From positions 8,866,001 through 8,930,000 of the forward strand of contig NZ_CP108464.1 of assembly GCF_036226405.1 (NCBI RefSeq): a DNA stretch of 64,000 nucleotides, written 5' to 3'. A program made the position numbers and the translations under genes. Position 1 is the stretch's first letter; each line of letters starts with the position of its first letter. The stretch is from Streptomyces sp. NBC_01260 (lineage in GTDB: Bacteria > Actinomycetota > Actinomycetes > Streptomycetales > Streptomycetaceae). The notes below the pieces were generated by a model. It did no database searches. It was not told where the DNA came from and worked only from the letters and a program-made list of their open reading frames with translations. This document shows, piece by piece, positions 1 through 64,000 of this stretch.

Positions 1-500
1 CCCGACGCGATACCGATGGCCAATCCGCCACCGAAGCCAGGCCCTTCGTTCGATGCCGCGGTCTCGTCCTGACCCGATACCGTCACTTTCGAGCGCAGGA
101 CGATCGGGGGGTAGTCGCACACGTAGTCGCGGTCCTTTTCCGTCACGCAGTCGGCGCTCTTGTGTCGAAGCGTGAATGTCACCGGATACGTTCCGGGCTT
201 CACCGTCTTCTTGATCCGGCCCGCGCCCACCCAGGCTCTCTTGGTGTCACCGAGGGCGGTGTCGTCGGTCAGCGCCGGGCTTGAGACCTCAACTGCCGTC
301 GGGTGCGGGTTGCCGGGACGTTCCTTGACCGTGAGGTCCACCACCCCGCCAGGCGCCGCGGGGCCACCGACGGAGCCGTACCCCTGCTTGGGGAAGGGGA
401 GCTGATCGGCGTGGGCCGCTCCTGCCTGCCCGAGCAACACCGAGGGCAAGGCAATCGCGGCAAGTCCGCAGCGGATGGACGAACGTGTGAAGTCGATCAT
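1..500 (-). CDS. Secreted protein of unknown function, 3' end off the window
   Basis: This reading frame starts at the ATG complementary to 498-500 and runs off the left edge, giving at least 166 codons. A GGGGA Shine-Dalgarno lies about 7 bases upstream of the start. The first 32 or so residues form a Sec signal peptide: a short basic start (MIDFTRSSIRCG), a hydrophobic stretch (LAAIALPSVLLG) and an AHA cleavage site. The mature part is rich in Gly, Pro, Thr and Lys, and two Cys lie near residues 125-136 (ADCVTEKDRDYVCDYPP). The last visible residues are Gly-rich and turning hydrophobic (GGGLAIGIAS), so a C-terminal membrane anchor may follow outside the window. I do not recognise the family. 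A transposase fragment sits immediately upstream in the same frame, so the original promoter has probably been replaced. Confidence 0.75.
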   Translation of the reverse strand, partial: MIDFTRSSIRCGLAAIALPSVLLGQAGAAHADQLPFPKQGYGSVGGPAAPGGVVDLTVKERPGNPHPTAVEVSSPALTDDTALGDTKRAWVGAGRIKKTVKPGTYPVTFTLRHKSADCVTEKDRDYVCDYPPIVLRSKVTVSGQDETAASNEGPGFGGGLAIGIAS

Positions 501-890
501 ATGCGCTTCCCCGTGCCAGTAGCTGGTCAGCGGCTGCCCGCGCAGGCTGTGGGTGATCCGGGAGAACAGCCGGTGTTCCATTTTGTTCCATTTTGAAGTA
601 CCCGGCGGGAAGTGCATGAAGGTGATGCTCAGCCCGCACTCGTCGGCGAAGTCGGCCAGGCCCATCTTGAACAGGCGGGAGTCCGCCGAGTTAGCGCCTC
701 CAGAATCGGCGGTGACCAGCAAGCGGTCGGTGCTGGGGTAGTCGAGGCGCCCTTGGACCTTCCACCAGCGGCGCAGGGACTCTACCGCGAAGGCAGCGGT
801 GTTGCGGTCGGTGCCCACGTTCACCCAGCCGCTGTCGCGGCCCAGGTCGTAGATGCCGTACGGAGTGTCCGGGCCGAAGAAGTCGTGATC
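501..890 (-). pseudogene. ISAzo13-type transposase fragment
   Basis: About 130 codons encode a fragment typical of the DDE domain of ISAzo13-like transposases: DHDFFGPDTPYGIYDLG, then VNVGTDRNTAAFAVESLRRWW, LLVTADSGGANSADSRLF and FPPGTSKWNKMEHRLFSRIT. The N-terminal half and the C-terminal tail are missing. No stop separates it from the downstream secreted protein, and the two are in the same frame (the junction reads SYWHGEAH-MIDF). The fragment is non-functional. Confidence 0.75.
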
Positions 891-892
891 GA

Positions 893-1069
893 GAGACGCT
901 CAAGGGCCGGAAGGGCTGGTCGAACGAGCGCGAGGCGCGACTCGACGCGTTCCGCTGGCTGCACCGCTACAACACCCGGCGCCGGCATTCCCGGCTCGGT
1001 CAGCGATCTCCGATCGCCTTCGAGAACACCTTCCGATCAACATCACCTGCCCTGGCCCGAGCCGCATAG
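893..1069 (+). pseudogene. C-terminal fragment of an IS3-family transposase
   Basis: The 58 residues end at TAG 1067-1069. They match the tail of IS3-family OrfB proteins: WSNEREARLDAFRWLHRYNT followed by RRRHSRLGQRSPIAFENTF. Only the last part of the integrase domain is left. It abuts the ISAzo13-type fragment at about 890, which lies on the opposite strand, so this is a junction between two unrelated element remnants. Confidence 0.75.
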
Positions 1070-1075
1070 ACGTGT

Positions 1076-1290
1076 TCAAGATCCAGGGTCAAGGCCCGTT
1101 CTGAAGCGGCTCACCTCGGTGTACGAACCCGGGGTCCGTGCCCGCTCATGCCGCCGCGACCGGACACCGTCATGCCAGTGCAGCCAGAACGGCTGCGAGG
1201 CGATTCCCACCACCTGCGGATCGCGGTCCATCAAGATCAGATGGTCCCGCTCCAGCCACGACTCGTAGCCGACGTGGTCCCGAGCCGTCG
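1076..1290 (-). pseudogene. TnsA-like endonuclease fragment
   Basis: On the minus strand one frame encodes HVGYESWLERDHLILMDRDP, then QVVGIASQPFWLHWHDGVRS, before degenerating into an unrelated tail that stops at 1076-1078. The pattern SxLERDxLxLxDxDPxVxxxxxQPFxLxW is the core of TnsA-type N-terminal endonuclease domains, which are common in Streptomyces mobile regions. Start, catalytic remainder and C-terminus are missing. The assignment rests on motif memory. Confidence 0.5.
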
Positions 1291-1321
1291 CGCAGTACTA
1301 CCAGCCACGCGACTGCCCAGC

Positions 1322-1342
1322 CCCCGCTCCAGGGGAGCGGGG
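1322..1342. terminator. Perfect 9-bp hairpin, possible terminator
   Basis: CCCCGCTCC (1322-1330) and GGAGCGGGG (1334-1342) form a perfect stem with a 3-base loop. It lies between a decayed transposon region and the sigma-like gene, about 85 bases before that gene's start. A short T-containing run follows on the plus strand, which would suit a terminator insulating the downstream gene. Confidence 0.5.
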
Positions 1343-1425
1343 CAGTTTCCGTCCCCCGCGTCGAGCCTCTACCTTGAACTCCGACGGGAATCACAAGTGG
1401 CGTCAAGTGCAAGGGGGTTGGGTCA

Positions 1426-2919
1426 ATGGCGACAGATCCGGCGGATACGGCGTCCGTCAGCGGGGTCGGGTTCGGGGACTACTACCGGGCGCATGCGGGG
1501 CCGCTCGTCGCCCTGTCGCTGCTGCGGGGCGCGGACCTGGTGGAGGCGGCGCGGCTCGCCCAGGACTCGATGACAGTGGCCTGGCGGTGGATGGACCTGC
1601 TGGGCGCGAACGCGGCCGGGGCCGCGAAGGACACCAGGACCCCCGTGGTTACCACGCAGGCGCTGCGGGCCTGGACGTGCCGGATGGCCGTCGGCGGCGG
1701 CTGCGGAGCGCTGCGCCCAGCGCACGGGACGGTGCCCGCCCTCCTGGGGAAGGGCAGCACCGACGCCCTGGCGCAGGCCCGGACGGTGGTGGCGCTCGCC
1801 CCGCTGAGTGAGTTGAACGAGCGCCAACTCAACGTCACCGCCTTTCGGCTGGCTGGCTGTGCGCCGGGAGCGATCGGGTACGAGCTGGGCCTGTCGATGC
1901 CGAAGGTGCACCGCACCCTGCGCTACGTCGGCAAACTGCTCGGAGCGGAGACGGGGGCACGGCAGGCCAGAGGTGCCGAGGCGCCGGGGGAGGCCGAGGG
2001 GTCCGGGGCGGCCGAGGGGTCCGTGGAGGCAGACGTCAGGTTCGCGGAACTGCTTGGCGAGCTGGCCGCCGCGTTGGATCCCGTACTCGACCTGCGGTCC
2101 GGGCTGGACGAGGTGAGCGGCTCCATTGGTGCGGACGGGACCACCGCTCGACGCGCCCCCGTACCGACGCTGTGGAACCTCGGCCCCTCGCTCCCCGTGC
2201 CGCCCTTCGGCGCACCCGTGCTGCACTCGTTCGCCGAGCCCGCGCCGTCCGGGGTACGGGCGTACGCGGCTGGCCTCGCCCGGTGCGACGCGCAGGGCCG
2301 CGAGGCCGCGCTCGGCGGGTTTCCCGCGGCCGAGCTGGCGGCCGTACGGCTCGGAGCGGTGTTCGCCCTTCAGGTGGAGCGGTTCCGGCGGGAGGCCGAG
2401 AGGTCCGGGACACGGGCCACCAGGGGCGAGTTCCGGAGGGAGGACGCCCGGGCGTTCGCGGTCGCACTGGCTCAGGACGCCGCGCTCGCCGCGCCGATGT
2501 TCGACGCGGTGAAGGACCTCGACGTCCCGCGCCGCGTCGGCTTCCTGGCGTCGGGCCTCGCCGATGACGACCCCTGGACGAACGAGGTCTCCTACGACGG
2601 GATCGAAGCGTCCCTCGCCTTGGCCCAGTTCCGGCGCGCGGCGGTGCGGGCGGCGCTGCGCGCGTCGCACCGGCCTGGTGCGGACACCTCCCCTCAGTCC
2701 GGCGGCCCGCTCGCCGAGGCCCTTACGCAGTCCCTGAGCGACACCCACCGGATGATCCACCAGCTCGACGAACTGAACAGCGACCTCTCGCGTGCCGAGT
2801 CGACGCTGCCGGAAGGCTACTACGTCGACATGACCCGGGACTTCGACCTCCACCAGAGCTTCCACGCGGACCTGGCGCTCGGCATCGACGCCGTCCGGGA
2901 GGTCCTGTCGCAGACCTAG
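1426..2919 (+). CDS. Sigma-factor-like protein with long unassigned C-terminal region
   Basis: The product has 497 residues. The start ATG 1426 follows AAGGGGG by about 10 bases. Residues about 15-60 resemble ECF sigma region 2 (FGDYYRAHAGPLVALSLLRG, then AARLAQDSMTVAWRWM). Residues about 125-175 resemble region 4 with a helix-turn-helix (LSELNERQLNVTAFRLAG followed by YELGLSMPKVHRTLRYVGKL). The remaining roughly 300 residues are Ala/Arg-rich, with a Gly/Glu/Ala linker near 180-205, and match nothing I know. Sigma regions this divergent could also mean a DNA-binding protein no longer working with RNA polymerase. The stop TAG lies inside the CTAG target site of the following IS701 element, so the insertion left the protein whole but removed its native downstream sequence. 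Confidence 0.65.
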   Translation: MATDPADTASVSGVGFGDYYRAHAGPLVALSLLRGADLVEAARLAQDSMTVAWRWMDLLGANAAGAAKDTRTPVVTTQALRAWTCRMAVGGGCGALRPAHGTVPALLGKGSTDALAQARTVVALAPLSELNERQLNVTAFRLAGCAPGAIGYELGLSMPKVHRTLRYVGKLLGAETGARQARGAEAPGEAEGSGAAEGSVEADVRFAELLGELAAALDPVLDLRSGLDEVSGSIGADGTTARRAPVPTLWNLGPSLPVPPFGAPVLHSFAEPAPSGVRAYAAGLARCDAQGREAALGGFPAAELAAVRLGAVFALQVERFRREAERSGTRATRGEFRREDARAFAVALAQDAALAAPMFDAVKDLDVPRRVGFLASGLADDDPWTNEVSYDGIEASLALAQFRRAAVRAALRASHRPGADTSPQSGGPLAEALTQSLSDTHRMIHQLDELNSDLSRAESTLPEGYYVDMTRDFDLHQSFHADLALGIDAVREVLSQT

Positions 2920-4453
2920 CGGTGGTTTGTTAGACCGGGGAGTAGAGATCGAGTGGGTGGCCTGCGCCGACGGCGTTGATCAGGGCTTGAAGTTCGGGTG
3001 GCGGGGGTGCGTTGCTCCAGGCTCGCCAGCAGCGTTGGAGAGTGGTCCAGGGGTCGAGCCAGGCCCGGACGGCGCGGATTGCCTGCGGCCAGCTGGCCGG
3101 TTGGGGCTGGTGGGTTCTGCTTGGGCCCCCTCTCAGCCGGCCCCACCGCTGTGACAGTCGGCGGGGCCGTGGGGACGACGGCGGGCTCCCGGTCCGGAGG
3201 TTGAGCGAACCAGGTGTCCCAGCAGAACGAGAACGCGCAGGTGACCAGGGTCTGGTGGCGGCGGATGGCGGTATCGGAGCGGACCTGGAAGTCGGCCCAG
3301 CCCAGTTCGTCCTTGACCTGCTTGTAGCTCTGCTCGATCCAGTGCCTGATGCCGTAGATCCGGACGACTTCATGCAGGTCGGCGGCCGGTTCAGGGTTGT
3401 CGGCCTCGCGGGGTCCGCCGGGGCGGGGCAGGTCGGTGGCCAGATACCAGGTGGCTTGCGGGGGAAGGGTGGCCGGGTCGGTGGTGGCCACGACGAGACG
3501 GACGTTCCCGTCGGGTCCCCACCAGCCAAGGGTCGCGTCGGCGGCCCACCAGGTCTCGGTGTGTCCGTCGCGGAAGGTGCGCTCGACGGAGGTCCAGCCA
3601 CCCGGGTGCTCGGGGTCCGTCCAGGTCAAGGCGTGGGCGGCATGGACGGGGGTGTAGGCATCCTTGCCGTAGGCCCAGGTGCCGTGGCTCGGTTTGAGAG
3701 CCATGACGAACGGCAGTCCTGCCGAGGCGAGTTGTCTGCGGAAGCCGTCCTGGTCGCCGTAGGCGCAGTCGGCGGCCACGGCGCGGAAGGCCACCCCGGC
3801 AGCCTTCGCGGTGTGGGCCAGTTCTGCGGCGATCTGCAGCTTCGTGCGGAAGCCGGTGTCGCTCTTGCCCTTGGGGAAGTGATGGGCGGGGCTGTAGGGC
3901 ACGGCGTGCAGCGGGTAGTAGAGGTTCTCGTCGGCCCAGCAGGTGGTCACGGTGACGATGCCGTTGTCGGTCTTGCCCAGCCGGCCCAGCCACTGGCGGC
4001 CGATGTGCGCGGTCGCCTTGCCGTCCTTGCGGTCGCCCGAGTCGTCGATCACCAGCACCCCGCCTGGGTGCGGGGCGGTCGCGGGATCGGTCAGCAGCAG
4101 TTCCAGTCGGCGGGCGTTGACCTGCTCGTGGTCCCAGGACGACTCGGACAGGAAGAACTGCAGCCGCTGTACCGAGGCGCGCTGGGGCCCCGACGACGGG
4201 TTCGGCGCCGGCCAGGCAGCTCAGGGTCTTGTTCCGGTCCCGCGGCAGCAGCAGTCCCGCGAGGTACTCGCGGAACCCGCGGCGCTGTGCCAACGTCGAG
4301 AGCAGGTCATCGAAGCGCGCGGCGTAGGCTTCCAGCGGGCCCGGAGCGGGCGGACACGGCAGACGGCGAGTCATCACAAGCCCCCAGGCGGCGAGGCGAC
4401 GTTCCTCTGCTACCGGCCTACTACGGCCCTGACCCGCCGTCAACAAACCACCG
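2920..4453 (-). mobile_element. IS701-family insertion sequence, complete ends
   Basis: The 1534-bp element is bounded by inverted repeats starting CGGTGGTTTGTT on both sides (2920 inward; 4453 inward on the other strand). It is flanked by a CTAG duplication at 2916-2919 and 4454-4457, the usual target of the IS701 family. It carries one transposase gene on the minus strand, which is frameshifted. Intact ends and duplication indicate a single transposition event into the stop codon of the sigma-like gene. Confidence 0.9.
2930..4374 (-). pseudogene. IS701-family transposase, frameshifted twice
   Basis: The coding sequence starts at ATG 4374 (MTRRLPCPPAPGPLEAYAAR) and is typical of IS701 DDE transposases. 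The frame changes near 4185-4200, just after RNKTLSCLAGAEPVVG. The main body then runs in a second frame (VLVIDDSGDRKDGKATAHIG; catalytic aspartates in DDSG and the VAADCAYGD region; IEQSYKQVKDELGWADFQVR with the catalytic Glu). A second change near 3085-3140 moves to the frame holding the expected C-terminus (AWLDPWTTLQRCWRAW, ending at TAA 2930-2932). Neither site resembles a known programmed slip, so I read this as decay or sequencing error rather than recoding. Confidence 0.8.
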
Positions 4454-4457
4454 CTAG

Positions 4458-5112
4458 ATCCTGTCTCTCTGGTCAGCGTCGGTCCAGATAAGGATGCCGG
4501 CGAGGTGGAGTGCGGCCTGGTTGGCGATGGCGAGTTTGTCCGTTCGTGTGGCCAGACCGCGCCACTGCGCAAGGCGGTTGACGCACCGCTCGACGGTGTT
4601 CCGCTGCCTGTAGGCCTCGCGGTCGAAGCCCGGCGGGCGCCCGCCGTGACGGCCTCGCCGTTGGCCGTGGCCATCACGGTCTCGAAGGCAGGTGCGTCAC
4701 TGGCGGCCTGGTCTGCGGTGGCGGTGAAGGCCAGGGGCCGAGCTCGGCCGTCGGCCGCCAGGTGGATTTTGGTACTCAGGCCTCCGCAGGAGCGTCCGAG
4801 TGCGTGATCGACGGGCTCTTGGCGTCCCGCCGCCCCCTCCGAGTGCTCCGGCGGCGTACTGATGGGCTCGGACGACGGTCGAATCGACCGACACCGTCCA
4901 GCCGATGTCGTCGACAGCGTCCGCCGCGGCCAGAACGGAAGCCAGGATCCGTTCCCAGGTGCCGTCGACAGCCCATCTGAGCAGCCGGTTGTGAGCGGTC
5001 TGGAACGGACCGAGTTCATCTGGCAGGTCACGCCAGGGCGAGTTGGTGCGGTACTTCCAGGCGATGGCCTCAAGGGTGCGGCGGTGGTTACGGGCATTGT
5101 TGCGCTGAGCAT
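4458..5112 (-). pseudogene. IS5-family transposase remnant with internal deletion
   Basis: The minus strand encodes NSPWRDLPDELGPFQTAHNR and WAVDGTWERILASVLAAADA, then VDSTVVRAHQYAAGA in one frame. The next part, VDHALGRSCGGLSTKIHLAA, is in another frame, with the shift at a G-run near 4835-4850; IS427-group IS5 elements often read through such a shift. After DAPAFETVMA the region with the second catalytic Asp is deleted, and the sequence resumes with GFDREAYRQRNTVERCVNRL. The N-terminus is cut at about 5112. The remnant directly abuts the CTAG of the IS701 element and runs into the cupin gene. Confidence 0.75.
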
Positions 5113-5612
5113 TGCTGTTCGCGTGCGGCGTTCCAGACAGGACTCGTTCCGAAATAGGAGTCGTAGAGTTCCTGAACGTCGAGGAGGCTTTCCGGCGGCA
5201 CTTTGCCATAGCGGATGCGCTCAAGGTGGCGGAAGTACTCGAAGCGCTCCACCCCGGGCGTGATGATGACCAGCATGTCCGCAATCTCGCCGGGTGCGGC
5301 GGCGAAGGCATGCTGTGTACCGGGCGGCACGACGACAACATCCCCGCGCTCCGCGGTGACCACTTGATCGCCGGACAGTAGCTGGGCGGTGCCGTCGAGG
5401 ACGTAGAACATCTCGGCGGACTTGCCGTGGTGGTGAGGACGGGCGCCATCGGCACCCGTGCCGAGGGTGACACGCATGCTGGAGAGCGCCCCGCCCGTGG
5501 CGGAGCTGTCGACGAGCAACTGGTTGGTTACCAGGCCGCCCTTGCCTATCAATTCGGCGTCAGCAGAGCGCACAACGACGGTTCCGTCGAAATCGGGGAT
5601 GAAAAGAGACAT
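5088..5612 (-). CDS. Cupin-domain protein, C-terminus altered by IS remnant
   Basis: The product has 174 residues, starting at ATG 5612 with AGGAG six bases upstream. A single-domain cupin is visible at about residues 40-115: RPHHHGKSAEMFYVLDGTAQ supplies the His/Glu metal-binding motif 1, and VVVVPPGTQHAFAAAPGE supplies the second. Such proteins bind a divalent metal and may be isomerases, dioxygenases or sugar/ligand-binding proteins; the substrate is not visible. The last ten or so residues (AREQQCSAQQCP) come from the adjoining IS5 remnant, so the native end is lost after YFGTSPVWN. It lies downstream of the RidA gene on the same strand, and both diverge from a FadR-type regulator, which suggests one small catabolic operon. 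Confidence 0.75.
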   Translation of the reverse strand: MSLFIPDFDGTVVVRSADAELIGKGGLVTNQLLVDSSATGGALSSMRVTLGTGADGARPHHHGKSAEMFYVLDGTAQLLSGDQVVTAERGDVVVVPPGTQHAFAAAPGEIADMLVIITPGVERFEYFRHLERIRYGKVPPESLLDVQELYDSYFGTSPVWNAAREQQCSAQQCP

Positions 5613-5782
5613 TACTTGCTCCTGAAATATTGATTTCGCTGAGAGACAGGAACTACTGAGCTGGCCGGTGGAGAATCTGCAGATCTGGCCGGCCGAGGAT
5701 GCTGATGTAGAGAGATCGGAGTGTTGTCGCGCCTGTTGCTTGAGGTTGCCTGCCGGCTGCCCGCACTGGCGTCGACGGGGCG

Positions 5783-5814
5783 AATGGCGCGCCCTGATCC
5801 GGCGACGCGCCATT
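5783..5814. terminator. 9-bp stem-loop after the RidA gene
   Basis: AATGGCGCG (5783-5791) pairs perfectly with CGCGCCATT (5806-5814) across a 14-base loop. It lies 18 bases past the RidA stop codon on the minus strand and about 170 bases before the cupin start. It could end or attenuate the RidA transcript before the cupin gene. No clear U-tract follows. Confidence 0.45.
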
Positions 5815-5831
5815 GCCGGGGCCACGCACTG

Positions 5832-6269
5832 TCAGCCAAGGACCGCTACGGCCTCGATCTCGATCTTCAGCTCAGGGCCGACCAGACGGTTGACGCCGAT
5901 ATGGCTGCGTGCCGGTCTGTGCTCACCGAAGAACTCCGCGTAGACCTGGTTGACCTCGTTCTGGGCGTCCATGTCGGTGTTGAAAATGGTGACCTTGACG
6001 ATGTCCTGGACGTCGCCGCCGGCCGCCTTCAACGCGATGAGCAGGTTCTCCAGGCAGGCCCGGGTCTGCTCCGCGATTCCCTCGGGCACTGTGAGCTCGG
6101 CCTCGTCATGGGGGTGCTGATGTACGAGCGGGTAGGCGGTGGCGCCCGAGAGCCACACAGTGTCGCCGCGCGTGACGACCGCCGGGGCGAACGGCATGGC
6201 GTCTGCCCCGGTGTCCTCGCGCAGCTGTGCGGCCCAGGCCAAGGAATCGGGTGCGATGAAGTGCTTCAC
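5832..6269 (-). CDS. RidA/YjgF/UK114-family protein
   Basis: The product has 145 residues. The GTG start at 6269 has GGAG six bases upstream. It matches the RidA family over its whole length: SGATAYPLVHQHPHDEAELT, then RACLENLLIALKAAGGDVQD and VKVTIFNTDMDAQNEVNQVY, ending in RSHIGVNRLVGPELKIEIEA. The arginine before SHIGV corresponds to the ligand-binding arginine of enamine deaminases. Family members hydrolyse reactive imine/enamine intermediates or act in catabolic side reactions as homotrimers. It lies upstream of the cupin gene and diverges from the FadR-type regulator across 93 bases, so control by that regulator is likely. Confidence 0.88.
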   Translation of the reverse strand: MKHFIAPDSLAWAAQLREDTGADAMPFAPAVVTRGDTVWLSGATAYPLVHQHPHDEAELTVPEGIAEQTRACLENLLIALKAAGGDVQDIVKVTIFNTDMDAQNEVNQVYAEFFGEHRPARSHIGVNRLVGPELKIEIEAVAVLG

Positions 6270-6362
6270 CGTAGCTCCAGATTTGTATGATGACTGATGA
6301 ATGACGGCAGGTGATCAGGATACTGTGGGGCCGGAAGATTGCAACCGGCGAAGGAGCCCCCT

Positions 6363-7040
6363 ATGCGCATGATCGGCCGCAGGTCCTCGGTCGACGAGGT
6401 CGTTGGCCAGCTCAACGAAGCTCTGACGCAAGGCGCTTGGGCGATCGGGGATCGACTGCCGACCGAGCAGCGGCTCACCGAGGAGCTGGGAGTGAGCCGT
6501 ACCGTGATCCGAGAGGCGGTACGGGCCCTGGTGCACTTGGGCGTACTGGAGACCCGACAGGGCGCCGGTACCTACGTGGTCTCCACCATCGACCCCGCCC
6601 CCATGCTGCGCCGGTTCGGGACTGCCGACGTGCGCGAAGTGTTCGAGGTCCAGCTCGGCTTCGACGTGCAGGCGGCCCAGCTCGCCGCCATGCGTCGCAC
6701 CGATGCCGACCTGCTGAGGCTGCGCGGCTTGCTCGCTGCCCGAAATCGCGCCACCGTGCCGGAGGAGTTCGCCCGTGCTGACGCAGACTTCCACCTGGCC
6801 GTGGTGGAAGCGGCGGGAAACAGCGTGCTGCTGGAGTGCTACCGCTTCTTCGTCGGCCGACTCCATGACAGCCTGCACGCGCTGCGTAGCCAGGACGTGA
6901 TCCAGGAGAGCGGCGCCGAACCCCACAACGCACTGCTGGCGGCGATCGAGGCCGGAGATGAAGCCGGTGCCGCCGCCGCGGCCGCGGCCGCGATCCGCCC
7001 GAGCCTCAATGCGCTCACTGAGCAGTTCCGCGTTCCGTAG
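6363..7040 (+). CDS. FadR/GntR-family transcriptional regulator
   Basis: The product has 225 residues. ATG 6363 (MRMIGRRSSVDEVV) is chosen because AAGGAG lies 7 bases upstream. Residues about 10-75 are a GntR winged helix (IGDRLPTEQRLTEELGVSRT then VIREAVRALVHLGVLETRQG). The C-terminal half is an all-helical FCD effector domain, with FARADADFHLAVVEAAGNSV and EPHNALLAAIEAGDEAGAAA supplying the usual Asp/His metal or ligand positions. It is divergent from the RidA-cupin pair and probably represses it until an acidic metabolite binds. I could not identify a convincing operator in the 93-base gap. The gene ends directly against an IS3 remnant. Confidence 0.88.
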   Translation: MRMIGRRSSVDEVVGQLNEALTQGAWAIGDRLPTEQRLTEELGVSRTVIREAVRALVHLGVLETRQGAGTYVVSTIDPAPMLRRFGTADVREVFEVQLGFDVQAAQLAAMRRTDADLLRLRGLLAARNRATVPEEFARADADFHLAVVEAAGNSVLLECYRFFVGRLHDSLHALRSQDVIQESGAEPHNALLAAIEAGDEAGAAAAAAAAIRPSLNALTEQFRVP

Positions 7041-7044
7041 CGTC

Positions 7045-7197
7045 TGGTTTGTGTGGTTTCAGGCAGCGTTTGCGGTTGCCGGGGATCGGTAGTGCCGGGC
7101 CTCGAATTCCTCGGGCGGGAGGTGGTCGAGGGCTGAGTGCGGGCGCTCGGTGTTGTACCAGCCGACCCACCAGACGACGGCACGTTCTACCGCGCTG
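7045..7197 (-). pseudogene. IS3-family transposase C-terminal remnant
   Basis: The minus strand encodes AVVWWVGWYNTERPHSALDH followed by LPPEEFEARHYRSPATANAA and a stop at 7059, the C-terminus of an IS3 OrfB. The sequence 7045-7058 beyond the stop probably includes the element's end. Everything upstream of about 7197 on this strand belongs to another gene, so this is a fragment whose arrival or deletion also cut the plus-strand gene that follows. Confidence 0.75.
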
Positions 7198-7974
7198 CGC
7201 CAGGTGATGTACAAGCTCGCCTCCGCTGGTGTGCTGCCGCACACGCCGTCGATGTACCGGCACCTGTCCTCCCACCTCGCCCAGGCCCGCCGTGAGGGCC
7301 GCTTCCCCGATCTCGTCGACACCCTGCGCGAAGTCCACGTCCCGCAGGCCTGGCCGGACGCGGGCACGTTCCTGCACGAGAGCCCTGACTGGTTCGGCCT
7401 GGACCTCACGCATGGCCAGTCGCATGCGGTGTACGTCGCTGCGGAAAAGGACACTCTCCGGCAGCTCCTCACGGGCTGGCTGGCTCCGTACGGCATCCCG
7501 GTACTGGTGGTCCGCGGCTTCGGCTCCCAGTCCTACGTCGACGTCGTCCGCGACCGGGTCGCCGCCGACTCGAGGGAAACGATTCTCCTGGTAGTCGGTG
7601 ATTTCGACTGTTCCGGCGAGGACGTCGAACGGGACTGGGTAGCGCGCACGGCCTGTTGGAGTCACACCGAGCGGGTGCTGCTCACCTACGACCAGGTCGT
7701 CCACGACTACGAGCTGCCCGCGACCGAGGGCAAGCGCGGCGACCCGAGGTGGCCGGCCTTCGCGCGCCGCCATGGTTTTGAGATCGAGCACCCGGTGCAG
7801 TGGGAGGTCAAAGCACTGGAGCCGGACGAACTCCGCCGCCTGGTCCTCGCCGCCGTCGACCCGTACATCGACCGCCAGGCCCTCGCGCAGCAGACCGCCC
7901 GGCAGGAGGAACAGCGCCGCGCCCTGGCCTCCTTCGTCCGGGGCTGGGGCGCGGCAGGCGGGACATCGTCCTAA
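7198..7974 (+). pseudogene. TOPRIM-like conserved actinobacterial protein, 5'-truncated
   Basis: About 258 residues remain in one frame (from LRQVMYKLASAGVLPHTPSM), but the N-terminus is replaced by antisense IS3 sequence. The middle part (HAVYVAAEKDTLRQLLTGWL, YGIPVLVVRGFGSQSYVDVV, LLVVGDFDCSGEDVERDWVA) has the Glu and DxD-like pattern of a TOPRIM fold, as in the topoisomerase VI A/Spo11-like family. Conserved C-terminal blocks are YELPATEGKRGDPRWPAFAR and LVLAAVDPYIDR. The function in Streptomyces is unknown to me; homologues often lie in phage-like or mobile regions. The end is intact and its stop overlaps the stop of the convergent minus-strand gene. Confidence 0.55.
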
Positions 7975-8308
7975 CCCTGTGACGTGGCCTGGGCGGCCTG
8001 GGCGAAGTGCATGACGATCCCCTTCGCCCCGGCGGCGACTTCGTCGATGAGTTCGTAGCCGCGGGGGTCATCGGGGTGGTTGCGGACCCAGATCAAGGCG
8101 TAGCTGATGATCTGGTTGATGTCGCTGGGCCGCAGGAAGATGGCGTCGCCGGTGTGGAGCCGCTCGGGGGCCGTGCGCTGCCACAGCCGGTAGTACCGGC
8201 CTTCGACATCATGAAGCCCAAGCGCCGGTCGCCGTGCGGGTTGATCAGGTGGGTGGTGAAGGGCAGGTCGTTCGGGCCCGGCTGCCAGGGCTGCTCCGGC
8301 TGGTTCAA
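7971..8308 (-). pseudogene. Small conserved hypothetical gene, frameshifted
   Basis: The N-terminal frame gives MNQPEQPWQPGPNDLPFTTH followed by LINPHGDRRLG. At about 8220 the conserved reading moves to another frame: LHDVEGRYYRLWQRTAPERL, then RPSDINQIISYALIWVRNHP and GYELIDEVAAGAKGIVMHFA, ending at TAG 7971-7973. A single-base change explains the break. The intact protein would be about 110 residues. I do not recognise the function. The stop overlaps that of the convergent TOPRIM-like gene by two bases. Confidence 0.5.
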
Positions 8309-8395
8309 CGTGTCCTCCGTCAGTACTCAGTGATCACGACGGTGCCGAGTGTGTCAGCGTCGGTCGGCGGGCTGGGCTTGCGGCCACTTCGTCCG

Positions 8396-8419
8396 CACTG
8401 GAGCGCCGGCGCTCCAGTG
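8396..8419. terminator. 24-bp perfect palindrome, terminator of the YjbQ gene
   Basis: CACTGGAGCGCC is followed directly by its exact complement (8396-8419). It lies 10 bases beyond the YjbQ stop codon on the minus strand, the position expected for a factor-independent terminator. The stem is very stable; the T-run is weak. Confidence 0.65.
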
Positions 8420-8429
8420 GGTGGTGTGG

Positions 8430-8852
8430 TCAGCCGAGGAAGGACAGCCGGACTTGGTGTTCGGGGCTCTCCCGGTTGGAGTTCACCAGTACAACGGACT
8501 GCGAGGCCCCCAGCTCCAGCTCACCATTGACTACGGGCAGCGTGGCGTGTGGTGGTACCAGTGCCGGGAGCACGTGGTCACTGCCGTGGCCTGGACGACC
8601 GTGGCGGGCTCGCCAACGGTCGTCCGCGGGAAGAATTTCGCGGAGGGCTGCCAACAGGTCATCGTCGCTGCCCGCGCCGGTCTCGATGATGGCAAGGCCG
8701 GATGTCGCGTGGGGGGTGAAAACGTTCAGCAGTCCGTTTCGCCCATGAGCGACCTCCCGGAGGAACGCGGAGCATGCATTGGTCAGGTCGTGCATGGTCT
8801 CAGTGGCGCCGGTTGCAATATTGATGGTGCGGGTGGTGAAGGTGCTGGTCAT
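8430..8852 (-). CDS. YjbQ family protein (UPF0047/COG0432)
   Basis: The product has 140 residues, starting at ATG 8852 with GGTGAAG just upstream. It matches the YjbQ family throughout: MHDLTNACSAFLREVAHGRN, LLNVFTPHATSGLAIIETGA, HGRPGHGSDHVLPALVPPHA and LPVVNGELELGASQSVVLVN. The conserved His of TPHAT, the His of HVLPAL and the Gln of GASQSV are in place. Family members have weak thiamine-phosphate synthase activity and an uncertain physiological role. The gene stands alone, with a strong hairpin just after it. Confidence 0.88.
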   Translation of the reverse strand: MTSTFTTRTINIATGATETMHDLTNACSAFLREVAHGRNGLLNVFTPHATSGLAIIETGAGSDDDLLAALREILPADDRWRARHGRPGHGSDHVLPALVPPHATLPVVNGELELGASQSVVLVNSNRESPEHQVRLSFLG

Positions 8853-9113
8853 GCTTCACCGGTACCCATCGCGGAGCAAAAGCACTAAGGGCCGGATGGG
8901 TTGTTCCTCCGGGACTCCGCCGGTAGAGGCACGTACTCCCGTACCTGGACAGTCCCATCGCACCGTCTCATCCGAGTACCGCAAGCCAGAGCAGAACGGG
9001 CTCTCTGCGCCCGGGACGGCCCGGTCGGGGCCGGATCGTCCGTACCGGGGTCCAGTGGCCCGGCCCGGCGATACCGTGATGACACACGCCAGATGACAGC
9101 CAGGAGCCCCCGG

Positions 9114-9344
9114 ATGAGCGAGCAGCCGGCCCTCGTGCCCGACCGCCAGCCCCTTGATGAGCACGCCGCCGCTTCCGCCCGTGCGTACGCGGCCGACCAG
9201 CGCGCGCGGGTCGACGTCCTCGCCTCGGTGCTGGAGGACATCGCCGCCAACGGCTACCCGTCCCCGGAGACGGGCGTGCTGTGGGAGGACGCCCGCGACG
9301 CCCACCTGGAGCGCCTCGCCGGTGAGCAGCCCCGTGTCGCTTGA
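9114..9344 (+). CDS. Probable antitoxin of a RelE-type toxin-antitoxin pair
   Basis: The product has 76 residues. ATG 9114 has GGAG about 7-8 bases upstream. The protein is acidic and helical (HAAASARAYAADQRARVDVL, then LEDIAANGYPSPETGVLWED), the composition of an antitoxin that wraps a toxin. It overlaps the start of the downstream RelE-like gene by 11 bases, the usual coupled arrangement in which the antitoxin is translated first. No DNA-binding motif is obvious, so assignment rests mainly on context. Confidence 0.55.
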   Translation: MSEQPALVPDRQPLDEHAAASARAYAADQRARVDVLASVLEDIAANGYPSPETGVLWEDARDAHLERLAGEQPRVA

Positions 9345-9600
9345 GCACGCGCCGCGCCGGTCCCAGGTCGTCATGGTGGAGCCCGCGCTGAGCCAGCTGG
9401 CGAAGCTCACGGCGACCGAGACGCACCGCCTGGACCGCGCGATCGTCGCGATCAGCGTCAACCCCGAGCTGGGCACCCCGGTGCCCGACACCCTGCTTCG
9501 CGACTACGTCGATGTCATCGACGGAGTCCGCGTCATCTACTACGTCACGGCCCTTCGACAGATCTCTATCTGCGGTTCTGATCTGGCCCTTGTTGTGTGA
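9334..9600 (+). CDS. RelE/ParE-superfamily toxin with replaced C-terminus
   Basis: GTG 9334 starts inside the antitoxin gene. The 88-residue product has the RelE-like core: SQVVMVEPALSQLAKLTATE, LDRAIVAISVNPELGTPVPD, then LRDYVDVIDGVRVIYYVTAL. In related proteins the last strand continues with a hydrophobic sequence ending near here. In this copy the final 13 residues (QISICGSDLALVV) look foreign and similarity stops near 9560. The last beta-strand, which often holds a catalytic residue, is therefore probably lost and the toxin may be inactive. Inactive toxins are tolerated even without balanced antitoxin. Confidence 0.55.
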   Translation: MSLEHAPRRSQVVMVEPALSQLAKLTATETHRLDRAIVAISVNPELGTPVPDTLLRDYVDVIDGVRVIYYVTALRQISICGSDLALVV

Positions 9601-9996
9601 GGCACATGGGCTCATCAGTACGTGTGACTGTGGGATATCTGCTGGTTGTGAGGCACGCCCCGCCACGGCCTCGCTGAAGAGCGACAGGCCCGGCGTGGAC
9701 GCAGCAGCAGGGCCACCGCACCGAGGGCGGCCGCGTTCACACCGAGGTCGGCCTGGACGACCTCCACGCGCCGGGTGGCGAGCGGGAGCGCCGGTCCGGC
9801 AGCCCGGGAGTTGTTGCCGAGCACGACGGGCACGTCGAACTGGCCGACGGTCTGCTCGATGACCCTCACGAAAAGGAGTCCGTCGCGGGCTGACTGCCGG
9901 GTGCTCGCCGCGACGCCTGGAGCAGGAGCAGGAGTACGAGCGCGCCCGCCTGCGCCTGCGCCCGCGGTACGCATCGACCTGCTGTCGGCCCGTCCC
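9601..9996. other. Gap with a possible ROK-like protein fragment
   Basis: No complete gene is visible. On the minus strand 9695-9885 encode VRVIEQTVGQFDVPVVLGNN, then LPLATRRVEVVQADLGVNAA and ALGAVALLL. The second half resembles the extreme C-terminus of ROK-family proteins (ELGxxAxxLGAA), but start and sugar-binding motifs are absent. The first 90 bases look like the edge of an insertion element and give no clear protein. The alpha-galactosidase gene ends at 9997. Confidence 0.3.
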
Positions 9997-11847
9997 CTAC
10001 GGCATCTGCGTCGAGCTCTCTCCCTGTGCGGGGAGGCCGGAGGCCAGTTCGAGGACGCACGTTCCGGAGGGCGGAACCTCGATCGTGTGGATGCCCGGTG
10101 TGAGGGTGAGAGCCGTGGCCTGCTGCAATCGGCCTCGGGCGTCATGGATCCGTGCACGGACCTGGCGGGGTGGTCCGGAGACGTCGAGGACCATGCGTGA
10201 GGCGGTGGAGGCGTTGATGAGGGAGTGGGAGCGCCAGGACTCGGTGCGAAGGGGCACGATCCTGTCGGTGTAGTTGGTGATGACCCGTTGGTCTCCGTGA
10301 GCGGCGGTGACCTGGGGGAAGAGTTCGTCCGGGCGGCCGGGTTCGTAGTGGCCGGAGGTGAGGACGGGAGCCAGTCGACGCCAGGTGGCGAGCCAGAACG
10401 CGAGGGTCTCGCGGTGGCTGGGGGAGAGCCGGCTGAGGCGGACGGAGATCTGCGGCACGGAGTGCAGGGCCCCGTGGAAGTGGCGGGCCAGGCTCTCCGG
10501 TGTTGCCTGCGGATCCCACATCACCATGTCGGAGTGGACTGCTCCGCAGGGTGCGAGCAGTGCGATGTCCAGCGTCCGGATGCGGTTGGCGACGGGATCG
10601 GCGGGGCAGTCGGTGGCGCGCAGTGCGTTGCCGAGTGCGGTCATGGCCGGCCCGATGTAGGGCTGGCGCAGCTCGATGACGAACTGGTCGCCGCGCAGGG
10701 CCCGCAGGGCGTCGCGGATATCGGCGAGCAGCGCGGCCATCGCCTCCCCGATGTCCGGAATGTATCCGGGGGCGGGCTGGTCGGGTGCGGGCACTGCGGC
10801 GTAGGCCATGGCCTCGTCGAGGAAGTCGATCTTCAGGCCGTCGAGTCCGTACGTGTCGACCAGGGTGCGGCAGGTGTCCACGATGTGTGCGCGCACTTCG
10901 CTGTGGCGGGGGTCGAGGACGAAGCAGTCGAGGTGCGGGACGTGGTGCGGCGCGTACGGTGCCCAGGCCTGGTGGGCGGAAGAGCGCTCTCCCAGGAGAA
11001 GCGGGGCGATCCAGGCGGTGTAGTGCAGTCCGGCACGCCGAACGGTACTGACGTGGGCGCGGAAGTCGGGGAACTTGAATGGGTCCGGCTGCCAGTCGCC
11101 GCAGCCCGCGTAGCCACGGCCGTTGCCGAGCAGCTGCCAGCCGTCGTCCAGGAACAACTGGCCGCAGCCGAGGGCGGCGGCGAGGGCGGCCTCCTCCTCG
11201 ACCTCGGCCGCGGTTACGTCCTGGGTGAAGGCATACCAGGTCGAGTAGACGGGCGTCCGGGCGAACTCCGGAACGGGCAGCGGCTCTCCGCCGGGCAGGC
11301 CGGCGAGCCACTGACGGAGCCTACGGAGGGCGGCAGCCATGGTGGTGCCCGGCGCGGAGATGCGGACTCGGCAGGTCTGCCCGGCGGTGAGGGAGAGGCG
11401 CAGCCACACGCCGAAGCGCTTGCGCTCCTCGGAGACACCGAAGCGAATCCAGCTCTTCTGGACGGTGCGGTTGGCGGCGAGGGCGAGCAGACTGCGACCG
11501 GCGGTGTCGTAGAGGCAGCCGACGGGGGCGGATCGTACGAGTGACAGGCCGCGCCATGCCGACCAGTCGACGGGCAGGGTGCGCTCCCAGCCGGCGTCGG
11601 GGTGCCAGAAGCCCACGGCGTCCCCCAGCGGGACGTCCAGGCGCAGGGTCACGGTGCCGTCCGCCGTCGCCGTGACGAGAGCCTCGGTCCCGGCGGCGTC
11701 GTCCTGCGACAGGGTCAGGGTGGCGCTGTCGGCGGGAGTACGCAGGCTGATGCGTGTGTCGCCCACATCGAGGGTGTTCGCGCCGTCTGCCCACTGGCCG
11801 GGGTCGAAGGCGGCCAGGTCGATGGAGTCGAGGGACGTGGTATCCAC
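9997..11847 (-). CDS. Clan GH-D glycosidase, probable alpha-galactosidase (GH36-like)
   Basis: The product has 616 residues, using the GTG at 11847 with AGAGAGG ten bases upstream. There is no signal peptide, so it is cytoplasmic. An N-terminal beta-sandwich (about residues 1-170) precedes a TIM barrel. Barrel landmarks are YSTWYAFTQDVTAAEVEEEA, LGCGQLFLDDGWQLLGNG, LHYTAWIAPLLLG, and YGLDGLKIDFLDE, where the Asp of KIDF fits the clan-D nucleophile. A later ALRATDCPADPVANR segment probably carries the acid/base. The C-terminus is a small beta domain. It is the last gene of a minus-strand set with a phosphodiesterase and a second GH36 enzyme. Its substrate may differ from the neighbour's, since the active-site loops are quite different. 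Confidence 0.75.
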   Translation of the reverse strand: MDTTSLDSIDLAAFDPGQWADGANTLDVGDTRISLRTPADSATLTLSQDDAAGTEALVTATADGTVTLRLDVPLGDAVGFWHPDAGWERTLPVDWSAWRGLSLVRSAPVGCLYDTAGRSLLALAANRTVQKSWIRFGVSEERKRFGVWLRLSLTAGQTCRVRISAPGTTMAAALRRLRQWLAGLPGGEPLPVPEFARTPVYSTWYAFTQDVTAAEVEEEAALAAALGCGQLFLDDGWQLLGNGRGYAGCGDWQPDPFKFPDFRAHVSTVRRAGLHYTAWIAPLLLGERSSAHQAWAPYAPHHVPHLDCFVLDPRHSEVRAHIVDTCRTLVDTYGLDGLKIDFLDEAMAYAAVPAPDQPAPGYIPDIGEAMAALLADIRDALRALRGDQFVIELRQPYIGPAMTALGNALRATDCPADPVANRIRTLDIALLAPCGAVHSDMVMWDPQATPESLARHFHGALHSVPQISVRLSRLSPSHRETLAFWLATWRRLAPVLTSGHYEPGRPDELFPQVTAAHGDQRVITNYTDRIVPLRTESWRSHSLINASTASRMVLDVSGPPRQVRARIHDARGRLQQATALTLTPGIHTIEVPPSGTCVLELASGLPAQGESSTQMP

Positions 11848-11972
11848 GGAGGGAACCTCTCTGCGGGACGCGAGTGGGGCGTCGTTGCGGTTGGCTGCCG
11901 CGCCTCGGGGACGCCGGCCGACGGCTTCCTGCCGGCCGGTGGTTTCGCTCCGGCCGGTGGATTCCTGGCGGC

Positions 11973-12833
11973 TCAGGCGGACTGGGGCGTGAGGGAGTGG
12001 AAGGGCTGCCCGTCGAGCGTCCAGTGCAGGTCGGGCGTGATACCCAGGGCGGCGTAGACGTGGGCGGCGACATCGGCGTGGCGGAGGCTGTCCGGTGGGG
12101 TGGTGGAGTCGATGCCGGGGCCGTTCGCAGCGATCCAGGCGGTGCTCTCCAGTGTGCTGCGACCGCCGTGGCCGCCTTCGTCGCGGTGGCCGTGGTCGGT
12201 CACCACGATGACGGTCCACTCCTCGGACCCGGCGTCGGGACGCTCACGTATGGCAGTGAGCAGCTGTCCGAGTTGCCGGTCGGCGGTCTCGATCGCGTTT
12301 CGGTACTCGGCTCCGCAGGCGAGGAAGTGGGCGGTCTCGTCAACAGCGCCGAGGTAGACGAAGGAGGCGTCGAGGTCTTCGCCGGAGCTGAGAATTCTTG
12401 CGGCTTCGTCGGCCACGCTCTGGTCGCACGCGTCCCAGCCCTGCGGGGTGTCCTCGCGCGGAGCGATATAGGCGAGCCTGCTCGGGGCCGCGAAGACCGG
12501 GCCGCCCTGCCGGGCCAGGAACAGGGGTTCCCAACCGCCGGCCGCGAAGGTCCGCTTCCCGCGCTCGGCGGCCAGCCGCGTGGTGAAGTCGGGGAACACC
12601 CCGAGCCGGTTCCCGGAGAAGTTGTTGCCCCAGACTCCGTGCTTGGCCACGCCGACACCGGTGACGATCGTGGTCCAGCAGGGGCCCGACATGGTCGGTG
12701 TGTCGTCGTCGATGTGGACGGGCGCGAAGAAGCCGGCGTTCGCGACTTCGTCGAGGTTGGGCGTTTCCAGCATCGGCAGCAGATCGAGGCGGACGCCGTC
12801 GATTCCGACGACCAGGACGCGGGGTGTGGGCAT
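11973..12833 (-). CDS. Alkaline-phosphatase-superfamily phosphodiesterase
   Basis: The product has 286 residues from ATG 12833; the Shine-Dalgarno is weak. Motifs of the type I phosphodiesterase/nucleotide pyrophosphatase family are clear. VVGIDGVRLDLLPMLETPNL holds the first metal-binding Asp. HIDDDTPTMSGPCWTTIVTG holds the catalytic Thr/Ser region. VYLGAVDETAHFLACG holds the DxxxH metal site, and VIVVTDHGHRDEGGHGGRST holds the TDHG and final His. It probably hydrolyses a phosphodiester or phosphomonoester in the cytoplasm, as there is no signal peptide. It lies between two clan-D alpha-galactosidases, which hints that the imported glycan carries a phosphate group or that a sugar phosphate is released during breakdown. 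Confidence 0.85.
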   Translation of the reverse strand: MPTPRVLVVGIDGVRLDLLPMLETPNLDEVANAGFFAPVHIDDDTPTMSGPCWTTIVTGVGVAKHGVWGNNFSGNRLGVFPDFTTRLAAERGKRTFAAGGWEPLFLARQGGPVFAAPSRLAYIAPREDTPQGWDACDQSVADEAARILSSGEDLDASFVYLGAVDETAHFLACGAEYRNAIETADRQLGQLLTAIRERPDAGSEEWTVIVVTDHGHRDEGGHGGRSTLESTAWIAANGPGIDSTTPPDSLRHADVAAHVYAALGITPDLHWTLDGQPFHSLTPQSA

Positions 12834-12892
12834 GTTCTCGGTTCTTTCGTGGGGCGGGCGGAAAAAGGGGACGGGGGATGCTCTTACCGGTG

Positions 12893-15010
12893 TCAGACGG
12901 TGCGGCGCAGCCGGATCAGGCGGCTGGCGTAGTCGCCGACGGGCAGCCGCAGGTCGATGCCCCGGCGGGTCAGGGCGGCGCCGCTGTGGGTGATGCCCTC
13001 GTCGATGTCGAGGTAGTGGGCCGCGGGGTCCAGGGCCGGCAGGGGGAGACCGGGGGCCGGGTGGCCGAAGCGGGTTGCGGGGCGCCAGGCGAGGACGGCG
13101 TGTTCGGTGTCGTCCTGGGACGCGTAATGCACGGCTGTCAGTCCGGCGGGGCCGTGGAGGCGGTACTGGCGGCCGTGCTGGACCAGGGGGCGGATCTCCT
13201 TGTAGCGGATGACGAGCGCGGCGGCCTCTTCGAGCTCCTCCTCGGACCAGGCGGTGAGATCCCCGCCGAGGCCGAGTGCTCCGGCCATGGCGACATGGAA
13301 GCGGAACCGGAGAGGCGTGGTGCGGCCGGTGGTGACATTGGGGCTGTCGGTCACCCAGGCCGCCATGGCCTGGGCGGGGAAGAGCTGGCTGAAGCCGTGC
13401 TGGATGTTGATCCGGTCGACGGGATCGGTGTTGTCGGAGGTCCAGACCTGGTCGGTGCGGGCGAGGATGCCGAGGTCGGCCCGTCCGCCGCCGCCCGCGC
13501 AGGCCTCGATGCGAAGGCCGGGGTGGTCGGCACGGAGGCGGTCCATGATCCGGTGGACGGCGCGGGTGTGGTCGATCCACAGCCGGTCGGGGTCCGGATG
13601 GCCGGCCCAACCGGCCTCGGTGACGACCCGGTTGGCATCCCACTTGAACCAGTCGACGTCGTGGTCGCGCACCAGCTGGTCCAGGGTCCGGTGGGCCCAG
13701 GCCTCGACTTCGGGGCGGGCGAAGTTCAGCATGAGCTGGTTGCGCAGCTCGGTCGCGTCCCGAGTCGCCGCATGGACGACCCAGTCGGGATGGGCACGGT
13801 AGAGGTCGCTGTCGCGGTTGACCATTTCCGGCTCCACCCACAGCCCGAACGCCATGCCCAGGCGGTGCACCTCGTCGGCCAGTGGACGCAGCCCGTCGGG
13901 GAACGCCTCGGGCCGGGGCGTCCAGTCGCCGAGACCCGCCCGGTCGCTGGTACGGCCGCCGAACCATCCGTCGTCCAGCACGAAGAGTTCGGCGCCCAGA
14001 CGTGCGGCCACCCGGGCCAGGCTCAGCTGGCCGGGCTGGTCGACGTCGAAGCCGGTGGCTTCCCATGAGTTGTAGACGACGGGCCGGTCCCGGTCGGGGG
14101 CGGGCAGGACACCGGTACGGATGTGGGCGTGCCAGGCGCGGCTGGCGGCGCCGAAGCCGTCGGGGGTGTAGAGGCCGGCGAAGACGGGTGTGTGCAGGCT
14201 CTGGCCGGGCTGGATGGTCCAGCTGAGTCCTTCGTGGCCGAAGCCGCCGGTCCAGGTGGTCCGGCCGACCGGGTCGCGGTGCACGGTGATGCGCCAACTT
14301 CCGCTCCAGGCCAGGGCGGTGCTCCAGACCTCGCCGTGCTCCTCGTCGGCGGTGCCGTCGTCGAGGGCGAGCCAGGGGCTGGCGTGGTGGCTGGTGAGGC
14401 CCCGGCGGCTGGTGAGCACGGTCTCGGCGACCGGGAGCCGGTCGCGCTGCAACTGGAACTCGCTGTTCCAGCCGCCCACGAGGTGGTTGAGCCGGTAGTC
14501 GGGCAGTGCTGGCAACGTCCAGGCGGCCGAGTCCAGCCGGTCGACGGTGATGGGGCCCGAGTCGTCGGCTCCGGTGTGGGTGAGTTCCACCCAGCGCTCG
14601 ATGACGTCACTGCCGGGACGGACGCGATAGCCCAGTTCGGCGGCCAACGGGTAGTGGCGGTCGGCAAGGTACAGGCGGAGTTCTCCGTCCCGGACCGTGT
14701 GGCCGGTGAAGGACCACTGGGCGCCGCGGGTGCCGTCGGCGAACCGCACCTGGAGGCCGGCCGGCCCGAACCGCGCACCGGTCTGCGGGGCCAATTCGTC
14801 CGGGGCGGGGTCTGTCTCGAAGCTGCTTGCGGCAGGTGAGGTGGCCGCGGGCAGTCCGCAGAGGGCGTCGGTGTCGAGCGGTTCCCCCCAGTGCAGATGC
14901 CGGGGGCTGCCGTCGGCGCCGATGCGTACGGCGTAGACGCTGTTCGGGGTCTGCAGGACCACCAGCCCGCGGGTGGGGTCGAAGGAAACGGATGAGGGTG
15001 TGGGAGGCAC
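12893..15010 (-). CDS. GH36 alpha-galactosidase
   Basis: The product has about 705 residues with the usual GH36 layout: N-terminal beta-supersandwich (1-320), TIM barrel (320-620) and C-terminal beta domain. Catalytic motifs are present: DWFKWDANR carries the nucleophile Asp, and WTSDNTDPVDRINIQHG carries the acid/base Asp. Other hallmarks are YNSWEATGFDVD, LFVLDDGWFGGRTSD, GLWVEPEMVNRDSDLY and EACAGGGGRADLGILARTDQ. GTG 15010 is preferred because GGGA lies 7 bases upstream; an in-frame TTG at 15052 would add 14 residues. It heads the minus-strand operon, and a candidate operator lies just upstream. The enzyme should remove terminal alpha-galactosyl residues from imported oligosaccharides. Confidence 0.9.
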   Translation of the reverse strand: MPPTPSSVSFDPTRGLVVLQTPNSVYAVRIGADGSPRHLHWGEPLDTDALCGLPAATSPAASSFETDPAPDELAPQTGARFGPAGLQVRFADGTRGAQWSFTGHTVRDGELRLYLADRHYPLAAELGYRVRPGSDVIERWVELTHTGADDSGPITVDRLDSAAWTLPALPDYRLNHLVGGWNSEFQLQRDRLPVAETVLTSRRGLTSHHASPWLALDDGTADEEHGEVWSTALAWSGSWRITVHRDPVGRTTWTGGFGHEGLSWTIQPGQSLHTPVFAGLYTPDGFGAASRAWHAHIRTGVLPAPDRDRPVVYNSWEATGFDVDQPGQLSLARVAARLGAELFVLDDGWFGGRTSDRAGLGDWTPRPEAFPDGLRPLADEVHRLGMAFGLWVEPEMVNRDSDLYRAHPDWVVHAATRDATELRNQLMLNFARPEVEAWAHRTLDQLVRDHDVDWFKWDANRVVTEAGWAGHPDPDRLWIDHTRAVHRIMDRLRADHPGLRIEACAGGGGRADLGILARTDQVWTSDNTDPVDRINIQHGFSQLFPAQAMAAWVTDSPNVTTGRTTPLRFRFHVAMAGALGLGGDLTAWSEEELEEAAALVIRYKEIRPLVQHGRQYRLHGPAGLTAVHYASQDDTEHAVLAWRPATRFGHPAPGLPLPALDPAAHYLDIDEGITHSGAALTRRGIDLRLPVGDYASRLIRLRRTV

Positions 15011-15056
15011 AGGTGATCCCGAGGGGTTCGAGCGTCGGTGAGGACCGGGCAAACGG

Positions 15057-15074
15057 AAACATCGAATGATGTTT
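15057..15074. promoter_or_regulatory. Candidate operator between the GH36 gene and the ROK regulator
   Basis: AAACATC (15057-15063) and GATGTTT (15068-15074) form a perfect 7-bp inverted repeat with a 4-base centre. It lies about 45 bases upstream of the preferred GH36 start and 90 bases before the divergent ROK gene, a good place for an operator controlling the minus-strand operon. The surrounding sequence (to about 15155) is unusually AT-rich for this genome, as promoters often are. Confidence 0.55.
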
Positions 15075-15164
15075 GGAGTGGCCGCAGTTGGGCCAGAGCG
15101 TAGGGCCGCTCGAACGAGAAAATCAATACTGGACGAAGTTATTTATTTATCGTAGGTTGCCGCC

Positions 15165-16322
15165 GTGTTTCCAAACCACTCGCGACCACTGGTGACGGCA
15201 CCGGCCGAAACCGCCATCCTCGCCCTGCTGTTGGCCGAAAGCCCGCTCAGCCGGGTGGAGCTGGCCCGCCGGACGGGCCTGTCCTCGACCGCTGTGACCA
15301 AGGCCGCGCGACCACTCCTCGACGACGGCTACCTGCACGAACTCCCCCCGGAGCGCACCGCTCCGGGGGCCGGACGTCCCGTGAACCCGCTGGCCGTCAC
15401 TCCCGACCGGGAGTTCGTCGTCGGTGTGAAGATCAGTGCCGACACCCTCTTCGGCGCGGTCTGCGACCTGCGGGCGCGGATGCGCACCACCGCCAGCCGG
15501 CCGCTGGGCGACCGCGACCCGGCCGCCGTATGTGCGCTACTGGCCGAACTCGTCTCCGAACTCCTCGACGTGAAACCCGAGTACCGGGCCCGCACCCGGC
15601 ACCTGGGCGTCGCGGTCTCCGGCGACGTGGACCGTTCCTGCGGACGTGTCCGCTACTCCGTGCTCCCCGATTGGCGCGATGTGCCACTGGCCGATAACCT
15701 CGCCGCGGCGACCGGCCTGACCGTCACCGTGGAGAACGACGTCAAGGCCATCACCGCCGCCGAGCACTGGTTCGGTGAGGGTATCGGTACCGAGTACTTC
15801 GCACTGGTCACCATCGGAGCGGGGATCGGCTCCGGGATCGTCATCAACGGTGAGCTGGTCGCCGGCGCGTACGGCGTGGCCGGAGAGATGGGGCACATCA
15901 GCATCGACCCGGCCGGGCCGCGGTGTCACTGCGGCCAGACCGGTTGTGTCGAGGCCGTCGCCTCCAGCGACGCCGTCCTCGCCGCCATCCGCCGCGCCAC
16001 CGACGACCCGGACCTGGACTTCGACGGTGCCGTTCAGCTCGCCCGTGGTGGAGACCCCGCCGCGCAGAGCGCCTTCGCGAGGGCCGGCCATGCCATCGGC
16101 GTCGGCATCGCCACCCTTGTGAACCTCATAGGTCCCGAGCGCGTCGTCGTCACGGGCGAGGGGCTCGACACCTACGACCTTTTCGGAATGCACATCAGGG
16201 ACGCCTACGAAGCGCACTGCTTCAAAGCAGCGGCGAAATGCCCGCTGACCCTGCGTCCGCTCCCCTGGGAGGAGTGGGCCCGCGGCGCCGCCGTCGTCGG
16301 CATCCAGGCTCTCTTCCCCTGA
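15165..16322 (+). CDS. ROK-family transcriptional regulator
   Basis: The product has 385 residues from GTG 15165; the ribosome site is weak. Residues about 15-60 are a winged helix (AILALLLAESPLSRVELARR followed by TGLSSTAVTKAARPLLDDGY). The rest is a ROK sugar-binding fold with the signature VTIGAGIGSGIVINGELVAG, then GEMGHISIDPAGPRCHCGQT and GCVEAV, giving the zinc-binding His/Cys cluster. The N-terminal DNA-binding domain makes it a regulator rather than a sugar kinase. It lies between, and is divergent from, the GH36 operon and is followed by the sugar ABC importer. The likely role is repression lifted by a sugar from the target glycan. Confidence 0.9.
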   Translation: MFPNHSRPLVTAPAETAILALLLAESPLSRVELARRTGLSSTAVTKAARPLLDDGYLHELPPERTAPGAGRPVNPLAVTPDREFVVGVKISADTLFGAVCDLRARMRTTASRPLGDRDPAAVCALLAELVSELLDVKPEYRARTRHLGVAVSGDVDRSCGRVRYSVLPDWRDVPLADNLAAATGLTVTVENDVKAITAAEHWFGEGIGTEYFALVTIGAGIGSGIVINGELVAGAYGVAGEMGHISIDPAGPRCHCGQTGCVEAVASSDAVLAAIRRATDDPDLDFDGAVQLARGGDPAAQSAFARAGHAIGVGIATLVNLIGPERVVVTGEGLDTYDLFGMHIRDAYEAHCFKAAAKCPLTLRPLPWEEWARGAAVVGIQALFP

Positions 16323-16466
16323 ACGAGCTTCACCACCCCGTTCGCCGGCCCGAGCTTCCGGCGCAACCGATGTCCAGCACCGTCTGCCAACTGTGAATAA
16401 CCGGACACCGGCTGCGCCGGACAACAACACCCGTACACCCAACCCTCTCAACCTGAAGGACGCGAA

Positions 16467-17741
16467 GTGAGCGCACGGAGCTCCAAGCTTAGTCGCAGAG
16501 GATTCCTCGGCGGATCCATCCTGTTCGTCGCCGGAGCGGCGGTCGGTTGCAGTACCGACCCGTCCAGCGGCGGCTCCTCCGGGGCGAAGACCACCCTGAA
16601 CGTCTGGTCCCACGCCTACGGCGAGGCCGGCACCCAGCAGGCCCTCACCCGTTACGCCACCGCGTTCACCAAGGCCAACCCGGACATCGCGGTCAAGGTC
16701 ACCTGGACCCCCGGCGACTACTCCAGCAAGCTCTACGCGACCCTTCTCACCGACTCCGCCCCGGACGTCTTCGAGATCGGCGACTTCAGCGAGAGCCTCG
16801 CCCGGCAGGGCCAGATAGCCCAGCTGGATGACATCTACGGCAGCGCCAAGTCCGACTTCAACCAGGGCGCCCGCGACATGGTGACCGTCGACGGCAAGCT
16901 CTACGGCGTCAAGACGCTCGACGACATCATGATGCTCTACTTCCGCAAGAGCGTGCTCTCCAAGGCCGGCATCACCCCGCCCGACAGCTTCGACGCGCTC
17001 GCCGACGCGGCCAAGGCCCTGAGCTCCAAGAAGACCAAGGGCCTGTTCGTCGGCCAGGACGGTCTGGGCGACAGCGCCATCCTCTCCGTGTTCTCCAACG
17101 GCGGCGACCTCGTCACCGCCGACGGCAAGGCGGGCTTCGGCTCCTCCCAGGCCGCCGAGGCCGTGGCCGGACTCAAGCGCCTTCACGACGACAAGTCCCT
17201 GCTGCTCGGCTTCACCACCGACTGGTGGGACCCCGCCGCCCTCACCCAGAACGCCGTCCCGATGCAGTGGGGCGGCCTCTGGTCGATGCCCGCCATCAAG
17301 ACCGCGCTCGGCGACGACTTCGGCGTCATGCCGTGGCCCGCCTTCAAGCCCGGCGGCAAGCCCGCGGTTCGCGTCGGCGGCTGGAGCACCTGCGTAAACG
17401 CCAAGGGCAAGAACGTGGAAGCGGCCAAGAAGTTCGTCCAGTGGCTCTGGATCAAGCAGACCGACCTCCAGACGGACTGGTCGCAGAGCTACGGCCTCCA
17501 CATCCCGCCGCGCACGTCCGTCGCCGCCGCCGCCGACAAGCTCGCCCAGGGACCCGCCAAGGAGACCGTCGAGCTGGCCACCAAGTACGGCAGGAACAAC
17601 CCCAGCACCTGGAACAGCGCTGTGAGCTCCCTCTTCACCGCGGCCGCGGTGAAGATCGTCGGCGGGAAGGGCGACGCGGAGAAGCTCCTGGCCGACGCGG
17701 CCAAGAAGGCCCAGGGCGAGATCGACAAGCAGCGCGCATGA
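16467..17741 (+). CDS. Sugar ABC transporter substrate-binding lipoprotein
   Basis: The product has 424 residues from GTG 16467, with GAAGGA a few bases upstream. The N-terminus carries a Tat-type signal (SSKLSRRGFLGGSILFVAGA) ending in a lipobox-like AVGC, so it is exported folded and anchored by a lipid on the Cys near residue 30. The mature part is a family 1 extracellular solute-binding protein (LNVWSHAYGEAGTQQALTRY; VTWTPGDYSSKLYATLLTDS; WSMPAIKTALGDDFGVMPWP). It should capture oligosaccharides released outside the cell and hand them to the two permeases encoded directly downstream. The stop overlaps the next start (ATGA). Confidence 0.93.
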   Translation: MSARSSKLSRRGFLGGSILFVAGAAVGCSTDPSSGGSSGAKTTLNVWSHAYGEAGTQQALTRYATAFTKANPDIAVKVTWTPGDYSSKLYATLLTDSAPDVFEIGDFSESLARQGQIAQLDDIYGSAKSDFNQGARDMVTVDGKLYGVKTLDDIMMLYFRKSVLSKAGITPPDSFDALADAAKALSSKKTKGLFVGQDGLGDSAILSVFSNGGDLVTADGKAGFGSSQAAEAVAGLKRLHDDKSLLLGFTTDWWDPAALTQNAVPMQWGGLWSMPAIKTALGDDFGVMPWPAFKPGGKPAVRVGGWSTCVNAKGKNVEAAKKFVQWLWIKQTDLQTDWSQSYGLHIPPRTSVAAAADKLAQGPAKETVELATKYGRNNPSTWNSAVSSLFTAAAVKIVGGKGDAEKLLADAAKKAQGEIDKQRA

Positions 17742-18730
17742 TGAAGTCCGCACCTCCACCCACGCTTGACCACGAGCGTGTCGGGTGCCCCGCGGCTGAG
17801 CCGCGGGGCACCGCCCCCGTCCGCCGTTCCCGCCCGGACTGGCGTGCCTGGGGAGCGTTCGCACTGCTCGCCGGGCCCCTCCTGATCGGCCTGGTCCTCT
17901 TCAAGTACGTCGCCATCGGCTGGAGCTTCCTGCTCAGCCTCAGCGAGGCCCGTGGCAGCATCGCCCTGGGCCGCTGGGTCGGCCTGGACAACTACCAGGC
18001 GCTGCTCTCCGATGCGGTGTTCCGTAAGTCGCTCGGCCAGATCCTGCTGTTCACGGTCTTCATCGTGCCGGTGACGTTCGCCGCCTCGCTGGGACTGGCG
18101 CTGCTGGTGCACCGGATCCGGCGCGGCCGGGCCGTGCTGCGCACCGCCTTCCTGATCCCGGCCGCCGTCTCCTACGTCGCAGCCTCCCTGCTGTGGAAGA
18201 TGTCGCTGTTCAACGGGCTGCCGAGCGGCATCGCCAACACGATCGGCGGATGGTTCGGCATGGATGCCGTCCCATGGCTGCAGGCCACCTCGCCACCGCT
18301 GTACTGGGTCGTCCTCATCACCCTCCGCCTCTGGCTCCAGGTCGGCTTCTACATGGTGCTCTTCCTCGCCGGGCTCCAGGGCATCCCCAAGGAGATGTAC
18401 GAGGCCGCCGCCCTCGACGGCGCCACCGGCCTGCGCCTGCTGCGCAGGATCACCCTGCCGATGCTGCGCAACACCTCGGTGGCCGTCCTGATGCTGCAGT
18501 TCATCGCCGCCTTCCAGGCGTTCGACGAGTTCTACAACCTGTTCAACAGCGGGCTGTCCGGGTCCGCCGCGGCCCCGATCCGAACCCCTCTGGGCTACCT
18601 CTACGACACCGCGATGGGCTCCCAGAACTACGGCCTCGGATCGGCCGGAGCTTTCGTACTCACCGCCCTCATCATCGGTGTGACCCTGATCCAGGGCCGG
18701 CTCACCGGCTTCGGCAAGGGTGAGGAATGA
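17738..18730 (+). CDS. Sugar ABC transporter permease 1
   Basis: The product has 330 residues and six predicted membrane segments (for example FALLAGPLLIGLVLFKYVAI; VFIVPVTFAASLGLALLVHR). The MalF-type EAA loop YEAAALDGATGLRLLRRITL lies near residue 230 and contacts the ATPase. ATG 17738 overlaps the binding-protein stop; a second ATG follows at once. The first 30 residues are unusual: they are polar and encoded by a strong hairpin. No ATPase gene is in the cluster, so the transporter probably uses a shared MsiK-type ATPase, as is usual in Streptomyces. Confidence 0.9.
   Translation: MMKSAPPPTLDHERVGCPAAEPRGTAPVRRSRPDWRAWGAFALLAGPLLIGLVLFKYVAIGWSFLLSLSEARGSIALGRWVGLDNYQALLSDAVFRKSLGQILLFTVFIVPVTFAASLGLALLVHRIRRGRAVLRTAFLIPAAVSYVAASLLWKMSLFNGLPSGIANTIGGWFGMDAVPWLQATSPPLYWVVLITLRLWLQVGFYMVLFLAGLQGIPKEMYEAAALDGATGLRLLRRITLPMLRNTSVAVLMLQFIAAFQAFDEFYNLFNSGLSGSAAAPIRTPLGYLYDTAMGSQNYGLGSAGAFVLTALIIGVTLIQGRLTGFGKGEE
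17784..17812 (+). promoter_or_regulatory. Strong intragenic stem-loop after the binding-protein gene
   Basis: GGTGCCCCGCGGC (17784-17796) pairs perfectly with GCCGCGGGGCACC (17800-17812) around a 3-base loop. It lies 43 bases past the binding-protein stop, inside the first codons of permease 1. A 13-bp GC stem here would slow 3'-to-5' RNA decay and hinder read-through. Either effect would give more binding protein than permease. Confidence 0.55.
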
Positions 18731-19584
18731 GCAACATGACAACGACAACACGACAACTGCCGCTGGTGGTACGCCGGTCCGTGCGCGGCCTGCTGGCAGG
18801 CCTGCTGACAGCGGTATTCCTGGCGCCCTTCTACCTGATGCTGCGCAACGCGCTGATGGACACGCAGGGCCTGACGTCACCGGAGTGGAGCTGGTGGCCG
18901 TCGACGATGCACTGGGAGAACTTCAGCTCGCTCTTCAGCGACCCGGCCCTGCACATGGGCCAGGCCCTCGGCAACTCGTTGCTGATCGCCGCGATCACCG
19001 CCCCGGTGTCGACGCTCCTCGCCTCGGCCGCCGGATACGCCCTCGCGCGCATCCCGGTACCCGGACGCGGCGTCGTGCTCGCCCTGGTGGTGGCCACGCT
19101 GATGATCCCCGGCTCGGTGACGTTCGTCCCCACCTTCGTCGTCGTGGGCTCCATGGGCGGGGTCAACACCCTGTGGGGGATCATCGCACCCGGGCTGTTC
19201 AACCCCTTCGCCGTTCTGCTCTTCCGCAACTTCTACCTCCAGTTCCCCAGCGAGATCGAGGAGGCCGGACGCCTGGACGGGCTCGGTTGGCTCGGCCTCT
19301 ACCGCCGGATCGCGTTGCCGTCGTCCGGCGCGATGCTCGCCTCGCTCGGCGCGCTCGCCTTCATCGACAGCTGGAACGCCTTCCTGTGGCCGTTGGTCAT
19401 CGGTCAGGACCCGTCCGCGTGGACGGCCCAGATTGCCTTGTCGACGTTCCTCACCTCACAGACCATCAACCTGCCCGGCCTGTTCGCCGGAGCGGTCGTG
19501 ACCATCGCCCCACTGGTGGCCATGTTCCTGGTCGCCCAGCGTTACATCGTCGAAGGCATCGCCACCAGCGGCCTCAAGGGCTGA
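18727..19584 (+). CDS. Sugar ABC transporter permease 2
   Basis: The product has 285 residues. ATG 18727 overlaps the permease 1 stop (ATGA), so the two are translationally coupled. Six membrane segments are visible (LLAGLLTAVFLAPFYLMLRN; VVLALVVATLMIPGSVTFVP; LFAGAVVTIAPLVAMFLVAQ). The MalG-type EAA loop reads EIEEAGRLDGLGWLGLYRRI. It pairs with permease 1 to form the membrane channel of a carbohydrate importer. The tail RYIVEGIATSGLKG is typical of the family and shows the end is intact. Confidence 0.9.
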   Translation: MSNMTTTTRQLPLVVRRSVRGLLAGLLTAVFLAPFYLMLRNALMDTQGLTSPEWSWWPSTMHWENFSSLFSDPALHMGQALGNSLLIAAITAPVSTLLASAAGYALARIPVPGRGVVLALVVATLMIPGSVTFVPTFVVVGSMGGVNTLWGIIAPGLFNPFAVLLFRNFYLQFPSEIEEAGRLDGLGWLGLYRRIALPSSGAMLASLGALAFIDSWNAFLWPLVIGQDPSAWTAQIALSTFLTSQTINLPGLFAGAVVTIAPLVAMFLVAQRYIVEGIATSGLKG

Positions 19585-19625
19585 GCTGCTGAAGACGTCG
19601 TCATCAGCGGCCTCCATGGCTGAGC
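19563..19625 (+). repeat. Imperfect duplication of the permease 2 3' end
   Basis: The 24 bases at 19563-19586, covering the last codons and stop of permease 2, recur at 19602-19625 with three mismatches. The second copy again has an in-frame TGA but no gene. It looks like a relic of a short duplication and has no clear function. Confidence 0.6.
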
Positions 19626-19710
19626 CGCACCTGACTCCGGACCACCGGTCCGGTCCGCATCACCTGAAGATCCAACCCCCACACCCACCCCACCCTTGGA
19701 GGGGACAATC

Positions 19711-21663
19711 ATGAGATCCGAAAGGTCGGCTCCCGCCGTCAGGAGATTCTTCTCCCGAATTCTGCCTGCCACGGCAGCCGCGGTCACCCTCGTTCTCGCG
19801 GGAACCACCGGCTCCGTCGCAGCGACCCCCACCGCCACCACCGCTCCCATGACCGGACCGCAGTTGGCAGCCTCCTGGACGGGGCCGCTGAGTACCCGCG
19901 GGCGGTACATCGTCGATGCCAACGGCAACCGCTTCAAGCTGAAGGCCGGCAACTGGGCCGGTGCCCAGGGCACCTGGGAGGGCAGCGGCGACGTCAACGA
20001 CCCCACGAACCACCAAGCGGACCAGATGTCGCACAACCTTCCGTTGGGCCTGGACCGCGCGCCGATGGCACAGATCATGGCCGACTTCCACGAGCTCGGG
20101 CTGAACAGCATCCGGCTGCCGTTCGCCAACGCGATGATGCGTGACACCACGGTCGTACCCGACTCCGCGGTCGCGGCCAACCCGCAGCTGAAGGGCAAGA
20201 CCCCGCTGCAGGTGTTCGACGCGGTGGTGGCGGCCCTGACCGCCGACGGGTTCGCGGTCATCCTCAACAACCACACCACCTCCTACCGCTTCTGCTGCGG
20301 CCTGGACGGCAACGAGCGCTGGAACAGCGGCCAGTCCGCCCAGCAGTGGCAGGAGGACTGGCTCTTCCTGGTGAACCGCTACAAGGCGAACAAGCGTGTC
20401 GTTGGCGCGGACCTGCGTAACGAGATCCGCCGCGACACCCTGGACGACCCCAACTGGGGCCGGGGCGACGATCACGACGTGTACGCGGCCTTCGAGCTGG
20501 CGGGCACCCGCATCCTGCAGGCCGACCCCGACATGCTGGTCATCATGGAGGGCATCAACTGGTACGGCATCCCGCTGGACGGGCTGGACTACGGCAGGCC
20601 GATGCTGACGCCGGTCCGTCAGCTCTCGAATACCCTGATCACCTCGGGCAAGCTGGTCTACGCCGCGCACTTCTACGGCTACACCGGCCCGAACTACACG
20701 GGTGCCGAGAGCGGACCGGGGCACACCAACGACTGGCCCTACGAGGACTTCCCGCTCGACAAGCTGAAGCAACTGGTCCACGACGAGGCCCTGTTCGTCA
20801 CCCAGTCCGGCCAGCACTTCACCGCCCCCGTCTGGATCAGTGAGTTCGGTGCCGGCGGCCGGGGGTCGCAGGACACCAAGGAGAAGACCTGGTTCGGCAA
20901 CTTCACCGACATCCTGGTCGAGAACGACACCGACTTCGCCATCTGGCCGCTGGTCGGATGGACCGGTCCCAACGGTGCGCCGCAGGATACCTGGGCCCTG
21001 ATCTCCTACGACACCGCCGGCAAGCGGCAGAGCCTCAGCGACTCCGGCGACTGGCGGACCGCCGACTGGAACAAGCTGGTCAACGGCTCGGGGAAGACCG
21101 GCCCGGTGGCACAGGTCAACCACTGGAACATGCTCGACCTCGACTTCCGCGACCACAACGTCTCCTCCCGCATGCTCTCCCAGAGCGACTGGAGCCCCGG
21201 CTACCGCAAGGGCAACTGCCCCGACAGCCAGCGTCTGACCGGCCTCGGCCGCAGCGACAAGCGCGGCCTGTGCACCGACGCGAACCAGCCCGCCAAGGGA
21301 ACCGGTGGCTGGGTGGCCGTCCACGACGAGCGGTACGTCACCCACGGTGACTGGGCGGCGGGCTACAACAAGCTCCAGTGCCCCGACAACACCTTCGCCG
21401 TCGGCTACAGCGTCAACGGCAACTCCATGGCCGGCCTGCTCTGCGCGCCGTCCGCCGCACCGCTGCCGCTCAACGGCCGCAACGTCTGGTTCGACCAGGG
21501 CGACAACCGCCCGGCCACGGGCGGCTCGATCGAAAGCGACTGGGCTCCCGGCTACTACAAGGGTCAGTGCGCCGACAACGAGTACATCGCCGGCGTCGCC
21601 TTCACCTGGAAGTGGAACCACAACGGTGTTCCCGACACACTGCTCTGCCGTCCGCTGAGCTGA
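19711..21663 (+). CDS. Secreted GH5 glycoside hydrolase with C-terminal repeat module
   Basis: The product has 650 residues from ATG 19711, with GGAGGGG 6 bases upstream. A Sec signal peptide (residues 1-38, ending near SVAAT) exports it. Residues about 50-470 are a GH5 TIM barrel: FHELGLNSIRLPFANAMM; VGADLRNEIRRD with the acid/base Glu; AAHFYGYTGPNY; VWISEFGAGGRG with the nucleophile Glu. Residues about 500-650 hold three repeats of about 40-45 residues patterned DWxxGYxKxxCxDxxxxxG...LC, each with two Cys. This may be a carbohydrate-binding module. It is probably the extracellular endo-enzyme that opens the polymer before import. The subfamily and linkage cleaved cannot be told from sequence alone. 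Confidence 0.85.
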   Translation: MRSERSAPAVRRFFSRILPATAAAVTLVLAGTTGSVAATPTATTAPMTGPQLAASWTGPLSTRGRYIVDANGNRFKLKAGNWAGAQGTWEGSGDVNDPTNHQADQMSHNLPLGLDRAPMAQIMADFHELGLNSIRLPFANAMMRDTTVVPDSAVAANPQLKGKTPLQVFDAVVAALTADGFAVILNNHTTSYRFCCGLDGNERWNSGQSAQQWQEDWLFLVNRYKANKRVVGADLRNEIRRDTLDDPNWGRGDDHDVYAAFELAGTRILQADPDMLVIMEGINWYGIPLDGLDYGRPMLTPVRQLSNTLITSGKLVYAAHFYGYTGPNYTGAESGPGHTNDWPYEDFPLDKLKQLVHDEALFVTQSGQHFTAPVWISEFGAGGRGSQDTKEKTWFGNFTDILVENDTDFAIWPLVGWTGPNGAPQDTWALISYDTAGKRQSLSDSGDWRTADWNKLVNGSGKTGPVAQVNHWNMLDLDFRDHNVSSRMLSQSDWSPGYRKGNCPDSQRLTGLGRSDKRGLCTDANQPAKGTGGWVAVHDERYVTHGDWAAGYNKLQCPDNTFAVGYSVNGNSMAGLLCAPSAAPLPLNGRNVWFDQGDNRPATGGSIESDWAPGYYKGQCADNEYIAGVAFTWKWNHNGVPDTLLCRPLS

Positions 21664-21720
21664 CCCACCCCCTCAGTTCCACCAGTTCGACCAGTTCCAT
21701 CATCGAGGAGACCACGGCCA

Positions 21721-23474
21721 TGCCCCGACTCGAGGTTGCCGCAGACGGCTTCCGTCTCGACGACCGACCGCTGCGGATCATTTCCGGCGGGCTGCACTAC
21801 TTCCGGATCCATCCGGAACAGTGGGCCGACCGCCTTCGCAAGGCGCGCCTGATGGGACTGAACACGATCGAGACCTACGTCCCATGGAATCTCCACTCGC
21901 CCCATCCGGGTGAGTTCCGGCTGGACGCAGGTCTCGATCTTCCCCGGTTCCTCGATCTGGCCGCCGCCGAAGGCCTGCACGTACTGCTCCGCCCCGGCCC
22001 GTACATCTGCGCCGAGTGGGAGGGTGGCGGCCTTCCCTCCTGGCTGCTCGCCGACGAGGACATCGAACTGCGCAGCCGCGACCCGCGTTACCTGAAGGCG
22101 GTGGACGACTACCTCGCTGCCCTGCTGCCGCCCGTCCTTCCCTACCTCTCCACACATGGCGGCCCGATCCTCGCCGTGCAGCTGGAGAACGAATACGGCG
22201 CGTACGGCGACGACTCCGGCTACCTGGAGGATCTGGCGGAGCTGCTGCACCGGCACGGAGTCGACGTACCGCTGTTCACCTGCGACCAGCCCTCCGACCT
22301 GGAGCGAGGCGGCCTCGACGGTGTCCTGCGCACCGTCAATCTCGGCAGCCGGGTGGACGCCGGGCTCGCCGCACTGCGCACACACCAGCCGTCCGGGCCG
22401 CTGATGTGCAGCGAGTTCTGGATCGGCTGGTTCGACCGCTGGGGCGGAATCCATACCACCCGCAGCGCGGCCGACGCCGCCGCGGACCTCGACCGGCTGC
22501 TCGCGGCCGGCGCCTCGGTCAACATCTACATGTTCCACGGCGGCACCAACTTCGGTTTCACCAACGGCGCCAACGACAAGGGCACGTACCGTCCCACCGC
22601 CACGTCGTACGACTACGACGCGCCTCTGGACGAGGCCGGCGATCCCGGCCCCAAGTACGCCGCCTTCCGCGAGGTCATCGCCCGGTACGCGCCCGTGCCC
22701 GAGGAGCCGCTACCCGCCCCCGCGCCCAAGCTTTCCGCGACCACCGCCGAACTCACCGCATGCGCCGGACTCCTGGACCAGTGCGAGCGGCTCGGCAGCA
22801 CGGTGCACACCGACCGCCCGCAGACCATGGAACAGCTCGGCCAGTCCTTCGGGTTCATCCTGTACGAGACGACGCTCCCGGCGGCAGGGCCGGCCATCCT
22901 CCGCATCGCCCAGGTGGGCGATCGCGCCCAGGTCTTCGTCGACGGCCAGCCGGTCGGCGTCCTGGAACGCGAGAACCATGAGCACGCCCTCACCTTCCAC
23001 ACCCCCCGGCACGGAGCACACTTGGCCGTGCTGGTGGAGAACCAGGGCAGGGTCAACTACGGGCAGGGCATGCACGACCGCAAGGGACTGCTCGGCGAGG
23101 TCACCGTCAACGCACAGCCCCTGGACGCCTGGTACAGCCGGCCGCTGCCTCTCGACGATCTGGGCCGGCTGTCCTTCACCGGGTCCGAGCCCGCCTCGCC
23201 CCCGGTCGGCCCCACGTTCCACCGCGGACACCTGGACATCGAGCAGCCGGCCGACGGCTGGATCGCCCTGGACGGCTGGACCAAGGGCCACGTCTGGATC
23301 AACGGCTTCGCACTCGGCCGGTACTGGTCCCGAGGACCGCAGACCACGCTCTACGTCCCCGCACCGATCCTGAACGCCGGCCGGAACGAGATCACGGTGC
23401 TCGAACTGCACGGCGCCACCACCCGCACGGTGGAGCTACGGGGAACTCCCGATCTCGGCCTCCTCGAGGACTGA
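21721..23474 (+). CDS. GH35 beta-galactosidase
   Basis: The product has 584 residues. ATG 21721 has GAGGAG about 10 bases upstream. There is no signal peptide, so it acts in the cytoplasm. GH35 hallmarks are RIISGGLHYFRIHPEQWADR, LNTIETYVPWNLHSPHPGEF, RPGPYICAEWEGGGLPSWLL, VQLENEYGAYGDD (acid/base Glu), MCSEFWIGWFDRWGG (nucleophile Glu) and YMFHGGTNFGFTNGA. Two C-terminal jelly-roll domains follow (about 370-584), ending in WTKGHVWINGFALGRYW. It should release terminal beta-galactose from imported fragments. It lies 57 bases after the GH5 gene on the same strand. Confidence 0.93.
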
Positions 23475-23525
23475 CGTCCGAGACACCGGACAACGGGCCT
23501 CACCCAGGCAGGCCGACCGGCCACG

Positions 23526-23542
23526 CCGACCGGACCGGTCGG
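23526..23542. promoter_or_regulatory. Palindrome between the GH35 and GH38 genes
   Basis: CCGACCGG and CCGGTCGG flank a single A (23526-23542) about 50 bases past the GH35 stop. The 211-base gap before the alpha-mannosidase gene otherwise holds no gene. The palindrome may be a weak terminator or an intercistronic RNA hairpin, and suggests that the mannosidase has its own promoter or reduced read-through. Confidence 0.4.
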
Positions 23543-23685
23543 AACGACTGGACATCCGCCTTCGGAAGGCCCCGCCCGGACCCGCACGAGGAGCCAGGAA
23601 CTCGGTCCGCGCCGGGCTCGAACCGCTCCTGACGGTCGGCCGGCCGCGACAAGATCACCGTCCTCCACCGACGACAGAGGAATCC

Positions 23686-26600
23686 ATGCACAGCAAGCGA
23701 CGCCTCACCGAGCAGCGGCTCGACCGGGTGCTGAACCAGCGCATCCGGCCCGCGGCCCACGCCCGTACCGTCCCGGTCGAGATCGCGATCTGGAGCGTGC
23801 CGGGCGAGCCGGTCCCCGTGGCCGACGGCCTGGCCGCACCGTACGAACCCGTGGCGCTCGGGCACCGGTGGGGGCCGGCCTGGTCCACCAGCTGGTTCAG
23901 GATCAGCGGCAGGGTTCCGCAGGAGTGGGCCGGCCTGCGGGTCGAGGCGGTCATCGACCTCGGCTTCAACGTCACCGGCGCGGGCTTCTCCACCGAGGGC
24001 CTGGTCTACCGGGCGGACGGCAGCGTGGTGAAGGCCCTCAACCCCCGCAACGCCTATATCCCGGTCGCCGACCCGGCGGTCGGCGGCGAGGAGTTCACCT
24101 ACTACGTCGAGGCTGCCGCCAACCCCAACCTGAACGACGACCACGTCCCGTCCCGGACCGGGGACCGCCCCTCCTGGATCACGGGAGCCGGCTCCAGCAG
24201 CGCGCCCCTGTACCAGCTGCTCCGACTGGACCTGGCGGTCTTCGACGCACAGGTGTGGGAACTCGCCCAGGACCTGGACGTCCTCGGGGGCCTCATGCAC
24301 GAGCTGCCCGAGGCCGACCCACGCCGCTGGCAGCTCCTGAACACCATCGAGCAGGCCCTGGATGGAATCGACCTGCAGGACATCGCCGGCAGTGCCACCA
24401 CCGCCCGCGAGGTGCTGCGCCCGGCGTTCGCCGCCCCCGCGGCCGCCAGCGCCCACCGCATGTCCGCCGTCGGACACGCCCACATCGACACCGCCTGGCT
24501 GTGGCCGCTGCGCGAGACCGTCCGCAAGGTCGCCAGGACGCTCTCCAACGTCACCCATCTCATGGACGAACACCCGGGCTTCCTCTTCGCCATGTCCCAG
24601 GCCCAGCAACTGGCCTGGCTCAAGGAGCACCGCCCCGAGGTCTACACCCGGGTCCAGGAGAAGGCGGACAAGGGGCAGTTCCTGCCGGTCGGTAGCCTGT
24701 GGGTGGAACCCGACACCAACATCACCGGCGGCGAGTCCCTCGCTCGGCAGCTGATCCATGGGAAGCGCTTCTACCTCGACGAGTTCGGCGTCGAGACCGA
24801 GGAGATGTGGCTGCCCGACACCTTCGGGTACAACGCGGCCATGCCGCAGCTGATGAAACTGGCGGGAATCCGCTGGTTCCTCACCCAGAAGATCTCCTGG
24901 AACACCACCAACAAGTTCCCGCACCATACCTTCTGGTGGGAAGGCATCGACGGCACCAGGATCTTCAGCCACTTCCCGCCGGTCGACACCTACAACGCCG
25001 AGATCACCGGCGCCGAACTCGCCCATGCCGTCGGCAACTTCCAGGACAAGGAGGCAGCCAACAGCTCACTGCTCCCGTTCGGCTACGGAGACGGCGGCGG
25101 CGGCCCCACCCGGGAGATGCTGGCACGGGCGGAGCGTCTCGCCGACCTGGAGGGCTCGGCCAGGGTCGTCATCGAGAGCCCCGCGGACTTCTTCGAGCGG
25201 GCACACGCCGAATACCCCGACGCACCGGTGTGGCAGGGGGAGCTGTACCTGGAGTTCCACCGCGGCACACTGACCAGCCAGCTGAGGACCAAGCAGGGCA
25301 ACCGTCGCAGCGAGCACCTGCTGCGAGAGGCCGAGCTGTGGTCGGCGACCGCCACCTCGCGCACCGGACTCGCGTACCCCTACCAGGCCCTGGACCGACT
25401 CTGGAAGACGGTCCTGCTGCACCAGTTCCACGACATCCTGCCCGGCTCCTCCATCGCCTGGGTCCACCGGGAGGCGGAGCAGACCTACGCCGCCGTCACC
25501 GCCGAGCTGCGCGCGATCACGGACGCCGCCCAGCGCGCCCTGGCCGGCGAAGGCGATCTGCCCGTGGTCTTCAACGCCGCTCCGTTCGCCCGCGACGGTG
25601 TCCCCGCCCTCGGCGCCACGCTCCGCACCCGGCCGCAGGGCCGGCCCGTCGCCCCGGTCCCCCGCGGGGACGGTTTCGCGCTGGACAACGGCCTGGTACG
25701 CGTCCGGGTCGATGCCCAGGGCCTGGTGACCTCGGCGTACGACATCGCGGACGGGCGCGAAGCGCTGGCCCCCGGTGCCGTCGCCAACCTCCTCCAGCTG
25801 CACCAGGACTTCCCCAACGAGTACGACGCCTGGGACATCGACGCCTTCTACCGCAACACCGTTCACAACCTCCTCGACGCCGAATCGGTCGAGGCACAGG
25901 AAGACGGTGTCCGGATCGTGCGGACCTTCGGTGACTCCCGCATCGAACAGCTGGTCTCCCTGTCCGAAGGCTCCCGACGCCTGGACGTCGACACCGAGAT
26001 CGACTGGCACGAGAAGGAGAAGCTCCTCAAGGCGGCCTTCCCGCTCGATGTGCGGGCCGACCACTCCAGCGCGGAGATCCCCTTCGGACACGTCCGGCGC
26101 CCCACCCACACCAACACCAGCTGGGACGCCGCCAAGTTCGAGATCTGCGCCCACCGCTTCCTGCACCTCGGCGAACGGGGGTGGGGCGCGGCCGTGGTCA
26201 ATGACTCGACCTACGGGCACGAGGTCACCCGGGACGTCCGCGCGGACGGCGGCACCACCACGACCGTCCGGCTCTCCCTGCTCCGCGCTCCCCGCTTCCC
26301 CGACCCGGACGCCGACCAGGGCCACCACCATCTGCGATACGGGTTCGTCATCGGCGCGGACATCGCCGACGCCGTCCGCGAGGGCTACGTGTTCAACCAG
26401 CCCGAGCGTAGCCTCCTCGGCTCGGCCGAGGTCGAGCCGCTCGTCACCGTGGACAACGAGACCGTGGTCATCGAGGTGGTCAAACTCGCCGATGACCGCT
26501 CCGGCGACATCGTCGTACGTCTCTACGAGGCATGCGGGGGACGCGCCCGAACCGTTCTGACCGCCGGATTCCCGCTGGCCTCCGCGGTCGAGACCGATCT

Positions 26601-26727
26601 GCTGGAGCGTGAACTCGACCCCTGCCAGAACACGGACGCCGTACAGACGGACGGCCGAGGAGTGCACCTGGCACTGCGCCCGTTCCAGATCCTCACTCTC
26701 CGGCTGAGGCCCCGGAAGAGTGACTGA
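23686..26727 (+). CDS. GH38 alpha-mannosidase
   Basis: The product has 1013 residues, full length for the bacterial GH38 group, and lacks a signal peptide. ATG 23686 follows GAGGAATCC. After an N-terminal region of about 250 residues comes the catalytic domain: [20 protein letters not shown] gives zinc-binding His and Asp, and [20 protein letters not shown] gives the nucleophile Asp. [35 protein letters not shown] and [20 protein letters not shown] follow. A large C-terminal beta domain completes it. It removes alpha-mannosyl residues and, with the galactosidases, implies a mixed galactose/mannose glycan. The adjacent HAD gene is probably co-transcribed. Confidence 0.93.
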   Translation: [1013 protein letters not shown]

Positions 26728-26811
26728 CCGACGCTCTCCGGCAAGGGAACTCCGGAACCACCGACCTCACGAGTGATCAGCCAAGCCATGACCGAAGAAG
26801 GTAGGACCGCT

Positions 26812-27483
26812 GTGCCCGTACCCCCCGCCGCCGTCCTGTTCGACATGGACGGCACGCTGGTCGACACCGAGCGTCTCTGGCTCCGGACCACGGCCGAACT
26901 CGCCGCCGATCTCGGCCACACCCTCACCGAGGAGGACCTGCCCGAGGTGCTCGGCCGCGCTGTCGGTCACACCGCCGCCCACCTGTGCCGTATCACCCGG
27001 ACCAGCCTCACCCCGGACGCCTTGGCCGAGATCCTCAGTGACACGTTCAGCAGCAAGGTCGCCGCTGAGGTCGTCCCCAGGCCCGGCGCACTGGCGCTGC
27101 TCGCCGAGCTGAGCGAGGCGGCCGTGCCCACCGCGCTGGTCTCGGCCTCACCCCGCCGCGTGGTGGACCTGGTCCTCGGCAGCCTCGGCGCTCACTGGTT
27201 CACCGTCACGCTTGCCGCCGAGGACACCGAGCGCACCAAGCCCGACCCCGCCCCCTACCTGGCCGCCGCCGACCGACTCGGGTTGGACCCTGCGGCCTGC
27301 GTGGCCGTCGAGGACTCTCCGACCGGGGTCGCCTCCGCGCACGCGGCGGGCTGCTCGGTGCTGGCCGTTCCCTCCACCGTGCCGATCGCCGAGGCCGACC
27401 GGATCACCTTGCTGGACAGCCTCGAACAGGCCGACCTGGCGTTGCTGTCCACACTGACCGTGGCGACGACACCGACCGCCTGA
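26812..27483 (+). CDS. HAD-superfamily sugar phosphatase or phosphomutase-like protein
   Basis: The product has 223 residues from GTG 26812, chosen because GGTAGGA lies 5 bases upstream; an ATG at 26788 has no ribosome site. HAD motifs are complete: motif I AVLFDMDGTLVDTERLW, motif II VSASP, motif III with the Lys of ERTKPDPAPYL, and motif IV VAVEDSPTGVASAHAAGC. The helical cap after motif I places it with the beta-phosphoglucomutase/2-deoxyglucose-6-phosphatase subgroup. It closes the carbohydrate cluster and may act on a hexose phosphate from mannose or galactose breakdown. Without the mutase-specific residues confirmed, phosphatase is the safer guess. Confidence 0.85.
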   Translation: MPVPPAAVLFDMDGTLVDTERLWLRTTAELAADLGHTLTEEDLPEVLGRAVGHTAAHLCRITRTSLTPDALAEILSDTFSSKVAAEVVPRPGALALLAELSEAAVPTALVSASPRRVVDLVLGSLGAHWFTVTLAAEDTERTKPDPAPYLAAADRLGLDPAACVAVEDSPTGVASAHAAGCSVLAVPSTVPIAEADRITLLDSLEQADLALLSTLTVATTPTA

Positions 27484-27491
27484 ATCCGTAC

Positions 27492-27522
27492 GCGACCGGT
27501 CAGAGGTGTCGTGTCCGGTCGC
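27492..27522. terminator. Stem-loop at the end of the carbohydrate cluster
   Basis: GCGACCGG (27492-27499) pairs perfectly with CCGGTCGC (27515-27522) across a 15-base loop, 8 bases past the HAD stop codon. It is well placed as the terminator of the GH5-GH35-GH38-HAD transcript. Confidence 0.55.
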
Positions 27523-27616
27523 CGCGCGGACGCACCAAGTGGACAACCCGTTCGGCGACGACCACGGGCCCGGGCATGAACGCCGCCCCGCCCCGCGGTC
27601 GTACTACGCTTCCCGG

Positions 27617-28249
27617 GTGACGAAAGCCACCGAGTCCCCGGCCCCGCGACCTGCCGCCCGGGGCTCGGCCGCCGCGCAGGGAGGGCCGCCGGCGAGGGCC
27701 GTCCGACCAACCAGGGGCGCCGGGTCGCGGTCCGCAACCGGGCCGCCCTCATCGCCGCCGCCCACGAGGCCTTCGCCGAACAGGGCCTGAACGCACCACT
27801 GTCCGGTGTCGCCCGCCGTGCCGGGGTGGGGCAGGGCAGCCTGTACCGGCACTTCGCCGACCGGTTCGCGCTGGCCTCCGCCGTTCTCGACGAGAACGTC
27901 CGGCAGATCGAGCGGGCCGCAGCCGAGCCGGGCGGGGAGCGTCCTGGGCGTGATCACCTGGCACCTGAGCCGCTCCACGGCGTTCGCCGATCTCCTGCGG
28001 GTCCGCGGCGAGCAGGCCCGCACCCTGTCCGAGCGCGTCCGTCCCGCCTTGAGCCAGTGCCTGCCCGTCGGCCATCGCCTGCCGGCCGACGACGTCATGC
28101 TCGCCGTGGCCGTGGCCGTGGCCGTGGTCTCCGGAGCCGTCGGCGGCCCCACCCCGGCGGAACGAGAGCGCTCGGCCCTGCGGGCCTGGCGGCTGCTCGG
28201 CGTCGAAGTGGGACCGTTGCGGCCCTTCGAGGCCGCCGGCGACGAGTGA
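27617..28249 (+). pseudogene. TetR-family regulator, frameshifted
   Basis: A possible GTG start at 27617 opens a low-complexity N-terminus. The DNA-binding domain is in another frame (VRNRAALIAAAHEAFAEQGL; SGVARRAGVGQGSLYRHFAD). Near 27940 the frame changes again, and the ligand domain continues with LGVITWHLSRSTAFADLLRV, then EQARTLSERVRPALSQCLPV, to TGA 28247-28249. Two single-base shifts are needed to join the parts. A run of GCCGTG repeats near 28105-28130 encodes an Ala-Val stretch. It probably once controlled a neighbouring oxidation locus. Confidence 0.65.
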
Positions 28250-28252
28250 CGG

Positions 28253-29097
28253 TCAGCCGCCGTTGGACTGGCGGATGCCCTTGGCGAGCGCGGTGAACCT
28301 GTACACGTACCCGCCGTCGGAGCCGCTGACGGTCATGTAGGCGGCCTTGCCGCCCTGGGTGATGGCGACGTTCGTCGCCGACTTCAGACTGCCGGCGTCC
28401 TCGGCGGGCACCTCGACAGTGGCGAGGCACTCCCCGTACTTGCTGTAGACGGCCATGGCCGGCCGTGCAGCGCCTGGTAGAGGCTGCCGTCGGCGTCCAC
28501 GGCGCTGGAATCGGTCTGGGCCAGGCCGCCGTCGACGTGGATGGCCTTGTGCCGCGAGGTCACGGAGGCCTTGTCGGCGTCGAGCGACAGGTAGAAGATG
28601 GCGTCCTCGGTGAGCTCGCTGATCCACAGGCCGCGCACCTCGGGGTCGAACATGATCCCGCTGGGGTGGGCGAGCCCGTCGGCCCGGACGGTCGTCCCCG
28701 TGCCGTCGCGTTCGATGCGTACGGTGCGCCCCCCGGTGTCGCCGGGCTCGTTGCCGTGCGAGTCGCTCACGTACAGGTTGCCCTCGTCGTCGAAGGCGAT
28801 GTCGTCCGGGGTCATCCGCGAGCCGTCCACCTTGCCGGAGAAGAACGTGCGCGGTTCCGAACCGTCCCGCTCGACGTCGACGACGGAACCGGTGGCGAAG
28901 TCGGTGAGGTACAGACACCCGTCGTACGGGCTGATCTGCGCGGAGGTGTAGGCACCTGTCCTGTCGGTGTAGACGCCCTGGTGCTCACCGGTGGCCACGT
29001 CGACAGAGATGACCTTGGGCTCGCCCGGGGGAGCGGTGACGTCCACGACGTACAGGTCGCCGTTCTCCGTCAGGACCGGGCCCTCCAGCCCTGGTAC
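28253..29097 (-). pseudogene. SMP-30/gluconolactonase-like protein, truncated and frameshifted
   Basis: The minus strand encodes a six-bladed propeller typical of the SMP-30/gluconolactonase family: GPVLTENGDLYVVDVTAPPG, AQISPYDGCLYLTDFATGSV, DDIAFDDEGNLYVSDSHGNE, LAHPSGIMFDPEVRGLWISE. The N-terminus is missing beyond about 29097. Near 28458 a two-base loss shifts the frame, and the end continues as MAVYSKYGECLATVEVPAED to TGA 28253. Family members bind a divalent metal and hydrolyse lactones. Its missing N-terminus meets the missing N-terminus of a Baeyer-Villiger monooxygenase on the other strand, an enzyme class that makes lactones or esters. Confidence 0.75.
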
Positions 29098-29763
29098 CGG
29101 TACGCGTGCAAGCGCCCCACGTTCTCCGGCCGGTACCTGCCCACGTTCAACCGGGACGACGTCACGCTCGTGGACACCGCCGACAGCCACGGCATCGAGC
29201 GCATGACCGCGCGCGGCGTCGTCGTGGGCGGTGTGGAGTTCGAGCTCGACTGCCTGGTGTTCGCCACCGGGTTCTCCGTCGGTGTCTCCGGCATCACCTC
29301 CGGCGCGCTGCCCGTGACCGGTCGCGACGGGGTCCGGCTCCTCGACGCACGGGCGCAGCACGGCCCGCGCACCCTGCACGGCTTCACCAGCAACGGGTTC
29401 CCGAACCTGATCCAGATGGGCTCGCTCCAGAACGCCAGCAGTGTGAACTTCACGCACATCCTGGACGAGCAGGCCGTGCACGCCGCCGCCCTGGTCGCCG
29501 CCGCGGAGAAACACTGCGCCGTCGTGGAGCCCACCCGAGAGGCCGAGGACAGCTGGACCGGCATCTGCGCCGGGGGCGCCCCCGACCAGGAGTGGTTCCA
29601 CGCCGAGTGCACCCCCGGCTATTACAACCGGGAGGGCCGCGGCCGCCCGAACGGTCCCCTCGCGTACCCGCACGGCGCCGTCGCCTTCCACGACCTGCTG
29701 CGCAGCTGGCGCGAGGAGAGCATCATCGAGGTGCTGCAGGCCAAGGCCTCCACCTCGGTCTGA
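29089..29763 (+). pseudogene. C-terminal half of a Baeyer-Villiger-type flavin monooxygenase
   Basis: 225 residues end at TGA 29761-29763. The segment starts at PWYRYACKRPTFSGRYLPTF, which matches the central block of class B flavin monooxygenases. It continues with VEFELDCLVFATGFSVGVSG, carrying the conserved ATGF motif, and FTSNGFPNLIQMGSLQNASS. The FAD and NADPH GxGxxG sites and the FxGxxxH fingerprint are absent, so the protein cannot work. The fragment begins exactly where the lactonase on the other strand ends. Confidence 0.8.
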
Positions 29764-30158
29764 CGCCCGCCCGGCATGCCCTGCCCGGCGTGCTCTGCCC
29801 GGGGCCCGCCGGGTGAGCCGGGAAGCCGTCAGGTCTTCCGGCGACCGGTCACCCCGGCGACGCACGTGTCGAAGTCACCGGATCCGGTGCCGGATCGGTG
29901 CCGTAGCGGCTTCGGGTCGGCTCCGGATCGGCTACGGAACACGAGCCGATCTCCCTCTGAAGCTGCTCCAACTCGCCTGGTAGGAACCGGGCTTGTGGCA
30001 TTCGCCCTTGCAACATGAGCTCGTGCGCCTTCCGGATCTCCGGAGGTACTGCGCGCCCCGCCACACGATCGCGGATCCGTCATCCGGATTCACAGCTTCA
30101 ACCCGGGCCCGCGGTAGCGGCGCCCGGTGGGCAGACCGGACGCCGCTACCACTCACCT
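29764..30158. other. Gap without a clear gene
   Basis: No complete gene is supported. On the minus strand 29915-30064 encode a protein-like stretch (PPEIRKAHELMLQGRMPQAR, FLPGELEQLQREIGSCSVAD) from a GTG with no ribosome site, which then runs into low-complexity Pro/Thr/Ser codons. GGATCGG-type repeats at about 29880-29935 explain that composition. It may be a relic of a small gene. Confidence 0.3.
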
Positions 30159-30923
30159 TCAGGCCGGAGAGATGACCGTCCGGCCAAGATGCCGGGCGAA
30201 GAACCGGACCGCGCTGTCGGCCTCGAACCTGGGGAAGCCGAAGTGCCCGCCCGCGTTGGCGTGCAACGTCTTCTCCTTCGAGGCGAAGGCGTCGAATAGC
30301 GCGAGGCCGGCCTCGCGCGGGATGCGCTCGTCGTCCCACTGCAGGTCGAACTCGATCGGGACGGTGATCTGCCTCGCCGTCTCGACCAGGGCATCGGGCC
30401 ACATCAGGCCGAAGACCGCGGCCGTGATCCTGGGCTCGACCGCCACCAGCGGTACCCCGATCGCGGTGCCCAGGGCGATACCGAAGTAGCCCACCGGCCC
30501 ATCGGCGCCGATCTCCGGAAGTTCCTGAAGGGCATCCAGGGTCGCCCGCCACTCGGACACGGCGAGCTCCGCCAGACGGGCGTTGTACCGCACGACGATC
30601 GGGCCTTCCGGCTCGCCCGCCGCCTGCGCCTTGCGCAGCTCGGCGATCTCCTGCTCGTCGTGCTCGGTGCGTGGCCGGTCGCCGTGACCGGGCGCGTCGA
30701 TGACGGCGACATGGAAGCCGCAGCCGGTCACGAGACGGTGGGCGCGGCCCACCATCGCCGGATGCTTCTTGTGGGCGCCGCCGCCGTGACCCATCAGGAC
30801 CAGGGGCGCACGATCGGCACCGGAGGCCGGCGACCGGAGAACACCAGGGATGCCACCCACGGTGAAGTCGCGCTCGACCATGCCGTTCGACGACGACTCG
30901 GCGGTGAACTGCAGAGAATGCAT
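30159..30923 (-). CDS. Alpha/beta hydrolase (dienelactone-hydrolase-like) lacking the nucleophile Ser
   Basis: The product has 254 residues from ATG 30923, with AAAGG upstream. An alpha/beta hydrolase fold is clear: APLVLMGHGGGAHKKHPAMV is the oxyanion region, then FHVAVIDAPGHGDRP. The nucleophile elbow reads GPVGYFGIALGTAIGVPLVA, followed by the acid region DLQWDDERIPREAGLALFDA and the catalytic His in NAGGHFGFPRFEAD. The elbow should be GxSxG but here is GIALG: the serine is alanine (GCC). The reading frame is otherwise undamaged. Either a TCC-to-GCC change inactivated the enzyme, or it now binds rather than cleaves its ligand. Confidence 0.8.
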   Translation of the reverse strand: MHSLQFTAESSSNGMVERDFTVGGIPGVLRSPASGADRAPLVLMGHGGGAHKKHPAMVGRAHRLVTGCGFHVAVIDAPGHGDRPRTEHDEQEIAELRKAQAAGEPEGPIVVRYNARLAELAVSEWRATLDALQELPEIGADGPVGYFGIALGTAIGVPLVAVEPRITAAVFGLMWPDALVETARQITVPIEFDLQWDDERIPREAGLALFDAFASKEKTLHANAGGHFGFPRFEADSAVRFFARHLGRTVISPA

Positions 30924-31119
30924 AGGTGTTGCCTTTCGGGAGTGCCTTGTTGTCGAGGCGCTCCCGGCGACACTTACGTCAATCGCCCGACCGTGACGGA
31001 AAGAGGGAGCACCCACATCGATACGCGTTCATGGGTCTCACCTCCTCGGGCGGCGTCACGGTCGATCGCAAGTTACCAGTCCGATCATCATCCCTCCAAA
31101 TTGTTTCAGTGGCACCAAA

Positions 31120-31423
31120 ATGTCCAGCAAGCGGGCGGCTCGCTCGTCCCGTCTGCCCATGGTCATCGCAGTGAGCGCATCCGCACTACTGTCCGTCGTC
31201 GGTCCGACGCACGCGGCCCCGGCCAAGGACCCCTCCCGGCCGACATCCCCGACCACCAGGCCGCCCTCAACGCGGTGAAGTCCACCGACGCCCGCAACGC
31301 CGTCTGCCGCTTCCTGCGCACCCCGGTGCCCACCGGCGTACACCGGCGTACACCGGCAAGCCGGTGCAGACGATCCCCGAAACGGCCGAGCCCTGCGCGG
31401 CACTCCTGCGGACCCTGATGTGA
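31120..31423 (+). pseudogene. Small secreted protein gene, frameshifted
   Basis: ATG 31120 opens a signal peptide (MSSKRAARSSRLPMVIAVSA, then SALLSVVGPTHAAPAKDP). After one missing base near 31230 the conserved part continues in another frame (LPADIPDHQAALNAVKSTDA, RNAVCRFLRTPVPTG). It then shifts again through a tandem ACCGGCGTAC repeat at about 31333-31360, to end as KPVQTIPETAEPCAALLRTL and TGA 31421-31423. Removing two 10-bp units restores the last frame. The two Cys suggest a small disulfide-bonded exported protein. I do not recognise it. Confidence 0.5.
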
Positions 31424-31532
31424 CGTGCGCCTCGTCTCCCGGATGTGTCTTCCGACCTGGCGCTGCAACGATCAGCCTGTTCGGCCCACTACCCGATGAC
31501 AGAACACACCAGGAGGGACAGGAGGTGCGGCA

Positions 31533-31697
31533 GTGCCCGACTACGACGCGGATCGTTTCACCGTCATCTACGACGGCTGTCGGCAACGCGTGTGGGCCTA
31601 CGTCGTCAGCCGTGCGGGACGGCAAGTCGCCGACGAGGTGGTGAACATGCTGACTCTCAGTGGGTGTTCTGTGAGCTTTCGCCGGGTCTCAGTCTGA
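31533..31697 (+). pseudogene. N-terminal fragment of an ECF sigma factor
   Basis: GTG 31533 is preceded by AGGAGG and encodes PDYDADRFTVIYDGCRQRVW, then AYVVSRAGRQVADEVV, which is sigma region 2.1-2.2 of an ECF factor. At about 31643 similarity ends and 18 unrelated residues lead to TGA 31695. Regions 2.3 to 4 are missing, so it cannot act. The break coincides with the edge of the mobile-element remnant that follows. Confidence 0.65.
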
Positions 31698-31970
31698 GCG
31701 TGAGGTTGGCTGTGGCGGTAGGACGAGGGCAGGGGGTGAGGCCACCGGCAAGGTCCGGGGGTGATCTCCAAGACGGTCTCCCGGGTGCAGTCGCTCCAGG
31801 GCCTTTTCGGCGACCTCGAGTTGGACGGTGAGCTGAGAGATCTGAGTGCGGCGCATGTCGGGCAGGTCACGTCCCGCCGCTTCGCGTATCTCGATCCACT
31901 CCAGGAACTGGCGCATACTCACTCCCGCCCGTTCGTACCGGTCCCAGCGGCCGGGCCGGTGGCGGATCAC
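31689..31970 (-). pseudogene. Coiled-coil protein associated with IS5-type elements, partial
   Basis: The minus strand encodes SMRQFLEWIEIREAAGRDLP then MRRTQISQLTVQLEVAEKAL ERL, a short helical, Glu-rich domain. The following residues are Pro-rich and out of character. A similar N-terminal design occurs at 54574-55088, again next to an IS5-type transposase. The C-terminal winged helix expected from that relative is absent here. Function unknown. Confidence 0.4.
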
Positions 31971-31984
31971 GCCAGGCCATCGTC

Positions 31985-32618
31985 GCCGTAGCGGTGAGCC
32001 GGCGGGTCATCACATCGGTCATCGACCAGCGGATCCATGACGCCGAACTGGCGGGCAGGGTCTCGTAGTCGCGGGCCAGGCACCGGCGCAGCATCAGCAT
32101 GCCGAAGGTCTGTTCGACGATCCACCGCTTCGGCGCCGACGCGAAACACTTGTGGTCCGGATCCCGCCGGACCATCTTGACGTTGATACCCAGGGCGGCG
32201 CCGTGGTCGAGGACCGCGTTGTTGAACCCTGCGTCCACCCGGCCCTTGGAACCGGCCAGGTTCGCGTCCGCGACCTGGCCCAGCACCGTGATCCCGATGG
32301 CTTTGTCGTGCACGCTTGTGGCGACCACGAGCAGGCCGAGCGCGTCGGTGGTGATACCTCGCTCGCGGCCCCGGCTCTTGCCCGGATCCAGACCGGTCGC
32401 CTCCTTCGGCGCATTGAGCGACGCGTGAACGGTCTGGGTGTCCATCACGATCGCGGACGGTCCTCCCGCCGGCCGCGCCCCTCGCGGACCTGCCAGCGCA
32501 GCAGATCGTGGATCACCTGGTCGGTGCCGTCGACACGCCACAGCCCGAAATAGTCCAGGAGGAAGGCGGCAAGGCGCGCCTCTCGCTGATTTGCGCCCGC
32601 ATCTTCTTGGGCATGGAA
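31985..32618 (-). pseudogene. IS5-family transposase, several frameshifts
   Basis: The N-terminal part (MPKKMRAQISERRA, then in another frame RLAAFLLDYFGLWRVDGTDQ) and the catalytic part (SAIVMDTQTVHASLNAPKEA; LLVVATSVHDKAIGITVLGQ; VDAGFNNAVLDHGAALGINV; APKRWIVEQTFGMLMLRRCL) are typical of IS5 transposases. They hold the first Asp, the second Asp and the final Glu. At least two shifts separate start and catalytic parts (near 32590 and 32470). Not functional as it stands. Confidence 0.75.
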
Positions 32619-32646
32619 CTGACAACCTCGCGTAATCGTGAGTCGC

Positions 32647-32847
32647 CTATTCAGCAGCATGTAGGGGTGGTGTTAACCGTGAGTCGTGAGGGGCCGGCAG
32701 CGTGCGAGAAGTCGGCGGTGAACCGAGGGCGTGGCGCGACGCGCAGGATGTAGCCCCGGCCGCGTCGTACGGCGCCCCCTGGTCGAGCGCGGCCCGCTCG
32801 GTGGGCTCCAGCTCGACGGCGCGGAGGAAGTCGGCGGCCTTCGGCAT
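32647..32847 (-). CDS. Small 66-residue ORF with strong ribosome site
   Basis: ATG 32847 lies five bases after a near-ideal AGGAGGG sequence and 20 bases after the stop of the upstream LacI-like gene, so translation is likely. The product starts MPKAADFLRAVELEPTERAA, a helical acidic segment. It then becomes Ser/Thr/Pro-rich with one Cys (ATSCASRHALGSPPTSRTLP) and ends LTPPLHAAE near the edge of the IS5 remnant. It may be the surviving N-terminus of a longer gene cut by the insertion, or a short peptide gene. No family recognised. Confidence 0.45.
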   Translation of the reverse strand: MPKAADFLRAVELEPTERAALDQGAPYDAAGATSCASRHALGSPPTSRTLPAPHDSRLTPPLHAAE

Positions 32848-32866
32848 CGGCCCTCCTACCGCCCTC

Positions 32867-33631
32867 TCAGTGCTCGACGGGCACTGTACTGCCACGCACC
32901 ACCATGCCGACTGCGACACCCTTGCGGTACTGGGACAGCACATTTCCGTCGAGCAGCAGGCGGGTCGCCGCAACTGCCATCTCCTCCACCGGCATGCGCA
33001 TCGTCATCAGGGGCGGATTGGCGCATACCGCTGCAACGCTGTCATCGAAGCCCACGAGGCTGACGTCGTCCGGAACCTTGTGGCCACGCTCCGTGATCGC
33101 CTGCACCGCGCCTGCTGCCATCAGATCGCAGGCCACGAACATTGCGTCGACCTCCGGGTGCGCTGTCAGCAGCCGATGCGCCGCCCGGTGGCCTCCCTCC
33201 CGTCGGAAGTCTCCCCCGCAGCTGAACTCGGGAAGGCCGAACTCCCTTACCGCTCGTAGATATCCCTGTTGGCGCGCGCGTGCGTCGGCACTGTGATCAG
33301 GACCGTGCACTGCCGCAATACGTCGCCTGCCCGACCGGTACAAGTACTCCACGGCCGCGAATGCGCCACCCTCGTTGTCGGCCTCGATTGCCGGCCGGGA
33401 CGACGACGTTGCGGCCAGCGACACCACCCTGCGGCACCGTCGCTGAAACCGCACAGCCATGGCAAGCGGGACATCGGCCAACACCGCACCGACGGTCGCA
33501 TGAGCCGCGATCGCGTCCACCGCTTCGAGGTCGTCAGATCTCGAGAGCGCCCGGACACGAACCTGCACATCGGTGCCCTCCAACGCCGAGATGACTCCGG
33601 CCAACACCCGGCTGTAAGTCAAGCCAGCCAT
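32867..33631 (-). pseudogene. LacI-family regulator lacking its DNA-binding domain
   Basis: 254 residues match the effector domain of LacI/GalR regulators: DVPLAMAVRFQRRCRRVVSL, IEADNEGGAFAAVEYLYRSG, then HPEVDAMFVACDLMAAGAVQ, ITERGHKVPDDVSLVGFDDS and NPPLMTMRMPVEEMAVAATR. The usual first 60-70 residues with helix-turn-helix and hinge are missing; a stop codon lies just upstream of the first Met (33631). It may still bind sugar but cannot bind DNA in the usual way. Confidence 0.75.
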
Positions 33632-33809
33632 CTGACACTACGTGAAGAGATCTGGCTGCCCGCAGGCCGCTGCACCTGGACGTGCTTCAGGTGCGCTTGC
33701 GGTTCGGCTGTGAGGTGGACCTTGCTCGCGGGCCGGTCAGTTCGACCGGCATCGCGCTGAGGCACCTGCTGCTCGGCCTTCTGATCGCTGCCGCTGCGAT
33801 GATGGGGTC

Positions 33810-34430
33810 ATGTCTGATGGTGGAGCCAAGGTGCCTGCGTCCTCGCATGGGTATGCGAAGGGGCGGGCGCGCCGTGAGCAGATCGTGACGACCGCTGTCG
33901 AGGTGTATGCGGATGTGGGTTATCACGGCGCCTCGTTGCGGGAGATCGCGAAGCGGGCCGGGATCAGCCACGTGGGCCTCCATTACTACTTCCCCAACCG
34001 TGAGGCGCTGTTGGCGGCGGTGCTGGAGCGCCGGGACGAAGAGGACACCGCTCAGCTCGGGCCGAAGGTGTATTCCCCCAAAGCGGCGGTGCAGCATCTG
34101 GTTGATCTGGCCGATCACAATGCCCGGCATCCAGGCATGGTGGAGTTGTACGTGCGTCTCGCGGCGGAGGCGTTCGCTGAGGATCATCCCGCGCATCAGT
34201 ACTTCAGGGAGCACTACAGGACGACGCGGGAATATGTGCACCATGCGCTGCGGGAGCTGGCGGAGCAGGGGGCGTTGCGGGACGGGGTCGATTCCCGGGT
34301 GGCGGCGGCCGGGTTCGTGGCACTGATGGACGGGTTGCAGGTGCAGTGGCTGACGAGTCCGGATGCGGTGGACATGGCCGGGGTGCTGCGTTCCTATGTG
34401 GAGCAGTTCCTCAAGGAGTCTTCGGCGTAG
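33810..34430 (+). CDS. TetR-family transcriptional regulator
   Basis: The product has 206 residues from ATG 33810; GATGGGG is a weak ribosome site. Residues about 18-65 are a classic TetR helix-turn-helix (RREQIVTTAVEVYADVGYHG; LREIAKRAGISHVGLHYYFP). The C-terminal helical domain resembles TetR_C_6-type members (YVRLAAEAFAEDHPAHQYFR, ending LMDGLQVQWLTSPDAVDMAG). It is convergent with the MATE efflux gene, overlapping its 3' end by 20 bases. It probably regulates the phosphotransferase-MATE operon, whose promoter region holds a GTACG-type palindrome. Confidence 0.9.
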   Translation: MSDGGAKVPASSHGYAKGRARREQIVTTAVEVYADVGYHGASLREIAKRAGISHVGLHYYFPNREALLAAVLERRDEEDTAQLGPKVYSPKAAVQHLVDLADHNARHPGMVELYVRLAAEAFAEDHPAHQYFREHYRTTREYVHHALRELAEQGALRDGVDSRVAAAGFVALMDGLQVQWLTSPDAVDMAGVLRSYVEQFLKESSA

Positions 34431-35769
34431 CGCCGTGCAGGCGTCGCAGCAGCAGGAGGGCGGATGCTGCGGTGGCCACTTCGCCGGTGGCCAGTGCGGT
34501 CCAGACGCCTGTGGTGCCCATTCGGCCGAGGGCGGCGATCAGTGGGACTTTGATCAGGAGCAGGGTGCCGATGGAGATGAGGTACGCGGGTGCCGGGCGG
34601 CCCAGTGACTGGGCGTAGGCCGCTACCAGCGGGCCGATCCCGGCGACGGTCAGCCCGATCGCGATGACCGGCAGTGCCTGTCCGGCGGCGGTGATGGTGT
34701 CGTCATCGTTCAGGAACAGGCCGGCCAGGGGCCTGGCCAGCGCGGCGAGGGCGGCGGCGGTGATCAGTCCGTACAGGAGTGAGGCGAAGAGTGCGTAGTT
34801 GCGGGCTTTGAGTGCGCGGTCGGTCAGGCCGCGGCCGCTGTTGTAGCCAACGATGGGCTGCAGTCCCTGACTGATGCCGGTGTGCGGCATCATCACGAAG
34901 GTCTGCAGGCGGGCGCAGACGGCGTAAGCAGCGAGCGCGGTGGCCGACCCGGTAGCCGCGAGGGCGGCGTTGACAAGGACGGCCAGGAGTGTGACACCGG
35001 TGCCGGCGAGGAACGAGGGCAGGCCGACGCCCAGCAGCGCTCGCAGCGTCGGGCCGTGGGGCAGCAGGTCTCGGAGGCTGATGCGGTAGGAGCGGCGCGT
35101 CTGTATGAAGAAGAACCATAGGCTCATCGCCGCGGAGACGGCCTGGCCGCCGATGGTTCCGAGCGCGGCGCCCCGTACACCCATGTCGAATCCGAAGATC
35201 AGCAGCGGGTCGAGGGTGATCTGTACGGCGACGGGCACGAGCCACAACAGGGTTGAGAAGCCCATGCGGCCTTCGGCTCGCACCAGGCTGGAGAAGCCGG
35301 TGGAGACAAGGGCCCCGCACAGCAGTACTGCGGCGTAGGGGCGGGCGGTTGCACGCAGTTCGCCGGTGGCGCCGAGCAGAGTGAGCAGCGGGTCCAGGAA
35401 GGCCAGTCCGAGGATGGTGGTGGCGGTGGCGCAGGCCCAGAACAGGGCGAAGGAGTTGCCCGCCGCACGGGCGGCGGCCCGATGATCTCCCGCGCCCAGG
35501 GCACGGGAGATCAGGGAGGCGCCACCCGCGCCGACGGTGGTGGACACTGCGCCGAGCAGCAGCAACAGCGGGGCGACCAGGTTGACCGCGGCCATCGCGG
35601 TGTCGCCTACGCCGCGGCCGACGAACCAGGCGTTGGTCAGGGCGTAGATGCCGTACACGCCGACCGCGGCGGTGGTCTGGGTGCAGGTGCGCCACAGCAG
35701 ACGGCCTACCGGGTCGGTGCCGAGCCGGGTGGTGTGGTCTGCGGCGGGAGGCGTCGGCGCGGAAGTCAC
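34411..35769 (-). CDS. MATE-family multidrug efflux transporter
   Basis: The product has 452 residues and 12 predicted membrane segments, full length for the family. The GTG at 35769 overlaps the upstream phosphotransferase stop (GTGA). MATE features include the repeated halves beginning DPVGRLLWRTCTQTTAAVGV and ALLGVGLPSFLAGTGVTLLA, AAVNLVAPLLLLLGAVSTTV and GISQGLQPIVGYNSGRGLTD. Such proteins expel cationic drugs or metabolites in exchange for H+ or Na+. Coupling to a phosphotransferase suggests a combined modify-and-export resistance pair. Confidence 0.92.
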   Translation of the reverse strand: MTSAPTPPAADHTTRLGTDPVGRLLWRTCTQTTAAVGVYGIYALTNAWFVGRGVGDTAMAAVNLVAPLLLLLGAVSTTVGAGGASLISRALGAGDHRAAARAAGNSFALFWACATATTILGLAFLDPLLTLLGATGELRATARPYAAVLLCGALVSTGFSSLVRAEGRMGFSTLLWLVPVAVQITLDPLLIFGFDMGVRGAALGTIGGQAVSAAMSLWFFFIQTRRSYRISLRDLLPHGPTLRALLGVGLPSFLAGTGVTLLAVLVNAALAATGSATALAAYAVCARLQTFVMMPHTGISQGLQPIVGYNSGRGLTDRALKARNYALFASLLYGLITAAALAALARPLAGLFLNDDDTITAAGQALPVIAIGLTVAGIGPLVAAYAQSLGRPAPAYLISIGTLLLIKVPLIAALGRMGTTGVWTALATGEVATAASALLLLRRLHGATPKTP

Positions 35770-36752
35770 CGGCGGGTGCGGCCGAGCAGAGCCATGGCCT
35801 CGTCGAGGTGCGGGCGTGCCCAGTCGTACTGCTTGGTGTCGGTGTGCCCGCGGTACACGGTCTCGATGACCATGATCAGCAGCAGGTGCAGGCAGTACAG
35901 GCGGCGTCGTGTCTGTTCGGTCTCGGTCAGCTCGCCGTGACCGTAGCCGCGCATGAAGGGCGCCGGGTCACCGAAGGCGGCTATCTGGGTGCCGGCGAAG
36001 CCGGCCTCGATCAACGGGTCGCCGTAGGAGGCACGTTCGTGGTCGATGATGCAGACGATCTTGCCGTCGCGGACCATTACGTTGCTGTCCCACAGGTCCC
36101 ACTCGACCAGGCGGGGTTCGGTGACCTCGTCGAGGCTGCCGGCGTGTTCGGCCACTACTGCGCGCACGGTGTCGTAGTCCCAGCCGATGTCGACGCCGCG
36201 ACGCTCGCCGTCGACGAGGACGTTCTCGATCATCGTGGTGAACGCCTGCCGCCAGCTGGCATGGCCGGGTCCGGCCAGCGGGCCGAAGTGCTGACCGCGG
36301 ATGGCGTTGATCTCCTGGTTGACCGCGCCGAGTTGCTCCATCAAGGCGTCGCGATCGGCCGTGGGGAGCGTATCGGCGATGATGCCGAGGTTGTCGGCGT
36401 CGATATACGGCATGAAGAAGTAGTGGGCGTCGCACAGCTCGCGGCTCTGGTCGGCGAAGTCGACGGCGGGGACCGGCACGGTGGTCTGCGTGCGCAGAAG
36501 GTCCAGCGTAGTCATTTCGATCGACATGGCACCGTGCTCGTAGGTCATCACCTCCACCGCCGGCGGCGGGGCGATCTTCAGGACGACCTCGGCGCCGTCG
36601 CGCAGACGGATGCGATAGGCGACGTTGAACCAGCCGTGACCCAGCTCACTCGCCCATCCGTCCCCGGCCGGGACTTGGGCGGCCCCGTAAGCGCGCTCGA
36701 TCATGGCGCGCAGCACCTCGGGAGACTGCCTGTTCTTGGTGATGCTCTCCAC
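35766..36752 (-). CDS. Phosphotransferase family protein (APH-like)
   Basis: The product has 328 residues. GTG 36752 is chosen because AAAGGGAC lies a few bases upstream; longer in-frame starts have no ribosome site. An N-lobe (LGHGWFNVAYRIRLRDGAEV, VLKIAPPPAVEVMTYEH with the ATP-binding Lys) is followed by the C-lobe. There LVEWDLWDSNVMV takes the place of the Brenner HxDxxxxN motif (catalytic Asp and Asn kept, His replaced by Glu). IVCIIDHERASYGDPLIEAG supplies the metal-binding Asp. It may phosphorylate a small molecule such as an aminoglycoside-like or macrolide-like compound. It is translationally coupled to the MATE gene. Confidence 0.85.
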   Translation of the reverse strand: MESITKNRQSPEVLRAMIERAYGAAQVPAGDGWASELGHGWFNVAYRIRLRDGAEVVLKIAPPPAVEVMTYEHGAMSIEMTTLDLLRTQTTVPVPAVDFADQSRELCDAHYFFMPYIDADNLGIIADTLPTADRDALMEQLGAVNQEINAIRGQHFGPLAGPGHASWRQAFTTMIENVLVDGERRGVDIGWDYDTVRAVVAEHAGSLDEVTEPRLVEWDLWDSNVMVRDGKIVCIIDHERASYGDPLIEAGFAGTQIAAFGDPAPFMRGYGHGELTETEQTRRRLYCLHLLLIMVIETVYRGHTDTKQYDWARPHLDEAMALLGRTRR

Positions 36753-36891
36753 ACTCGGTCCCTTTGTTGATGGCGTGTTGGTGGTGCCTGCTGCGGGTGC
36801 GAGATCGCCCGGTGCAAGGTCGGTACCACGGTCGGCCGTAAGCCGCCGCCAAATATCTACCACGTGTTAGAAATCTTCACTAGGGGGGAGA

Positions 36892-36903
36892 GTACGTTCG
36901 TAC
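36892..36903. promoter_or_regulatory. Palindrome upstream of the phosphotransferase-MATE operon
   Basis: GTACG (36892-36896) and CGTAC (36899-36903) form a short inverted repeat 140 bases upstream of the phosphotransferase start. The intervening sequence is relatively AT-rich. TetR regulators often bind sites of this kind, and the TetR gene of the locus lies at 33810. The match is short and could be chance. Confidence 0.35.
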
Positions 36904-36917
36904 GCACGCACGCAGGT

Positions 36918-37592
36918 CTAGACGTGTCCTGTGTGGCGAGGCGGACAGGACGCTTGTAGCAGCACAGAGCAAGGCGGCGAGTCCGAGAAGGGCCAGGTGG
37001 TCATGGGGAGCGCCGAGGTCACGCCGGGGTACTCGTCGTCGCCCAGCGCGGTGCCCTCGAAGGTACGGGTATACAGGTCAAGGACGCGCTGGGCCCGGGG
37101 GTGGAAGTCTGGGTCAGTGATGAAGATCCAGGAGTGGTGCTGCCACGGCTTGAGCGCGTCGGTCTTGAGCCAGCGGCGCACGGTGGAGGCTGACAGGAAG
37201 GTGACGATGCCCCGTGTGACGGCCTCGCGGGCCAGCTCCGGACACGACCAGCGCGAAAGCGGCACTCCGCTCTCGGCGGGCAGCCGGCAGGCCAGTGCCT
37301 TCACCTCGACCGCCTGCAAGGGCGTGAACGAAGACGGGCGGCCGGATCGCTGACGGTCCCGGAGCCCGGCAAGTCCCTGCTCGGCGAAGCGGCGCCGGCA
37401 TCGGCGCACCGTGTCGAGGTGCAGATCCGTCTCCCGCGCGATGTGGGCATTGGAACGGCCGTGCGCGGCGTGCAGCACGATCTGCGCCCGCACCCGCTGC
37501 CGGTACTCGCTCTTGTGGCCCCAGGCCACCTTCTTCAACCGCTTGCGATCGGTGGCGGTCAGAAATATCGCACAGGCGACGGTAACAGGCAC
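36918..37592 (-). pseudogene. IS630-family transposase, 3'-truncated
   Basis: GTG 37592 opens the N-terminal region of an IS630 transposase: LKKVAWGHKSEYRQRVRAQI, then IARETDLHLDTVRRCRRRFA, ARLRDRQRSGRP-like linker and STVRRWLKTDALKPWQHHSW. The protein breaks off after LDLYTRTFEGTALGDDEY, before the DDE aspartates. The last 35 residues before the stop at 36918 are unrelated. Inactive. Confidence 0.75.
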
Positions 37593-37728
37593 GGCAGACG
37601 GGCCAATCGGGAGAAAATGATCACGGTCGGAGGCGGCCTGCCGCACCCGCGCGCCGGCACGCCACACGCCTTGCTACGGGGCTCGGGCAGGATGGCCGCC
37701 ATGGCCGCACCTCCCGACTCGTCCAGGG

Positions 37729-38547
37729 TCAGTGAGGCGTGGAGAACAGCGCGTTGAGTTCCGGGAAGGCCATGCCTTCGGCGAGCGAGTCGTAGTCGCC
37801 GGTGCCGAAGAGCTCCTGCGCGGTGCGGCGGGCGGCAGCGTAGGCGGCCTGGGCCACGCCCGATCCGAGACTGACGCGAGCCACCCCGAGGGTGCCGAGC
37901 TCCGCGACGGTCGGGGCGCCGGGGCCGGCCATGACGTTCAGCGGTACGGAGATGTCCCTGGCCAGCGTCGCGATGGTGGCGGTGTCGGTGACGCCGGGGA
38001 CGAAGATGCCGTCCGCGCCCGCATCGACGTACATGTGCGCCCGGGACAGGGTTTCCTTCAGTCGGGTGTCCGGGTCGCCGAGCCCGAACAGGAAAGTGTC
38101 GATACGGGCATTGAGAAACAGGTCCGCGCCGGCCTGGTCGGCGGTCTGCCGGGCCGCGGCCAGCCGCGTCGCGAGCTCTGTCGGTGGCCGGGTGCCGTCC
38201 TCGATGTTGATGCCGACGGCACCCGCCGCGAGCACTCCGGCTACGGTCTCGGCGACACCGGCGGTGTCCGTGCCGTACCCGCCCTCGATGTCAGCGGTGA
38301 CCGGAACCGCGACGGCAGTGACGATTCGGCCGATCAGTTCCAGCGCCCGGTCCCGGGTAAGGACATCGCCGTCCGGAGAACCCAGTGACCAGGCGACGCC
38401 GGCACTGGTCGTGGCGATCGCGGAGGCACCTGCGGCCTCGATGACGCGGGCGCTCGCAACGTCCCAGGCGTTGGCGAGCGCAAGCGGTTCAGTTGGGGTG
38501 TGCAGGGAGCGGAAGAGGCGGGTGTTGTCCGGCTGTGTGATGGTCAT
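37729..38547 (-). CDS. Isocitrate lyase/PEP mutase family protein
   Basis: The product has 272 residues from ATG 38547. It is a complete TIM barrel of the ICL/PEPM superfamily: LALANAWDVASARVIEAAGA, SAIATTSAGVAWSLGSPDGD, VPVTADIEGGYGTDTAGVAE (Mg-binding acidic residues), VGINIEDGTRPPTELATRLA, LFLNARIDTFLFGLGDPDTR and GIFVPGVTDTATIATLARDI. The KKCGH catalytic motif of true isocitrate lyases is absent, so it belongs with oxaloacetate hydrolase, carboxyvinyl-phosphonate mutase-like or uncharacterised members. The upstream region is cut by an ISL3 remnant within a few dozen bases, so its native promoter may be gone. Confidence 0.85.
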   Translation of the reverse strand: MTITQPDNTRLFRSLHTPTEPLALANAWDVASARVIEAAGASAIATTSAGVAWSLGSPDGDVLTRDRALELIGRIVTAVAVPVTADIEGGYGTDTAGVAETVAGVLAAGAVGINIEDGTRPPTELATRLAAARQTADQAGADLFLNARIDTFLFGLGDPDTRLKETLSRAHMYVDAGADGIFVPGVTDTATIATLARDISVPLNVMAGPGAPTVAELGTLGVARVSLGSGVAQAAYAAARRTAQELFGTGDYDSLAEGMAFPELNALFSTPH

Positions 38548-38619
38548 GGCCGCAATCAAACATCGACTGCCACCCGCCTTCTGGCAAGAATCCGACACAG
38601 ACGTCGACCTCGAAACCGA

Positions 38620-39916
38620 CGCATATGCCCCGCACCTCCGGAGTCAACCCCCCGAAGGAGCTCGTGGGGTGGCGTGTGAGCCATCCTGTGACCTGCCGCA
38701 CCGTTGGTGGCGGAGGCGGAGCCTCGGGTGCGACGGAACGCAGGGTCGCGATGTGGGCCCGGACCATCTGGTAGGTGACGGGCGCGTTCTCGGCGAGGAG
38801 TTCGCGGTGGAGACGGGTGACGCTGGTGCATCCCGCTGCAAACCGGCTCTCCAGGTAGGGCTTGTAGGGGTCCAGTCTGCTGGGCCGGGGCCGGTTCTCG
38901 CGGAAGGTGTCCTGCCAGTGTGCGGCGTTCGCGTATCGGAGCACGGTGTTCAGGCCCCAGCCCAGATGCCGGGCGATCGCCCGTCGTGAGCGTCCTTGGG
39001 CGAGCAGCTCATGGACCAGGGCGTGTGCGGCCTTCTTGCAGTCGGCCCGTCGCCCGACGGGGTCCGAGGTGTCCCGCGGCCCTTCGAGGTTCGGACGGGT
39101 CGATCGCAGGCTGGGCAAGGAGCCGCGCAAACAGTCGCGGTGGGCGGCGACGCAGGTCTCCACCGCCCGGCCCAGGCCCTGCCGCAGATGGAACCGGTCG
39201 GCGACTTGCAAGGCGGTGGGGGCGCCGCGCCGGGCACCCTCGGCGTAGGCGCCCGCTCTGTCCCGGCAGATGACCTCCACGCCAGGGTGACGGACCAGCC
39301 ACTCGGACAGTGGCCCGGCCTCACGCGTAGGGAGCACATCGACGACCCGATGGGCTTCAACGCAGGTCAAGACGGTGTAGTAGGTCTGACCACGGCGAAT
39401 CGCGAAGTCGTCCACCCTCAATACCCGCGGCGTTCCGAGCTGAGGATCGGGCAACAGCATGACCCTGCGCAGCAAGGTCATCCCTCCCGCGCCGAACCCC
39501 AGCTGGGCGGTCAGCCGCGCGCCGGCCCGCCCGGCCAGCGCGAGCCCTACTTTCTCCAGGGCGTGGTTGAGCCGAGTGGTGAATCGTGCGTACGGAGTCG
39601 TCAACCGGGAGAAAGGTTCGGCGAACGTCCGGCGCCGGCAGTCCGCCGACACACAGATGAAGCGCCGGACCACCAACCGGATCACGAAGCTCTGCCCACC
39701 GAGAGGAAGGTCCTTCACCCTGAGCTGATAGCGGTCATGCACCCGGTCCGAGAAGTTGCCGCAGTCCGGGCAACCCGCCCCCGTCATCCGGCCTCTCGCC
39801 ACCACCTCAACCGTGCCGAACACGGCAGTCACCCCCTCGACGTCCACGTCGTCGATCCCGTCGAACACAAGCGAGTCCCAGAACGATGCGTCGGCCTGCA
39901 TGACCAGCACCATCAC
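38620..39916 (-). pseudogene. ISL3-family transposase, C-terminally truncated
   Basis: About 430 residues from near 39913 match ISL3 transposases: GCPDCGNFSDRVHDRYQLRV is the zinc-binding N-terminus, with RRFICVSADCRRRTFAEPFS. The catalytic core has VLRVDDFAIRRGQTYYTVLT, VICRDRAGAYAEGARRGAPT and VADRFHLRQGLGRAVETCVA. The last segment, AIARHLGWGLNTVLRYANAA to VRQVTGWLTRHPT, is followed near 38640 by unrelated sequence, so the final 90 or so residues and the right end are missing. Confidence 0.8.
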
Positions 39917-40126
39917 CCCCCACTGCTACCCGCAGGAGCGACGTACAGGTACGTGATGGAGCGTCACTTCCTGTGGCTCGGCGACAAGGCGTACGCGGTC
40001 TCACTCGAACCACCATCTCGCAATCGAACACCGGGGTGACACTCAGCAACGCTCCCCAAGATCTGTGCCAGAACCCAATTCTCGTGAACATCCCTGACGC
40101 GCTCACGCGCCAGATGCCTCCCGAAA
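39917..40126. other. Gap between ISL3 and resolvase remnants
   Basis: No gene can be supported. On the plus strand a short frame starting MERHFLWLGDKAYAVSLEPP (about 39957-40039) has no ribosome site. The sequence probably includes the left end of the ISL3 element, but I could not find a matching inverted repeat because its other end is deleted. Confidence 0.35.
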
Positions 40127-40808
40127 TCACAAACAAATGCTGCTGCTGGAAGTGAACGAAGCCAGCTGGTGATCGCCCATGGCAGGCTCGTGGCTTTCCG
40201 GGCGAGGGGAGCCGGGCAGGGGCCCGGCGAGCATCTCCAGGACCAGGCCGGCCGTGGGCGGTGAGGTGGTCGGCGAGCGCGGTGAGTTCGGCGGCGTCGC
40301 GGCCGAGGCGCTTCATCTCGTACACGGTGAAGATGACCCGGCAGTGCGGGGCGTGCGCCTTGACCTCCCGCGCCGTCCGCAGCGCCTCCTCGAACCGGGG
40401 TCGGACCCGCACCCGGGTGCTGGTCTTCTCGCTGAAGATCTTGTCCCTCGGGATGCCGTGCCCCGCGAGCGCGTCGAGCTGGGAGTCGAGTTCCTGCCCG
40501 AGGGTCGAGCACCGCGCGCATCCGAGGCGGATGTCCGCGCTCGGCAGGTCTGGGTCGACCGGCGCCGGCGGCGGGGTGCCGGGCCGCCAGGGCCGGCCCG
40601 GGCCGCGGTCGGCGGGGGTCGGCACTCGCAGCGCCTTCTTCAGCCGGGGCACCTTCGTGAAGCGGCGGGTGTGGTAGGCGGAGGCGACGGCGCCGCCGCG
40701 TTAGCGGCACGGCGAGCCGGGCTGGGCGTCACACTTCGGACAGGCGTGCTGTTCGACATCGTCCGCGTCCGACCGGTCGGTCGGGGATGGCTGCTGAGGG
40801 TCCGTCAT
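40127..40808 (-). pseudogene. Zinc-ribbon serine recombinase, nonsense and frameshift
   Basis: ATG 40808 starts MTDPQQPSPTDRSDADDVEQ then HACPKCDAQPGSPCR, a zinc ribbon. A TAA at 40701-40703 interrupts it, but the same frame continues as RGGAVASAYHTRRFTKVPRL. It then enters a resolvase domain, IRLGCARCSTLGQELDSQLD with the nucleophile Ser, DKIFSEKTSTRVRVRPRFEE and VYEMKRLGRDAAELTALADH. Near 40237 the frame shifts; LVLEMLAGPLPG then leads into foreign sequence. Two lesions plus a missing C-terminus make it inactive. Its relatives act in Streptomyces mobile elements. Confidence 0.7.
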
Positions 40809-40995
40809 GAGCCCGGACTTTCGCACAAGGCAAGTCTCAGAAGGGGGTCCGTCCCGCTTTTGAGTGAGAACGGGTTCTGCGTCCAGGTTCGGTGGAGGTC
40901 TGGCGGCCCATTTCTGATCTTGCTCCCGCAAAGGACCGTTTGTGAGAGTAACCGCGTGTGTCAGTCTCCGAAGTCGGCTGCGCAGATGACTGGAG

Positions 40996-41727
40996 TCAGG
41001 TGCACTGAGCACCGCCTCCGCTCGTGGGCCGCCGGCCTCTGTCGGCTGCCCAGTCGGGTGGGACGGCTGGGTCGATGATCCGATATCCCACGCCGGGTGT
41101 GGTGGCGATGACCGGGGGGTCGCCGAGTTTGCGGCGCAGGCGGCTGATGGTCACCGTGACCGTGTTGGTGAACGGGTCGGCGTGCTCGTCCCAGACCTGT
41201 TCGAGGAGGCCTTCCGCGCTGAGGAAGGCGGGGCTCGAGTTCAGGAGGGCTTCGAGTACCGCGAATTCCTTGACAGAGAGGTCGAGTTGGCGGCCGTCGC
41301 GGCTGGCGATGCGGCGCATCGGGTCGAGTTTGATGCCCGCCGCGCTCAGGGTGCGGGACCGGGCGGCGGGGCGACGGCGGGCCAGGGCGCGGATGCGCAG
41401 GACGAGTTCGGGAAAGTGGAAGGGCTTGGCGAGGTAGTCGTCAGCACCCAGGGTCAGGCCGCTGACGCGGTCGCCGGGTGAGTCGGCGGCGGTCAGCATC
41501 AGGACCATCACGCGGCCGTCCCGCTCGGTGATCATCTGGCAGAGAGTGTCGCCGTGGATGCCTGGCAGGTCGCGGTCGAGCACGACGACGTCGTACGCGT
41601 TGACGTCCAGCTTGGCCGCGGCGTCGAGCCCGTCGTGGGCCACGTCTACGGCCATGCCCTGGTCGCGCAGTCCCTCGGCGATGACTTCGGCGAGGGGGCG
41701 GGCGTCCTCGACCACCAGGACTCTCAA
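40996..41727 (-). CDS. OmpR-family response regulator
   Basis: The product has 243 residues from TTG 41727, which overlaps the stop of the histidine kinase. The receiver domain (1-118) holds VVEDARPLAEVIAEGL, the phosphoacceptor Asp in YDVVVLDRDLPGIHGD, LMLTAADSPGDRVSGLTLGA and the Lys of DDYLAKPFHFPEL. A winged helix follows (LDLSVKEFAVLEALLNSSPA; VTVTISRLRRKLGDPPVIAT; GVGYRI). The kinase gene comes first, the reverse of the common order. The pair probably senses envelope stress or an antibiotic and controls the divergent ABC exporter. Confidence 0.93.
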   Translation of the reverse strand: MRVLVVEDARPLAEVIAEGLRDQGMAVDVAHDGLDAAAKLDVNAYDVVVLDRDLPGIHGDTLCQMITERDGRVMVLMLTAADSPGDRVSGLTLGADDYLAKPFHFPELVLRIRALARRRPAARSRTLSAAGIKLDPMRRIASRDGRQLDLSVKEFAVLEALLNSSPAFLSAEGLLEQVWDEHADPFTNTVTVTISRLRRKLGDPPVIATTPGVGYRIIDPAVPPDWAADRGRRPTSGGGAQCT

Positions 41728-42983
41728 CGCGCCACGCCCGTCTCTGTGTCGGGGGCTTCCGCCGTCGCCCTGCCGTCCGTACGGGGGAGGGTGATGGTCA
41801 CGCGCAGGCCGCCGTCGGGGCGGGCGCGCAGGTCCAGGGTGCCGTGGTGGGCCTGGGTGATGGCCGCGACGATGGAGAGGCCGAGGCCGCTGCCCTGGCC
41901 GGTGCCGGTCCGGTCGGCGCCAAGGCGGCGGAAGGGTTGCGCGAGGTCCGCCACCCGCAGCTGGTCAAGGACCGGCCCGCTGGACTCGACGACGAGGGAC
42001 ACTGCGCCCGCGTCGTCTCCTTCAGCCCGTACCGCGACACTGATCCAGCCCCCGGGGTCGTTGTGCGCGATCGCGTTGTCGACCACGTTGTCGGCCACGC
42101 GGCGCAGCAGCGTCTGGCTGCCCCACACCCACGCGGAGTCGTCGCTCCGGTTTTCACGCACGGTCAGCCCCTTGGCTGCGATGTCCTTTGCCCGTCCGGT
42201 CAAGGCGGTCAGCGCGAGTTGGCCGAGGGCGAGGCGCGCCGAGTCGGTGAACTTGCCGTGCTGGGTGCGAGCCAGGACGAGGAAACTCTCCAGCAGCCGG
42301 TCCACCTGGTCGAGTTCGGCGCGTATCCGGGCGGCCAGCGTGGCCGTGGTCTCGGGTATCGGGCCCGGCTTGGCGAGGGCCACGTCAAGGGAGGCCCGCA
42401 TCGTGGTGAGCGGGGTGCGCAGCTCGTGGGAGGCGTTGGCGACGAAGAGGCGCTGGGCGTCGAAGGAGCCCTCCAGGCGGCCGAGGAGGTCGTCGATGGT
42501 GTCGGCGAGGTCCTTCACCTCGTCGCCGGGGCCGCCGATGGCCAGGCGTTCGTGCAGGCTGTCGGCGGTGATCCGGCGGGTGGCCGCAGCCATCACGCGC
42601 AGCGGGCGCAGCACCCGGCCGGCGACGAACCAGCCGAGGCCGGCCGAGATCACCACCATGACGCCGAGGGCGATGGCGGAGCCGATCACGATCTGCCGGG
42701 ACTGGGTGTCGTGCGCCTGGGTCAGCTGCTGCTCCAGCTCGTCGATGCGGCCCTGGGCCTGTGCCGCCGTGGCGGGCTGATCGGTGCCGCCATCGGGGGC
42801 GGTCTGGCTGGAGCGCGATCCGCCGGATGCCACCACGGCCGCGATGGCCAGCAGCGCCGTTCCCGACAGCAGGAACAGAGTCACGTACAAGGCGGTGAAG
42901 CGGGTGCGGGCAGTGCCACGGCGCAGGCCGAGCCGGGCAGTCAGGCCCGCGAGCCGTCGGGGCGGACCCCATTTCATCCGCAT
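41724..42983 (-). CDS. Sensor histidine kinase
   Basis: The product has 419 residues. ATG 42983 is preferred, with AGGGGAGC just upstream. Two membrane segments (ALYVTLFLLSGTALLAIAAV; IVIGSAIALGVMVVISAGLG) flank a short extracytoplasmic loop of about 60 residues containing a coiled coil. A HAMP domain follows (GRVLRPLRVMAAATRRITAD). The phosphoacceptor His lies in FVANASHELRTPLTTMRASL. The ATPase has VADNVVDNAIAHNDPGG (N box) and GTGQGSGLGLSIV (G box). The small sensor loop is typical of kinases that sense within the membrane or through a partner transporter; the divergent exporter is a candidate partner. Confidence 0.93.
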   Translation of the reverse strand: MRMKWGPPRRLAGLTARLGLRRGTARTRFTALYVTLFLLSGTALLAIAAVVASGGSRSSQTAPDGGTDQPATAAQAQGRIDELEQQLTQAHDTQSRQIVIGSAIALGVMVVISAGLGWFVAGRVLRPLRVMAAATRRITADSLHERLAIGGPGDEVKDLADTIDDLLGRLEGSFDAQRLFVANASHELRTPLTTMRASLDVALAKPGPIPETTATLAARIRAELDQVDRLLESFLVLARTQHGKFTDSARLALGQLALTALTGRAKDIAAKGLTVRENRSDDSAWVWGSQTLLRRVADNVVDNAIAHNDPGGWISVAVRAEGDDAGAVSLVVESSGPVLDQLRVADLAQPFRRLGADRTGTGQGSGLGLSIVAAITQAHHGTLDLRARPDGGLRVTITLPRTDGRATAEAPDTETGVAR

Positions 42984-43069
42984 GCTCCCCTCTCGCCACC
43001 GCACCAGGACACGTACCAGGCCAGGCTAAGCCGAGGCGCCTAACAACGAGATGACAGTGACCGTTCGGC

Positions 43070-43094
43070 CCCTGTAACTCGCTCCGTCACAGGG
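43070..43094. promoter_or_regulatory. Inverted repeat before the ABC exporter operon
   Basis: CCCTGT (43070-43075) and ACAGGG (43089-43094) form a 6-bp inverted repeat whose right arm overlaps the ribosome site of the ABC ATPase gene. It lies in the 119-base gap shared with the divergent kinase gene. It could be a binding site of the neighbouring response regulator or an RNA hairpin hiding the ribosome site. Confidence 0.35.
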
Positions 43095-43102
43095 TGGGGG
43101 CC

Positions 43103-44050
43103 ATGAGCGATGAGAGTACGAAGGCGACGATCGAGGTCATCGGTCTGCGTAAACGATTCGGGCCACAGCTGGCTCTGGACGGTATGACGTTCACCGTGCA
43201 GCCCGGACGGGTGACCGGCTTCGTCGGCCCGAACGGCGCGGGCAAGTCCACCACCATGCGCGTGATCCTGGGCCTTGACGCGGCGGAGGAGGGAAAGGCC
43301 CTGGTCGACGGGGTGCCGTACCGCACCCTGCGTCGCCCGCTTCGGCATCTGGGGGCACTGCTCGACGCCTCCGCGCTGCAGCCGAGCCGCACCGCCCGTA
43401 ACCACCTGCTGTGGCTGGCCCACTCACAGGGCGTGTCGGCCCGGCGGGTGGACGAGGTCATCGATCAGGCCGGCCTGGGCACGGCGGCCCGGCGCAAGGC
43501 CGGCGGCTTCTCGCTGGGCATGCGCCAGCGCCTGGGGATCGCGGCGGCGCTGCTGGGGGACCCGCCGGTCGTCATGCTGGACGAGCCGTTCAACGGCCTG
43601 GACCCTGACGGCATCGTGTGGATGCGCGGCTTCCTGTCGTCGCTGGCCCGGCAGGGCCGCGCCGTCCTGGTCTCCAGTCACCTGATGAGCGAACTCGAAG
43701 ACACCGCGGACCATCTCGTGGTGATCGGCCGCGGCCGGGTCGTCGCGGACACCAGCGTGTCCGAGCTGCTCGCCGAGGCGGCCGGCGGCCGGGTCACCCT
43801 GCGTACCTCCGCGCCTCCGCGCGCCGCCCAGGTCCTGCACGGCGCGGGCGCCACCGTTCTCGCCACCGGCCCCGACACCCTCGGCGTCACGGGCCTGCCC
43901 GACGAGGAGATCGTGGCACTGCTCGCCCGGAACGGGGTGCCGTTCTCCCAGGTGTCCGCGCACCGGGCGACGCTCGAAGAGGCGTACATGGAGCTCACCC
44001 GGGACGCGGTGGAGTACCGGGGCATCCCGGCGGGGGAGGCTACGCGATGA
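43103..44050 (+). CDS. ABC exporter ATP-binding protein
   Basis: The product has 315 residues from ATG 43103 behind a G-rich ribosome site. The DrrA/CcmA-type nucleotide-binding domain is complete: Walker A VTGFVGPNGAGKSTTMRVIL, signature FSLGMRQRLGIAAALLGDPP, Walker B VVMLDEPFNGLDPDG and switch His in VLVSSHLMSELE. The C-terminal 80 residues form a dimerisation region. It powers the two permeases encoded directly downstream (ATGA overlaps). In actinomycetes such transporters expel peptides, lipids or antibiotics and are often switched on by an adjacent two-component system. Confidence 0.93.
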   Translation: MSDESTKATIEVIGLRKRFGPQLALDGMTFTVQPGRVTGFVGPNGAGKSTTMRVILGLDAAEEGKALVDGVPYRTLRRPLRHLGALLDASALQPSRTARNHLLWLAHSQGVSARRVDEVIDQAGLGTAARRKAGGFSLGMRQRLGIAAALLGDPPVVMLDEPFNGLDPDGIVWMRGFLSSLARQGRAVLVSSHLMSELEDTADHLVVIGRGRVVADTSVSELLAEAAGGRVTLRTSAPPRAAQVLHGAGATVLATGPDTLGVTGLPDEEIVALLARNGVPFSQVSAHRATLEEAYMELTRDAVEYRGIPAGEATR

Positions 44051-45609
44051 CCGCCACCGTCACCCCTCGTCCCCCGGCCACGAGGCGCGCTGAGCAGAGT
44101 GGGTTCCTCAGGACGCTGCACGCCGAGTGGACGAAGTTCCGTACGGTACGTGGCTGGGTCCTCGCCATGGCGGGGGCGCTCCTGGTGACGATCGTGGTCG
44201 GCCTGCTCGGCACGGCCGCCCCCGCCCCCGGCGGTCGCGGCGCCGACTCCGCCTCGTACCCGAAGGGACCCGGCGGCGAGGCAGTCAACGACAGCTTCTA
44301 CTTCGTCCACAAGACGCTCACCGGCGACGGCACCCTCACCGTTCCCCTGCGGTCGCTGACTGGTGTGGCCGACACCGGGACCGGCAAGGCGGCCCAGGGC
44401 GCCCAGCCCTGGGCGAAGGCCGGGATCATCGTGAAGGAAAGCCCCACCCGGGGAGCCCCGTACGCGGCGGTCATGGCCACCGGCTGCCACGGTGTGCGCA
44501 TGCAGTACGACTACACGCACGACACGGCGGGCCCTTCCGGCAAGGTCGCCCAGGAGTCCCCGCGCTGGCTGCGCCTGGTCCGCTCCGGCGACATCCTCAC
44601 CGGTTCCTCCTCCACCGACGGCTCCCACTGGACCAAGGTCGGCCATGCGAAGCTGCCGAGGCTTGCGCGCACCGTGCAGGCCGGGCTCTTCGCCACGTCA
44701 CCGCAGGCGAAGCAGGACACCGCGGCGGGCACGGGCTTCAGCCCCGCCGTGGCCACGGGCACCTTCGGCCGCCCCGCCCTCACCGGCGACTGGTCCCAGA
44801 GCGCGTGGAGCGGCACACAGGTGGGTGGCGACGCGGGCACCTCCGGCAGCTACACGAACACCACCAAGGGCGGCTTCACCCAGACCGACGGCGGCGGGTT
44901 CACCGTGACCGGGGCCGGTGACATCGCACCGGTCGTCGGCGGGCCCGTCATGGGCGTCGGCTTCTCCGTCGAGAACTTCCTCGTCGGCACCTTCGCCGGG
45001 CTGATCGTGGTGATCGCCGTGGGCACGGTGTTCATCACCGGCGAGTACCGGCGCGGTCTGCTGCGTACGACCATGGCGGCAACTCCCCTGCGGGGCCGGG
45101 TGCTTGGTGCCAAGGCGCTGGTGGCCGGGGGCGTCGCGTTCGCCATCGGCCTATTGGCCGCCGCGATCACCATTCCCATCGGGGAACGCAGCGCGCGCGG
45201 CAGGGGCTTCCATGTTTTCCCCGTCACGTCGGCGACCGAAATGCGCGTCATGGTCGGCACCGGCCTGCTCTGCGCAGCCGCCGCCGTGCTCGCTCTCGGC
45301 GTCGGTGCCCTGCTGCGGCGCAGCGGCACGGCGGTCGCCCTGGTCATCGGGTCGATCGTGCTGCCCTTCCTGCTTGCCACCTCCGGCGTACTGCCCCCGG
45401 GCGTCTCGGAGTGGCTGCTGCGGGTGACCCCGGCTGCGGGCTTCGCCATCCAGCAGACCCTGCCGCAGTACGCGCAGGTGCTCAGCGTGTACGAGCCGTC
45501 GACCGGCTACTACCCGCTGGCGCCATGGGCCGGCCTCGCCGTGCTGTGCGGATACGCCGCGCTCGCCTTCGGTCTGGCCGTGGTGCGGCTGCGCGGGAGG
45601 GACGTATGA
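44047..45609 (+). CDS. ABC exporter permease with large extracytoplasmic domain
   Basis: The product has 520 residues. ATG 44047 overlaps the ATPase stop. The first membrane segment (WVLAMAGALLVTIVVGLLGT) is followed by about 220 residues outside the membrane. That insert looks like a DUF1349/concanavalin-type beta-sandwich: LTVPLRSLTGVADTGTGKAA, QPWAKAGIIVKESPTRGAPY, ESPRWLRLVRSGDILTGSSS and DGSHWTKVGHAKLPRLARTV. Five more membrane segments complete an ABC-2-type permease. Most permeases of this class have no such domain. It may bind the exported or sensed compound or a cell-wall sugar. Confidence 0.88.
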   Translation: MTATVTPRPPATRRAEQSGFLRTLHAEWTKFRTVRGWVLAMAGALLVTIVVGLLGTAAPAPGGRGADSASYPKGPGGEAVNDSFYFVHKTLTGDGTLTVPLRSLTGVADTGTGKAAQGAQPWAKAGIIVKESPTRGAPYAAVMATGCHGVRMQYDYTHDTAGPSGKVAQESPRWLRLVRSGDILTGSSSTDGSHWTKVGHAKLPRLARTVQAGLFATSPQAKQDTAAGTGFSPAVATGTFGRPALTGDWSQSAWSGTQVGGDAGTSGSYTNTTKGGFTQTDGGGFTVTGAGDIAPVVGGPVMGVGFSVENFLVGTFAGLIVVIAVGTVFITGEYRRGLLRTTMAATPLRGRVLGAKALVAGGVAFAIGLLAAAITIPIGERSARGRGFHVFPVTSATEMRVMVGTGLLCAAAAVLALGVGALLRRSGTAVALVIGSIVLPFLLATSGVLPPGVSEWLLRVTPAAGFAIQQTLPQYAQVLSVYEPSTGYYPLAPWAGLAVLCGYAALAFGLAVVRLRGRDV

Positions 45610-46442
45610 GTCTCCTGAGAAGTGCACGACTCACGAGCACGGCGGACGGCGCGTGGCGAGGGGACTTCGGCCGCGCCCTGCGCGCGGAGTGGACGAAGCT
45701 GCGCACCGTAGGGGACATGGGCAGGTTGCTCCTGCTCGCCGTCGCGCTGACCGTGGCCGTCGGCTGCGGCACCGCCAAGGCCGTGAAGTGCCCGGATGTG
45801 GGGTGCGGCCAGGACGCCGTCAAGCTCGCCCTGACCGGCGTCACCGTCGGGCAGGCGGTCATCGCCGTCTTCGCGGTGCTGGCCGTCAGCGGCGAGTACG
45901 GCACCGGGATGATCCGCACCACGCTCACGGCGGTGCCGAACCGGCTCACCGTCCTCACCGCCAAGGCGACGGTCCTCACCACGGTCGTCCTGATCTCCGG
46001 GACGGCTGCCGTCCTCGCCTCGCTCCTTGCCGGCCGCTACATCCTGCCCGGCAACGGATTCACCGAGGCCCACGGCTATGCCCCGCTGTCCCTGGCCGAC
46101 GGCCCGACCCTGCGCGCGGCCGTGGGTTCGGTCCTCTACCTCGTCCTGATCGCCCTGATCGGTCTCGGCGTGGCGACGGCGGTACGGGAGGCGGCGACCG
46201 CCATCGGGATCGTGCTCGGGCTGCTCTATCTCTTCCCGGTCGTCACCCAGGTGGTCAACGACCCGGAGTGGCAGCGGCACCTCCAGCAGATCTCGCCCAT
46301 GACCGCCGGACTCGCGGTCCAAGCCACCGTCCATCTGCACGAGCTGCCCATCGGCCCATGGGCCGGCCTGGGCGTGCTCGCCACGTGGGCCGCGGCCGCG
46401 CTGCTGGTCGGCAGCCTGCTGCTGCACAGGCGCGACGCGTAG
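45606..46442 (+). CDS. ABC exporter permease 2
   Basis: The product has 278 residues. ATG 45606 overlaps the previous stop. After a cytoplasmic start (FGRALRAEWTKLRTVGDMGR), also seen in permease 1, come six membrane segments (LLLLAVALTVAVGCGTAKAV; VLTTVVLISGTAAVLASLLA; LGVLATWAAAALLVGSLLLH). VSGEYGTGMIRTTLTAVPNR matches the conserved cytoplasmic loop of ABC-2 permeases that meets the ATPase. It probably forms a heterodimer with permease 1. The operon ends here. Confidence 0.9.
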   Translation: MSLLRSARLTSTADGAWRGDFGRALRAEWTKLRTVGDMGRLLLLAVALTVAVGCGTAKAVKCPDVGCGQDAVKLALTGVTVGQAVIAVFAVLAVSGEYGTGMIRTTLTAVPNRLTVLTAKATVLTTVVLISGTAAVLASLLAGRYILPGNGFTEAHGYAPLSLADGPTLRAAVGSVLYLVLIALIGLGVATAVREAATAIGIVLGLLYLFPVVTQVVNDPEWQRHLQQISPMTAGLAVQATVHLHELPIGPWAGLGVLATWAAAALLVGSLLLHRRDA

Positions 46443-46550
46443 CCGAATCGAGCCGACCACGAGCGCGGTGGCTTCGGGCCCCTCCCCGGCCCGGCGCCAC
46501 ACCCGGTCAACGATCCAGCCGACCGGGAGCGACGCCGGGCGGGCGGGTCT

Positions 46551-47465
46551 TCAGGATGCCGACCCGGACCCACCGTCCGCCGCCGATCGGGCGGCTTCCG
46601 CCTCTGGCACGGTGCGGGGGCCGGGCACTATGGACGCCGCGGCGGCGAGGGCGAGGTGCGAGTGCATGTCCAGCTCGAACCGGCCGTAGGGGTTCACGTG
46701 GGTCCAGAACAGTGGGGACAGGGCCCGCCGGTCGGCGTCGGTGAGCCGCTTCTGCCACTTCTCCTCGCTCAGGATGTCCTGGAGGAGCAGGGTGCTGACG
46801 TGCACCAGAGCGGACTGGAGCAGGTGCAGAGCGAGCATGGACACCTCCTGGGACTCCTTGTCGGAGCCGGTCAGGTCGCCGTCCTCGCCGTAGAACAGGT
46901 CGTGGTTGGCGGAGTTCCAGTTCTCCACGACCTGGAGCCCGTCGTTGATCTCGCGCCGCAGGTCGGCGTCGGCGAGGTAGTCGCAGATGAACGCCGTACG
47001 CACTGCCCGCCCGAGTTCCTCAATCGCGCGATAAGTGGGGTGTTTGGGCCCGCCGCGGGTGAAGCGACGCAGGACCTGCTCAGCCTCGGCCGTGCCCAAG
47101 CGCAGGGCGGTGGTGCACTTCACGATCTGGTCGTACTGCTGGCGGATCAGGTCCCAGTCGATCGTCTTGGTCGACAGCACCGGCGCCAGGTGCGGCCACT
47201 TCTCGTCCTCCCCGGCGGCCGGCCGGTACAGCCGCGCCGAGCCGACGTTCTTCAGCCTGGGGAGCAGGTTGAAGCCGAGCATGTGGGCGAAGACGAACCC
47301 GACGATGGAGGCGCCGTGCGTGTCGGTGTACTGCCGGTCGATCTCCACGTCCGTGCAGTGCCGCAGGACGCCCTCGATCATCGAGGCCACCTCGGAGGCC
47401 GAGCAGGATTTGAGCTGGCTGTAGACGCATAGCGACTTCTTCTCGACGTGCCAGTAGATCATCAC
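46551..47465 (-). pseudogene. Tn3-family transposase, C-terminal third
   Basis: 304 residues open at the left of a junction (47465) and run to a stop at 46551. They match the catalytic C-terminal part of Tn3 transposases: [40 protein letters not shown] and [20 protein letters not shown]. The rest includes [40 protein letters not shown] and [20 protein letters not shown]. The first 650 or so residues are missing. No resolvase or terminal 38-bp repeat is visible nearby. Confidence 0.85.
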
Positions 47466-47624
47466 GCCGGGGCCGGAAGCGCGCGGGTTCCTAGATTCTG
47501 CGACCGGACCGTTGCGGAACCCGCCTGTGCCTCAGCCATCTTGGCACGGCTGATGGGCGGGTTCTTGCTGGTGGCCCGTTCAGGACGACGCGTCAGGCGG
47601 TGGCACTGTCGAGTCGCCGGTGTA

Positions 47625-47812
47625 CGAAGGACAGCGTGGAGAAGGCCCTTACTGGTCCGAGCGATCCGGGCGCCCAGCTCCAGCTGGGGAAGGTCCGACA
47701 TCACCGACGTCACGAAGCCGTCGGCGTCGAACTGGGGGCAGACCGCTTGGACTTCGCGGCCGATGCGGTCGGCGTTGAGGGCGGTTTCTTTCAGGGGGAC
47801 CTTCGCGGTCAT
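47625..47812 (-). pseudogene. N-terminal fragment of a possible DNA alkylation repair protein
   Basis: ATG 47812 has AGGA about ten bases upstream and encodes MTAKVPLKETALNADRIGRE, VQAVCPQFDADGFVTSVMSD and LPQLELGARIARTSKGLL, resembling the start of AlkD-like HEAT-repeat proteins in Streptomyces. After about 47625 the sequence is foreign. Too short to function. Confidence 0.45.
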
Positions 47813-47948
47813 GGACAAATCCTAGGGCAGGCTGCAGCAGCCGGCGGTGCGGGAACTGTCGCAGGGGGAGCCGGTGTGGAGGGTGGCGAGGTTGTCCCGG
47901 ATGTTGAGGCTAGTAGCTCACCGCCGTCGACTGGGCACTATCGGCTTC

Positions 47949-48467
47949 ATGACCTCCAAGCCCACCGCCCCCGACGCCCCGGTCGCGATACGTCTGACGC
48001 CCTCCGTGACCGCCGCGCCCTATGGCCACCCGGACGCCCGTCGGCTCACCCAGGCCCTACGAGCCGAACAGCTCGGCCTGTACGGCTTCGCCGACGACCC
48101 GGCCACCACACCTGAGGCGGACTTCGAACCGCCCCACGGCCTGTTCCTCATCGCCCACGTCGGCGAAGAGGCGGTCGGGTGCGGAGGAGTACGCCTCCTC
48201 GGCGGGCACACCGCAGAGATCAAACGGATATACGTCTCCGGCGAAGCCCGCGGCCACGGAATCGGCCGGTACCTCCTCGAACACCTCGAACGCCACGCCG
48301 TCAGCTGCGGGGCAACGCGGGTCATGCTGGAGACGGGACGGCGCAACACCGCCGCCCTGGCCCTCTACCACCGCACCGGTTATCTGCCCTGCCCCTCCTA
48401 CGTCGCCGGACGCGACCACCAAGTAAACCGGGCCATGACCAAGTCCCTCGGCAGCAGCTCACCGTGA
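47949..48467 (+). CDS. GNAT-family N-acetyltransferase
   Basis: The product has 172 residues from ATG 47949. The GNAT fold is clear: HGLFLIAHVGEEAVGCGGVR, AEIKRIYVSGEARGHGIGRY (the acetyl-CoA-binding V/IxxxxRGxGxG/A motif) and LLEHLERHAVSCGATRVMLE, ending TAALALYHRTGYLPCPSYVA. The substrate, an amine on a small molecule or protein, cannot be told. No clear ribosome site precedes the ATG, so a leaderless message is possible. Its stop overlaps the 3' end of the convergent PIG-L gene. Confidence 0.87.
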   Translation: MTSKPTAPDAPVAIRLTPSVTAAPYGHPDARRLTQALRAEQLGLYGFADDPATTPEADFEPPHGLFLIAHVGEEAVGCGGVRLLGGHTAEIKRIYVSGEARGHGIGRYLLEHLERHAVSCGATRVMLETGRRNTAALALYHRTGYLPCPSYVAGRDHQVNRAMTKSLGSSSP

Positions 48468-49244
48468 CCGCCGGAGGACCGCCCCGCCCGGCGCCGGCCT
48501 CCTGCCAAGGAGGGTGAAGTACTCCGTCGCGATGATCGACTCCCGCTCCGCTGCGGGAAGCCGGGAGAGGATTCCAGGGAGGGGCCGCTCCCGCGCTGCT
48601 TCGCTGCGGTGCGCCAAGATCGCGGCCCACTTCCGATCCAGGCAGTCGCTCACGTCGACCGCCTCGGTGACGTGTCCGTCCGGCACGCTGAGCACCTTCT
48701 TGCCGACCCGCGTCAACAGCACACCCAGTTCGCACACCCCCGAATCCGGGTGCGTCGCGGCGTACAACGCATCGGGCTGCCACGGAGCCCCGGCCTGCGG
48801 GTAGAGGTGTTCCAGGCCCGCGGCGTGGAACGCCAGCAGGGTCGCCTGGTGGGTGCGGAGGTGGTCGGGGTGGCCGGTCAGTTGGCCGTAGGCATCGTGG
48901 GTGACGACGACCTGTGGCCGTACGGCGCGGATGTGCTCGACGATCAGCCCCGCCACCTCCCCAAGCGGGGCGTCGCAGAGCCGGGTGCGGCCGGGCGCGG
49001 AGTCAGGGATGCGGGCATCGGTCAATCCCAGCATTCGCGGCCTGCCCGCCCCCAGGATGTCCAGGGCGTCGGCGAGTTCACCGGCGCGGTGACTGTCGGG
49101 CGCCCAGGTGGCGGTGACCACGGCGGTCGCGGCGCCCGCAGCGGCGTGCTGCGCGAGGACGCCGCTGGCCAGGAGGGACTCATCGTCCGGGTGACCGAAG
49201 ACGCCCAGCAGGGACGGCCAGGACGCAGAACAGGATGGAAGCAC
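48459..49244 (-). CDS. PIG-L family deacetylase
   Basis: The product has 261 residues from GTG 49244. PIG-L hallmarks are LLGVFGHPDDESLLASGVLA (zinc-binding HPDDE), AGELADALDILGAGRPRMLG (conserved R..E in the LgvGrP region) and VVTHDAYGQLTGHPDHLRTH (H.DH zinc site). The family removes acetyl groups from GlcNAc-type sugars, as in mycothiol synthesis or antibiotic assembly. The next ORF on the same strand lies beyond a mobile-element remnant, so no operon partner can be named. Confidence 0.9.
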   Translation of the reverse strand: MLPSCSASWPSLLGVFGHPDDESLLASGVLAQHAAAGAATAVVTATWAPDSHRAGELADALDILGAGRPRMLGLTDARIPDSAPGRTRLCDAPLGEVAGLIVEHIRAVRPQVVVTHDAYGQLTGHPDHLRTHQATLLAFHAAGLEHLYPQAGAPWQPDALYAATHPDSGVCELGVLLTRVGKKVLSVPDGHVTEAVDVSDCLDRKWAAILAHRSEAARERPLPGILSRLPAAERESIIATEYFTLLGRRPAPGGAVLRRSR

Positions 49245-49295
49245 GGTGGGAAGCCTTTCTGTCGAACGCGGAGGCGCGAGCTGGCCCGCGCCGGT

Positions 49296-49470
49296 CTACC
49301 GGCCGGGGGAGGCGTACGGCTGGAAGTGGGCGGGCGGGTGATCGAGCGGGAGGCCCGGGTCCCAGGCGGTCAGGCACTGCGCGCTCGGTACGAACAGCGG
49401 CTGCGGCAGCGCGGTGAGAGGCCAGAACCGCCAGACCCCGATGGCCTCTTCGCGCTGATGGGGGATGCCG
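49296..49470 (-). pseudogene. C-terminal fragment of a NUDIX hydrolase
   Basis: One minus-strand frame ends EEAIGVWRFWPLTALPQPLF, VPSAQCLTAWDPGLPLDHPP and AHFQPYASPGR before a stop at 49296. This matches the tail of Streptomyces NUDIX proteins, but the NUDIX box is absent. It abuts an IS3 fragment at about 49490. Confidence 0.5.
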
Positions 49471-49499
49471 GACCTGTCAATCCCCTGATTTCGTAGAGA

Positions 49500-49700
49500 C
49501 CTTGTTATGCAACTTGGCCCTGATGGTGGGTTTGGTTGCGTCCTTCTTGGATGGTGTTCTCGAACGTGACGGGCGGCTGCCCGCCGGCGGCGCTGTGGCG
49601 CCTCCTCGTGTTGTAGAAGTCGGTGATCCAGGTCGCGGTCTTGATCCTGGCCTCGGCCCGGGTGTCGAAGCGGTGCCGGTGGACGTACTCGACCTGCACT
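49500..49700 (-). pseudogene. C-terminal fragment of an IS3-family transposase
   Basis: The minus strand encodes VEYVHRHRFDTRAEARIKTA, TWITDFYNTRRRHSAAGGQP and PVTFENTIQEGRNQ to a stop at 49505. This is the end of an IS3 OrfB, of a lineage different from the three other IS3 sequences in the window. It lies between two cut genes. Confidence 0.75.
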
Positions 49701-49709
49701 GTTGCGCTG

Positions 49710-49931
49710 ACTCCTTGAATCTAAGCCCTTCACTCCGTAGAACGACGGCTTCGCGGGCCGTACCTCGGATTGCTCCAGCGTGCCGGCGAGCGGGGCGAAC
49801 CCCTCGCTGCGCCGGACGCTGCCCAGCGCTTCCTTGTCCTCCCACAGCTCCTGTGCGGTGCTGATGATCAATGACTTCAGGTGATCCGACGCGGTCACGG
49901 TCTCGTTCGCTGCCACGGTGTGTCCGCTCAC
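49710..49931 (-). pseudogene. N-terminal part of an unknown gene, cut by IS3
   Basis: GTG 49931 overlaps the stop of the upstream 27-residue ORF and has GGAGG eleven bases before it. About 73 residues are native: SGHTVAANETVTASDHLKSL, IISTAQELWEDKEALGSVRR, SEGFAPLAGTLEQSEVRPAK and PSFYGVKGL. The frame then runs into the IS3 remnant. I do not recognise the family. Coupling to the tiny ORF suggests that the two products work together. Confidence 0.5.
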
Positions 49932-50011
49932 AACAGGATGCCTCCGGTCGCCAGGCCGGCGATGTCAGTCAGGGAAGCGGCGATGAACAGTCCCCGGTAC
50001 TTCTCCTGCAC
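49928..50011 (-). CDS. 27-residue peptide ORF with ideal ribosome site
   Basis: GTG 50011 lies four bases after AGGAGGT, a full match to the anti-Shine-Dalgarno sequence. The product is VQEKYRGLFIAASLTDIAGL plus ATGGILL. It is short, amphipathic at the start and hydrophobic and Gly-rich at the end. Its stop TGA overlaps the GTG start of the next gene, so the two are translationally coupled. It could be a leader peptide that controls the downstream gene, a membrane-active peptide or a modified-peptide precursor. No modification enzymes survive next to it. The upstream M20 peptidase lies on the same strand. Confidence 0.5.
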   Translation of the reverse strand: MQEKYRGLFIAASLTDIAGLATGGILL

Positions 50012-50157
50012 GTTGACCTCCTTCCTCGGCAGGAAGGTGTGCTCGAGTCGGCCGAAGCCTCTGTGGGAAGCCTTGGGCGACTTCAGGGGAAGGGGAACCC
50101 GGCACGCTCATACAGGGGCCTCGGTTTCGTTTCGGAGCGACACTTGTCAAGGCCGCT

Positions 50158-51294
50158 TCAGCTGGTCACGTGGTCAATGAGTCGAGCGAGCAGACGAGTG
50201 CGGGGGACCATCTGGGCGATCTCGACGTACTCGGTGTCCGCGTGCGCGCCACCGCCCACAGCGCCCAGGCCGTCCAGCGTCGGACAGCCCGCCGCCGCGG
50301 TGTAGTTGCCGTCCGAGGCGCCGCCGACGGCCATCCCCCGCATCGGTTCCTGGCCCAGTTCCGCGGCGATTCGGGAGGCGAGGGCGAACAGTTCGGCGGA
50401 GGACTCCGGTTCCATAGGCGGCCTTCTCCTGCCGCCCAGTACCTCCAGTCGGGCTCCGGGTAGCCGGGCGACGAGCCCCCGCATGAACTTGTCTATCCGG
50501 TCCTGCGCCGCCAGGGTCGGCACGCGCACATCCGCCGACACCTTCGCCAGTGCGGGCACTGTGTTGAGAGTGGTGCCGGCCGCCAGGAGTGTGGGCGTGA
50601 TGGTCGGCGCCCCCAGGACGGGGCAGGTGGCTCCGGTGGCGCCCATCGAGCCTGCGAGGTCGGCGACGGCCAGGACCTGGTGAGCGACCTCGATAGCGGC
50701 GTTGACCCCCTTTTGCGGTTCCAATCCCGCGTGTGCGGCACGGCCGTGCACTACGACCTCGTACCGCGAAGTGCCCTTGCGGGCGGTATTGAGCGCGCCT
50801 TCCTCGTCCGCGGACGCCTTCAGTACCAAGGCGGCCGCGCACCCCCGGACGGATTCCTCGATCAGCTGCCGGGAGGTCGCGGAGCCGACTTCCTCGTCCC
50901 CGTTGACCACGACGCACACCCCCTCCGGGGAGGGCAGGGAGGCCAGCGCGTGGAACATCTGCACCAGGCCCGCCTTCATGTCCAGGACCCCGGGGCCGCG
51001 GGCGATCCCGTCGGCCACCGACCAGGGGTGGTTCTGAAGCGAGCCCATGGACCACACCGTGTCGCGGTGTCCCACCAACAGGACCCGTGGAGTGCCGAAG
51101 CTCCACCGCAGATGGGTCACACCGTCGATCACGATCACCTCCGGCCCGGCCCCCAACAGCCTGGCCCCCAGGGCGCCGACCACCTCGGCGCTGCGCGCCA
51201 CCGCCGCGTGGTCCGCCGAGAAGGACTCGCAGAGTACGAGGTCCTCCAGATCGGCCAGCATCGCCGGCAACACGAGCGCGGCCCCGCGGGTCAT
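50158..51294 (-). CDS. M20-family metallopeptidase (carboxypeptidase G2-like)
   Basis: The product has 378 residues from ATG 51294, with GGCAGGA upstream. M20 zinc ligands and catalytic residues are present: VLLVGHRDTVW (His and catalytic Asp), GPGVLDMKAGLVQMFHAL (bridging Asp), VNGDEEVGSATSRQL (catalytic Glu and zinc Glu), ARKGTSRYEVVVHGRAAHAG (dimerisation-domain His) and the final His in GGAHADTEYVEIAQM. No signal peptide is visible, so it acts in the cytoplasm on a small peptide or acylated amino acid. It is upstream of, and codirectional with, the tiny 27-residue ORF and its coupled gene, which hints at a shared peptide-related task. Confidence 0.9.
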   Translation of the reverse strand: MTRGAALVLPAMLADLEDLVLCESFSADHAAVARSAEVVGALGARLLGAGPEVIVIDGVTHLRWSFGTPRVLLVGHRDTVWSMGSLQNHPWSVADGIARGPGVLDMKAGLVQMFHALASLPSPEGVCVVVNGDEEVGSATSRQLIEESVRGCAAALVLKASADEEGALNTARKGTSRYEVVVHGRAAHAGLEPQKGVNAAIEVAHQVLAVADLAGSMGATGATCPVLGAPTITPTLLAAGTTLNTVPALAKVSADVRVPTLAAQDRIDKFMRGLVARLPGARLEVLGGRRRPPMEPESSAELFALASRIAAELGQEPMRGMAVGGASDGNYTAAAGCPTLDGLGAVGGGAHADTEYVEIAQMVPRTRLLARLIDHVTS

Positions 51295-51465
51295 CGGTCC
51301 TGCCCCATATCAACTCCCTTTCGTGCCAACACACTTCCCCCTCGGATCTCGCGGTTCGTTGGAGTGCGGCGGTGCTTGTCCCCCTCAAAGCACCGCTGGT
51401 TCAGCGGCACAGGCAGGCCGGGTCAGGCCACTGATGTCGCGTCAGCCCGCGACCCCGGGCACGAC

Positions 51466-51649
51466 CTTCTCTGGAGCACCCGCTGCCTGGACGCCTCGGT
51501 CACCGCGCTGCGCGAGGTCGGCGTCGAGGTAAACGACGAGGACGCGGCTCGACTGTCCCCTCTGCGGGCCAGGCACTTGAACATCCTGGGCCGCTACAGC
51601 TTCCGCGCCTCCACTCCGGCGGCCGGCGGCGGCTTCCGCCCGCTGCGCA
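51466..51649 (+). pseudogene. Tn3-family transposase C-terminal tail
   Basis: The plus strand encodes WSTRCLDASVTALREVGVEV then NDEDAARLSPLRARHLNILG and RYSF, followed by GGGFRPLR, which is the extreme end of Tn3 transposases (DEDxxRLSPLxxxHINxLGRYSF). It differs from the larger Tn3 fragment at 46551-47465, so two Tn3 elements have left traces. Confidence 0.7.
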
Positions 51650-51727
51650 CTGGCCATGGTGTCGGTGCTGCAGTTCGCCGAGGGGCTGATGGACCGGCAG
51701 GCCGTGGAGGCCGTGCCCGGCGTGTAA
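51650..51727 (+). pseudogene. IS1182-type transposase fragment
   Basis: LAMVSVLQFAEGLMDRQAVE AVPGV is read from 51650 to a TAA at 51725. It matches the N-terminal domain of IS1182 transposases (VLQFAExLxDRQAAxAVRxR). It begins exactly where the Tn3 tail ends. Confidence 0.55.
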
Positions 51728-51911
51728 CTGGACGTTCCTCCCGGGAGGTACCGGGACCGCTGCAAGCTCCGCCGCCAGGGGCGTGCGAGCGGCCATCAAC
51801 CGCCCAGCCCACGCTGCGCACCGGCCGTTGTCGCTGTGTCCGTTAATGGTCACAGCAACGTCATGGATCAAGGACACCCCGCTCTCAGGAGTCCGACGTG
51901 ATGCATGGTCA

Positions 51912-52432
51912 GTGAACAAGCAGTTCACAGACGTCAGCTGCTCCGACTCTTTGAAGGCTTCTTCGACGAAGGCGGCTGCCGAGGGCAAGGACGCAACGGC
52001 TTCGGACACCAGCACCGCCGCGCCTTCCTCCTCCGGTGGCGATTCCGGCAACTCCGGCTCGAAGAGGCGCCCGCCGCAAAGAACGGCTCCAGTGGTACCG
52101 GTAAGAGCGGCTCGGGATCCGCCCCCGAGAGCGCCGGCGACGGGGACAACCAGGGCAAGGTGGGCAAGGGCGTGAGCGGCACATGGTTCGGGAATGTGTC
52201 GTACCTGGCGCCCGGCAAGTACACGGTGTCCGGCCAGAAGGGCGAGGAGCAGGCATTCTTCACGGCCGATGACACGGAGATCTGGGGCGAGGGTGACATC
52301 TGCGGCGACGAGAACGACCAGTCCGCCACCAAGTGCACCGAGCAAGAGCTGCAGGCTGCTGCGCAGAAGGGCGTCTCCGCCGAGGTGAAGATCAGCAACG
52401 GCATCGCCACCCGCATCACCGAAGACCACTGA
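51912..52432 (+). pseudogene. Lipoprotein-like gene with deleted signal core and a frameshift
   Basis: GTG 51912 encodes VNKQFTDVSCSDSLKASSTK, where a lipoprotein would have about 12 hydrophobic residues before the Cys; that core is missing. A Ser/Ala/Gly linker follows (DATASDTSTAAPSSSGGDSG). A shift near 52060 leads to the folded part in another frame: GKGVSGTWFGNVSYLAPGKY, TVSGQKGEEQAFFTADDTEI, CGDENDQSATKCTEQELQAA and VKISNGIATRITEDH. The first part of the frame upstream (from 51851) is foreign. The product would not be exported. Confidence 0.55.
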
Positions 52433-52435
52433 CCC

Positions 52436-52582
52436 TTCAGCTACAGCCGGGACCCGGACCTGCGGGACTTCTGCCACCGTCAGCGCCTGCCCCACGTGCT
52501 CGGCGTCGCGGTGGGCCTGCCCCTGGACGGACCGCCCGGAAAGCCCGAACGCGACCAGGCCCGCATGTGGTGGCCTGGATGA
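52436..52582 (+). pseudogene. IS701-type transposase fragment
   Basis: 48 residues (FSYSRDPDLRDFCHRQRLPH; VLGVAVGLPLDG) match the central part of IS701 transposases, after the second catalytic Asp region. It starts four bases after the stop of the lipoprotein-like gene. It is a different lineage from the complete IS701 at 2920-4453. Confidence 0.5.
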
Positions 52583-52742
52583 ACGCAACCCGGAGACGCC
52601 CGCGCTGTCGCGCCGGAGGGTCAATGGCCGGCCGCTGCTGTGAGACGCCTACAGGATGTCAGTAGACAAGCCGCCTACTTGGCGGTGACGCGACGTGGCC
52701 AATGGCCTATGAGCTGGGAATCTGCAGGACCGAATGCTGCGA

Positions 52743-52830
52743 TGTGATGTTCCCCCTGTGAGCTGGACTGCTTCCTCCGGGACCATCTGTCCCAGTATCA
52801 AGCCGTCCAGCTCACAGGGGGAACATCACA
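52743..52830. repeat. 88-bp near-perfect hairpin (26-bp arms)
   Basis: The 26 bases at 52743-52768 are the exact reverse complement of 52805-52830, separated by 36 bases. The left arm begins TGTGATGTTCCCCC and ends GAGCTGGAC. Within so many transposon scraps it looks like a MITE, that is two element ends with the inside lost. It could also serve as a strong bidirectional terminator. I see no target duplication directly at the arms. Confidence 0.75.
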
Positions 52831-53117
52831 GTGACCGTTCCAGAGAGGCGTCGGCCCCTTGTCCCGTCTCCGTCGAGGTGGTCTGCGTCTCAAGTGATCT
52901 GGTCCGATTCGTCTCTGGTCTCAGGTGATCTGGCACGACGCGCGGGAAACGGTCATGCACACAACGTGGATCGGCGCACGAGGGAACGCGCGATGTGGAA
53001 TCCCACCTCGTCGCCGTGGGCTGAGCCGGCCCAGGGGCACCCCCGGGCCGGAGGGCGTCCCCATCCTTGCGCCGGAGGCAACTCCCTTGTGTCAGAGGCC
53101 CTCTCTCTTCACATCGC
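52831..53117. other. Gap without a clear gene
   Basis: A GTG directly after the hairpin opens a frame (TVPERRRPLVPSPSRWSASQ) with no ribosome site and no recognisable domain. The remaining sequence up to the GntR-type operator gives no protein-like frame on either strand. Confidence 0.35.
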
Positions 53118-53184
53118 CTTGTATCGAGCATTTGACACAAGATCCCGACCAGGGCATCTTGTACTCACCGCTTAATACAAGATG
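53118..53184. promoter_or_regulatory. Twin operators for the YtrA-type GntR regulator
   Basis: Two inverted repeats share the half-site CTTGT/ACAAG. The first spans 53118-53141 (CTTGT...ACAAG). The second spans 53155-53184, with perfect 9-bp arms CATCTTGTA and TACAAGATG. The second ends 18 bases before the start of the membrane protein gene. Both lie in an AT-rich stretch that should hold the promoter. YtrA regulators usually repress their own operon, and the regulator is its second gene. Confidence 0.65.
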
Positions 53185-53202
53185 ATCTGGGGGGATCTCC
53201 GT

Positions 53203-53997
53203 ATGCTCGACACCGCCCCGCTCCAGTCCCGGTTCCTCGACCACGCCGACTACTACGCCCGCTGGTCCGGCCTGGCCATCGGCATCGTGGCCGCACAGCA
53301 GTTGGCCACCATGGAGAGCGGCGACATCACGATGCCCCTCGTGTTCGCCATCACCGCTTTCGGCCTGTGCGTGGTGGGCGGCGTCCTGCTCGGCGACGCC
53401 CTGACCCTGCGTCCCCAGGAAGCAGTACGCACCGCGAGTGTCGCCCCGCGCCTGGTCAGAGACCAAGTGCCGCCCCTCATGGCGCCACTGCTTCTTCTGC
53501 AGGCGGCGTCCCTCGGTAGCCTGCTGGTGATCGGTGCGGTCACGGCCTCCTCCGACCCCTACCAGATAGGCGGAGCGGGGCATGTCATCACCGTCACCTG
53601 CGAAGGGATGCGCACATCCCTCGGCCCCTGGCCCGGCCTGTACTACAGCGGCCCGATGTTCGCCGCCCTCGCGGTTGGAACCCCCGTCTGCGTCTGGGCC
53701 CTGCGCCGTATCACCCACGGCCCGGGCGGTGACCAGCAGCGCCGCGACCGCGCGTGGGCGATCACCGGAGCCTGGGGGCTGCTGGTGTCGAGTCAGGTGC
53801 TGCTCGTCGTGCTGATGATCTTCGTCGCACTCACGGAGAAGGGCTGCGCCGGCCGGCTGGGAGCCGTCACCATCGTGGTGATCTGCCCCCTGGGCCTGCT
53901 GAGCCTGTTCACCTTCGGATGGTCCCTGGTCACCGTGGTGGCACCCCGGGCGGTCGACGACGAGGCAGCCGACAATGGCCCTTTCGACGATGAATGA
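53203..53997 (+). CDS. Integral membrane protein in a YtrA-regulated operon
   Basis: The product has 264 residues from ATG 53203, which follows GGGGGGA; an upstream in-frame ATG at 53182 lies inside the operator. Six membrane segments are predicted, for example LVFAITAFGLCVVGGVLLGD, LLLLQAASLGSLLVIGAVTA and WGLLVSSQVLLVVLMIFVAL. Charged cytoplasmic loops lie between them. Two Cys (TCEGMR, EKGCAG) sit in the predicted outer loops. I do not recognise the family. The gene is followed directly by a YtrA-type regulator, as in operons for membrane proteins that respond to cell-envelope antibiotics. Confidence 0.75.
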   Translation: MLDTAPLQSRFLDHADYYARWSGLAIGIVAAQQLATMESGDITMPLVFAITAFGLCVVGGVLLGDALTLRPQEAVRTASVAPRLVRDQVPPLMAPLLLLQAASLGSLLVIGAVTASSDPYQIGGAGHVITVTCEGMRTSLGPWPGLYYSGPMFAALAVGTPVCVWALRRITHGPGGDQQRRDRAWAITGAWGLLVSSQVLLVVLMIFVALTEKGCAGRLGAVTIVVICPLGLLSLFTFGWSLVTVVAPRAVDDEAADNGPFDDE

Positions 53998-54448
53998 CCC
54001 CGCCATCCGTGTCGACACCACCAGCCAGGCACCGCCGTACGAGCAGATCCGCACCCAGCTGGCCGCGCTGATCCGCACCGGCCGGCTGACCGAGGGCGAG
54101 CGCCTGCCGACCGTGCGCCAGCTCGCCGCCGACCTCGGTCTGGCGCCGGGCACCGTGGCTCGCGCCTACCGCGAGCTGGAGGCCGCCGAGCTGATCCGCA
54201 CCCGCCGTGGCGCGGGCACCCGGGTCGCGGCGCTCCCGTCCGAGCCACACCCGCACGATGCCGATCAACTCACCACTCTGGCCCGGGACTTCACCTCCAC
54301 CGCTCGTGCGCTCGGCGCCGACGCCGAGGACATCCTGACCGCCGTCCGCGACGCCCTGAGCCCGGGGCTCGCCTCCTCTTCTGCCACCTCCGAAGCGGAG
54401 CGGGTGGCCCCAAGACGGCCGAGTCGCCGACGCAAGTCACAAACTTGA
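53990..54448 (+). CDS. YtrA-subfamily GntR transcriptional regulator
   Basis: The product has 152 residues. ATG 53990 overlaps the stop region of the membrane protein gene. The GntR winged helix is at residues about 10-75 (APPYEQIRTQLAALIRTGRL; LPTVRQLAADLGLAPGTVAR; AYRELEAAELIRTRRGAGTR). The remainder is only about 70 residues, the short C-terminus typical of the YtrA group. Position after the membrane gene and twin operators upstream of the operon suggest autoregulation. Confidence 0.9.
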   Translation: MNDPAIRVDTTSQAPPYEQIRTQLAALIRTGRLTEGERLPTVRQLAADLGLAPGTVARAYRELEAAELIRTRRGAGTRVAALPSEPHPHDADQLTTLARDFTSTARALGADAEDILTAVRDALSPGLASSSATSEAERVAPRRPSRRRKSQT

Positions 54449-54573
54449 GCATCAGGCGTAAGAATCTGTTGTCTTTCCGGATGTGATCGCCGAGTTTCCG
54501 CTGGTCAGGCGTGAAGTTGCTTTCGCTGCAGTAGAGATGACACGTCGTGTTCTCTCTTTGGTGGAGGTGCCGG

Positions 54574-55088
54574 ATGCCGTCGGTGATGGGGTTGATCGAG
54601 GAGCGGGAGGTCGCTGCCCGGCAGCGGGTGGAGTCGCTGCGGGACGTGCTGGACCGGCTTGTTGCCGAGCTGGAGGAGGCGGAGGCCGTGCGGGATCGCC
54701 TGGTGATCGCGAAGGAAACGGTGAGTGAGGTGCTGTCCGAGGCCGGCGAACCCGAGGATGCGCAAGTTTTCCGGGATGCCCGGCCGGTTGAGCCGGAACC
54801 GGCGGTGGCCCGGGCGGTGCTCGGCTCGGTGGTGCGGCGGGAAGGGCTGGACGTGACGGTACTGCCGCCGGACTACCAGCGGATCATGCACGTCCTGGCC
54901 GATCGTGAGCGGGCCGGCGAAGGGTCGGCGATCTGCCGGCAACTCGCCAGCTTGTTGGCCTCGAGCCTGTTCCGGCGAAGATCGAAGGGGTGCGGTCCAA
55001 GGCGAAGTGTCTGGCCGCACGAGGCTGGCTCGTCGAGGACACTCCGGGCTCCTTCAGCGTCGCTGTTTCGCAAGGCGGCGACTCATGA
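54574..55088 (+). pseudogene. Coiled-coil / winged-helix protein next to IS5, frameshifted
   Basis: ATG 54574 follows GGAGGTGCC. The first 55 residues are a coiled coil (MGLIEEREVAARQRVESLRD, VLDRLVAELEEAEAVRDRLV). A linker and YQRIMHVLADRERAGEGSAI follow. At about 54950 the frame shifts, and a winged helix continues as GLEPVPAKIEGVRSKAKCLA, ARGWLVEDTPGSFSVAV to TGA 55086. Its 3' end overlaps an IS5-type transposase on the other strand. Similar genes recur next to IS elements in actinomycetes, but the role is unknown to me. Confidence 0.5.
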
Positions 55089-55745
55089 CCATGGTCATCG
55101 ACCACAGCACCATCGCCTCGGACGTGTCGGTCCGCCTTTCGTAGTCGCGTGCCAGCCGGCGCGAGCGCATCAGCCACCCGAACGTCCGCTCCACCGCCCA
55201 CCTGCGGGGAAGCACCACGAAGCCCGACAGGCCCGCATCGCGTTTGACGACCGTGAGTGCGAGACGCAGTGCCTTCGCGGCGAAGTCGACCAGGGGACCG
55301 GTGTAGCCGCCGTCGGCCCAGACCAGCCTGAGCAGAAAGAACCGCCTGGTCAGCCGGGCGAGTAGAACCTGGGCCGCCTCCCGGTCGGTCACGTTCGCCG
55401 CGGTGACCATGACCGTCAGCAGCAGCCCTGCCGTGTCGACCACGATGTGCCGCTTGCGGCCGTTGATCTTCTTCCCGCCGTCGAAGCCGCGTGAGGAGGC
55501 AGGCACGGACGCGGCGCCCTTGACCGACTGGGAGTCGATGATGCCCGCGGTCGGCTCCGAATCCCGGCCGGCCGCGGCACGGGTCTTCCCACGCAGCCGG
55601 TCGTGGAACTCTTTGACCAGGCCCTTGTCCCGCCAGCGGCGGAAGAACGCGTAGACCCGGTGCCAGGCGGGGAAGTCCACGGGCATCGCCCGCCACTTGA
55701 TCCCGTTGTCCACGAGGAAGCGGAGCGCGTCGATCATCCAATGCC
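55054..55745 (-). pseudogene. IS5-family transposase, 5'-truncated
   Basis: 227 residues match IS5 transposases: VDNGIKWRAMPVDFPAWHRV, FRRWRDKGLVKEFHDRLRGK, GIIDSQSVKGAASVPASSRG (first Asp), LVWADGGYTGPLVDFAAKAL (second Asp) and RRWAVERTFGWLMRSRRLAR (Glu). The C-terminus is complete. About 40 N-terminal residues are missing; the break is near 55745, beside a run of nine C. The catalytic triad is intact but the start is lost. Confidence 0.8.
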
Positions 55746-55825
55746 ATGAAGTTAAAGCTCAGTTGACATTGTCAAGCCCCCCCCGGAAGAGGGATCTGGT
55801 AGGTACTCGGTGCCGTGCGGATGAG

Positions 55826-56460
55826 TCAGCCGTTGCGTGCCCAGTAGCAGAGCTGCGCGTTGAAGCCGCTGAGCATACGTCCGGTGACGGTGAGGCCAAG
55901 GTGTCCTGCGATGTCGCGGGCGGGCATGGCCTGGTTGAAGTTCTCCGCCAGGATCCGGCAGACCTGCCCCCAGCGGCCGGAGGCGGCCCGGTCTGCGGCG
56001 TGCACGGTGGGGAGAGCCGGTGGATGCACGGTGATCACGATGCTGGTGATTGGCGTACTGTCGCGAGGCCGCCCATCGCGGTTCCAGATGTTGTAGCGGG
56101 ACGTTCCGCACTTGACGATGCGCGCGGACAGCCGCATCCGGCGCTTGGGCAGCAACGCCCGCAGGACACGGGCGCCGATTTGGCCTACCAGGTCGGGGCG
56201 TCCGCTCGGAGCTGCGGCTGCGGTCGTCCCGGCGACGCTGACGACCGTGTCGCGCGCGGCCTCCAGGGCCACGGTGAAGCCGGCCCGGTCGGGATTGCAG
56301 CCGGGCGCTGTCTCCACCGCGGTCACCATCATCGAGCGCAGGGCCTGGTAGATGGCCAGGAGTCCCCACATCTCCTGAGTGAGGCCCACCGGGTCCTTCG
56401 ACCGTAGAATGCGGCCCTTGAGCAGGGTATGACGCAGTGCCAGGTAGGCGATCTCGATCT
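55826..56460 (-). pseudogene. IS4-family transposase, C-terminal remnant
   Basis: The minus strand encodes IEIAYLALRHTLLKGRILRS, KDPVGLTQEMWGLLAIYQAL, RAGFTVALEAARDTVVSVAG and RALLPKRRMRLSARIVKCGT, ending IVITV and a tail to a stop at 55826. This is the C-terminal third of an IS4-type transposase, including the (Y/E)xxR-like region, but no start or DD residues. It meets the next gene head to head at a CTAG near 56459. Confidence 0.7.
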
Positions 56461-57193
56461 AGCGACCATCTCGGCCCTACGCGGCAGTTGGCCCCTTGCC
56501 CAGGACACCTTCGCGGAGCTCGGGTCGATGGACACGGTCGCGGCTCACGTCGAAGCTCTCCGCCGTACCCACCCTGAGCGCACAGGGGCACTGGGCGACG
56601 GACGGGTGGCTCGCACCTTTGGTCACCCGCCGGCAGACACACTCCCGGCGGCCACCCTGATGGCCCTCACCGTGACGATCCTCGACGACCCGAGCGGACA
56701 CCACACGCTCGCTCAGTTCCTGTCCGCTCTGCCCTCGACCAGCACCGCACACATCCGGCTCCGGCAGCACGCCCCTCACTGCTCACCCGCCATGACCGAG
56801 GCGATCCGTGGGAGCGTCCGACTTCCCCGCAAGGCCGCTGGCCAGCCCGCGTTCTTCCCCCAGCTCCCTACCCACCGGGGCCGGCTCGACCCTCGCACCA
56901 TCCCGGCTGTCCTGCCCGAGCACTGGGCGGCGCCGCTGGAGGATCTCGACGCACCGAGACGGCAGCTGCGCCGGGACGCGGCAATCCGCCTCGTCCAGAT
57001 GGCCACCGGCCGCTCCCGCCGTTCCGCCGCCCTCTACCTCGGAATCCCCCTGGGCTCGCTGCAGTCCTCCACCGTCACCATCCGCGCCTGGCAGAAGGAA
57101 CCAGGCAATGCCGTGGCGTATCAGAATGCCCTTCACCGCGTTGCCGAGATCGCTATCGCCGAAGGCGACCCGAGAGGTACACCCGCCAGGTGA
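56461..57193 (+). pseudogene. Possible TniQ-like protein, 5'-truncated
   Basis: The native part starts near SALRGSWPLAQDTFAELGSM; the first 14 codons of the open frame (ATG 56429) are antisense IS4 sequence. It continues VEALRRTHPERTGALGDGRV, LPRKAAGQPAFFPQLPTHRG, IPAVLPEHWAAPLEDLDAPR and QLRRDAAIRLVQMATGRSRR, ending AALYLGIPLGSLQSSTVTIR. The YLGIP...W block and composition resemble the C-terminus of TniQ-like proteins in Streptomyces, but I cannot be sure. It has no zinc-finger N-terminus. The stop is intact. Confidence 0.4.
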
Positions 57194-57328
57194 CGGGGTT
57201 CCCGTGGTGGGGCGGTGCTGCTGCAGCCAGCCCCGGCCGTGAGTATCGAAGTTGGCCCCGAAGCGTTCCAGTTGACCGAGACGGCGCTGTAGAGGATCTA
57301 CCCTCTGCGGACGGAGGTTTGCGGCAAG

Positions 57329-58570
57329 ATGCGGCGCATGCCCCTCTCATCGTGCTTCACCCTGCCGGGCCAGGTCCGAGCTGTGGCCGCGTTCGATCCG
57401 TCCGGGCCGTTGACCGTGACCGGCTACGGTGCGAATCCCCTGGTGACCGTGATCACGAGGGTCGACCTCTCAGGCAAGGTGGCGTGGCAGCGGGCCTATC
57501 CCGGGACGGGCAGGCCGCAATCCCGTTTGTCCACGGAGGGCACGCTGTGGGTCGCCTATCCGGACGGCGACGGCCGGCTGCTGGAAGGTGTTCTGCCGGA
57601 CGGGTCGACTGGGCCCACCGCCCGTCCGGAGTGCCGACCCGATGAGGAGATCGGGGCGTTCGTTCTCCTCGACGACGGGTTCGTCATTTCCTGGGTCAGT
57701 GCTTCCCGCCTGGTTCGTGGGGAACGACGTTGGCCCACGTCTGTATCGGAGCCTCGCGTGGCCCGGTACACGAGAGAGGGCGAGTGCCTCTGGTCCACGC
57801 CGATCGTGCTCGGTGCGGTGTCGTTTCCGGGGGCGGTGGAGATGGGAGACCGGACCGGATGGGAGGTCCGGCCGCGTAGACCTTGGATCCCGGAGGAGAT
57901 CGGCGTCGATTATTGGGAGCCGCTGCTCGTGTCGGCCGACCGGATCGCGGCCAGTTTCACGGACACACGGGGCGGCATCGGGCGGACGTTCTTCCTTCAC
58001 CTGGGCAGCGGCGAGACCGTGGCGGCCACCTCTCCCGCTCCCACGGGCCGAAAAGCGATAGCGGGACTTGGTCAGTTCCTGATCGGATCCCAGGGCTACG
58101 GCGCGTTCACGACCAGCCGCTTCGGCCGCGACGGCACCGAAACCGCGCGCTGGGCCAGCCACGGGGCCATGCTCGTCGACAAGAACGGCAGTGCCAGCGG
58201 CCCCGAGCTCGAAAACCGCCTGCCGTCGAGATCACGCTTCCGGCGGCTCGCACCGGACAACACCCTCGTGGACGGGCCCGCGCTGACGGGCTACTACACG
58301 TCCGACCCCGCGATGGATTGCGAGGGAACCGCGGTGTTCTGGCGCGACGGCAAGCTGCTCGCCGTGGACAAGGACCTCGCCGGACACGAACTGTTCGCCA
58401 TGGACGACAGCCGAGCCATCATCGGTCGCGCGCTACTGATGAACGAAGGCTGCGTCGCTATCTCCCTGGACAACGAGGTCCTGGTTTTCCGAACACCGCT
58501 GGGCCCCCTGGCCGAGGGCCCCTGGCCGTGCGGTGAAGCGAATCTCCAGGGCAATCCCCTGCTGAGCTGA
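57329..58570 (+). CDS. Beta-propeller-like protein of unknown function
   Basis: The product has 413 residues from ATG 57329, with GGAGG about 13 bases upstream (ATG 57338 is an alternative). The sequence has repeating beta-strand patterns with aromatic-rich turns like PQQ/WD-type propellers: VTVITRVDLSGKVAWQRAYP, SRLSTEGTLWVAYPDGDGRL, EEIGAFVLLDDGFVISWVSA, RVARYTREGECLWSTPIVLG and GTAVFWRDGKLLAVDKDLAG. There is no signal peptide or membrane segment. It may be a protein-protein interaction platform. Complete at both ends and apparently a single-gene unit. Confidence 0.6.
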   Translation: MRRMPLSSCFTLPGQVRAVAAFDPSGPLTVTGYGANPLVTVITRVDLSGKVAWQRAYPGTGRPQSRLSTEGTLWVAYPDGDGRLLEGVLPDGSTGPTARPECRPDEEIGAFVLLDDGFVISWVSASRLVRGERRWPTSVSEPRVARYTREGECLWSTPIVLGAVSFPGAVEMGDRTGWEVRPRRPWIPEEIGVDYWEPLLVSADRIAASFTDTRGGIGRTFFLHLGSGETVAATSPAPTGRKAIAGLGQFLIGSQGYGAFTTSRFGRDGTETARWASHGAMLVDKNGSASGPELENRLPSRSRFRRLAPDNTLVDGPALTGYYTSDPAMDCEGTAVFWRDGKLLAVDKDLAGHELFAMDDSRAIIGRALLMNEGCVAISLDNEVLVFRTPLGPLAEGPWPCGEANLQGNPLLS

Positions 58571-59070
58571 AACAGCCAACGTGACGTCGAAGGGACTGGC
58601 CGGCTTCCTGTACCCGGCCAGTTGCTGACGCTATACCTGGCCGCTGAGCGCGATAGTTGGCCGGTCAGAGCGTTGTAGTTGGTCTGCACATGCTTCGCTC
58701 GGCACCTGTGCTCGGAAGTGGGACGGATCCGAGCGTTGGGGGACTTCCTGGCCGTGATCGGCGGCGGGATGTGGCTGCTGCATGCTCGCCCGATGAAGCT
58801 GGTCAAGGACACGGACGGCTGAAGTTCGCAGCGGGCAGGGAGGTGGCCGCGGCCTGCGGCTGGCGCTACTCGGTGGTCGCGGGCTGGCGTCCGCACGTCT
58901 GGAGCATCCTTGATCACTGTCCACGCGCAGTCGAACGAGTTTGGGCTCCACTTCCTGATCTTCAAGGCCGGAAGTGACAGTGAGAGTTGTCCCCGCCATC
59001 AGGCCGCTCTGATGCCTCCCTCGCAATGGTCCGACGTGAGAGACTCGGCCGTTGAAGAAGGGGTGGCGGT
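58571..59070. other. Gap with possible protein relic
   Basis: No complete gene is supported. On the plus strand about 58805-58920 encode GRLKFAAGREVAAACGWRYS, VVAGWRPHVWSILD, which faintly recalls the C-terminal part of TnsA-like endonucleases (RxxCxxxGWxYxV). Catalytic residues are not visible. The rest shows no protein-like frame. Confidence 0.25.
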
Positions 59071-59460
59071 GTGGCGGAGACGGCAGATCGAGGTCGCCGG
59101 ACGATCCTGGAGACTCTGGAGCCGGGCCAGGTCTGCAAAGGGGTGGTGTCGTCCATCGAGGAGTTCGGCGTGTCCGTCGACATCGGAGGCCTCGACGGAC
59201 TGGTGAATGTGACCGAGTTGGCCTGGACTCGCTTCGAGGCGGCGTCGGACATTGTGGAGGTCGGACAGCAGGTCACCATCGTGGTGCTGGGCGTCGATAT
59301 CGAGCGGCACCAGGCTTCCTTCTCACTGAAGGCGCTTCATCCGGATCCGCTTGAGGAGTTCGCTCGCGTTCAGTTCGGTCGCGTGATTCCGGGGCGTGTG
59401 GAGAACGTCTTCTTCAGCGTTGGAGTATTCGTGGAAGTCCACGAGAATTTCAAGCACTAG
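59071..59460 (+). CDS. S1-domain RNA-binding protein, 3'-truncated
   Basis: The product has 129 residues. The GTG at 59071 has an AAGGGGTGG ribosome site. Residues about 15-85 are one complete S1 domain (LEPGQVCKGVVSSIEEFGVS, VDIGGLDGLVNVTELAWTRF, VGQQVTIVVLGVDIERHQAS). A second S1 domain starts at residue 100 (GRVIPGRVENVFFSVGVFVE) but ends after VHENFKH at the edge of an IS remnant. Such small two-S1 proteins occur in Streptomyces and may act with ribosomes or RNA. The first domain could still bind RNA. Confidence 0.7.
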   Translation: MAETADRGRRTILETLEPGQVCKGVVSSIEEFGVSVDIGGLDGLVNVTELAWTRFEAASDIVEVGQQVTIVVLGVDIERHQASFSLKALHPDPLEEFARVQFGRVIPGRVENVFFSVGVFVEVHENFKH

Positions 59461-59468
59461 CTTGATCT

Positions 59469-59952
59469 TTAACCTGTGCGGCGTGGACGTGGAGTCGTTG
59501 GCTTCTTCGTCTGTCGCTTTGTGGAGTCTGGTTTGCCGACTGTGTGCACGTCGTAGCGTGCGGTGGGTTGGTTGTTTCTGCGGCCGGGTGGCCGTCCTGG
59601 GCCGGGCTGAGAGGATTTCGGTGCTCCGGCTGGGCAGGCGGCCTTCGGCCGGAGGTGCCGGAAATCTCGGCGGACTCGTGCAGGGGTAAGCCTGTCCGCG
59701 GGACTTGGCTTCTCCCAGGGTCGGCGCAGGTCCGCCGCCAGGGGGCGGGCGAGCCGGAGCTGGGTGAAGACCACGAGGATCAGCCAGGTCCAGCGGTCGG
59801 CGGCTTCGGGGCTGCGGATCTTCGGGCAGGTCCAGCCCAGGGTCTGTTTGAACAGCCGGAAGGTGTGCTCGATATCGAAGCGCCGCAGGAATGCCTGCCA
59901 GAGCAGATCGACTTCCGCCTCAGTGGCGTCGAGCCCTGACCACCACAGCCAG
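59469..59952 (-). pseudogene. Transposase C-terminal remnant (IS701-like group)
   Basis: The minus strand encodes VHWLWWSGLDATEAEVDLLW, QAFLRRFDIEHTFRLFKQTL, GWTCPKIRSPEAADRWTWLI and TQLRLARPLAADLRRPWEKP. It ends LRPKAACPAGAPKSSQPGPG before a basic tail and a stop at 59469. The DIEHTFRLFKQTLGW block holds the catalytic Glu of this DDE family. The N-terminal part is missing: the sequence ends exactly at the left end of the IS3 element. Confidence 0.7.
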
Positions 59953-59979
59953 TGAACCGTTCCGGGTTCGGTAGAGACT

Positions 59980-60930
59980 CTAGATTGTGGCTGTGACCTG
60001 CGGTTCTTGGGTGTTCTGTTGGTAGTAGGTGGCTTCGTATTCGACTGGTGGGACGTGTCCTATTTCACCGTGGAGTCGTCGGTGGTTGTACCAGTCGGCC
60101 CATTCGGCCGTGGCCAACTCGACGTCGCTCAGGGCCTTCCAGGGACGCTGCGGTTTGATCAGCTCGGTTTTGTACAGACCGATGGTCGATTCCATCAGGG
60201 CGTTGTCCAGGGCGTCGCCGACGGTGCCGATGGAGGCCGCGATCTGTTCGGACGCCAGGTGGGCGGCGAGCCGGAAGCTGGTGTATTGCGAACCGGCATC
60301 GGAGTGATGGATCAACTCCCGTGCCATCACAGGGGTGTTCGCGCGGTCACGTTGCCACAGGCCCATCTCGAGTGCGGACAGCACCAGCGGGGTCTGCTTG
60401 TTCGTCGCGGCGGACCAGCCGACAATCCGGCGGGAGAAGGTGTCCACGACGAACGCGACGTAGACGGTGCCGGACCAGGTGGCCACGTAGGTGAAGTCGG
60501 CGACCCACACCCGGTTGGGGGCGCTGGCCACGAACTGCCGGCCCAGCCGGTCCGGCGCCCGGTCGGCTTCCTTGTCCGCCCTGGTGGTGACGATCTTCTT
60601 CCCGCGCACCGCCCCCGTGAGGCCCTCGGCTTTCATCAGGCGCTCAACAGTGCACCGCGCCACCTGATGACCTTGCCGCTTCAGCTCGGCCCAGATCTTG
60701 CGGGCCCCGTAGACGCTGTAGTTGTCCCGGAATATCTCCACGATCAACGGAGCCAGTTCCGCGTCCCGCATGGCACGGGCTGACAGCGGGCGCTTCTTGT
60801 GTGCGTAGTAGGTGGACGGGTGGATGCTGCAATCGTGCTCGGTGAGCGTCCTGCAGATCGGCTCGACTCCGCCGAAGCGGTCCCGGTGCTCGTCGATGAA
60901 CGCTACGAGCGTGTGTGTGGCCGGTCGAGC
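59980..60930 (-). CDS. IS3 OrfB, integrase domain of the transposase
   Basis: The frame is read after a -1 shift from orfA. It starts near AFIDEHRDRFGGVEPICRTL and holds the HTH-like part (VYGARKIWAELKRQGHQVAR). The integrase core has VWVADFTYVATWSGTVYVAF (first Asp), LIHHSDAGSQYTSFRLAAHL (second Asp) and DNALMESTIGLYKTELIKPQ (Glu), so the DDE triad is complete. It ends with WADWYNHRRLHGEIGHVPPV and a stop at 59980. Probably expressed only as the OrfAB fusion. Intact. Confidence 0.85.
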   Translation of the reverse strand, partial: ARPATHTLVAFIDEHRDRFGGVEPICRTLTEHDCSIHPSTYYAHKKRPLSARAMRDAELAPLIVEIFRDNYSVYGARKIWAELKRQGHQVARCTVERLMKAEGLTGAVRGKKIVTTRADKEADRAPDRLGRQFVASAPNRVWVADFTYVATWSGTVYVAFVVDTFSRRIVGWSAATNKQTPLVLSALEMGLWQRDRANTPVMARELIHHSDAGSQYTSFRLAAHLASEQIAASIGTVGDALDNALMESTIGLYKTELIKPQRPWKALSDVELATAEWADWYNHRRLHGEIGHVPPVEYEATYYQQNTQEPQVTATI

Positions 60931-61220
60931 TCGGCCGCGAAGAAACTCGCCGCCGCCTTCAAGATCTCGTTCGCCCGCTTCAGCTCGGCGACCTCCTTCT
61001 TGAGGGCTTTGAGCTGGGCGGATTCCTCGGTCGTTGTCCCGGTCCGAGCACCGGCGTCGACCTCGGCCTGCCGCACCCAGTTGCGCAGGGACTCCGGCCC
61101 GATGTCGAGCTTCGCTCCGATCGACCGGATCGCCGCGGACTCGGTCTTGTACTGATCACGAGTCTCCAGGACCAGGCGCACGGCCCGCTCCTTGAGCTCC
61201 TTGGGGTATTGCTTCGCCAT
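60903..61220 (-). CDS. IS3 OrfA
   Basis: The product has 105 residues from ATG 61220 (MAKQYPKELKERAVRLVLET). It has a helix-turn-helix (IRSIGAKLDIGPESLRNWVR) and a leucine-zipper-like C-terminus (AQLKALKKEVAELKRANEIL KAAASFF). This is the DNA-binding and dimerisation subunit, with orfB reached by -1 frameshifting in the overlap near 60910-60940. Intact. Confidence 0.88.
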   Translation of the reverse strand: MAKQYPKELKERAVRLVLETRDQYKTESAAIRSIGAKLDIGPESLRNWVRQAEVDAGARTGTTTEESAQLKALKKEVAELKRANEILKAAASFFAAELDRPHTRS

Positions 61221-61270
61221 AACGGACTCGATCCTTCCAAAAGATCGAGCCTCGATCAAACCCGGAACGG

Positions 61271-61935
61271 TTCAAACTGCCCAAGGACTTCCCGCCCTGG
61301 CCCACTGTGTACTGGTACGTCACCTGGTGGCACGACGACGGCACCGTCGAGCAGCTCCAGGACCCCTCGCGCGGCCGGGTCCGTGAGGCTGACGGCCGTA
61401 ACGCGGAGCCGAGCGCCGGGCTGATCGACTCGCAGTCCGTGCGCACGGCCGACACTGTCCCCGCAGGCACCCGGGGCTTCGACGCGGGCAAGAAGGCGAA
61501 GGGCCGCAAGCGGGTCGTCGTCACGGACACCCTGGGCTTGCTGCTGGCGGTTCACGTGGTCGCGGCGAACATCCAGGACCGCGACGGCGCAAAGCCTTTA
61601 TTGCTGTGGACCCGCCTGGACCACCAGGGCGTGCAGAGGATCTGGGCGGACCAGGGCTTCGCCGGCCGCTTCGTTGAGTGGTCGGGCACGATCCTCGGCC
61701 GTGAGCTGGAGATCGTGCGCAAGGCCCCGGACCAGCGCGGATTCCAGGTCCAGCCCAAGAGATGGGCGGTCGAGCGCACCTTCTCGTGGCTCACCGCCCA
61801 CCGCCGCCTCGCGCGTGACTACGAGACCAGCCCGGCCCGCTCAGAGACCATGATCCGCTGGGCAATGATCGGCATCATGGTCCGCCGACTCACCCGTGGC
61901 CGACCGGCGACGCGTCCCGGCCCGCGCTCGCTCCT
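61271..61935 (+). pseudogene. IS5-family transposase, 5'-truncated by IS3
   Basis: The frame is open from the IS3 end: FKLPKDFPPWPTVYWYVTWW, GLIDSQSVRTADTVPAGTRG (first Asp), LLLAVHVVAANIQDRDGAKP, RIWADQGFAGRFVEWSGTIL (second Asp), KRWAVERTFSWLTAHRRLAR (Glu) and MIRWAMIGIMVRRLTRGRPA. About 60 N-terminal residues are missing, and they are not found on the far side of IS3. The native end is near 61935, after which the frame runs on into the merB 3' region. Confidence 0.78.
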
Positions 61936-62015
61936 GCGAGACGTTCCGCAGAAACGCCGGCCGTCCCGTCCATGGGGAATGTCCTGCGTCGGTGCTCTAT
62001 GGAGCCAGGAAGCTC

Positions 62016-62040
62016 CTGACGGGCCTGCCCGGCCGGTCAG
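62016..62040. terminator. Terminator hairpin at the end of the MerB gene
   Basis: CTGACGGGCC (62016-62025) and GGCCGGTCAG (62031-62040) pair with one mismatch around TGCCC. The right arm includes the merB stop codon on the minus strand. The position suits termination of the merB transcript. Confidence 0.45.
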
Positions 62041-63008
62041 CTGGCGGTCAGCAGTGGCCCGAAGGTGGTCCTGCCGATCTCTTCGGCGCGGTCCCGGTCG
62101 ACGATCTGCCCGTCCACGTCCGGATGCTGCTCGATCCACGCCTGGGCGGAGGACGTGCTGGTGAAGAAGTTCAGGGTGTCGCAGCACACCTCGGCGGCGG
62201 GCCCCGAGCAGCCGCGGCGCCCGACGAACACCACCGCCGATGCCGGCGCCCATATGGTCTTCCCGTCCTCGCTGGTGACGGTGACCTTCTCTCCGGTGAC
62301 CGGATCGGCAGAGGAGATCACGGTGTCCGTCTCCAGCATCGCGGAGATGCCCAGTGCGTCGATCGCGCACATCGACCACACCTGCGTTCCGCCCGCGATC
62401 GCCACCCGATGCGCGGTCGGCACCGCGGAGAAGGGATACGCGGCCCGGATGCGTCCGTACCGGTCCAGAGCCAAGAAGTCCTCCCGGGCCAGCTCGGCCA
62501 GCACCTTGGATGCCGTCTGACCGATGGCTGCCGCGACCGGTTCCAGCTCGGCGAGCTCGGGCGCGCTGCCGGTGGCGGCGAAGTGCCGCAACACCGCCTG
62601 ATGCACCGCCCGCAGCCCGCCCTCGACCGGCGCGACACGACCCCGACCGTCCCGCCCAACCAGGTCGAGCACATCCGCACAGGAATCGTCGTCCGCCACT
62701 TCCGGCAAACCCGCGGCGGCCAGGGCCCGGCGCAGGTCGTCCACGCTCGGCGCCCCATCCGCGTTGCTGTCGGCGTCCCGATAGATCCGGCACGACACGC
62801 TCGCCACCGCTCCGGCCTGCACGAACGGGTCGATGCCATCGAACAGGACGGTTGGTGAGCCGGTCATCCCTGCCCGCTCGGCCTCCGCCTGCTCGGAGAT
62901 CTCGATCAGTTCCGCCTCGACGTCCCGCCCGGCCAGCGCGGTCGTGATCCGCTCCCGCACGACCGGCCCGTTGGGACAGTCCGGAACCGTCAGCACCCTG
63001 ATCCGCAT
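62037..63008 (-). CDS. merB: Organomercurial lyase with N-terminal thioredoxin-like domain
   Basis: The product has 323 residues from ATG 63008, with GGGAGGA eight bases upstream. Residues 1-85 resemble a thioredoxin/glutaredoxin fold (RVLTVPDCPNGPVVRERITT; RAGMTGSPTVLFDGIDPFVQ). Residues about 115-323 are MerB: a winged helix (LRAVHQAVLRHFAATGSAPE) and the alkylmercury lyase core. In the core VWSMCAIDALGIS gives the first catalytic Cys and Asp, and RRGCSGPAAEVCCDTLNFFT gives the second Cys. MerB breaks the carbon-mercury bond to release Hg(II). No mercuric reductase or transporter gene is near, so detoxification must be completed elsewhere. Divergent from merR. Confidence 0.9.
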   Translation of the reverse strand: MRIRVLTVPDCPNGPVVRERITTALAGRDVEAELIEISEQAEAERAGMTGSPTVLFDGIDPFVQAGAVASVSCRIYRDADSNADGAPSVDDLRRALAAAGLPEVADDDSCADVLDLVGRDGRGRVAPVEGGLRAVHQAVLRHFAATGSAPELAELEPVAAAIGQTASKVLAELAREDFLALDRYGRIRAAYPFSAVPTAHRVAIAGGTQVWSMCAIDALGISAMLETDTVISSADPVTGEKVTVTSEDGKTIWAPASAVVFVGRRGCSGPAAEVCCDTLNFFTSTSSAQAWIEQHPDVDGQIVDRDRAEEIGRTTFGPLLTAS

Positions 63009-63049
63009 GATGTCGTCCTCCCAGCTCATCGCCTTTGCAGCCGACGTTA

Positions 63050-63073
63050 GACCTTCCAGCACACTGGAAGGTC
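63050..63073. promoter_or_regulatory. MerR operator between merB and merR
   Basis: GACCTTCCAG (63050-63059) and CTGGAAGGTC (63064-63073) form a perfect 10-bp inverted repeat with a 4-base centre. On the minus strand it lies between TTGACC and TAACG, a -35/-10 pair 19-20 bases apart. This over-long spacer is the hallmark of promoters that MerR proteins activate by twisting DNA. It should drive merB. Confidence 0.85.
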
Positions 63074-63091
63074 AAGAGTTAGCCTGGAGCC

Positions 63092-63562
63092 ATGCGCATC
63101 GGGGACCTCGCCACCATCAGCGGACTGACCGCCAAGACCATCCGCTACTACGAACAGGCCGGCCTGGTGCCCCCGCCGCCCCGGACCTCGAGCGGTTACC
63201 GCGACTACCCGCCCGCCGCCGAAGCCCGCCTCACCTTCATCCGCGATGCCCAGCACGCCGGCCTCACCCTCGCCGAGATCCGCGGCATCCTCGCGCTCCG
63301 AGACAGCGGCGAGGCCCCCTGCGCACACGTCACCGACCTCATCCACCAGCACCTCGAAGAGATCAACCGGCGAATCGCCGAGCTCCGCAAAACCCGCACC
63401 GCTCTGCGCGACCTGGCCCAGCAAGCAGCCAAGACCGACCCCCAGTCCTGCAGCGACGCCGACACCATCTGCCGCATCATCAGCCCACCCCGTCCCGCAC
63501 GAAGGACGCCTCAAAGCGACACGCACAGAGCGACACCCGCTGACAACAGCACCCCGTCATAA
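63092..63562 (+). CDS. MerR-family metal-responsive regulator
   Basis: The product has 156 residues from ATG 63092. It starts MRIGDLATISGLTAKTIRYY, EQAGLVPPPPRTSSGYRDYP, the MerR winged helix, followed by a long dimerisation helix (HVTDLIHQHLEEINRRIAEL). Metal-binding Cys are in EAPCAHV near residue 73 and in QSCSDADTIC near 125-132, so three Cys are placed as in mercury/heavy-metal sensors. The spacing of the last two Cys is one shorter than in classical MerR. It probably controls merB through the shared operator, and its own start is only about 20 bases from the operator. Confidence 0.88.
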   Translation: MRIGDLATISGLTAKTIRYYEQAGLVPPPPRTSSGYRDYPPAAEARLTFIRDAQHAGLTLAEIRGILALRDSGEAPCAHVTDLIHQHLEEINRRIAELRKTRTALRDLAQQAAKTDPQSCSDADTICRIISPPRPARRTPQSDTHRATPADNSTPS

Positions 63563-63592
63563 GGGACAGGACCAGGAATCGGGACACGCCCA

Positions 63593-63760
63593 GTGCGGAA
63601 ACAAGCAGGGACTGGAGGGCTTGGTCGCGAAGCGCGGGACGGCTGCCTACCCGCTGGGGCGCCGGTCGTCGTGGGTGAAGATCAGGCACGCGACCACGGC
63701 CGAAGCGGCCGTGGTCGGTTACACCGGCCCCCGGCGCCGGCCTCGGAACCTCGCCCTAGG
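63593..63760 (+). pseudogene. ATP-dependent DNA ligase fragment
   Basis: One plus-strand frame encodes GNKQGLEGLVAKRGTAAYPL, GRRSSWVKIRHATTAEAAVV and GYTGP. The EGLVAKR and SSWVKIRH motifs (ligase motifs IV and V) identify an ATP-dependent DNA ligase, of which the active-site Lys region and OB fold are missing. It ends at the left end of the next IS. Confidence 0.55.
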
Positions 63761-63832
63761 GCGTGTATCGAGTCGTGATCAATCTGTGTGTTTCGCCCTC
63801 GTCGAGCGGGCGGGTCCGGTAGTCCGTAATGC

Positions 63833-64000
63833 ATGACACGGGCGCAACTGACGGACTTGGAGTGGGAGTACGTTGAGCCGTACCTGCCGATCGGCGAGTA
63901 CGGCCCGTATCCCGCGTGGCTGCGGAAGCAGTTCGAGGGCGTGATCTGGAAGTTCCGCTCGGGAGCGCAGTGGCGTGAGATGCCGGCCGAGTTCGGTGCG
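63833..64000 (+). CDS. IS5-family transposase, 3' end off the window
   Basis: ATG 63833 opens MTRAQLTDLEWEYVEPYLPI, GEYGPYPAWLRKQFEGVIWK and FRSGAQWREMPAEFGA, the N-terminal domain of an IS5 transposase. It runs off the right edge after 56 codons with no defect. The element's left end is probably near 63761 (after CTAG, starting GGCGTGTATCGAGTCGTGAT). Confidence 0.8.
   Translation, partial: MTRAQLTDLEWEYVEPYLPIGEYGPYPAWLRKQFEGVIWKFRSGAQWREMPAEFGA

Follow-up and report, generated by a model that had tools for sequence, protein, structure and literature searches.

A ROK-associated Streptomyces gene cluster with a phosphodiesterase-phosphatase pair and a predicted role in the use of a phosphate-bearing galactose/mannose oligosaccharide

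Which glycan is consumed by a Streptomyces cluster in which a phosphodiesterase stands among glycosidases, and do the two divergent halves of this cluster belong together? The cluster occupies positions 9,997-27,483 of the window (the whole 64,000-nucleotide stretch of Streptomyces sp. NBC_01260 DNA that was analyzed) and encodes GH36 and GH36-like proteins, a phosphodiesterase-like protein (PDE), a ROK-family regulator, a CUT1-type importer, GH5, GH35 and GH38 glycosidases, and a HAD phosphatase (Table 1). Pfam profile matches placed all the enzymes named in the first-pass annotation where it had put them; the HAD phosphatase was not named in its title. We consider it probable (roughly 0.6) that the locus is a ROK-controlled catabolic unit, which would import and degrade a phosphodiester-bearing oligosaccharide of alpha-galactose, beta-galactose and alpha-mannose. 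The first-pass interpretation as a whole is partly supported.

Table 1. Genes and proposed regulatory site of the carbohydrate cluster (window positions).
Feature	Position	Strand	Evidence and remarks
GH36b, divergent GH36-like hydrolase (clan GH-D)	9997..11847	-	start GTG 11847; Melibiase E 5.5e-7
PDE, compact phosphodiesterase-like protein, NPP fold, alkaline-phosphatase superfamily	11973..12833	-	PF01663 E 1.7e-21
GH36a, canonical alpha-galactosidase, GH36 N- and C-terminal domains	12893..~15010	-	Pfam E 1.1e-111
29-bp AT-rich box AAATCAATACTGGACGAAGTTATTTATTT, proposed ROK operator common to both halves	15120..15148	.	0-2 mismatches, 29/29 clusters
ROK-family regulator (HTH + ROK)	15165..16322	+	Pfam ROK E 1.6e-50, HTH_24
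SBP, CUT1-type solute-binding protein	16467..17741	+	PF01547
ABC permease P1	17741..18730	+	PF00528; ATG 17738 or 17741
ABC permease P2	18727..19584	+	PF00528
GH5, endoglucanase-like barrel + ~190-aa C-terminal region	19711..21663	+	PF00150 E 8.4e-25
GH35 beta-galactosidase	21720..23474	+	Pfam E 2.2e-110
GH38 alpha-mannosidase	23686..26727	+	Pfam E 2.8e-93 + further GH38-associated domains
HAD phosphatase, beta-PGM/HxpB sugar-phosphatase group	26788..27483	+	HAD_2 E 4.2e-31

Other Streptomyces, and also members of a second genus, keep the core order with both halves; the gene set is therefore not a product of chance. Retrieved gene neighborhoods were read by eye and 29 clusters were tallied. 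GH5 was present in 28 (missing only in G379), GH35 in 27 (missing in G289, unresolved in L085), PDE in 20, and GH38 in 18, the last being scored at the boxed locus only. Three clusters were split over two loci. Records of the same genome were merged (L036=G075, L083=G143, L043=G459, L051=G208=G417, L088=G214=G397), and G407, where the contig ends, was excluded; it carries the box, GH36a and ROK, with PDE not adjoining GH36a. PDE was missing from CB01881, G083, G098, G295, G289, G355, G379, G367, and G415. Two PDE-less loci of genus g14 have a PF04185 phosphoesterase directly 3' of GH36a. The core often occurs without PDE, HAD, GH38, or GH36b, which are accessory.

PDE belongs to the phosphodiesterase superfamily by profile (PF01663, 77.7 bits against a cut-off of 23), and its metal-site-like residues (D12, D165, H169, D213, H214, and H222) are invariant in alignment A1. 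Among proteins of solved structure, nucleotide pyrophosphatases/phosphodiesterases come closest to it in sequence. The nucleophile of NPPs is Thr; in Xac NPP and ENPP7 this Thr aligns with Ser49 of PDE, also invariant in A1, a difference that sets the protein apart from NPPs proper. It further differs from Xac NPP and ENPP6/ENPP7 (all with Thr at this position) in being compact (286 aa, some 100 residues fewer than in Xac NPP), in having no signal-like start, and in apparently missing the stretch between DHG and GxHG, where the third and last aligned segment is non-significant alone (1.9 bits). In the PDE tree, the supported clade to which this PDE belongs (20 sampled members, 98/92) included 18 near GH36a or GH5 and two near galK-galT, near meaning within seven genes; L085, L087, L088, and L089 were skipped, and matches shorter than 230 residues were dropped. 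Other PDEs (59-75% identical) at 34 tree loci had no adjoining cluster gene, and their neighbors looked housekeeping-like by eye; the PDE family is therefore not dedicated to glycans alone.

The closest NCBIfam match of HAD was HxpB (E 5.8e-28, under the cut-off of that model), and the top PDB match was 2-deoxyglucose-6-P phosphatase (1te2). HAD was found in 15 of the 20 PDE-bearing clusters and in none of the nine PDE-less ones (Fisher p 2e-4, a guide only among related species). L085 was scored positive for both genes although both are broken in the assembly; leaving it out gives 14/19. The PDE-bearing clusters without HAD are L037, L051, L061, G038, and G298. Fusions of PDE and HAD numbered eight among the 120 matches listed; of the 13 loci of the sister type, nine carried one. 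It had been claimed that PDE points to a phosphate-bearing glycan or sugar phosphate; PDE does point to a phosphodiester, and this prediction is strengthened by the HAD partner; the pair suggests that the glycan carries phosphate. Since PDE is missing from 9/29 clusters and HAD from 5/20 of those with PDE, the pathway does not depend on phosphate handling.

Alternatively, PDE and HAD may act on UDP-galactose and galactose-1-phosphate as a safety valve of the Leloir pathway under heavy galactose release, the glycan itself being without phosphate. The solved relatives of PDE, the members of its clade that adjoin galK-galT, and the sugar-phosphatase group of HAD all agree with such a role. However, the shortness of PDE and the apparent lack of the DHG-GxHG stretch speak against it, and PDE-HAD pairs also occur at loci where galactose genes are missing, beside a PhnSTUV-like importer or a 2-hydroxyacid dehydrogenase and PL8. 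We regard the valve as unlikely. In S. bungoensis, relatives of PDE (63%) and HAD (56%) accompany a PhnSTUV-like importer resembling that of phosphonate/2-AEP operons (matches under curated cut-offs), whereas the window cluster has a CUT1-type sugar importer and glycosidases.

Among the predicted glycosidases, GH36a possesses both the 36N and 36C domains and matches PDB entry 6jhp (E 6.8e-118); its start is uncertain (range 14,962-15,052). GH36b is divergent, with a Pfam Melibiase score slightly above threshold (29.3 bits, cut-off 27) and a solved alpha-galactosidase relative at E 6.6e-9. The Melibiase barrel, the KxD motif, and the second conserved Asp were all found in GH36b: KxD and DCPAD are kept, with D341 invariant and D413 and D417 near invariant in alignment A3. 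We refer to GH36b as GH36-like because a Pfam scan gave no match to the accessory domains PF16875 or PF16874 at E 0.001. Alpha-galactose, beta-galactose, and alpha-mannose had been predicted as the sugars of the substrate, and the enzyme families match this set.

GH5 is closest to endo-beta-1,4-glucanases, not mannanases. It resembles Acidothermus E1 and the Xanthomonas major endoglucanase, which we take to be members of GH5_1, in its barrel fold and in alignment across the catalytic region, but differs from these enzymes in its low identity (22-26% over the structural alignment) and in an extra C-terminal region of about 190 aa, for which no Pfam match was found. When the C-terminal region was searched in the organism's own genome and 101 genomes of the genus, matches mapped to GH5 places, with the exception of one partial match (G069). 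GH5 stood without any other cluster gene in 16 of the 20 GH5 neighborhoods that were read. These neighborhoods and the endoglucanase affinity weaken the first-pass claim that GH5 opens the glycan. A possible endoglycoceramidase role of GH5 was set aside: Rhodococcus EGCase II was at row 47 in Foldseek and absent among the 50 VIA matches listed.

The usual enzyme set for plant galactomannan is GH5 plus alpha-galactosidase. An ordinary galactomannan or galactoglucomannan utilization cluster, with PDE and HAD as incidental passengers, would match the GH5 and GH36 genes and the clusters that do without PDE. Against this, GH5 is closest to endoglucanases, and the beta-mannosidase beside a beta-mannanase that marks such a cluster is missing: a scan of window proteins gave no beta-mannosidase family, whereas it gave GH35 and GH38. 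In addition, HAD follows PDE across clusters, and the 29-bp box is also common to PDE in separate loci. An ordinary galactomannan cluster is, in our judgment, quite improbable.

The box occurs as a single copy in the organism's own 9.3-Mb genome. A scan of 394 genomes of the family returned 15 sites in 14 genomes, 14 of them between GH36a and ROK and one between PDE and GH5; in the class scan, the box was found in 2/394 genomes, both of the window's genus. It is only weakly palindromic (8/14 pairs), and two degenerate versions, with 5 and 6 mismatches, are also found in G295. In three genomes (S. gardneri, S. tanashiensis, and G298) the box recurs at a second locus, which is separate from the ROK gene and holds GH5 and PDE; HAD is present at two of the three. 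The ROK gene (start at 15165 or 15192) is accompanied by a conserved site common to the operons it would regulate. Judging by position, ROK probably binds the box, which we propose as an operator serving both halves. A neighborhood conserved with one half only was looked for; both halves and the box were conserved instead, and this comparison argues that the halves behave as one unit, as had been claimed. Two unrelated operons merely with a common promoter region are very hard to credit: the halves are divergent, and the GH5 and PDE families also occur alone, but the box is found in all 29 tallied clusters, which carry genes of both halves, and goes with GH5-PDE pairs at other loci.

For the ROK-controlled catabolic unit we propose the following route, in which locations are predicted from N-termini read by eye. 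GH5 has a signal-like N-terminus and SBP a Tat/lipobox-like start; PDE, GH36b, GH35, and GH38 have no signal-like start. GH5, secreted judging by its start, would trim an external glycan. SBP, which has maltose and oligosaccharide binders among its PDB relatives, and the two permeases, together with an ATPase whose gene lies elsewhere, would import a galactose-rich oligosaccharide. GH38, GH35, and GH36a/b, presumably cytoplasmic, would take off alpha-mannose, beta-galactose, and alpha-galactose, respectively; PDE would open a phosphodiester on the compound taken up, after which HAD would take off the phosphate left by PDE. ROK bound at the box would repress both halves, and imported sugar would relieve the repression.

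The substrate is possibly a phosphate-decorated alpha-galactose/beta-galactose/alpha-mannose glycan of fungal origin; the sugar set is compatible with fungal galactans or with headgroups of inositolphosphoceramides. A more specific suggestion, tentative and rather doubtful, is a dedicated bacterial pathway for fungal phosphodiester-bearing galactose/mannose glycans (such as basidiomycete inositolphosphoceramide headgroups or related alpha-galactans), with PDE and HAD as a portable two-step phosphate-stripping cassette recruited by different importers and glycosidases. Wall teichoic acid with galactosylglycerol phosphate, a possible substrate for which a literature search gave no match, was set aside, and phosphoethanolamine cellulose was set aside as it is without alpha-galactose.

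Gram-positive CAZyme clusters with ROK/LacI control and a CUT1 importer are known, for example the bifidobacterial oligosaccharide loci. The window cluster shares with them the SBP, two permeases, predicted cytoplasmic exo-glycosidases, and a dedicated regulator, and differs in its phosphodiesterase-phosphatase pair, its GH36 plus GH36-like proteins, its mix of GH5, GH35, and GH38, and a 29-bp box that is near-unchanged across two genera. A literature search, in which few subscription journals were covered, gave no described equivalent of this enzyme set. The cluster offers a defined, testable candidate regulon with one 29-bp box and one ROK gene, and several importers are found with its type of phosphodiesterase-phosphatase pair. 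If such a pair does strip phosphate from imported glycans, phosphate-decorated glycans would be a soil nutrient class with a recognizable gene signature, and GH5 with its unclassified C-terminal region would gain a candidate substrate.

The host genome amounts to 9.28 Mb on three contigs; the window covers 8,866,001-8,930,000 of contig C1. Families were assigned from Pfam and NCBIfam, with frames and starts taken from an ORF listing and a purpose-made codon-usage caller. The carbohydrate gene set claimed in the first-pass annotation was borne out, all families being found in two divergent operons (Table). As judged by eye, the GH5 enzyme has a signal-like N-terminus and the solute-binding protein (SBP) a Tat/lipobox-like one; a signal-like start was seen by eye on none of GH36a, GH36b, the phosphodiesterase-like protein (PDE), GH35, GH38 and the HAD phosphatase (HAD). 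No ABC ATPase was detected among the cluster's proteins; one ATPase commonly serves several Streptomyces CUT1 importers. The C-terminal region of GH5 had no Pfam match, and across 101 genomes of the genus it occurred at GH5 places only, plus one partial copy in G069.

Table. Features of the window and of compared loci (locus numbers precede coordinates outside the window)
Feature	Position	Strand	Description
Leftward operon		-	GH36a, PDE, GH36b (Pfam and NCBIfam)
Rightward operon		+	ROK, SBP, two permeases (P1, P2), GH5, GH35, GH38, HAD phosphatase (Pfam and NCBIfam)
GH5 C-terminal region	21091-21660		~190 aa, repeated DWxxGYxKxxC-like motifs
Transposase-like gene	31867-32625		Right of cluster; weak Pfam matches
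Transposase-like pair	59980-61220		Right of cluster; IS3-like by eye
GH13 gene, S. atratus	L132:11146-12825		Alpha-amylase family, between GH35 and GH38
GH13 gene, S. gardneri	L161:13979-15625		Alpha-amylase family, between GH35 and GH38
DUF5054 protein, G098	L111:9276-11444		Adjoins GH38
PDE paralogue locus, own genome	L110, G000:C1:5405500-5425490		2-aminoethylphosphonate importer locus

The neighbourhood was compared in 56 PDE-anchored loci from named genomes, with flanks of up to 10 kb. The order GH35-GH5-P2-P1-SBP-ROK faces GH36a in 13 of the 56; PDE is annotated behind GH36a in 12 of these 13, and L088 holds only a PDE-like fragment, matched by search. Partial versions occur in L042, L085 and L086, and GH38 and HAD lie just beyond the core in many of these loci. 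The view that both halves form one unit was largely right, their arrangement and a 29-bp box between them being conserved. Across 29 distinct clusters, the box was present in 29, GH5 in 28, GH35 in 27, PDE in 20, GH38 in 18 and HAD in 15; the presence of GH36b was variable. Look-alike secreted proteins of ~416-450 aa (L111, L164, L180) lie near the core in two genomes of a second genus, g14, and one Streptomyces genome; the L180 copy had no Pfam match.

The box, AAATCAATACTGGACGAAGTTATTTATTT, is AT-rich and emerged from an alignment of the stretch between GH36a and ROK in 18 loci, across which most of the surrounding sequence was poorly alignable. It carries at most one mismatch in 17 of the 18 and five in L124. 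When the 2.27 Mb of retrieved sequence was scanned with up to nine mismatches allowed, every copy fell inside these loci; no copy arose in 20 shuffled versions of the window, and the host genome contains one (three mismatches allowed). A scan of 394 family genomes without a gene anchor returned 15 sites in 14 genomes, and all 15 neighbourhoods were read (GH36a|ROK, 14; PDE|GH5, one). A class-wide draw of 394 genomes gave the box in two, both of the window's genus. Genome G295 (L124, L164) has a pair of boxed clusters, together with a third ROK gene that adjoins a degenerate box (5 and 6 mismatches).

Second boxed loci were observed elsewhere in some genomes. S. gardneri and S. tanashiensis carry the boxed core cluster (L161, L162) and another box at HAD-GH5|GH36a-PDE or HAD-GH5|PDE (L042, L086); G298 has the core in L163, and in L123 PDE and GH5 form a boxed pair (PDE|GH5) adjoining a CUT2-type importer and a Melibiase_2 (GH27)-type alpha-galactosidase. 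The box travels with PDE, and therefore PDE and the galactosidase unit are expected to answer to one trans-acting regulator, for which the ROK protein is the simplest candidate.

In a tree of 74 PDEs, the window's protein belongs to a 20-member clade with support (98/92); 18 members have GH36a or GH5 nearby and the other two galT-galK. This clade is galactose-linked. PDEs of 34 Kitasatospora-type loci, without nearby cluster genes, belong to other clades, which weakens a galactose link of the family at large and leaves that of this clade intact. Two g14 loci (L168, L171) have a second, unrelated phosphoesterase (PF04185) with a signal-like start immediately after GH36a, in the PDE slot. The plant phospholipase NPC4 is also a PF04185 member.

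PDE and HAD are partners. HAD was found in 15 of the 20 clusters with PDE and in none of the nine without it (Fisher p 2e-4, on related rows), and eight PDE-HAD fusions were present among the 120 matches listed, the best 120 of 814 PDE homologues. A sister locus type (L095-L107; families checked on one copy each) probably serves a separate substrate and has the fusion in 9 of 13 loci. These loci encode a DeoR/LacI-like regulator, SBP, two permeases, a D-2-hydroxyacid dehydrogenase and PDE or the fusion; a PL8 lyase gene is often present too, and some loci add genes for SIS-domain and class II aldolase proteins. A PhnSTUV-like importer and a GntR regulator lie between HAD and PDE in S. bungoensis (NCBIfam matches below cut-off). 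The window's own genome has a more distant PDE paralogue (39%) in L110, with a PhnX-like HAD and a TIGR03364 oxidoreductase. Strain A2-31 has a cluster without HAD; the top HAD match in this strain (73%) belongs to an operon that resembles the S. bungoensis one in gene order. The recurring theme is an importer with a diester-to-monoester-to-phosphate pair.

Together, GH38, GH35 and GH36 are predicted to dismantle alpha-Man on beta-Gal on alpha-Gal. The core of cryptococcal GXMGal is an alpha-1,6-galactan that bears galactomannan side chains with alpha-Man linked to beta-Gal, and the side chain is, according to the authors, closely resembled by basidiomycete inositolphosphoceramides (PMC12493134); a mushroom fucomannogalactan likewise combines mannose with an alpha-1,6-galactan backbone (PMC10441114). 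Inositolphosphoceramides, a lipid class hydrolysed by the phosphoesterase-domain phospholipase NPC4 (PMC9837106), would as a candidate substrate supply the phosphodiester. These fungal candidates match in sugar composition, which is not evidence of use. Alpha-glucose may also occur in the target glycan, because two clusters (L132, L161) encode a GH13 enzyme; a gene of this type is absent from the window.

The earlier proposal of a phosphate-bearing substrate is plausible given the PDE-HAD partnership; the identity of the glycan stays a candidate. The cluster is a ROK-linked sugar cluster that carries an accessory pair with a predicted phosphate-stripping function.
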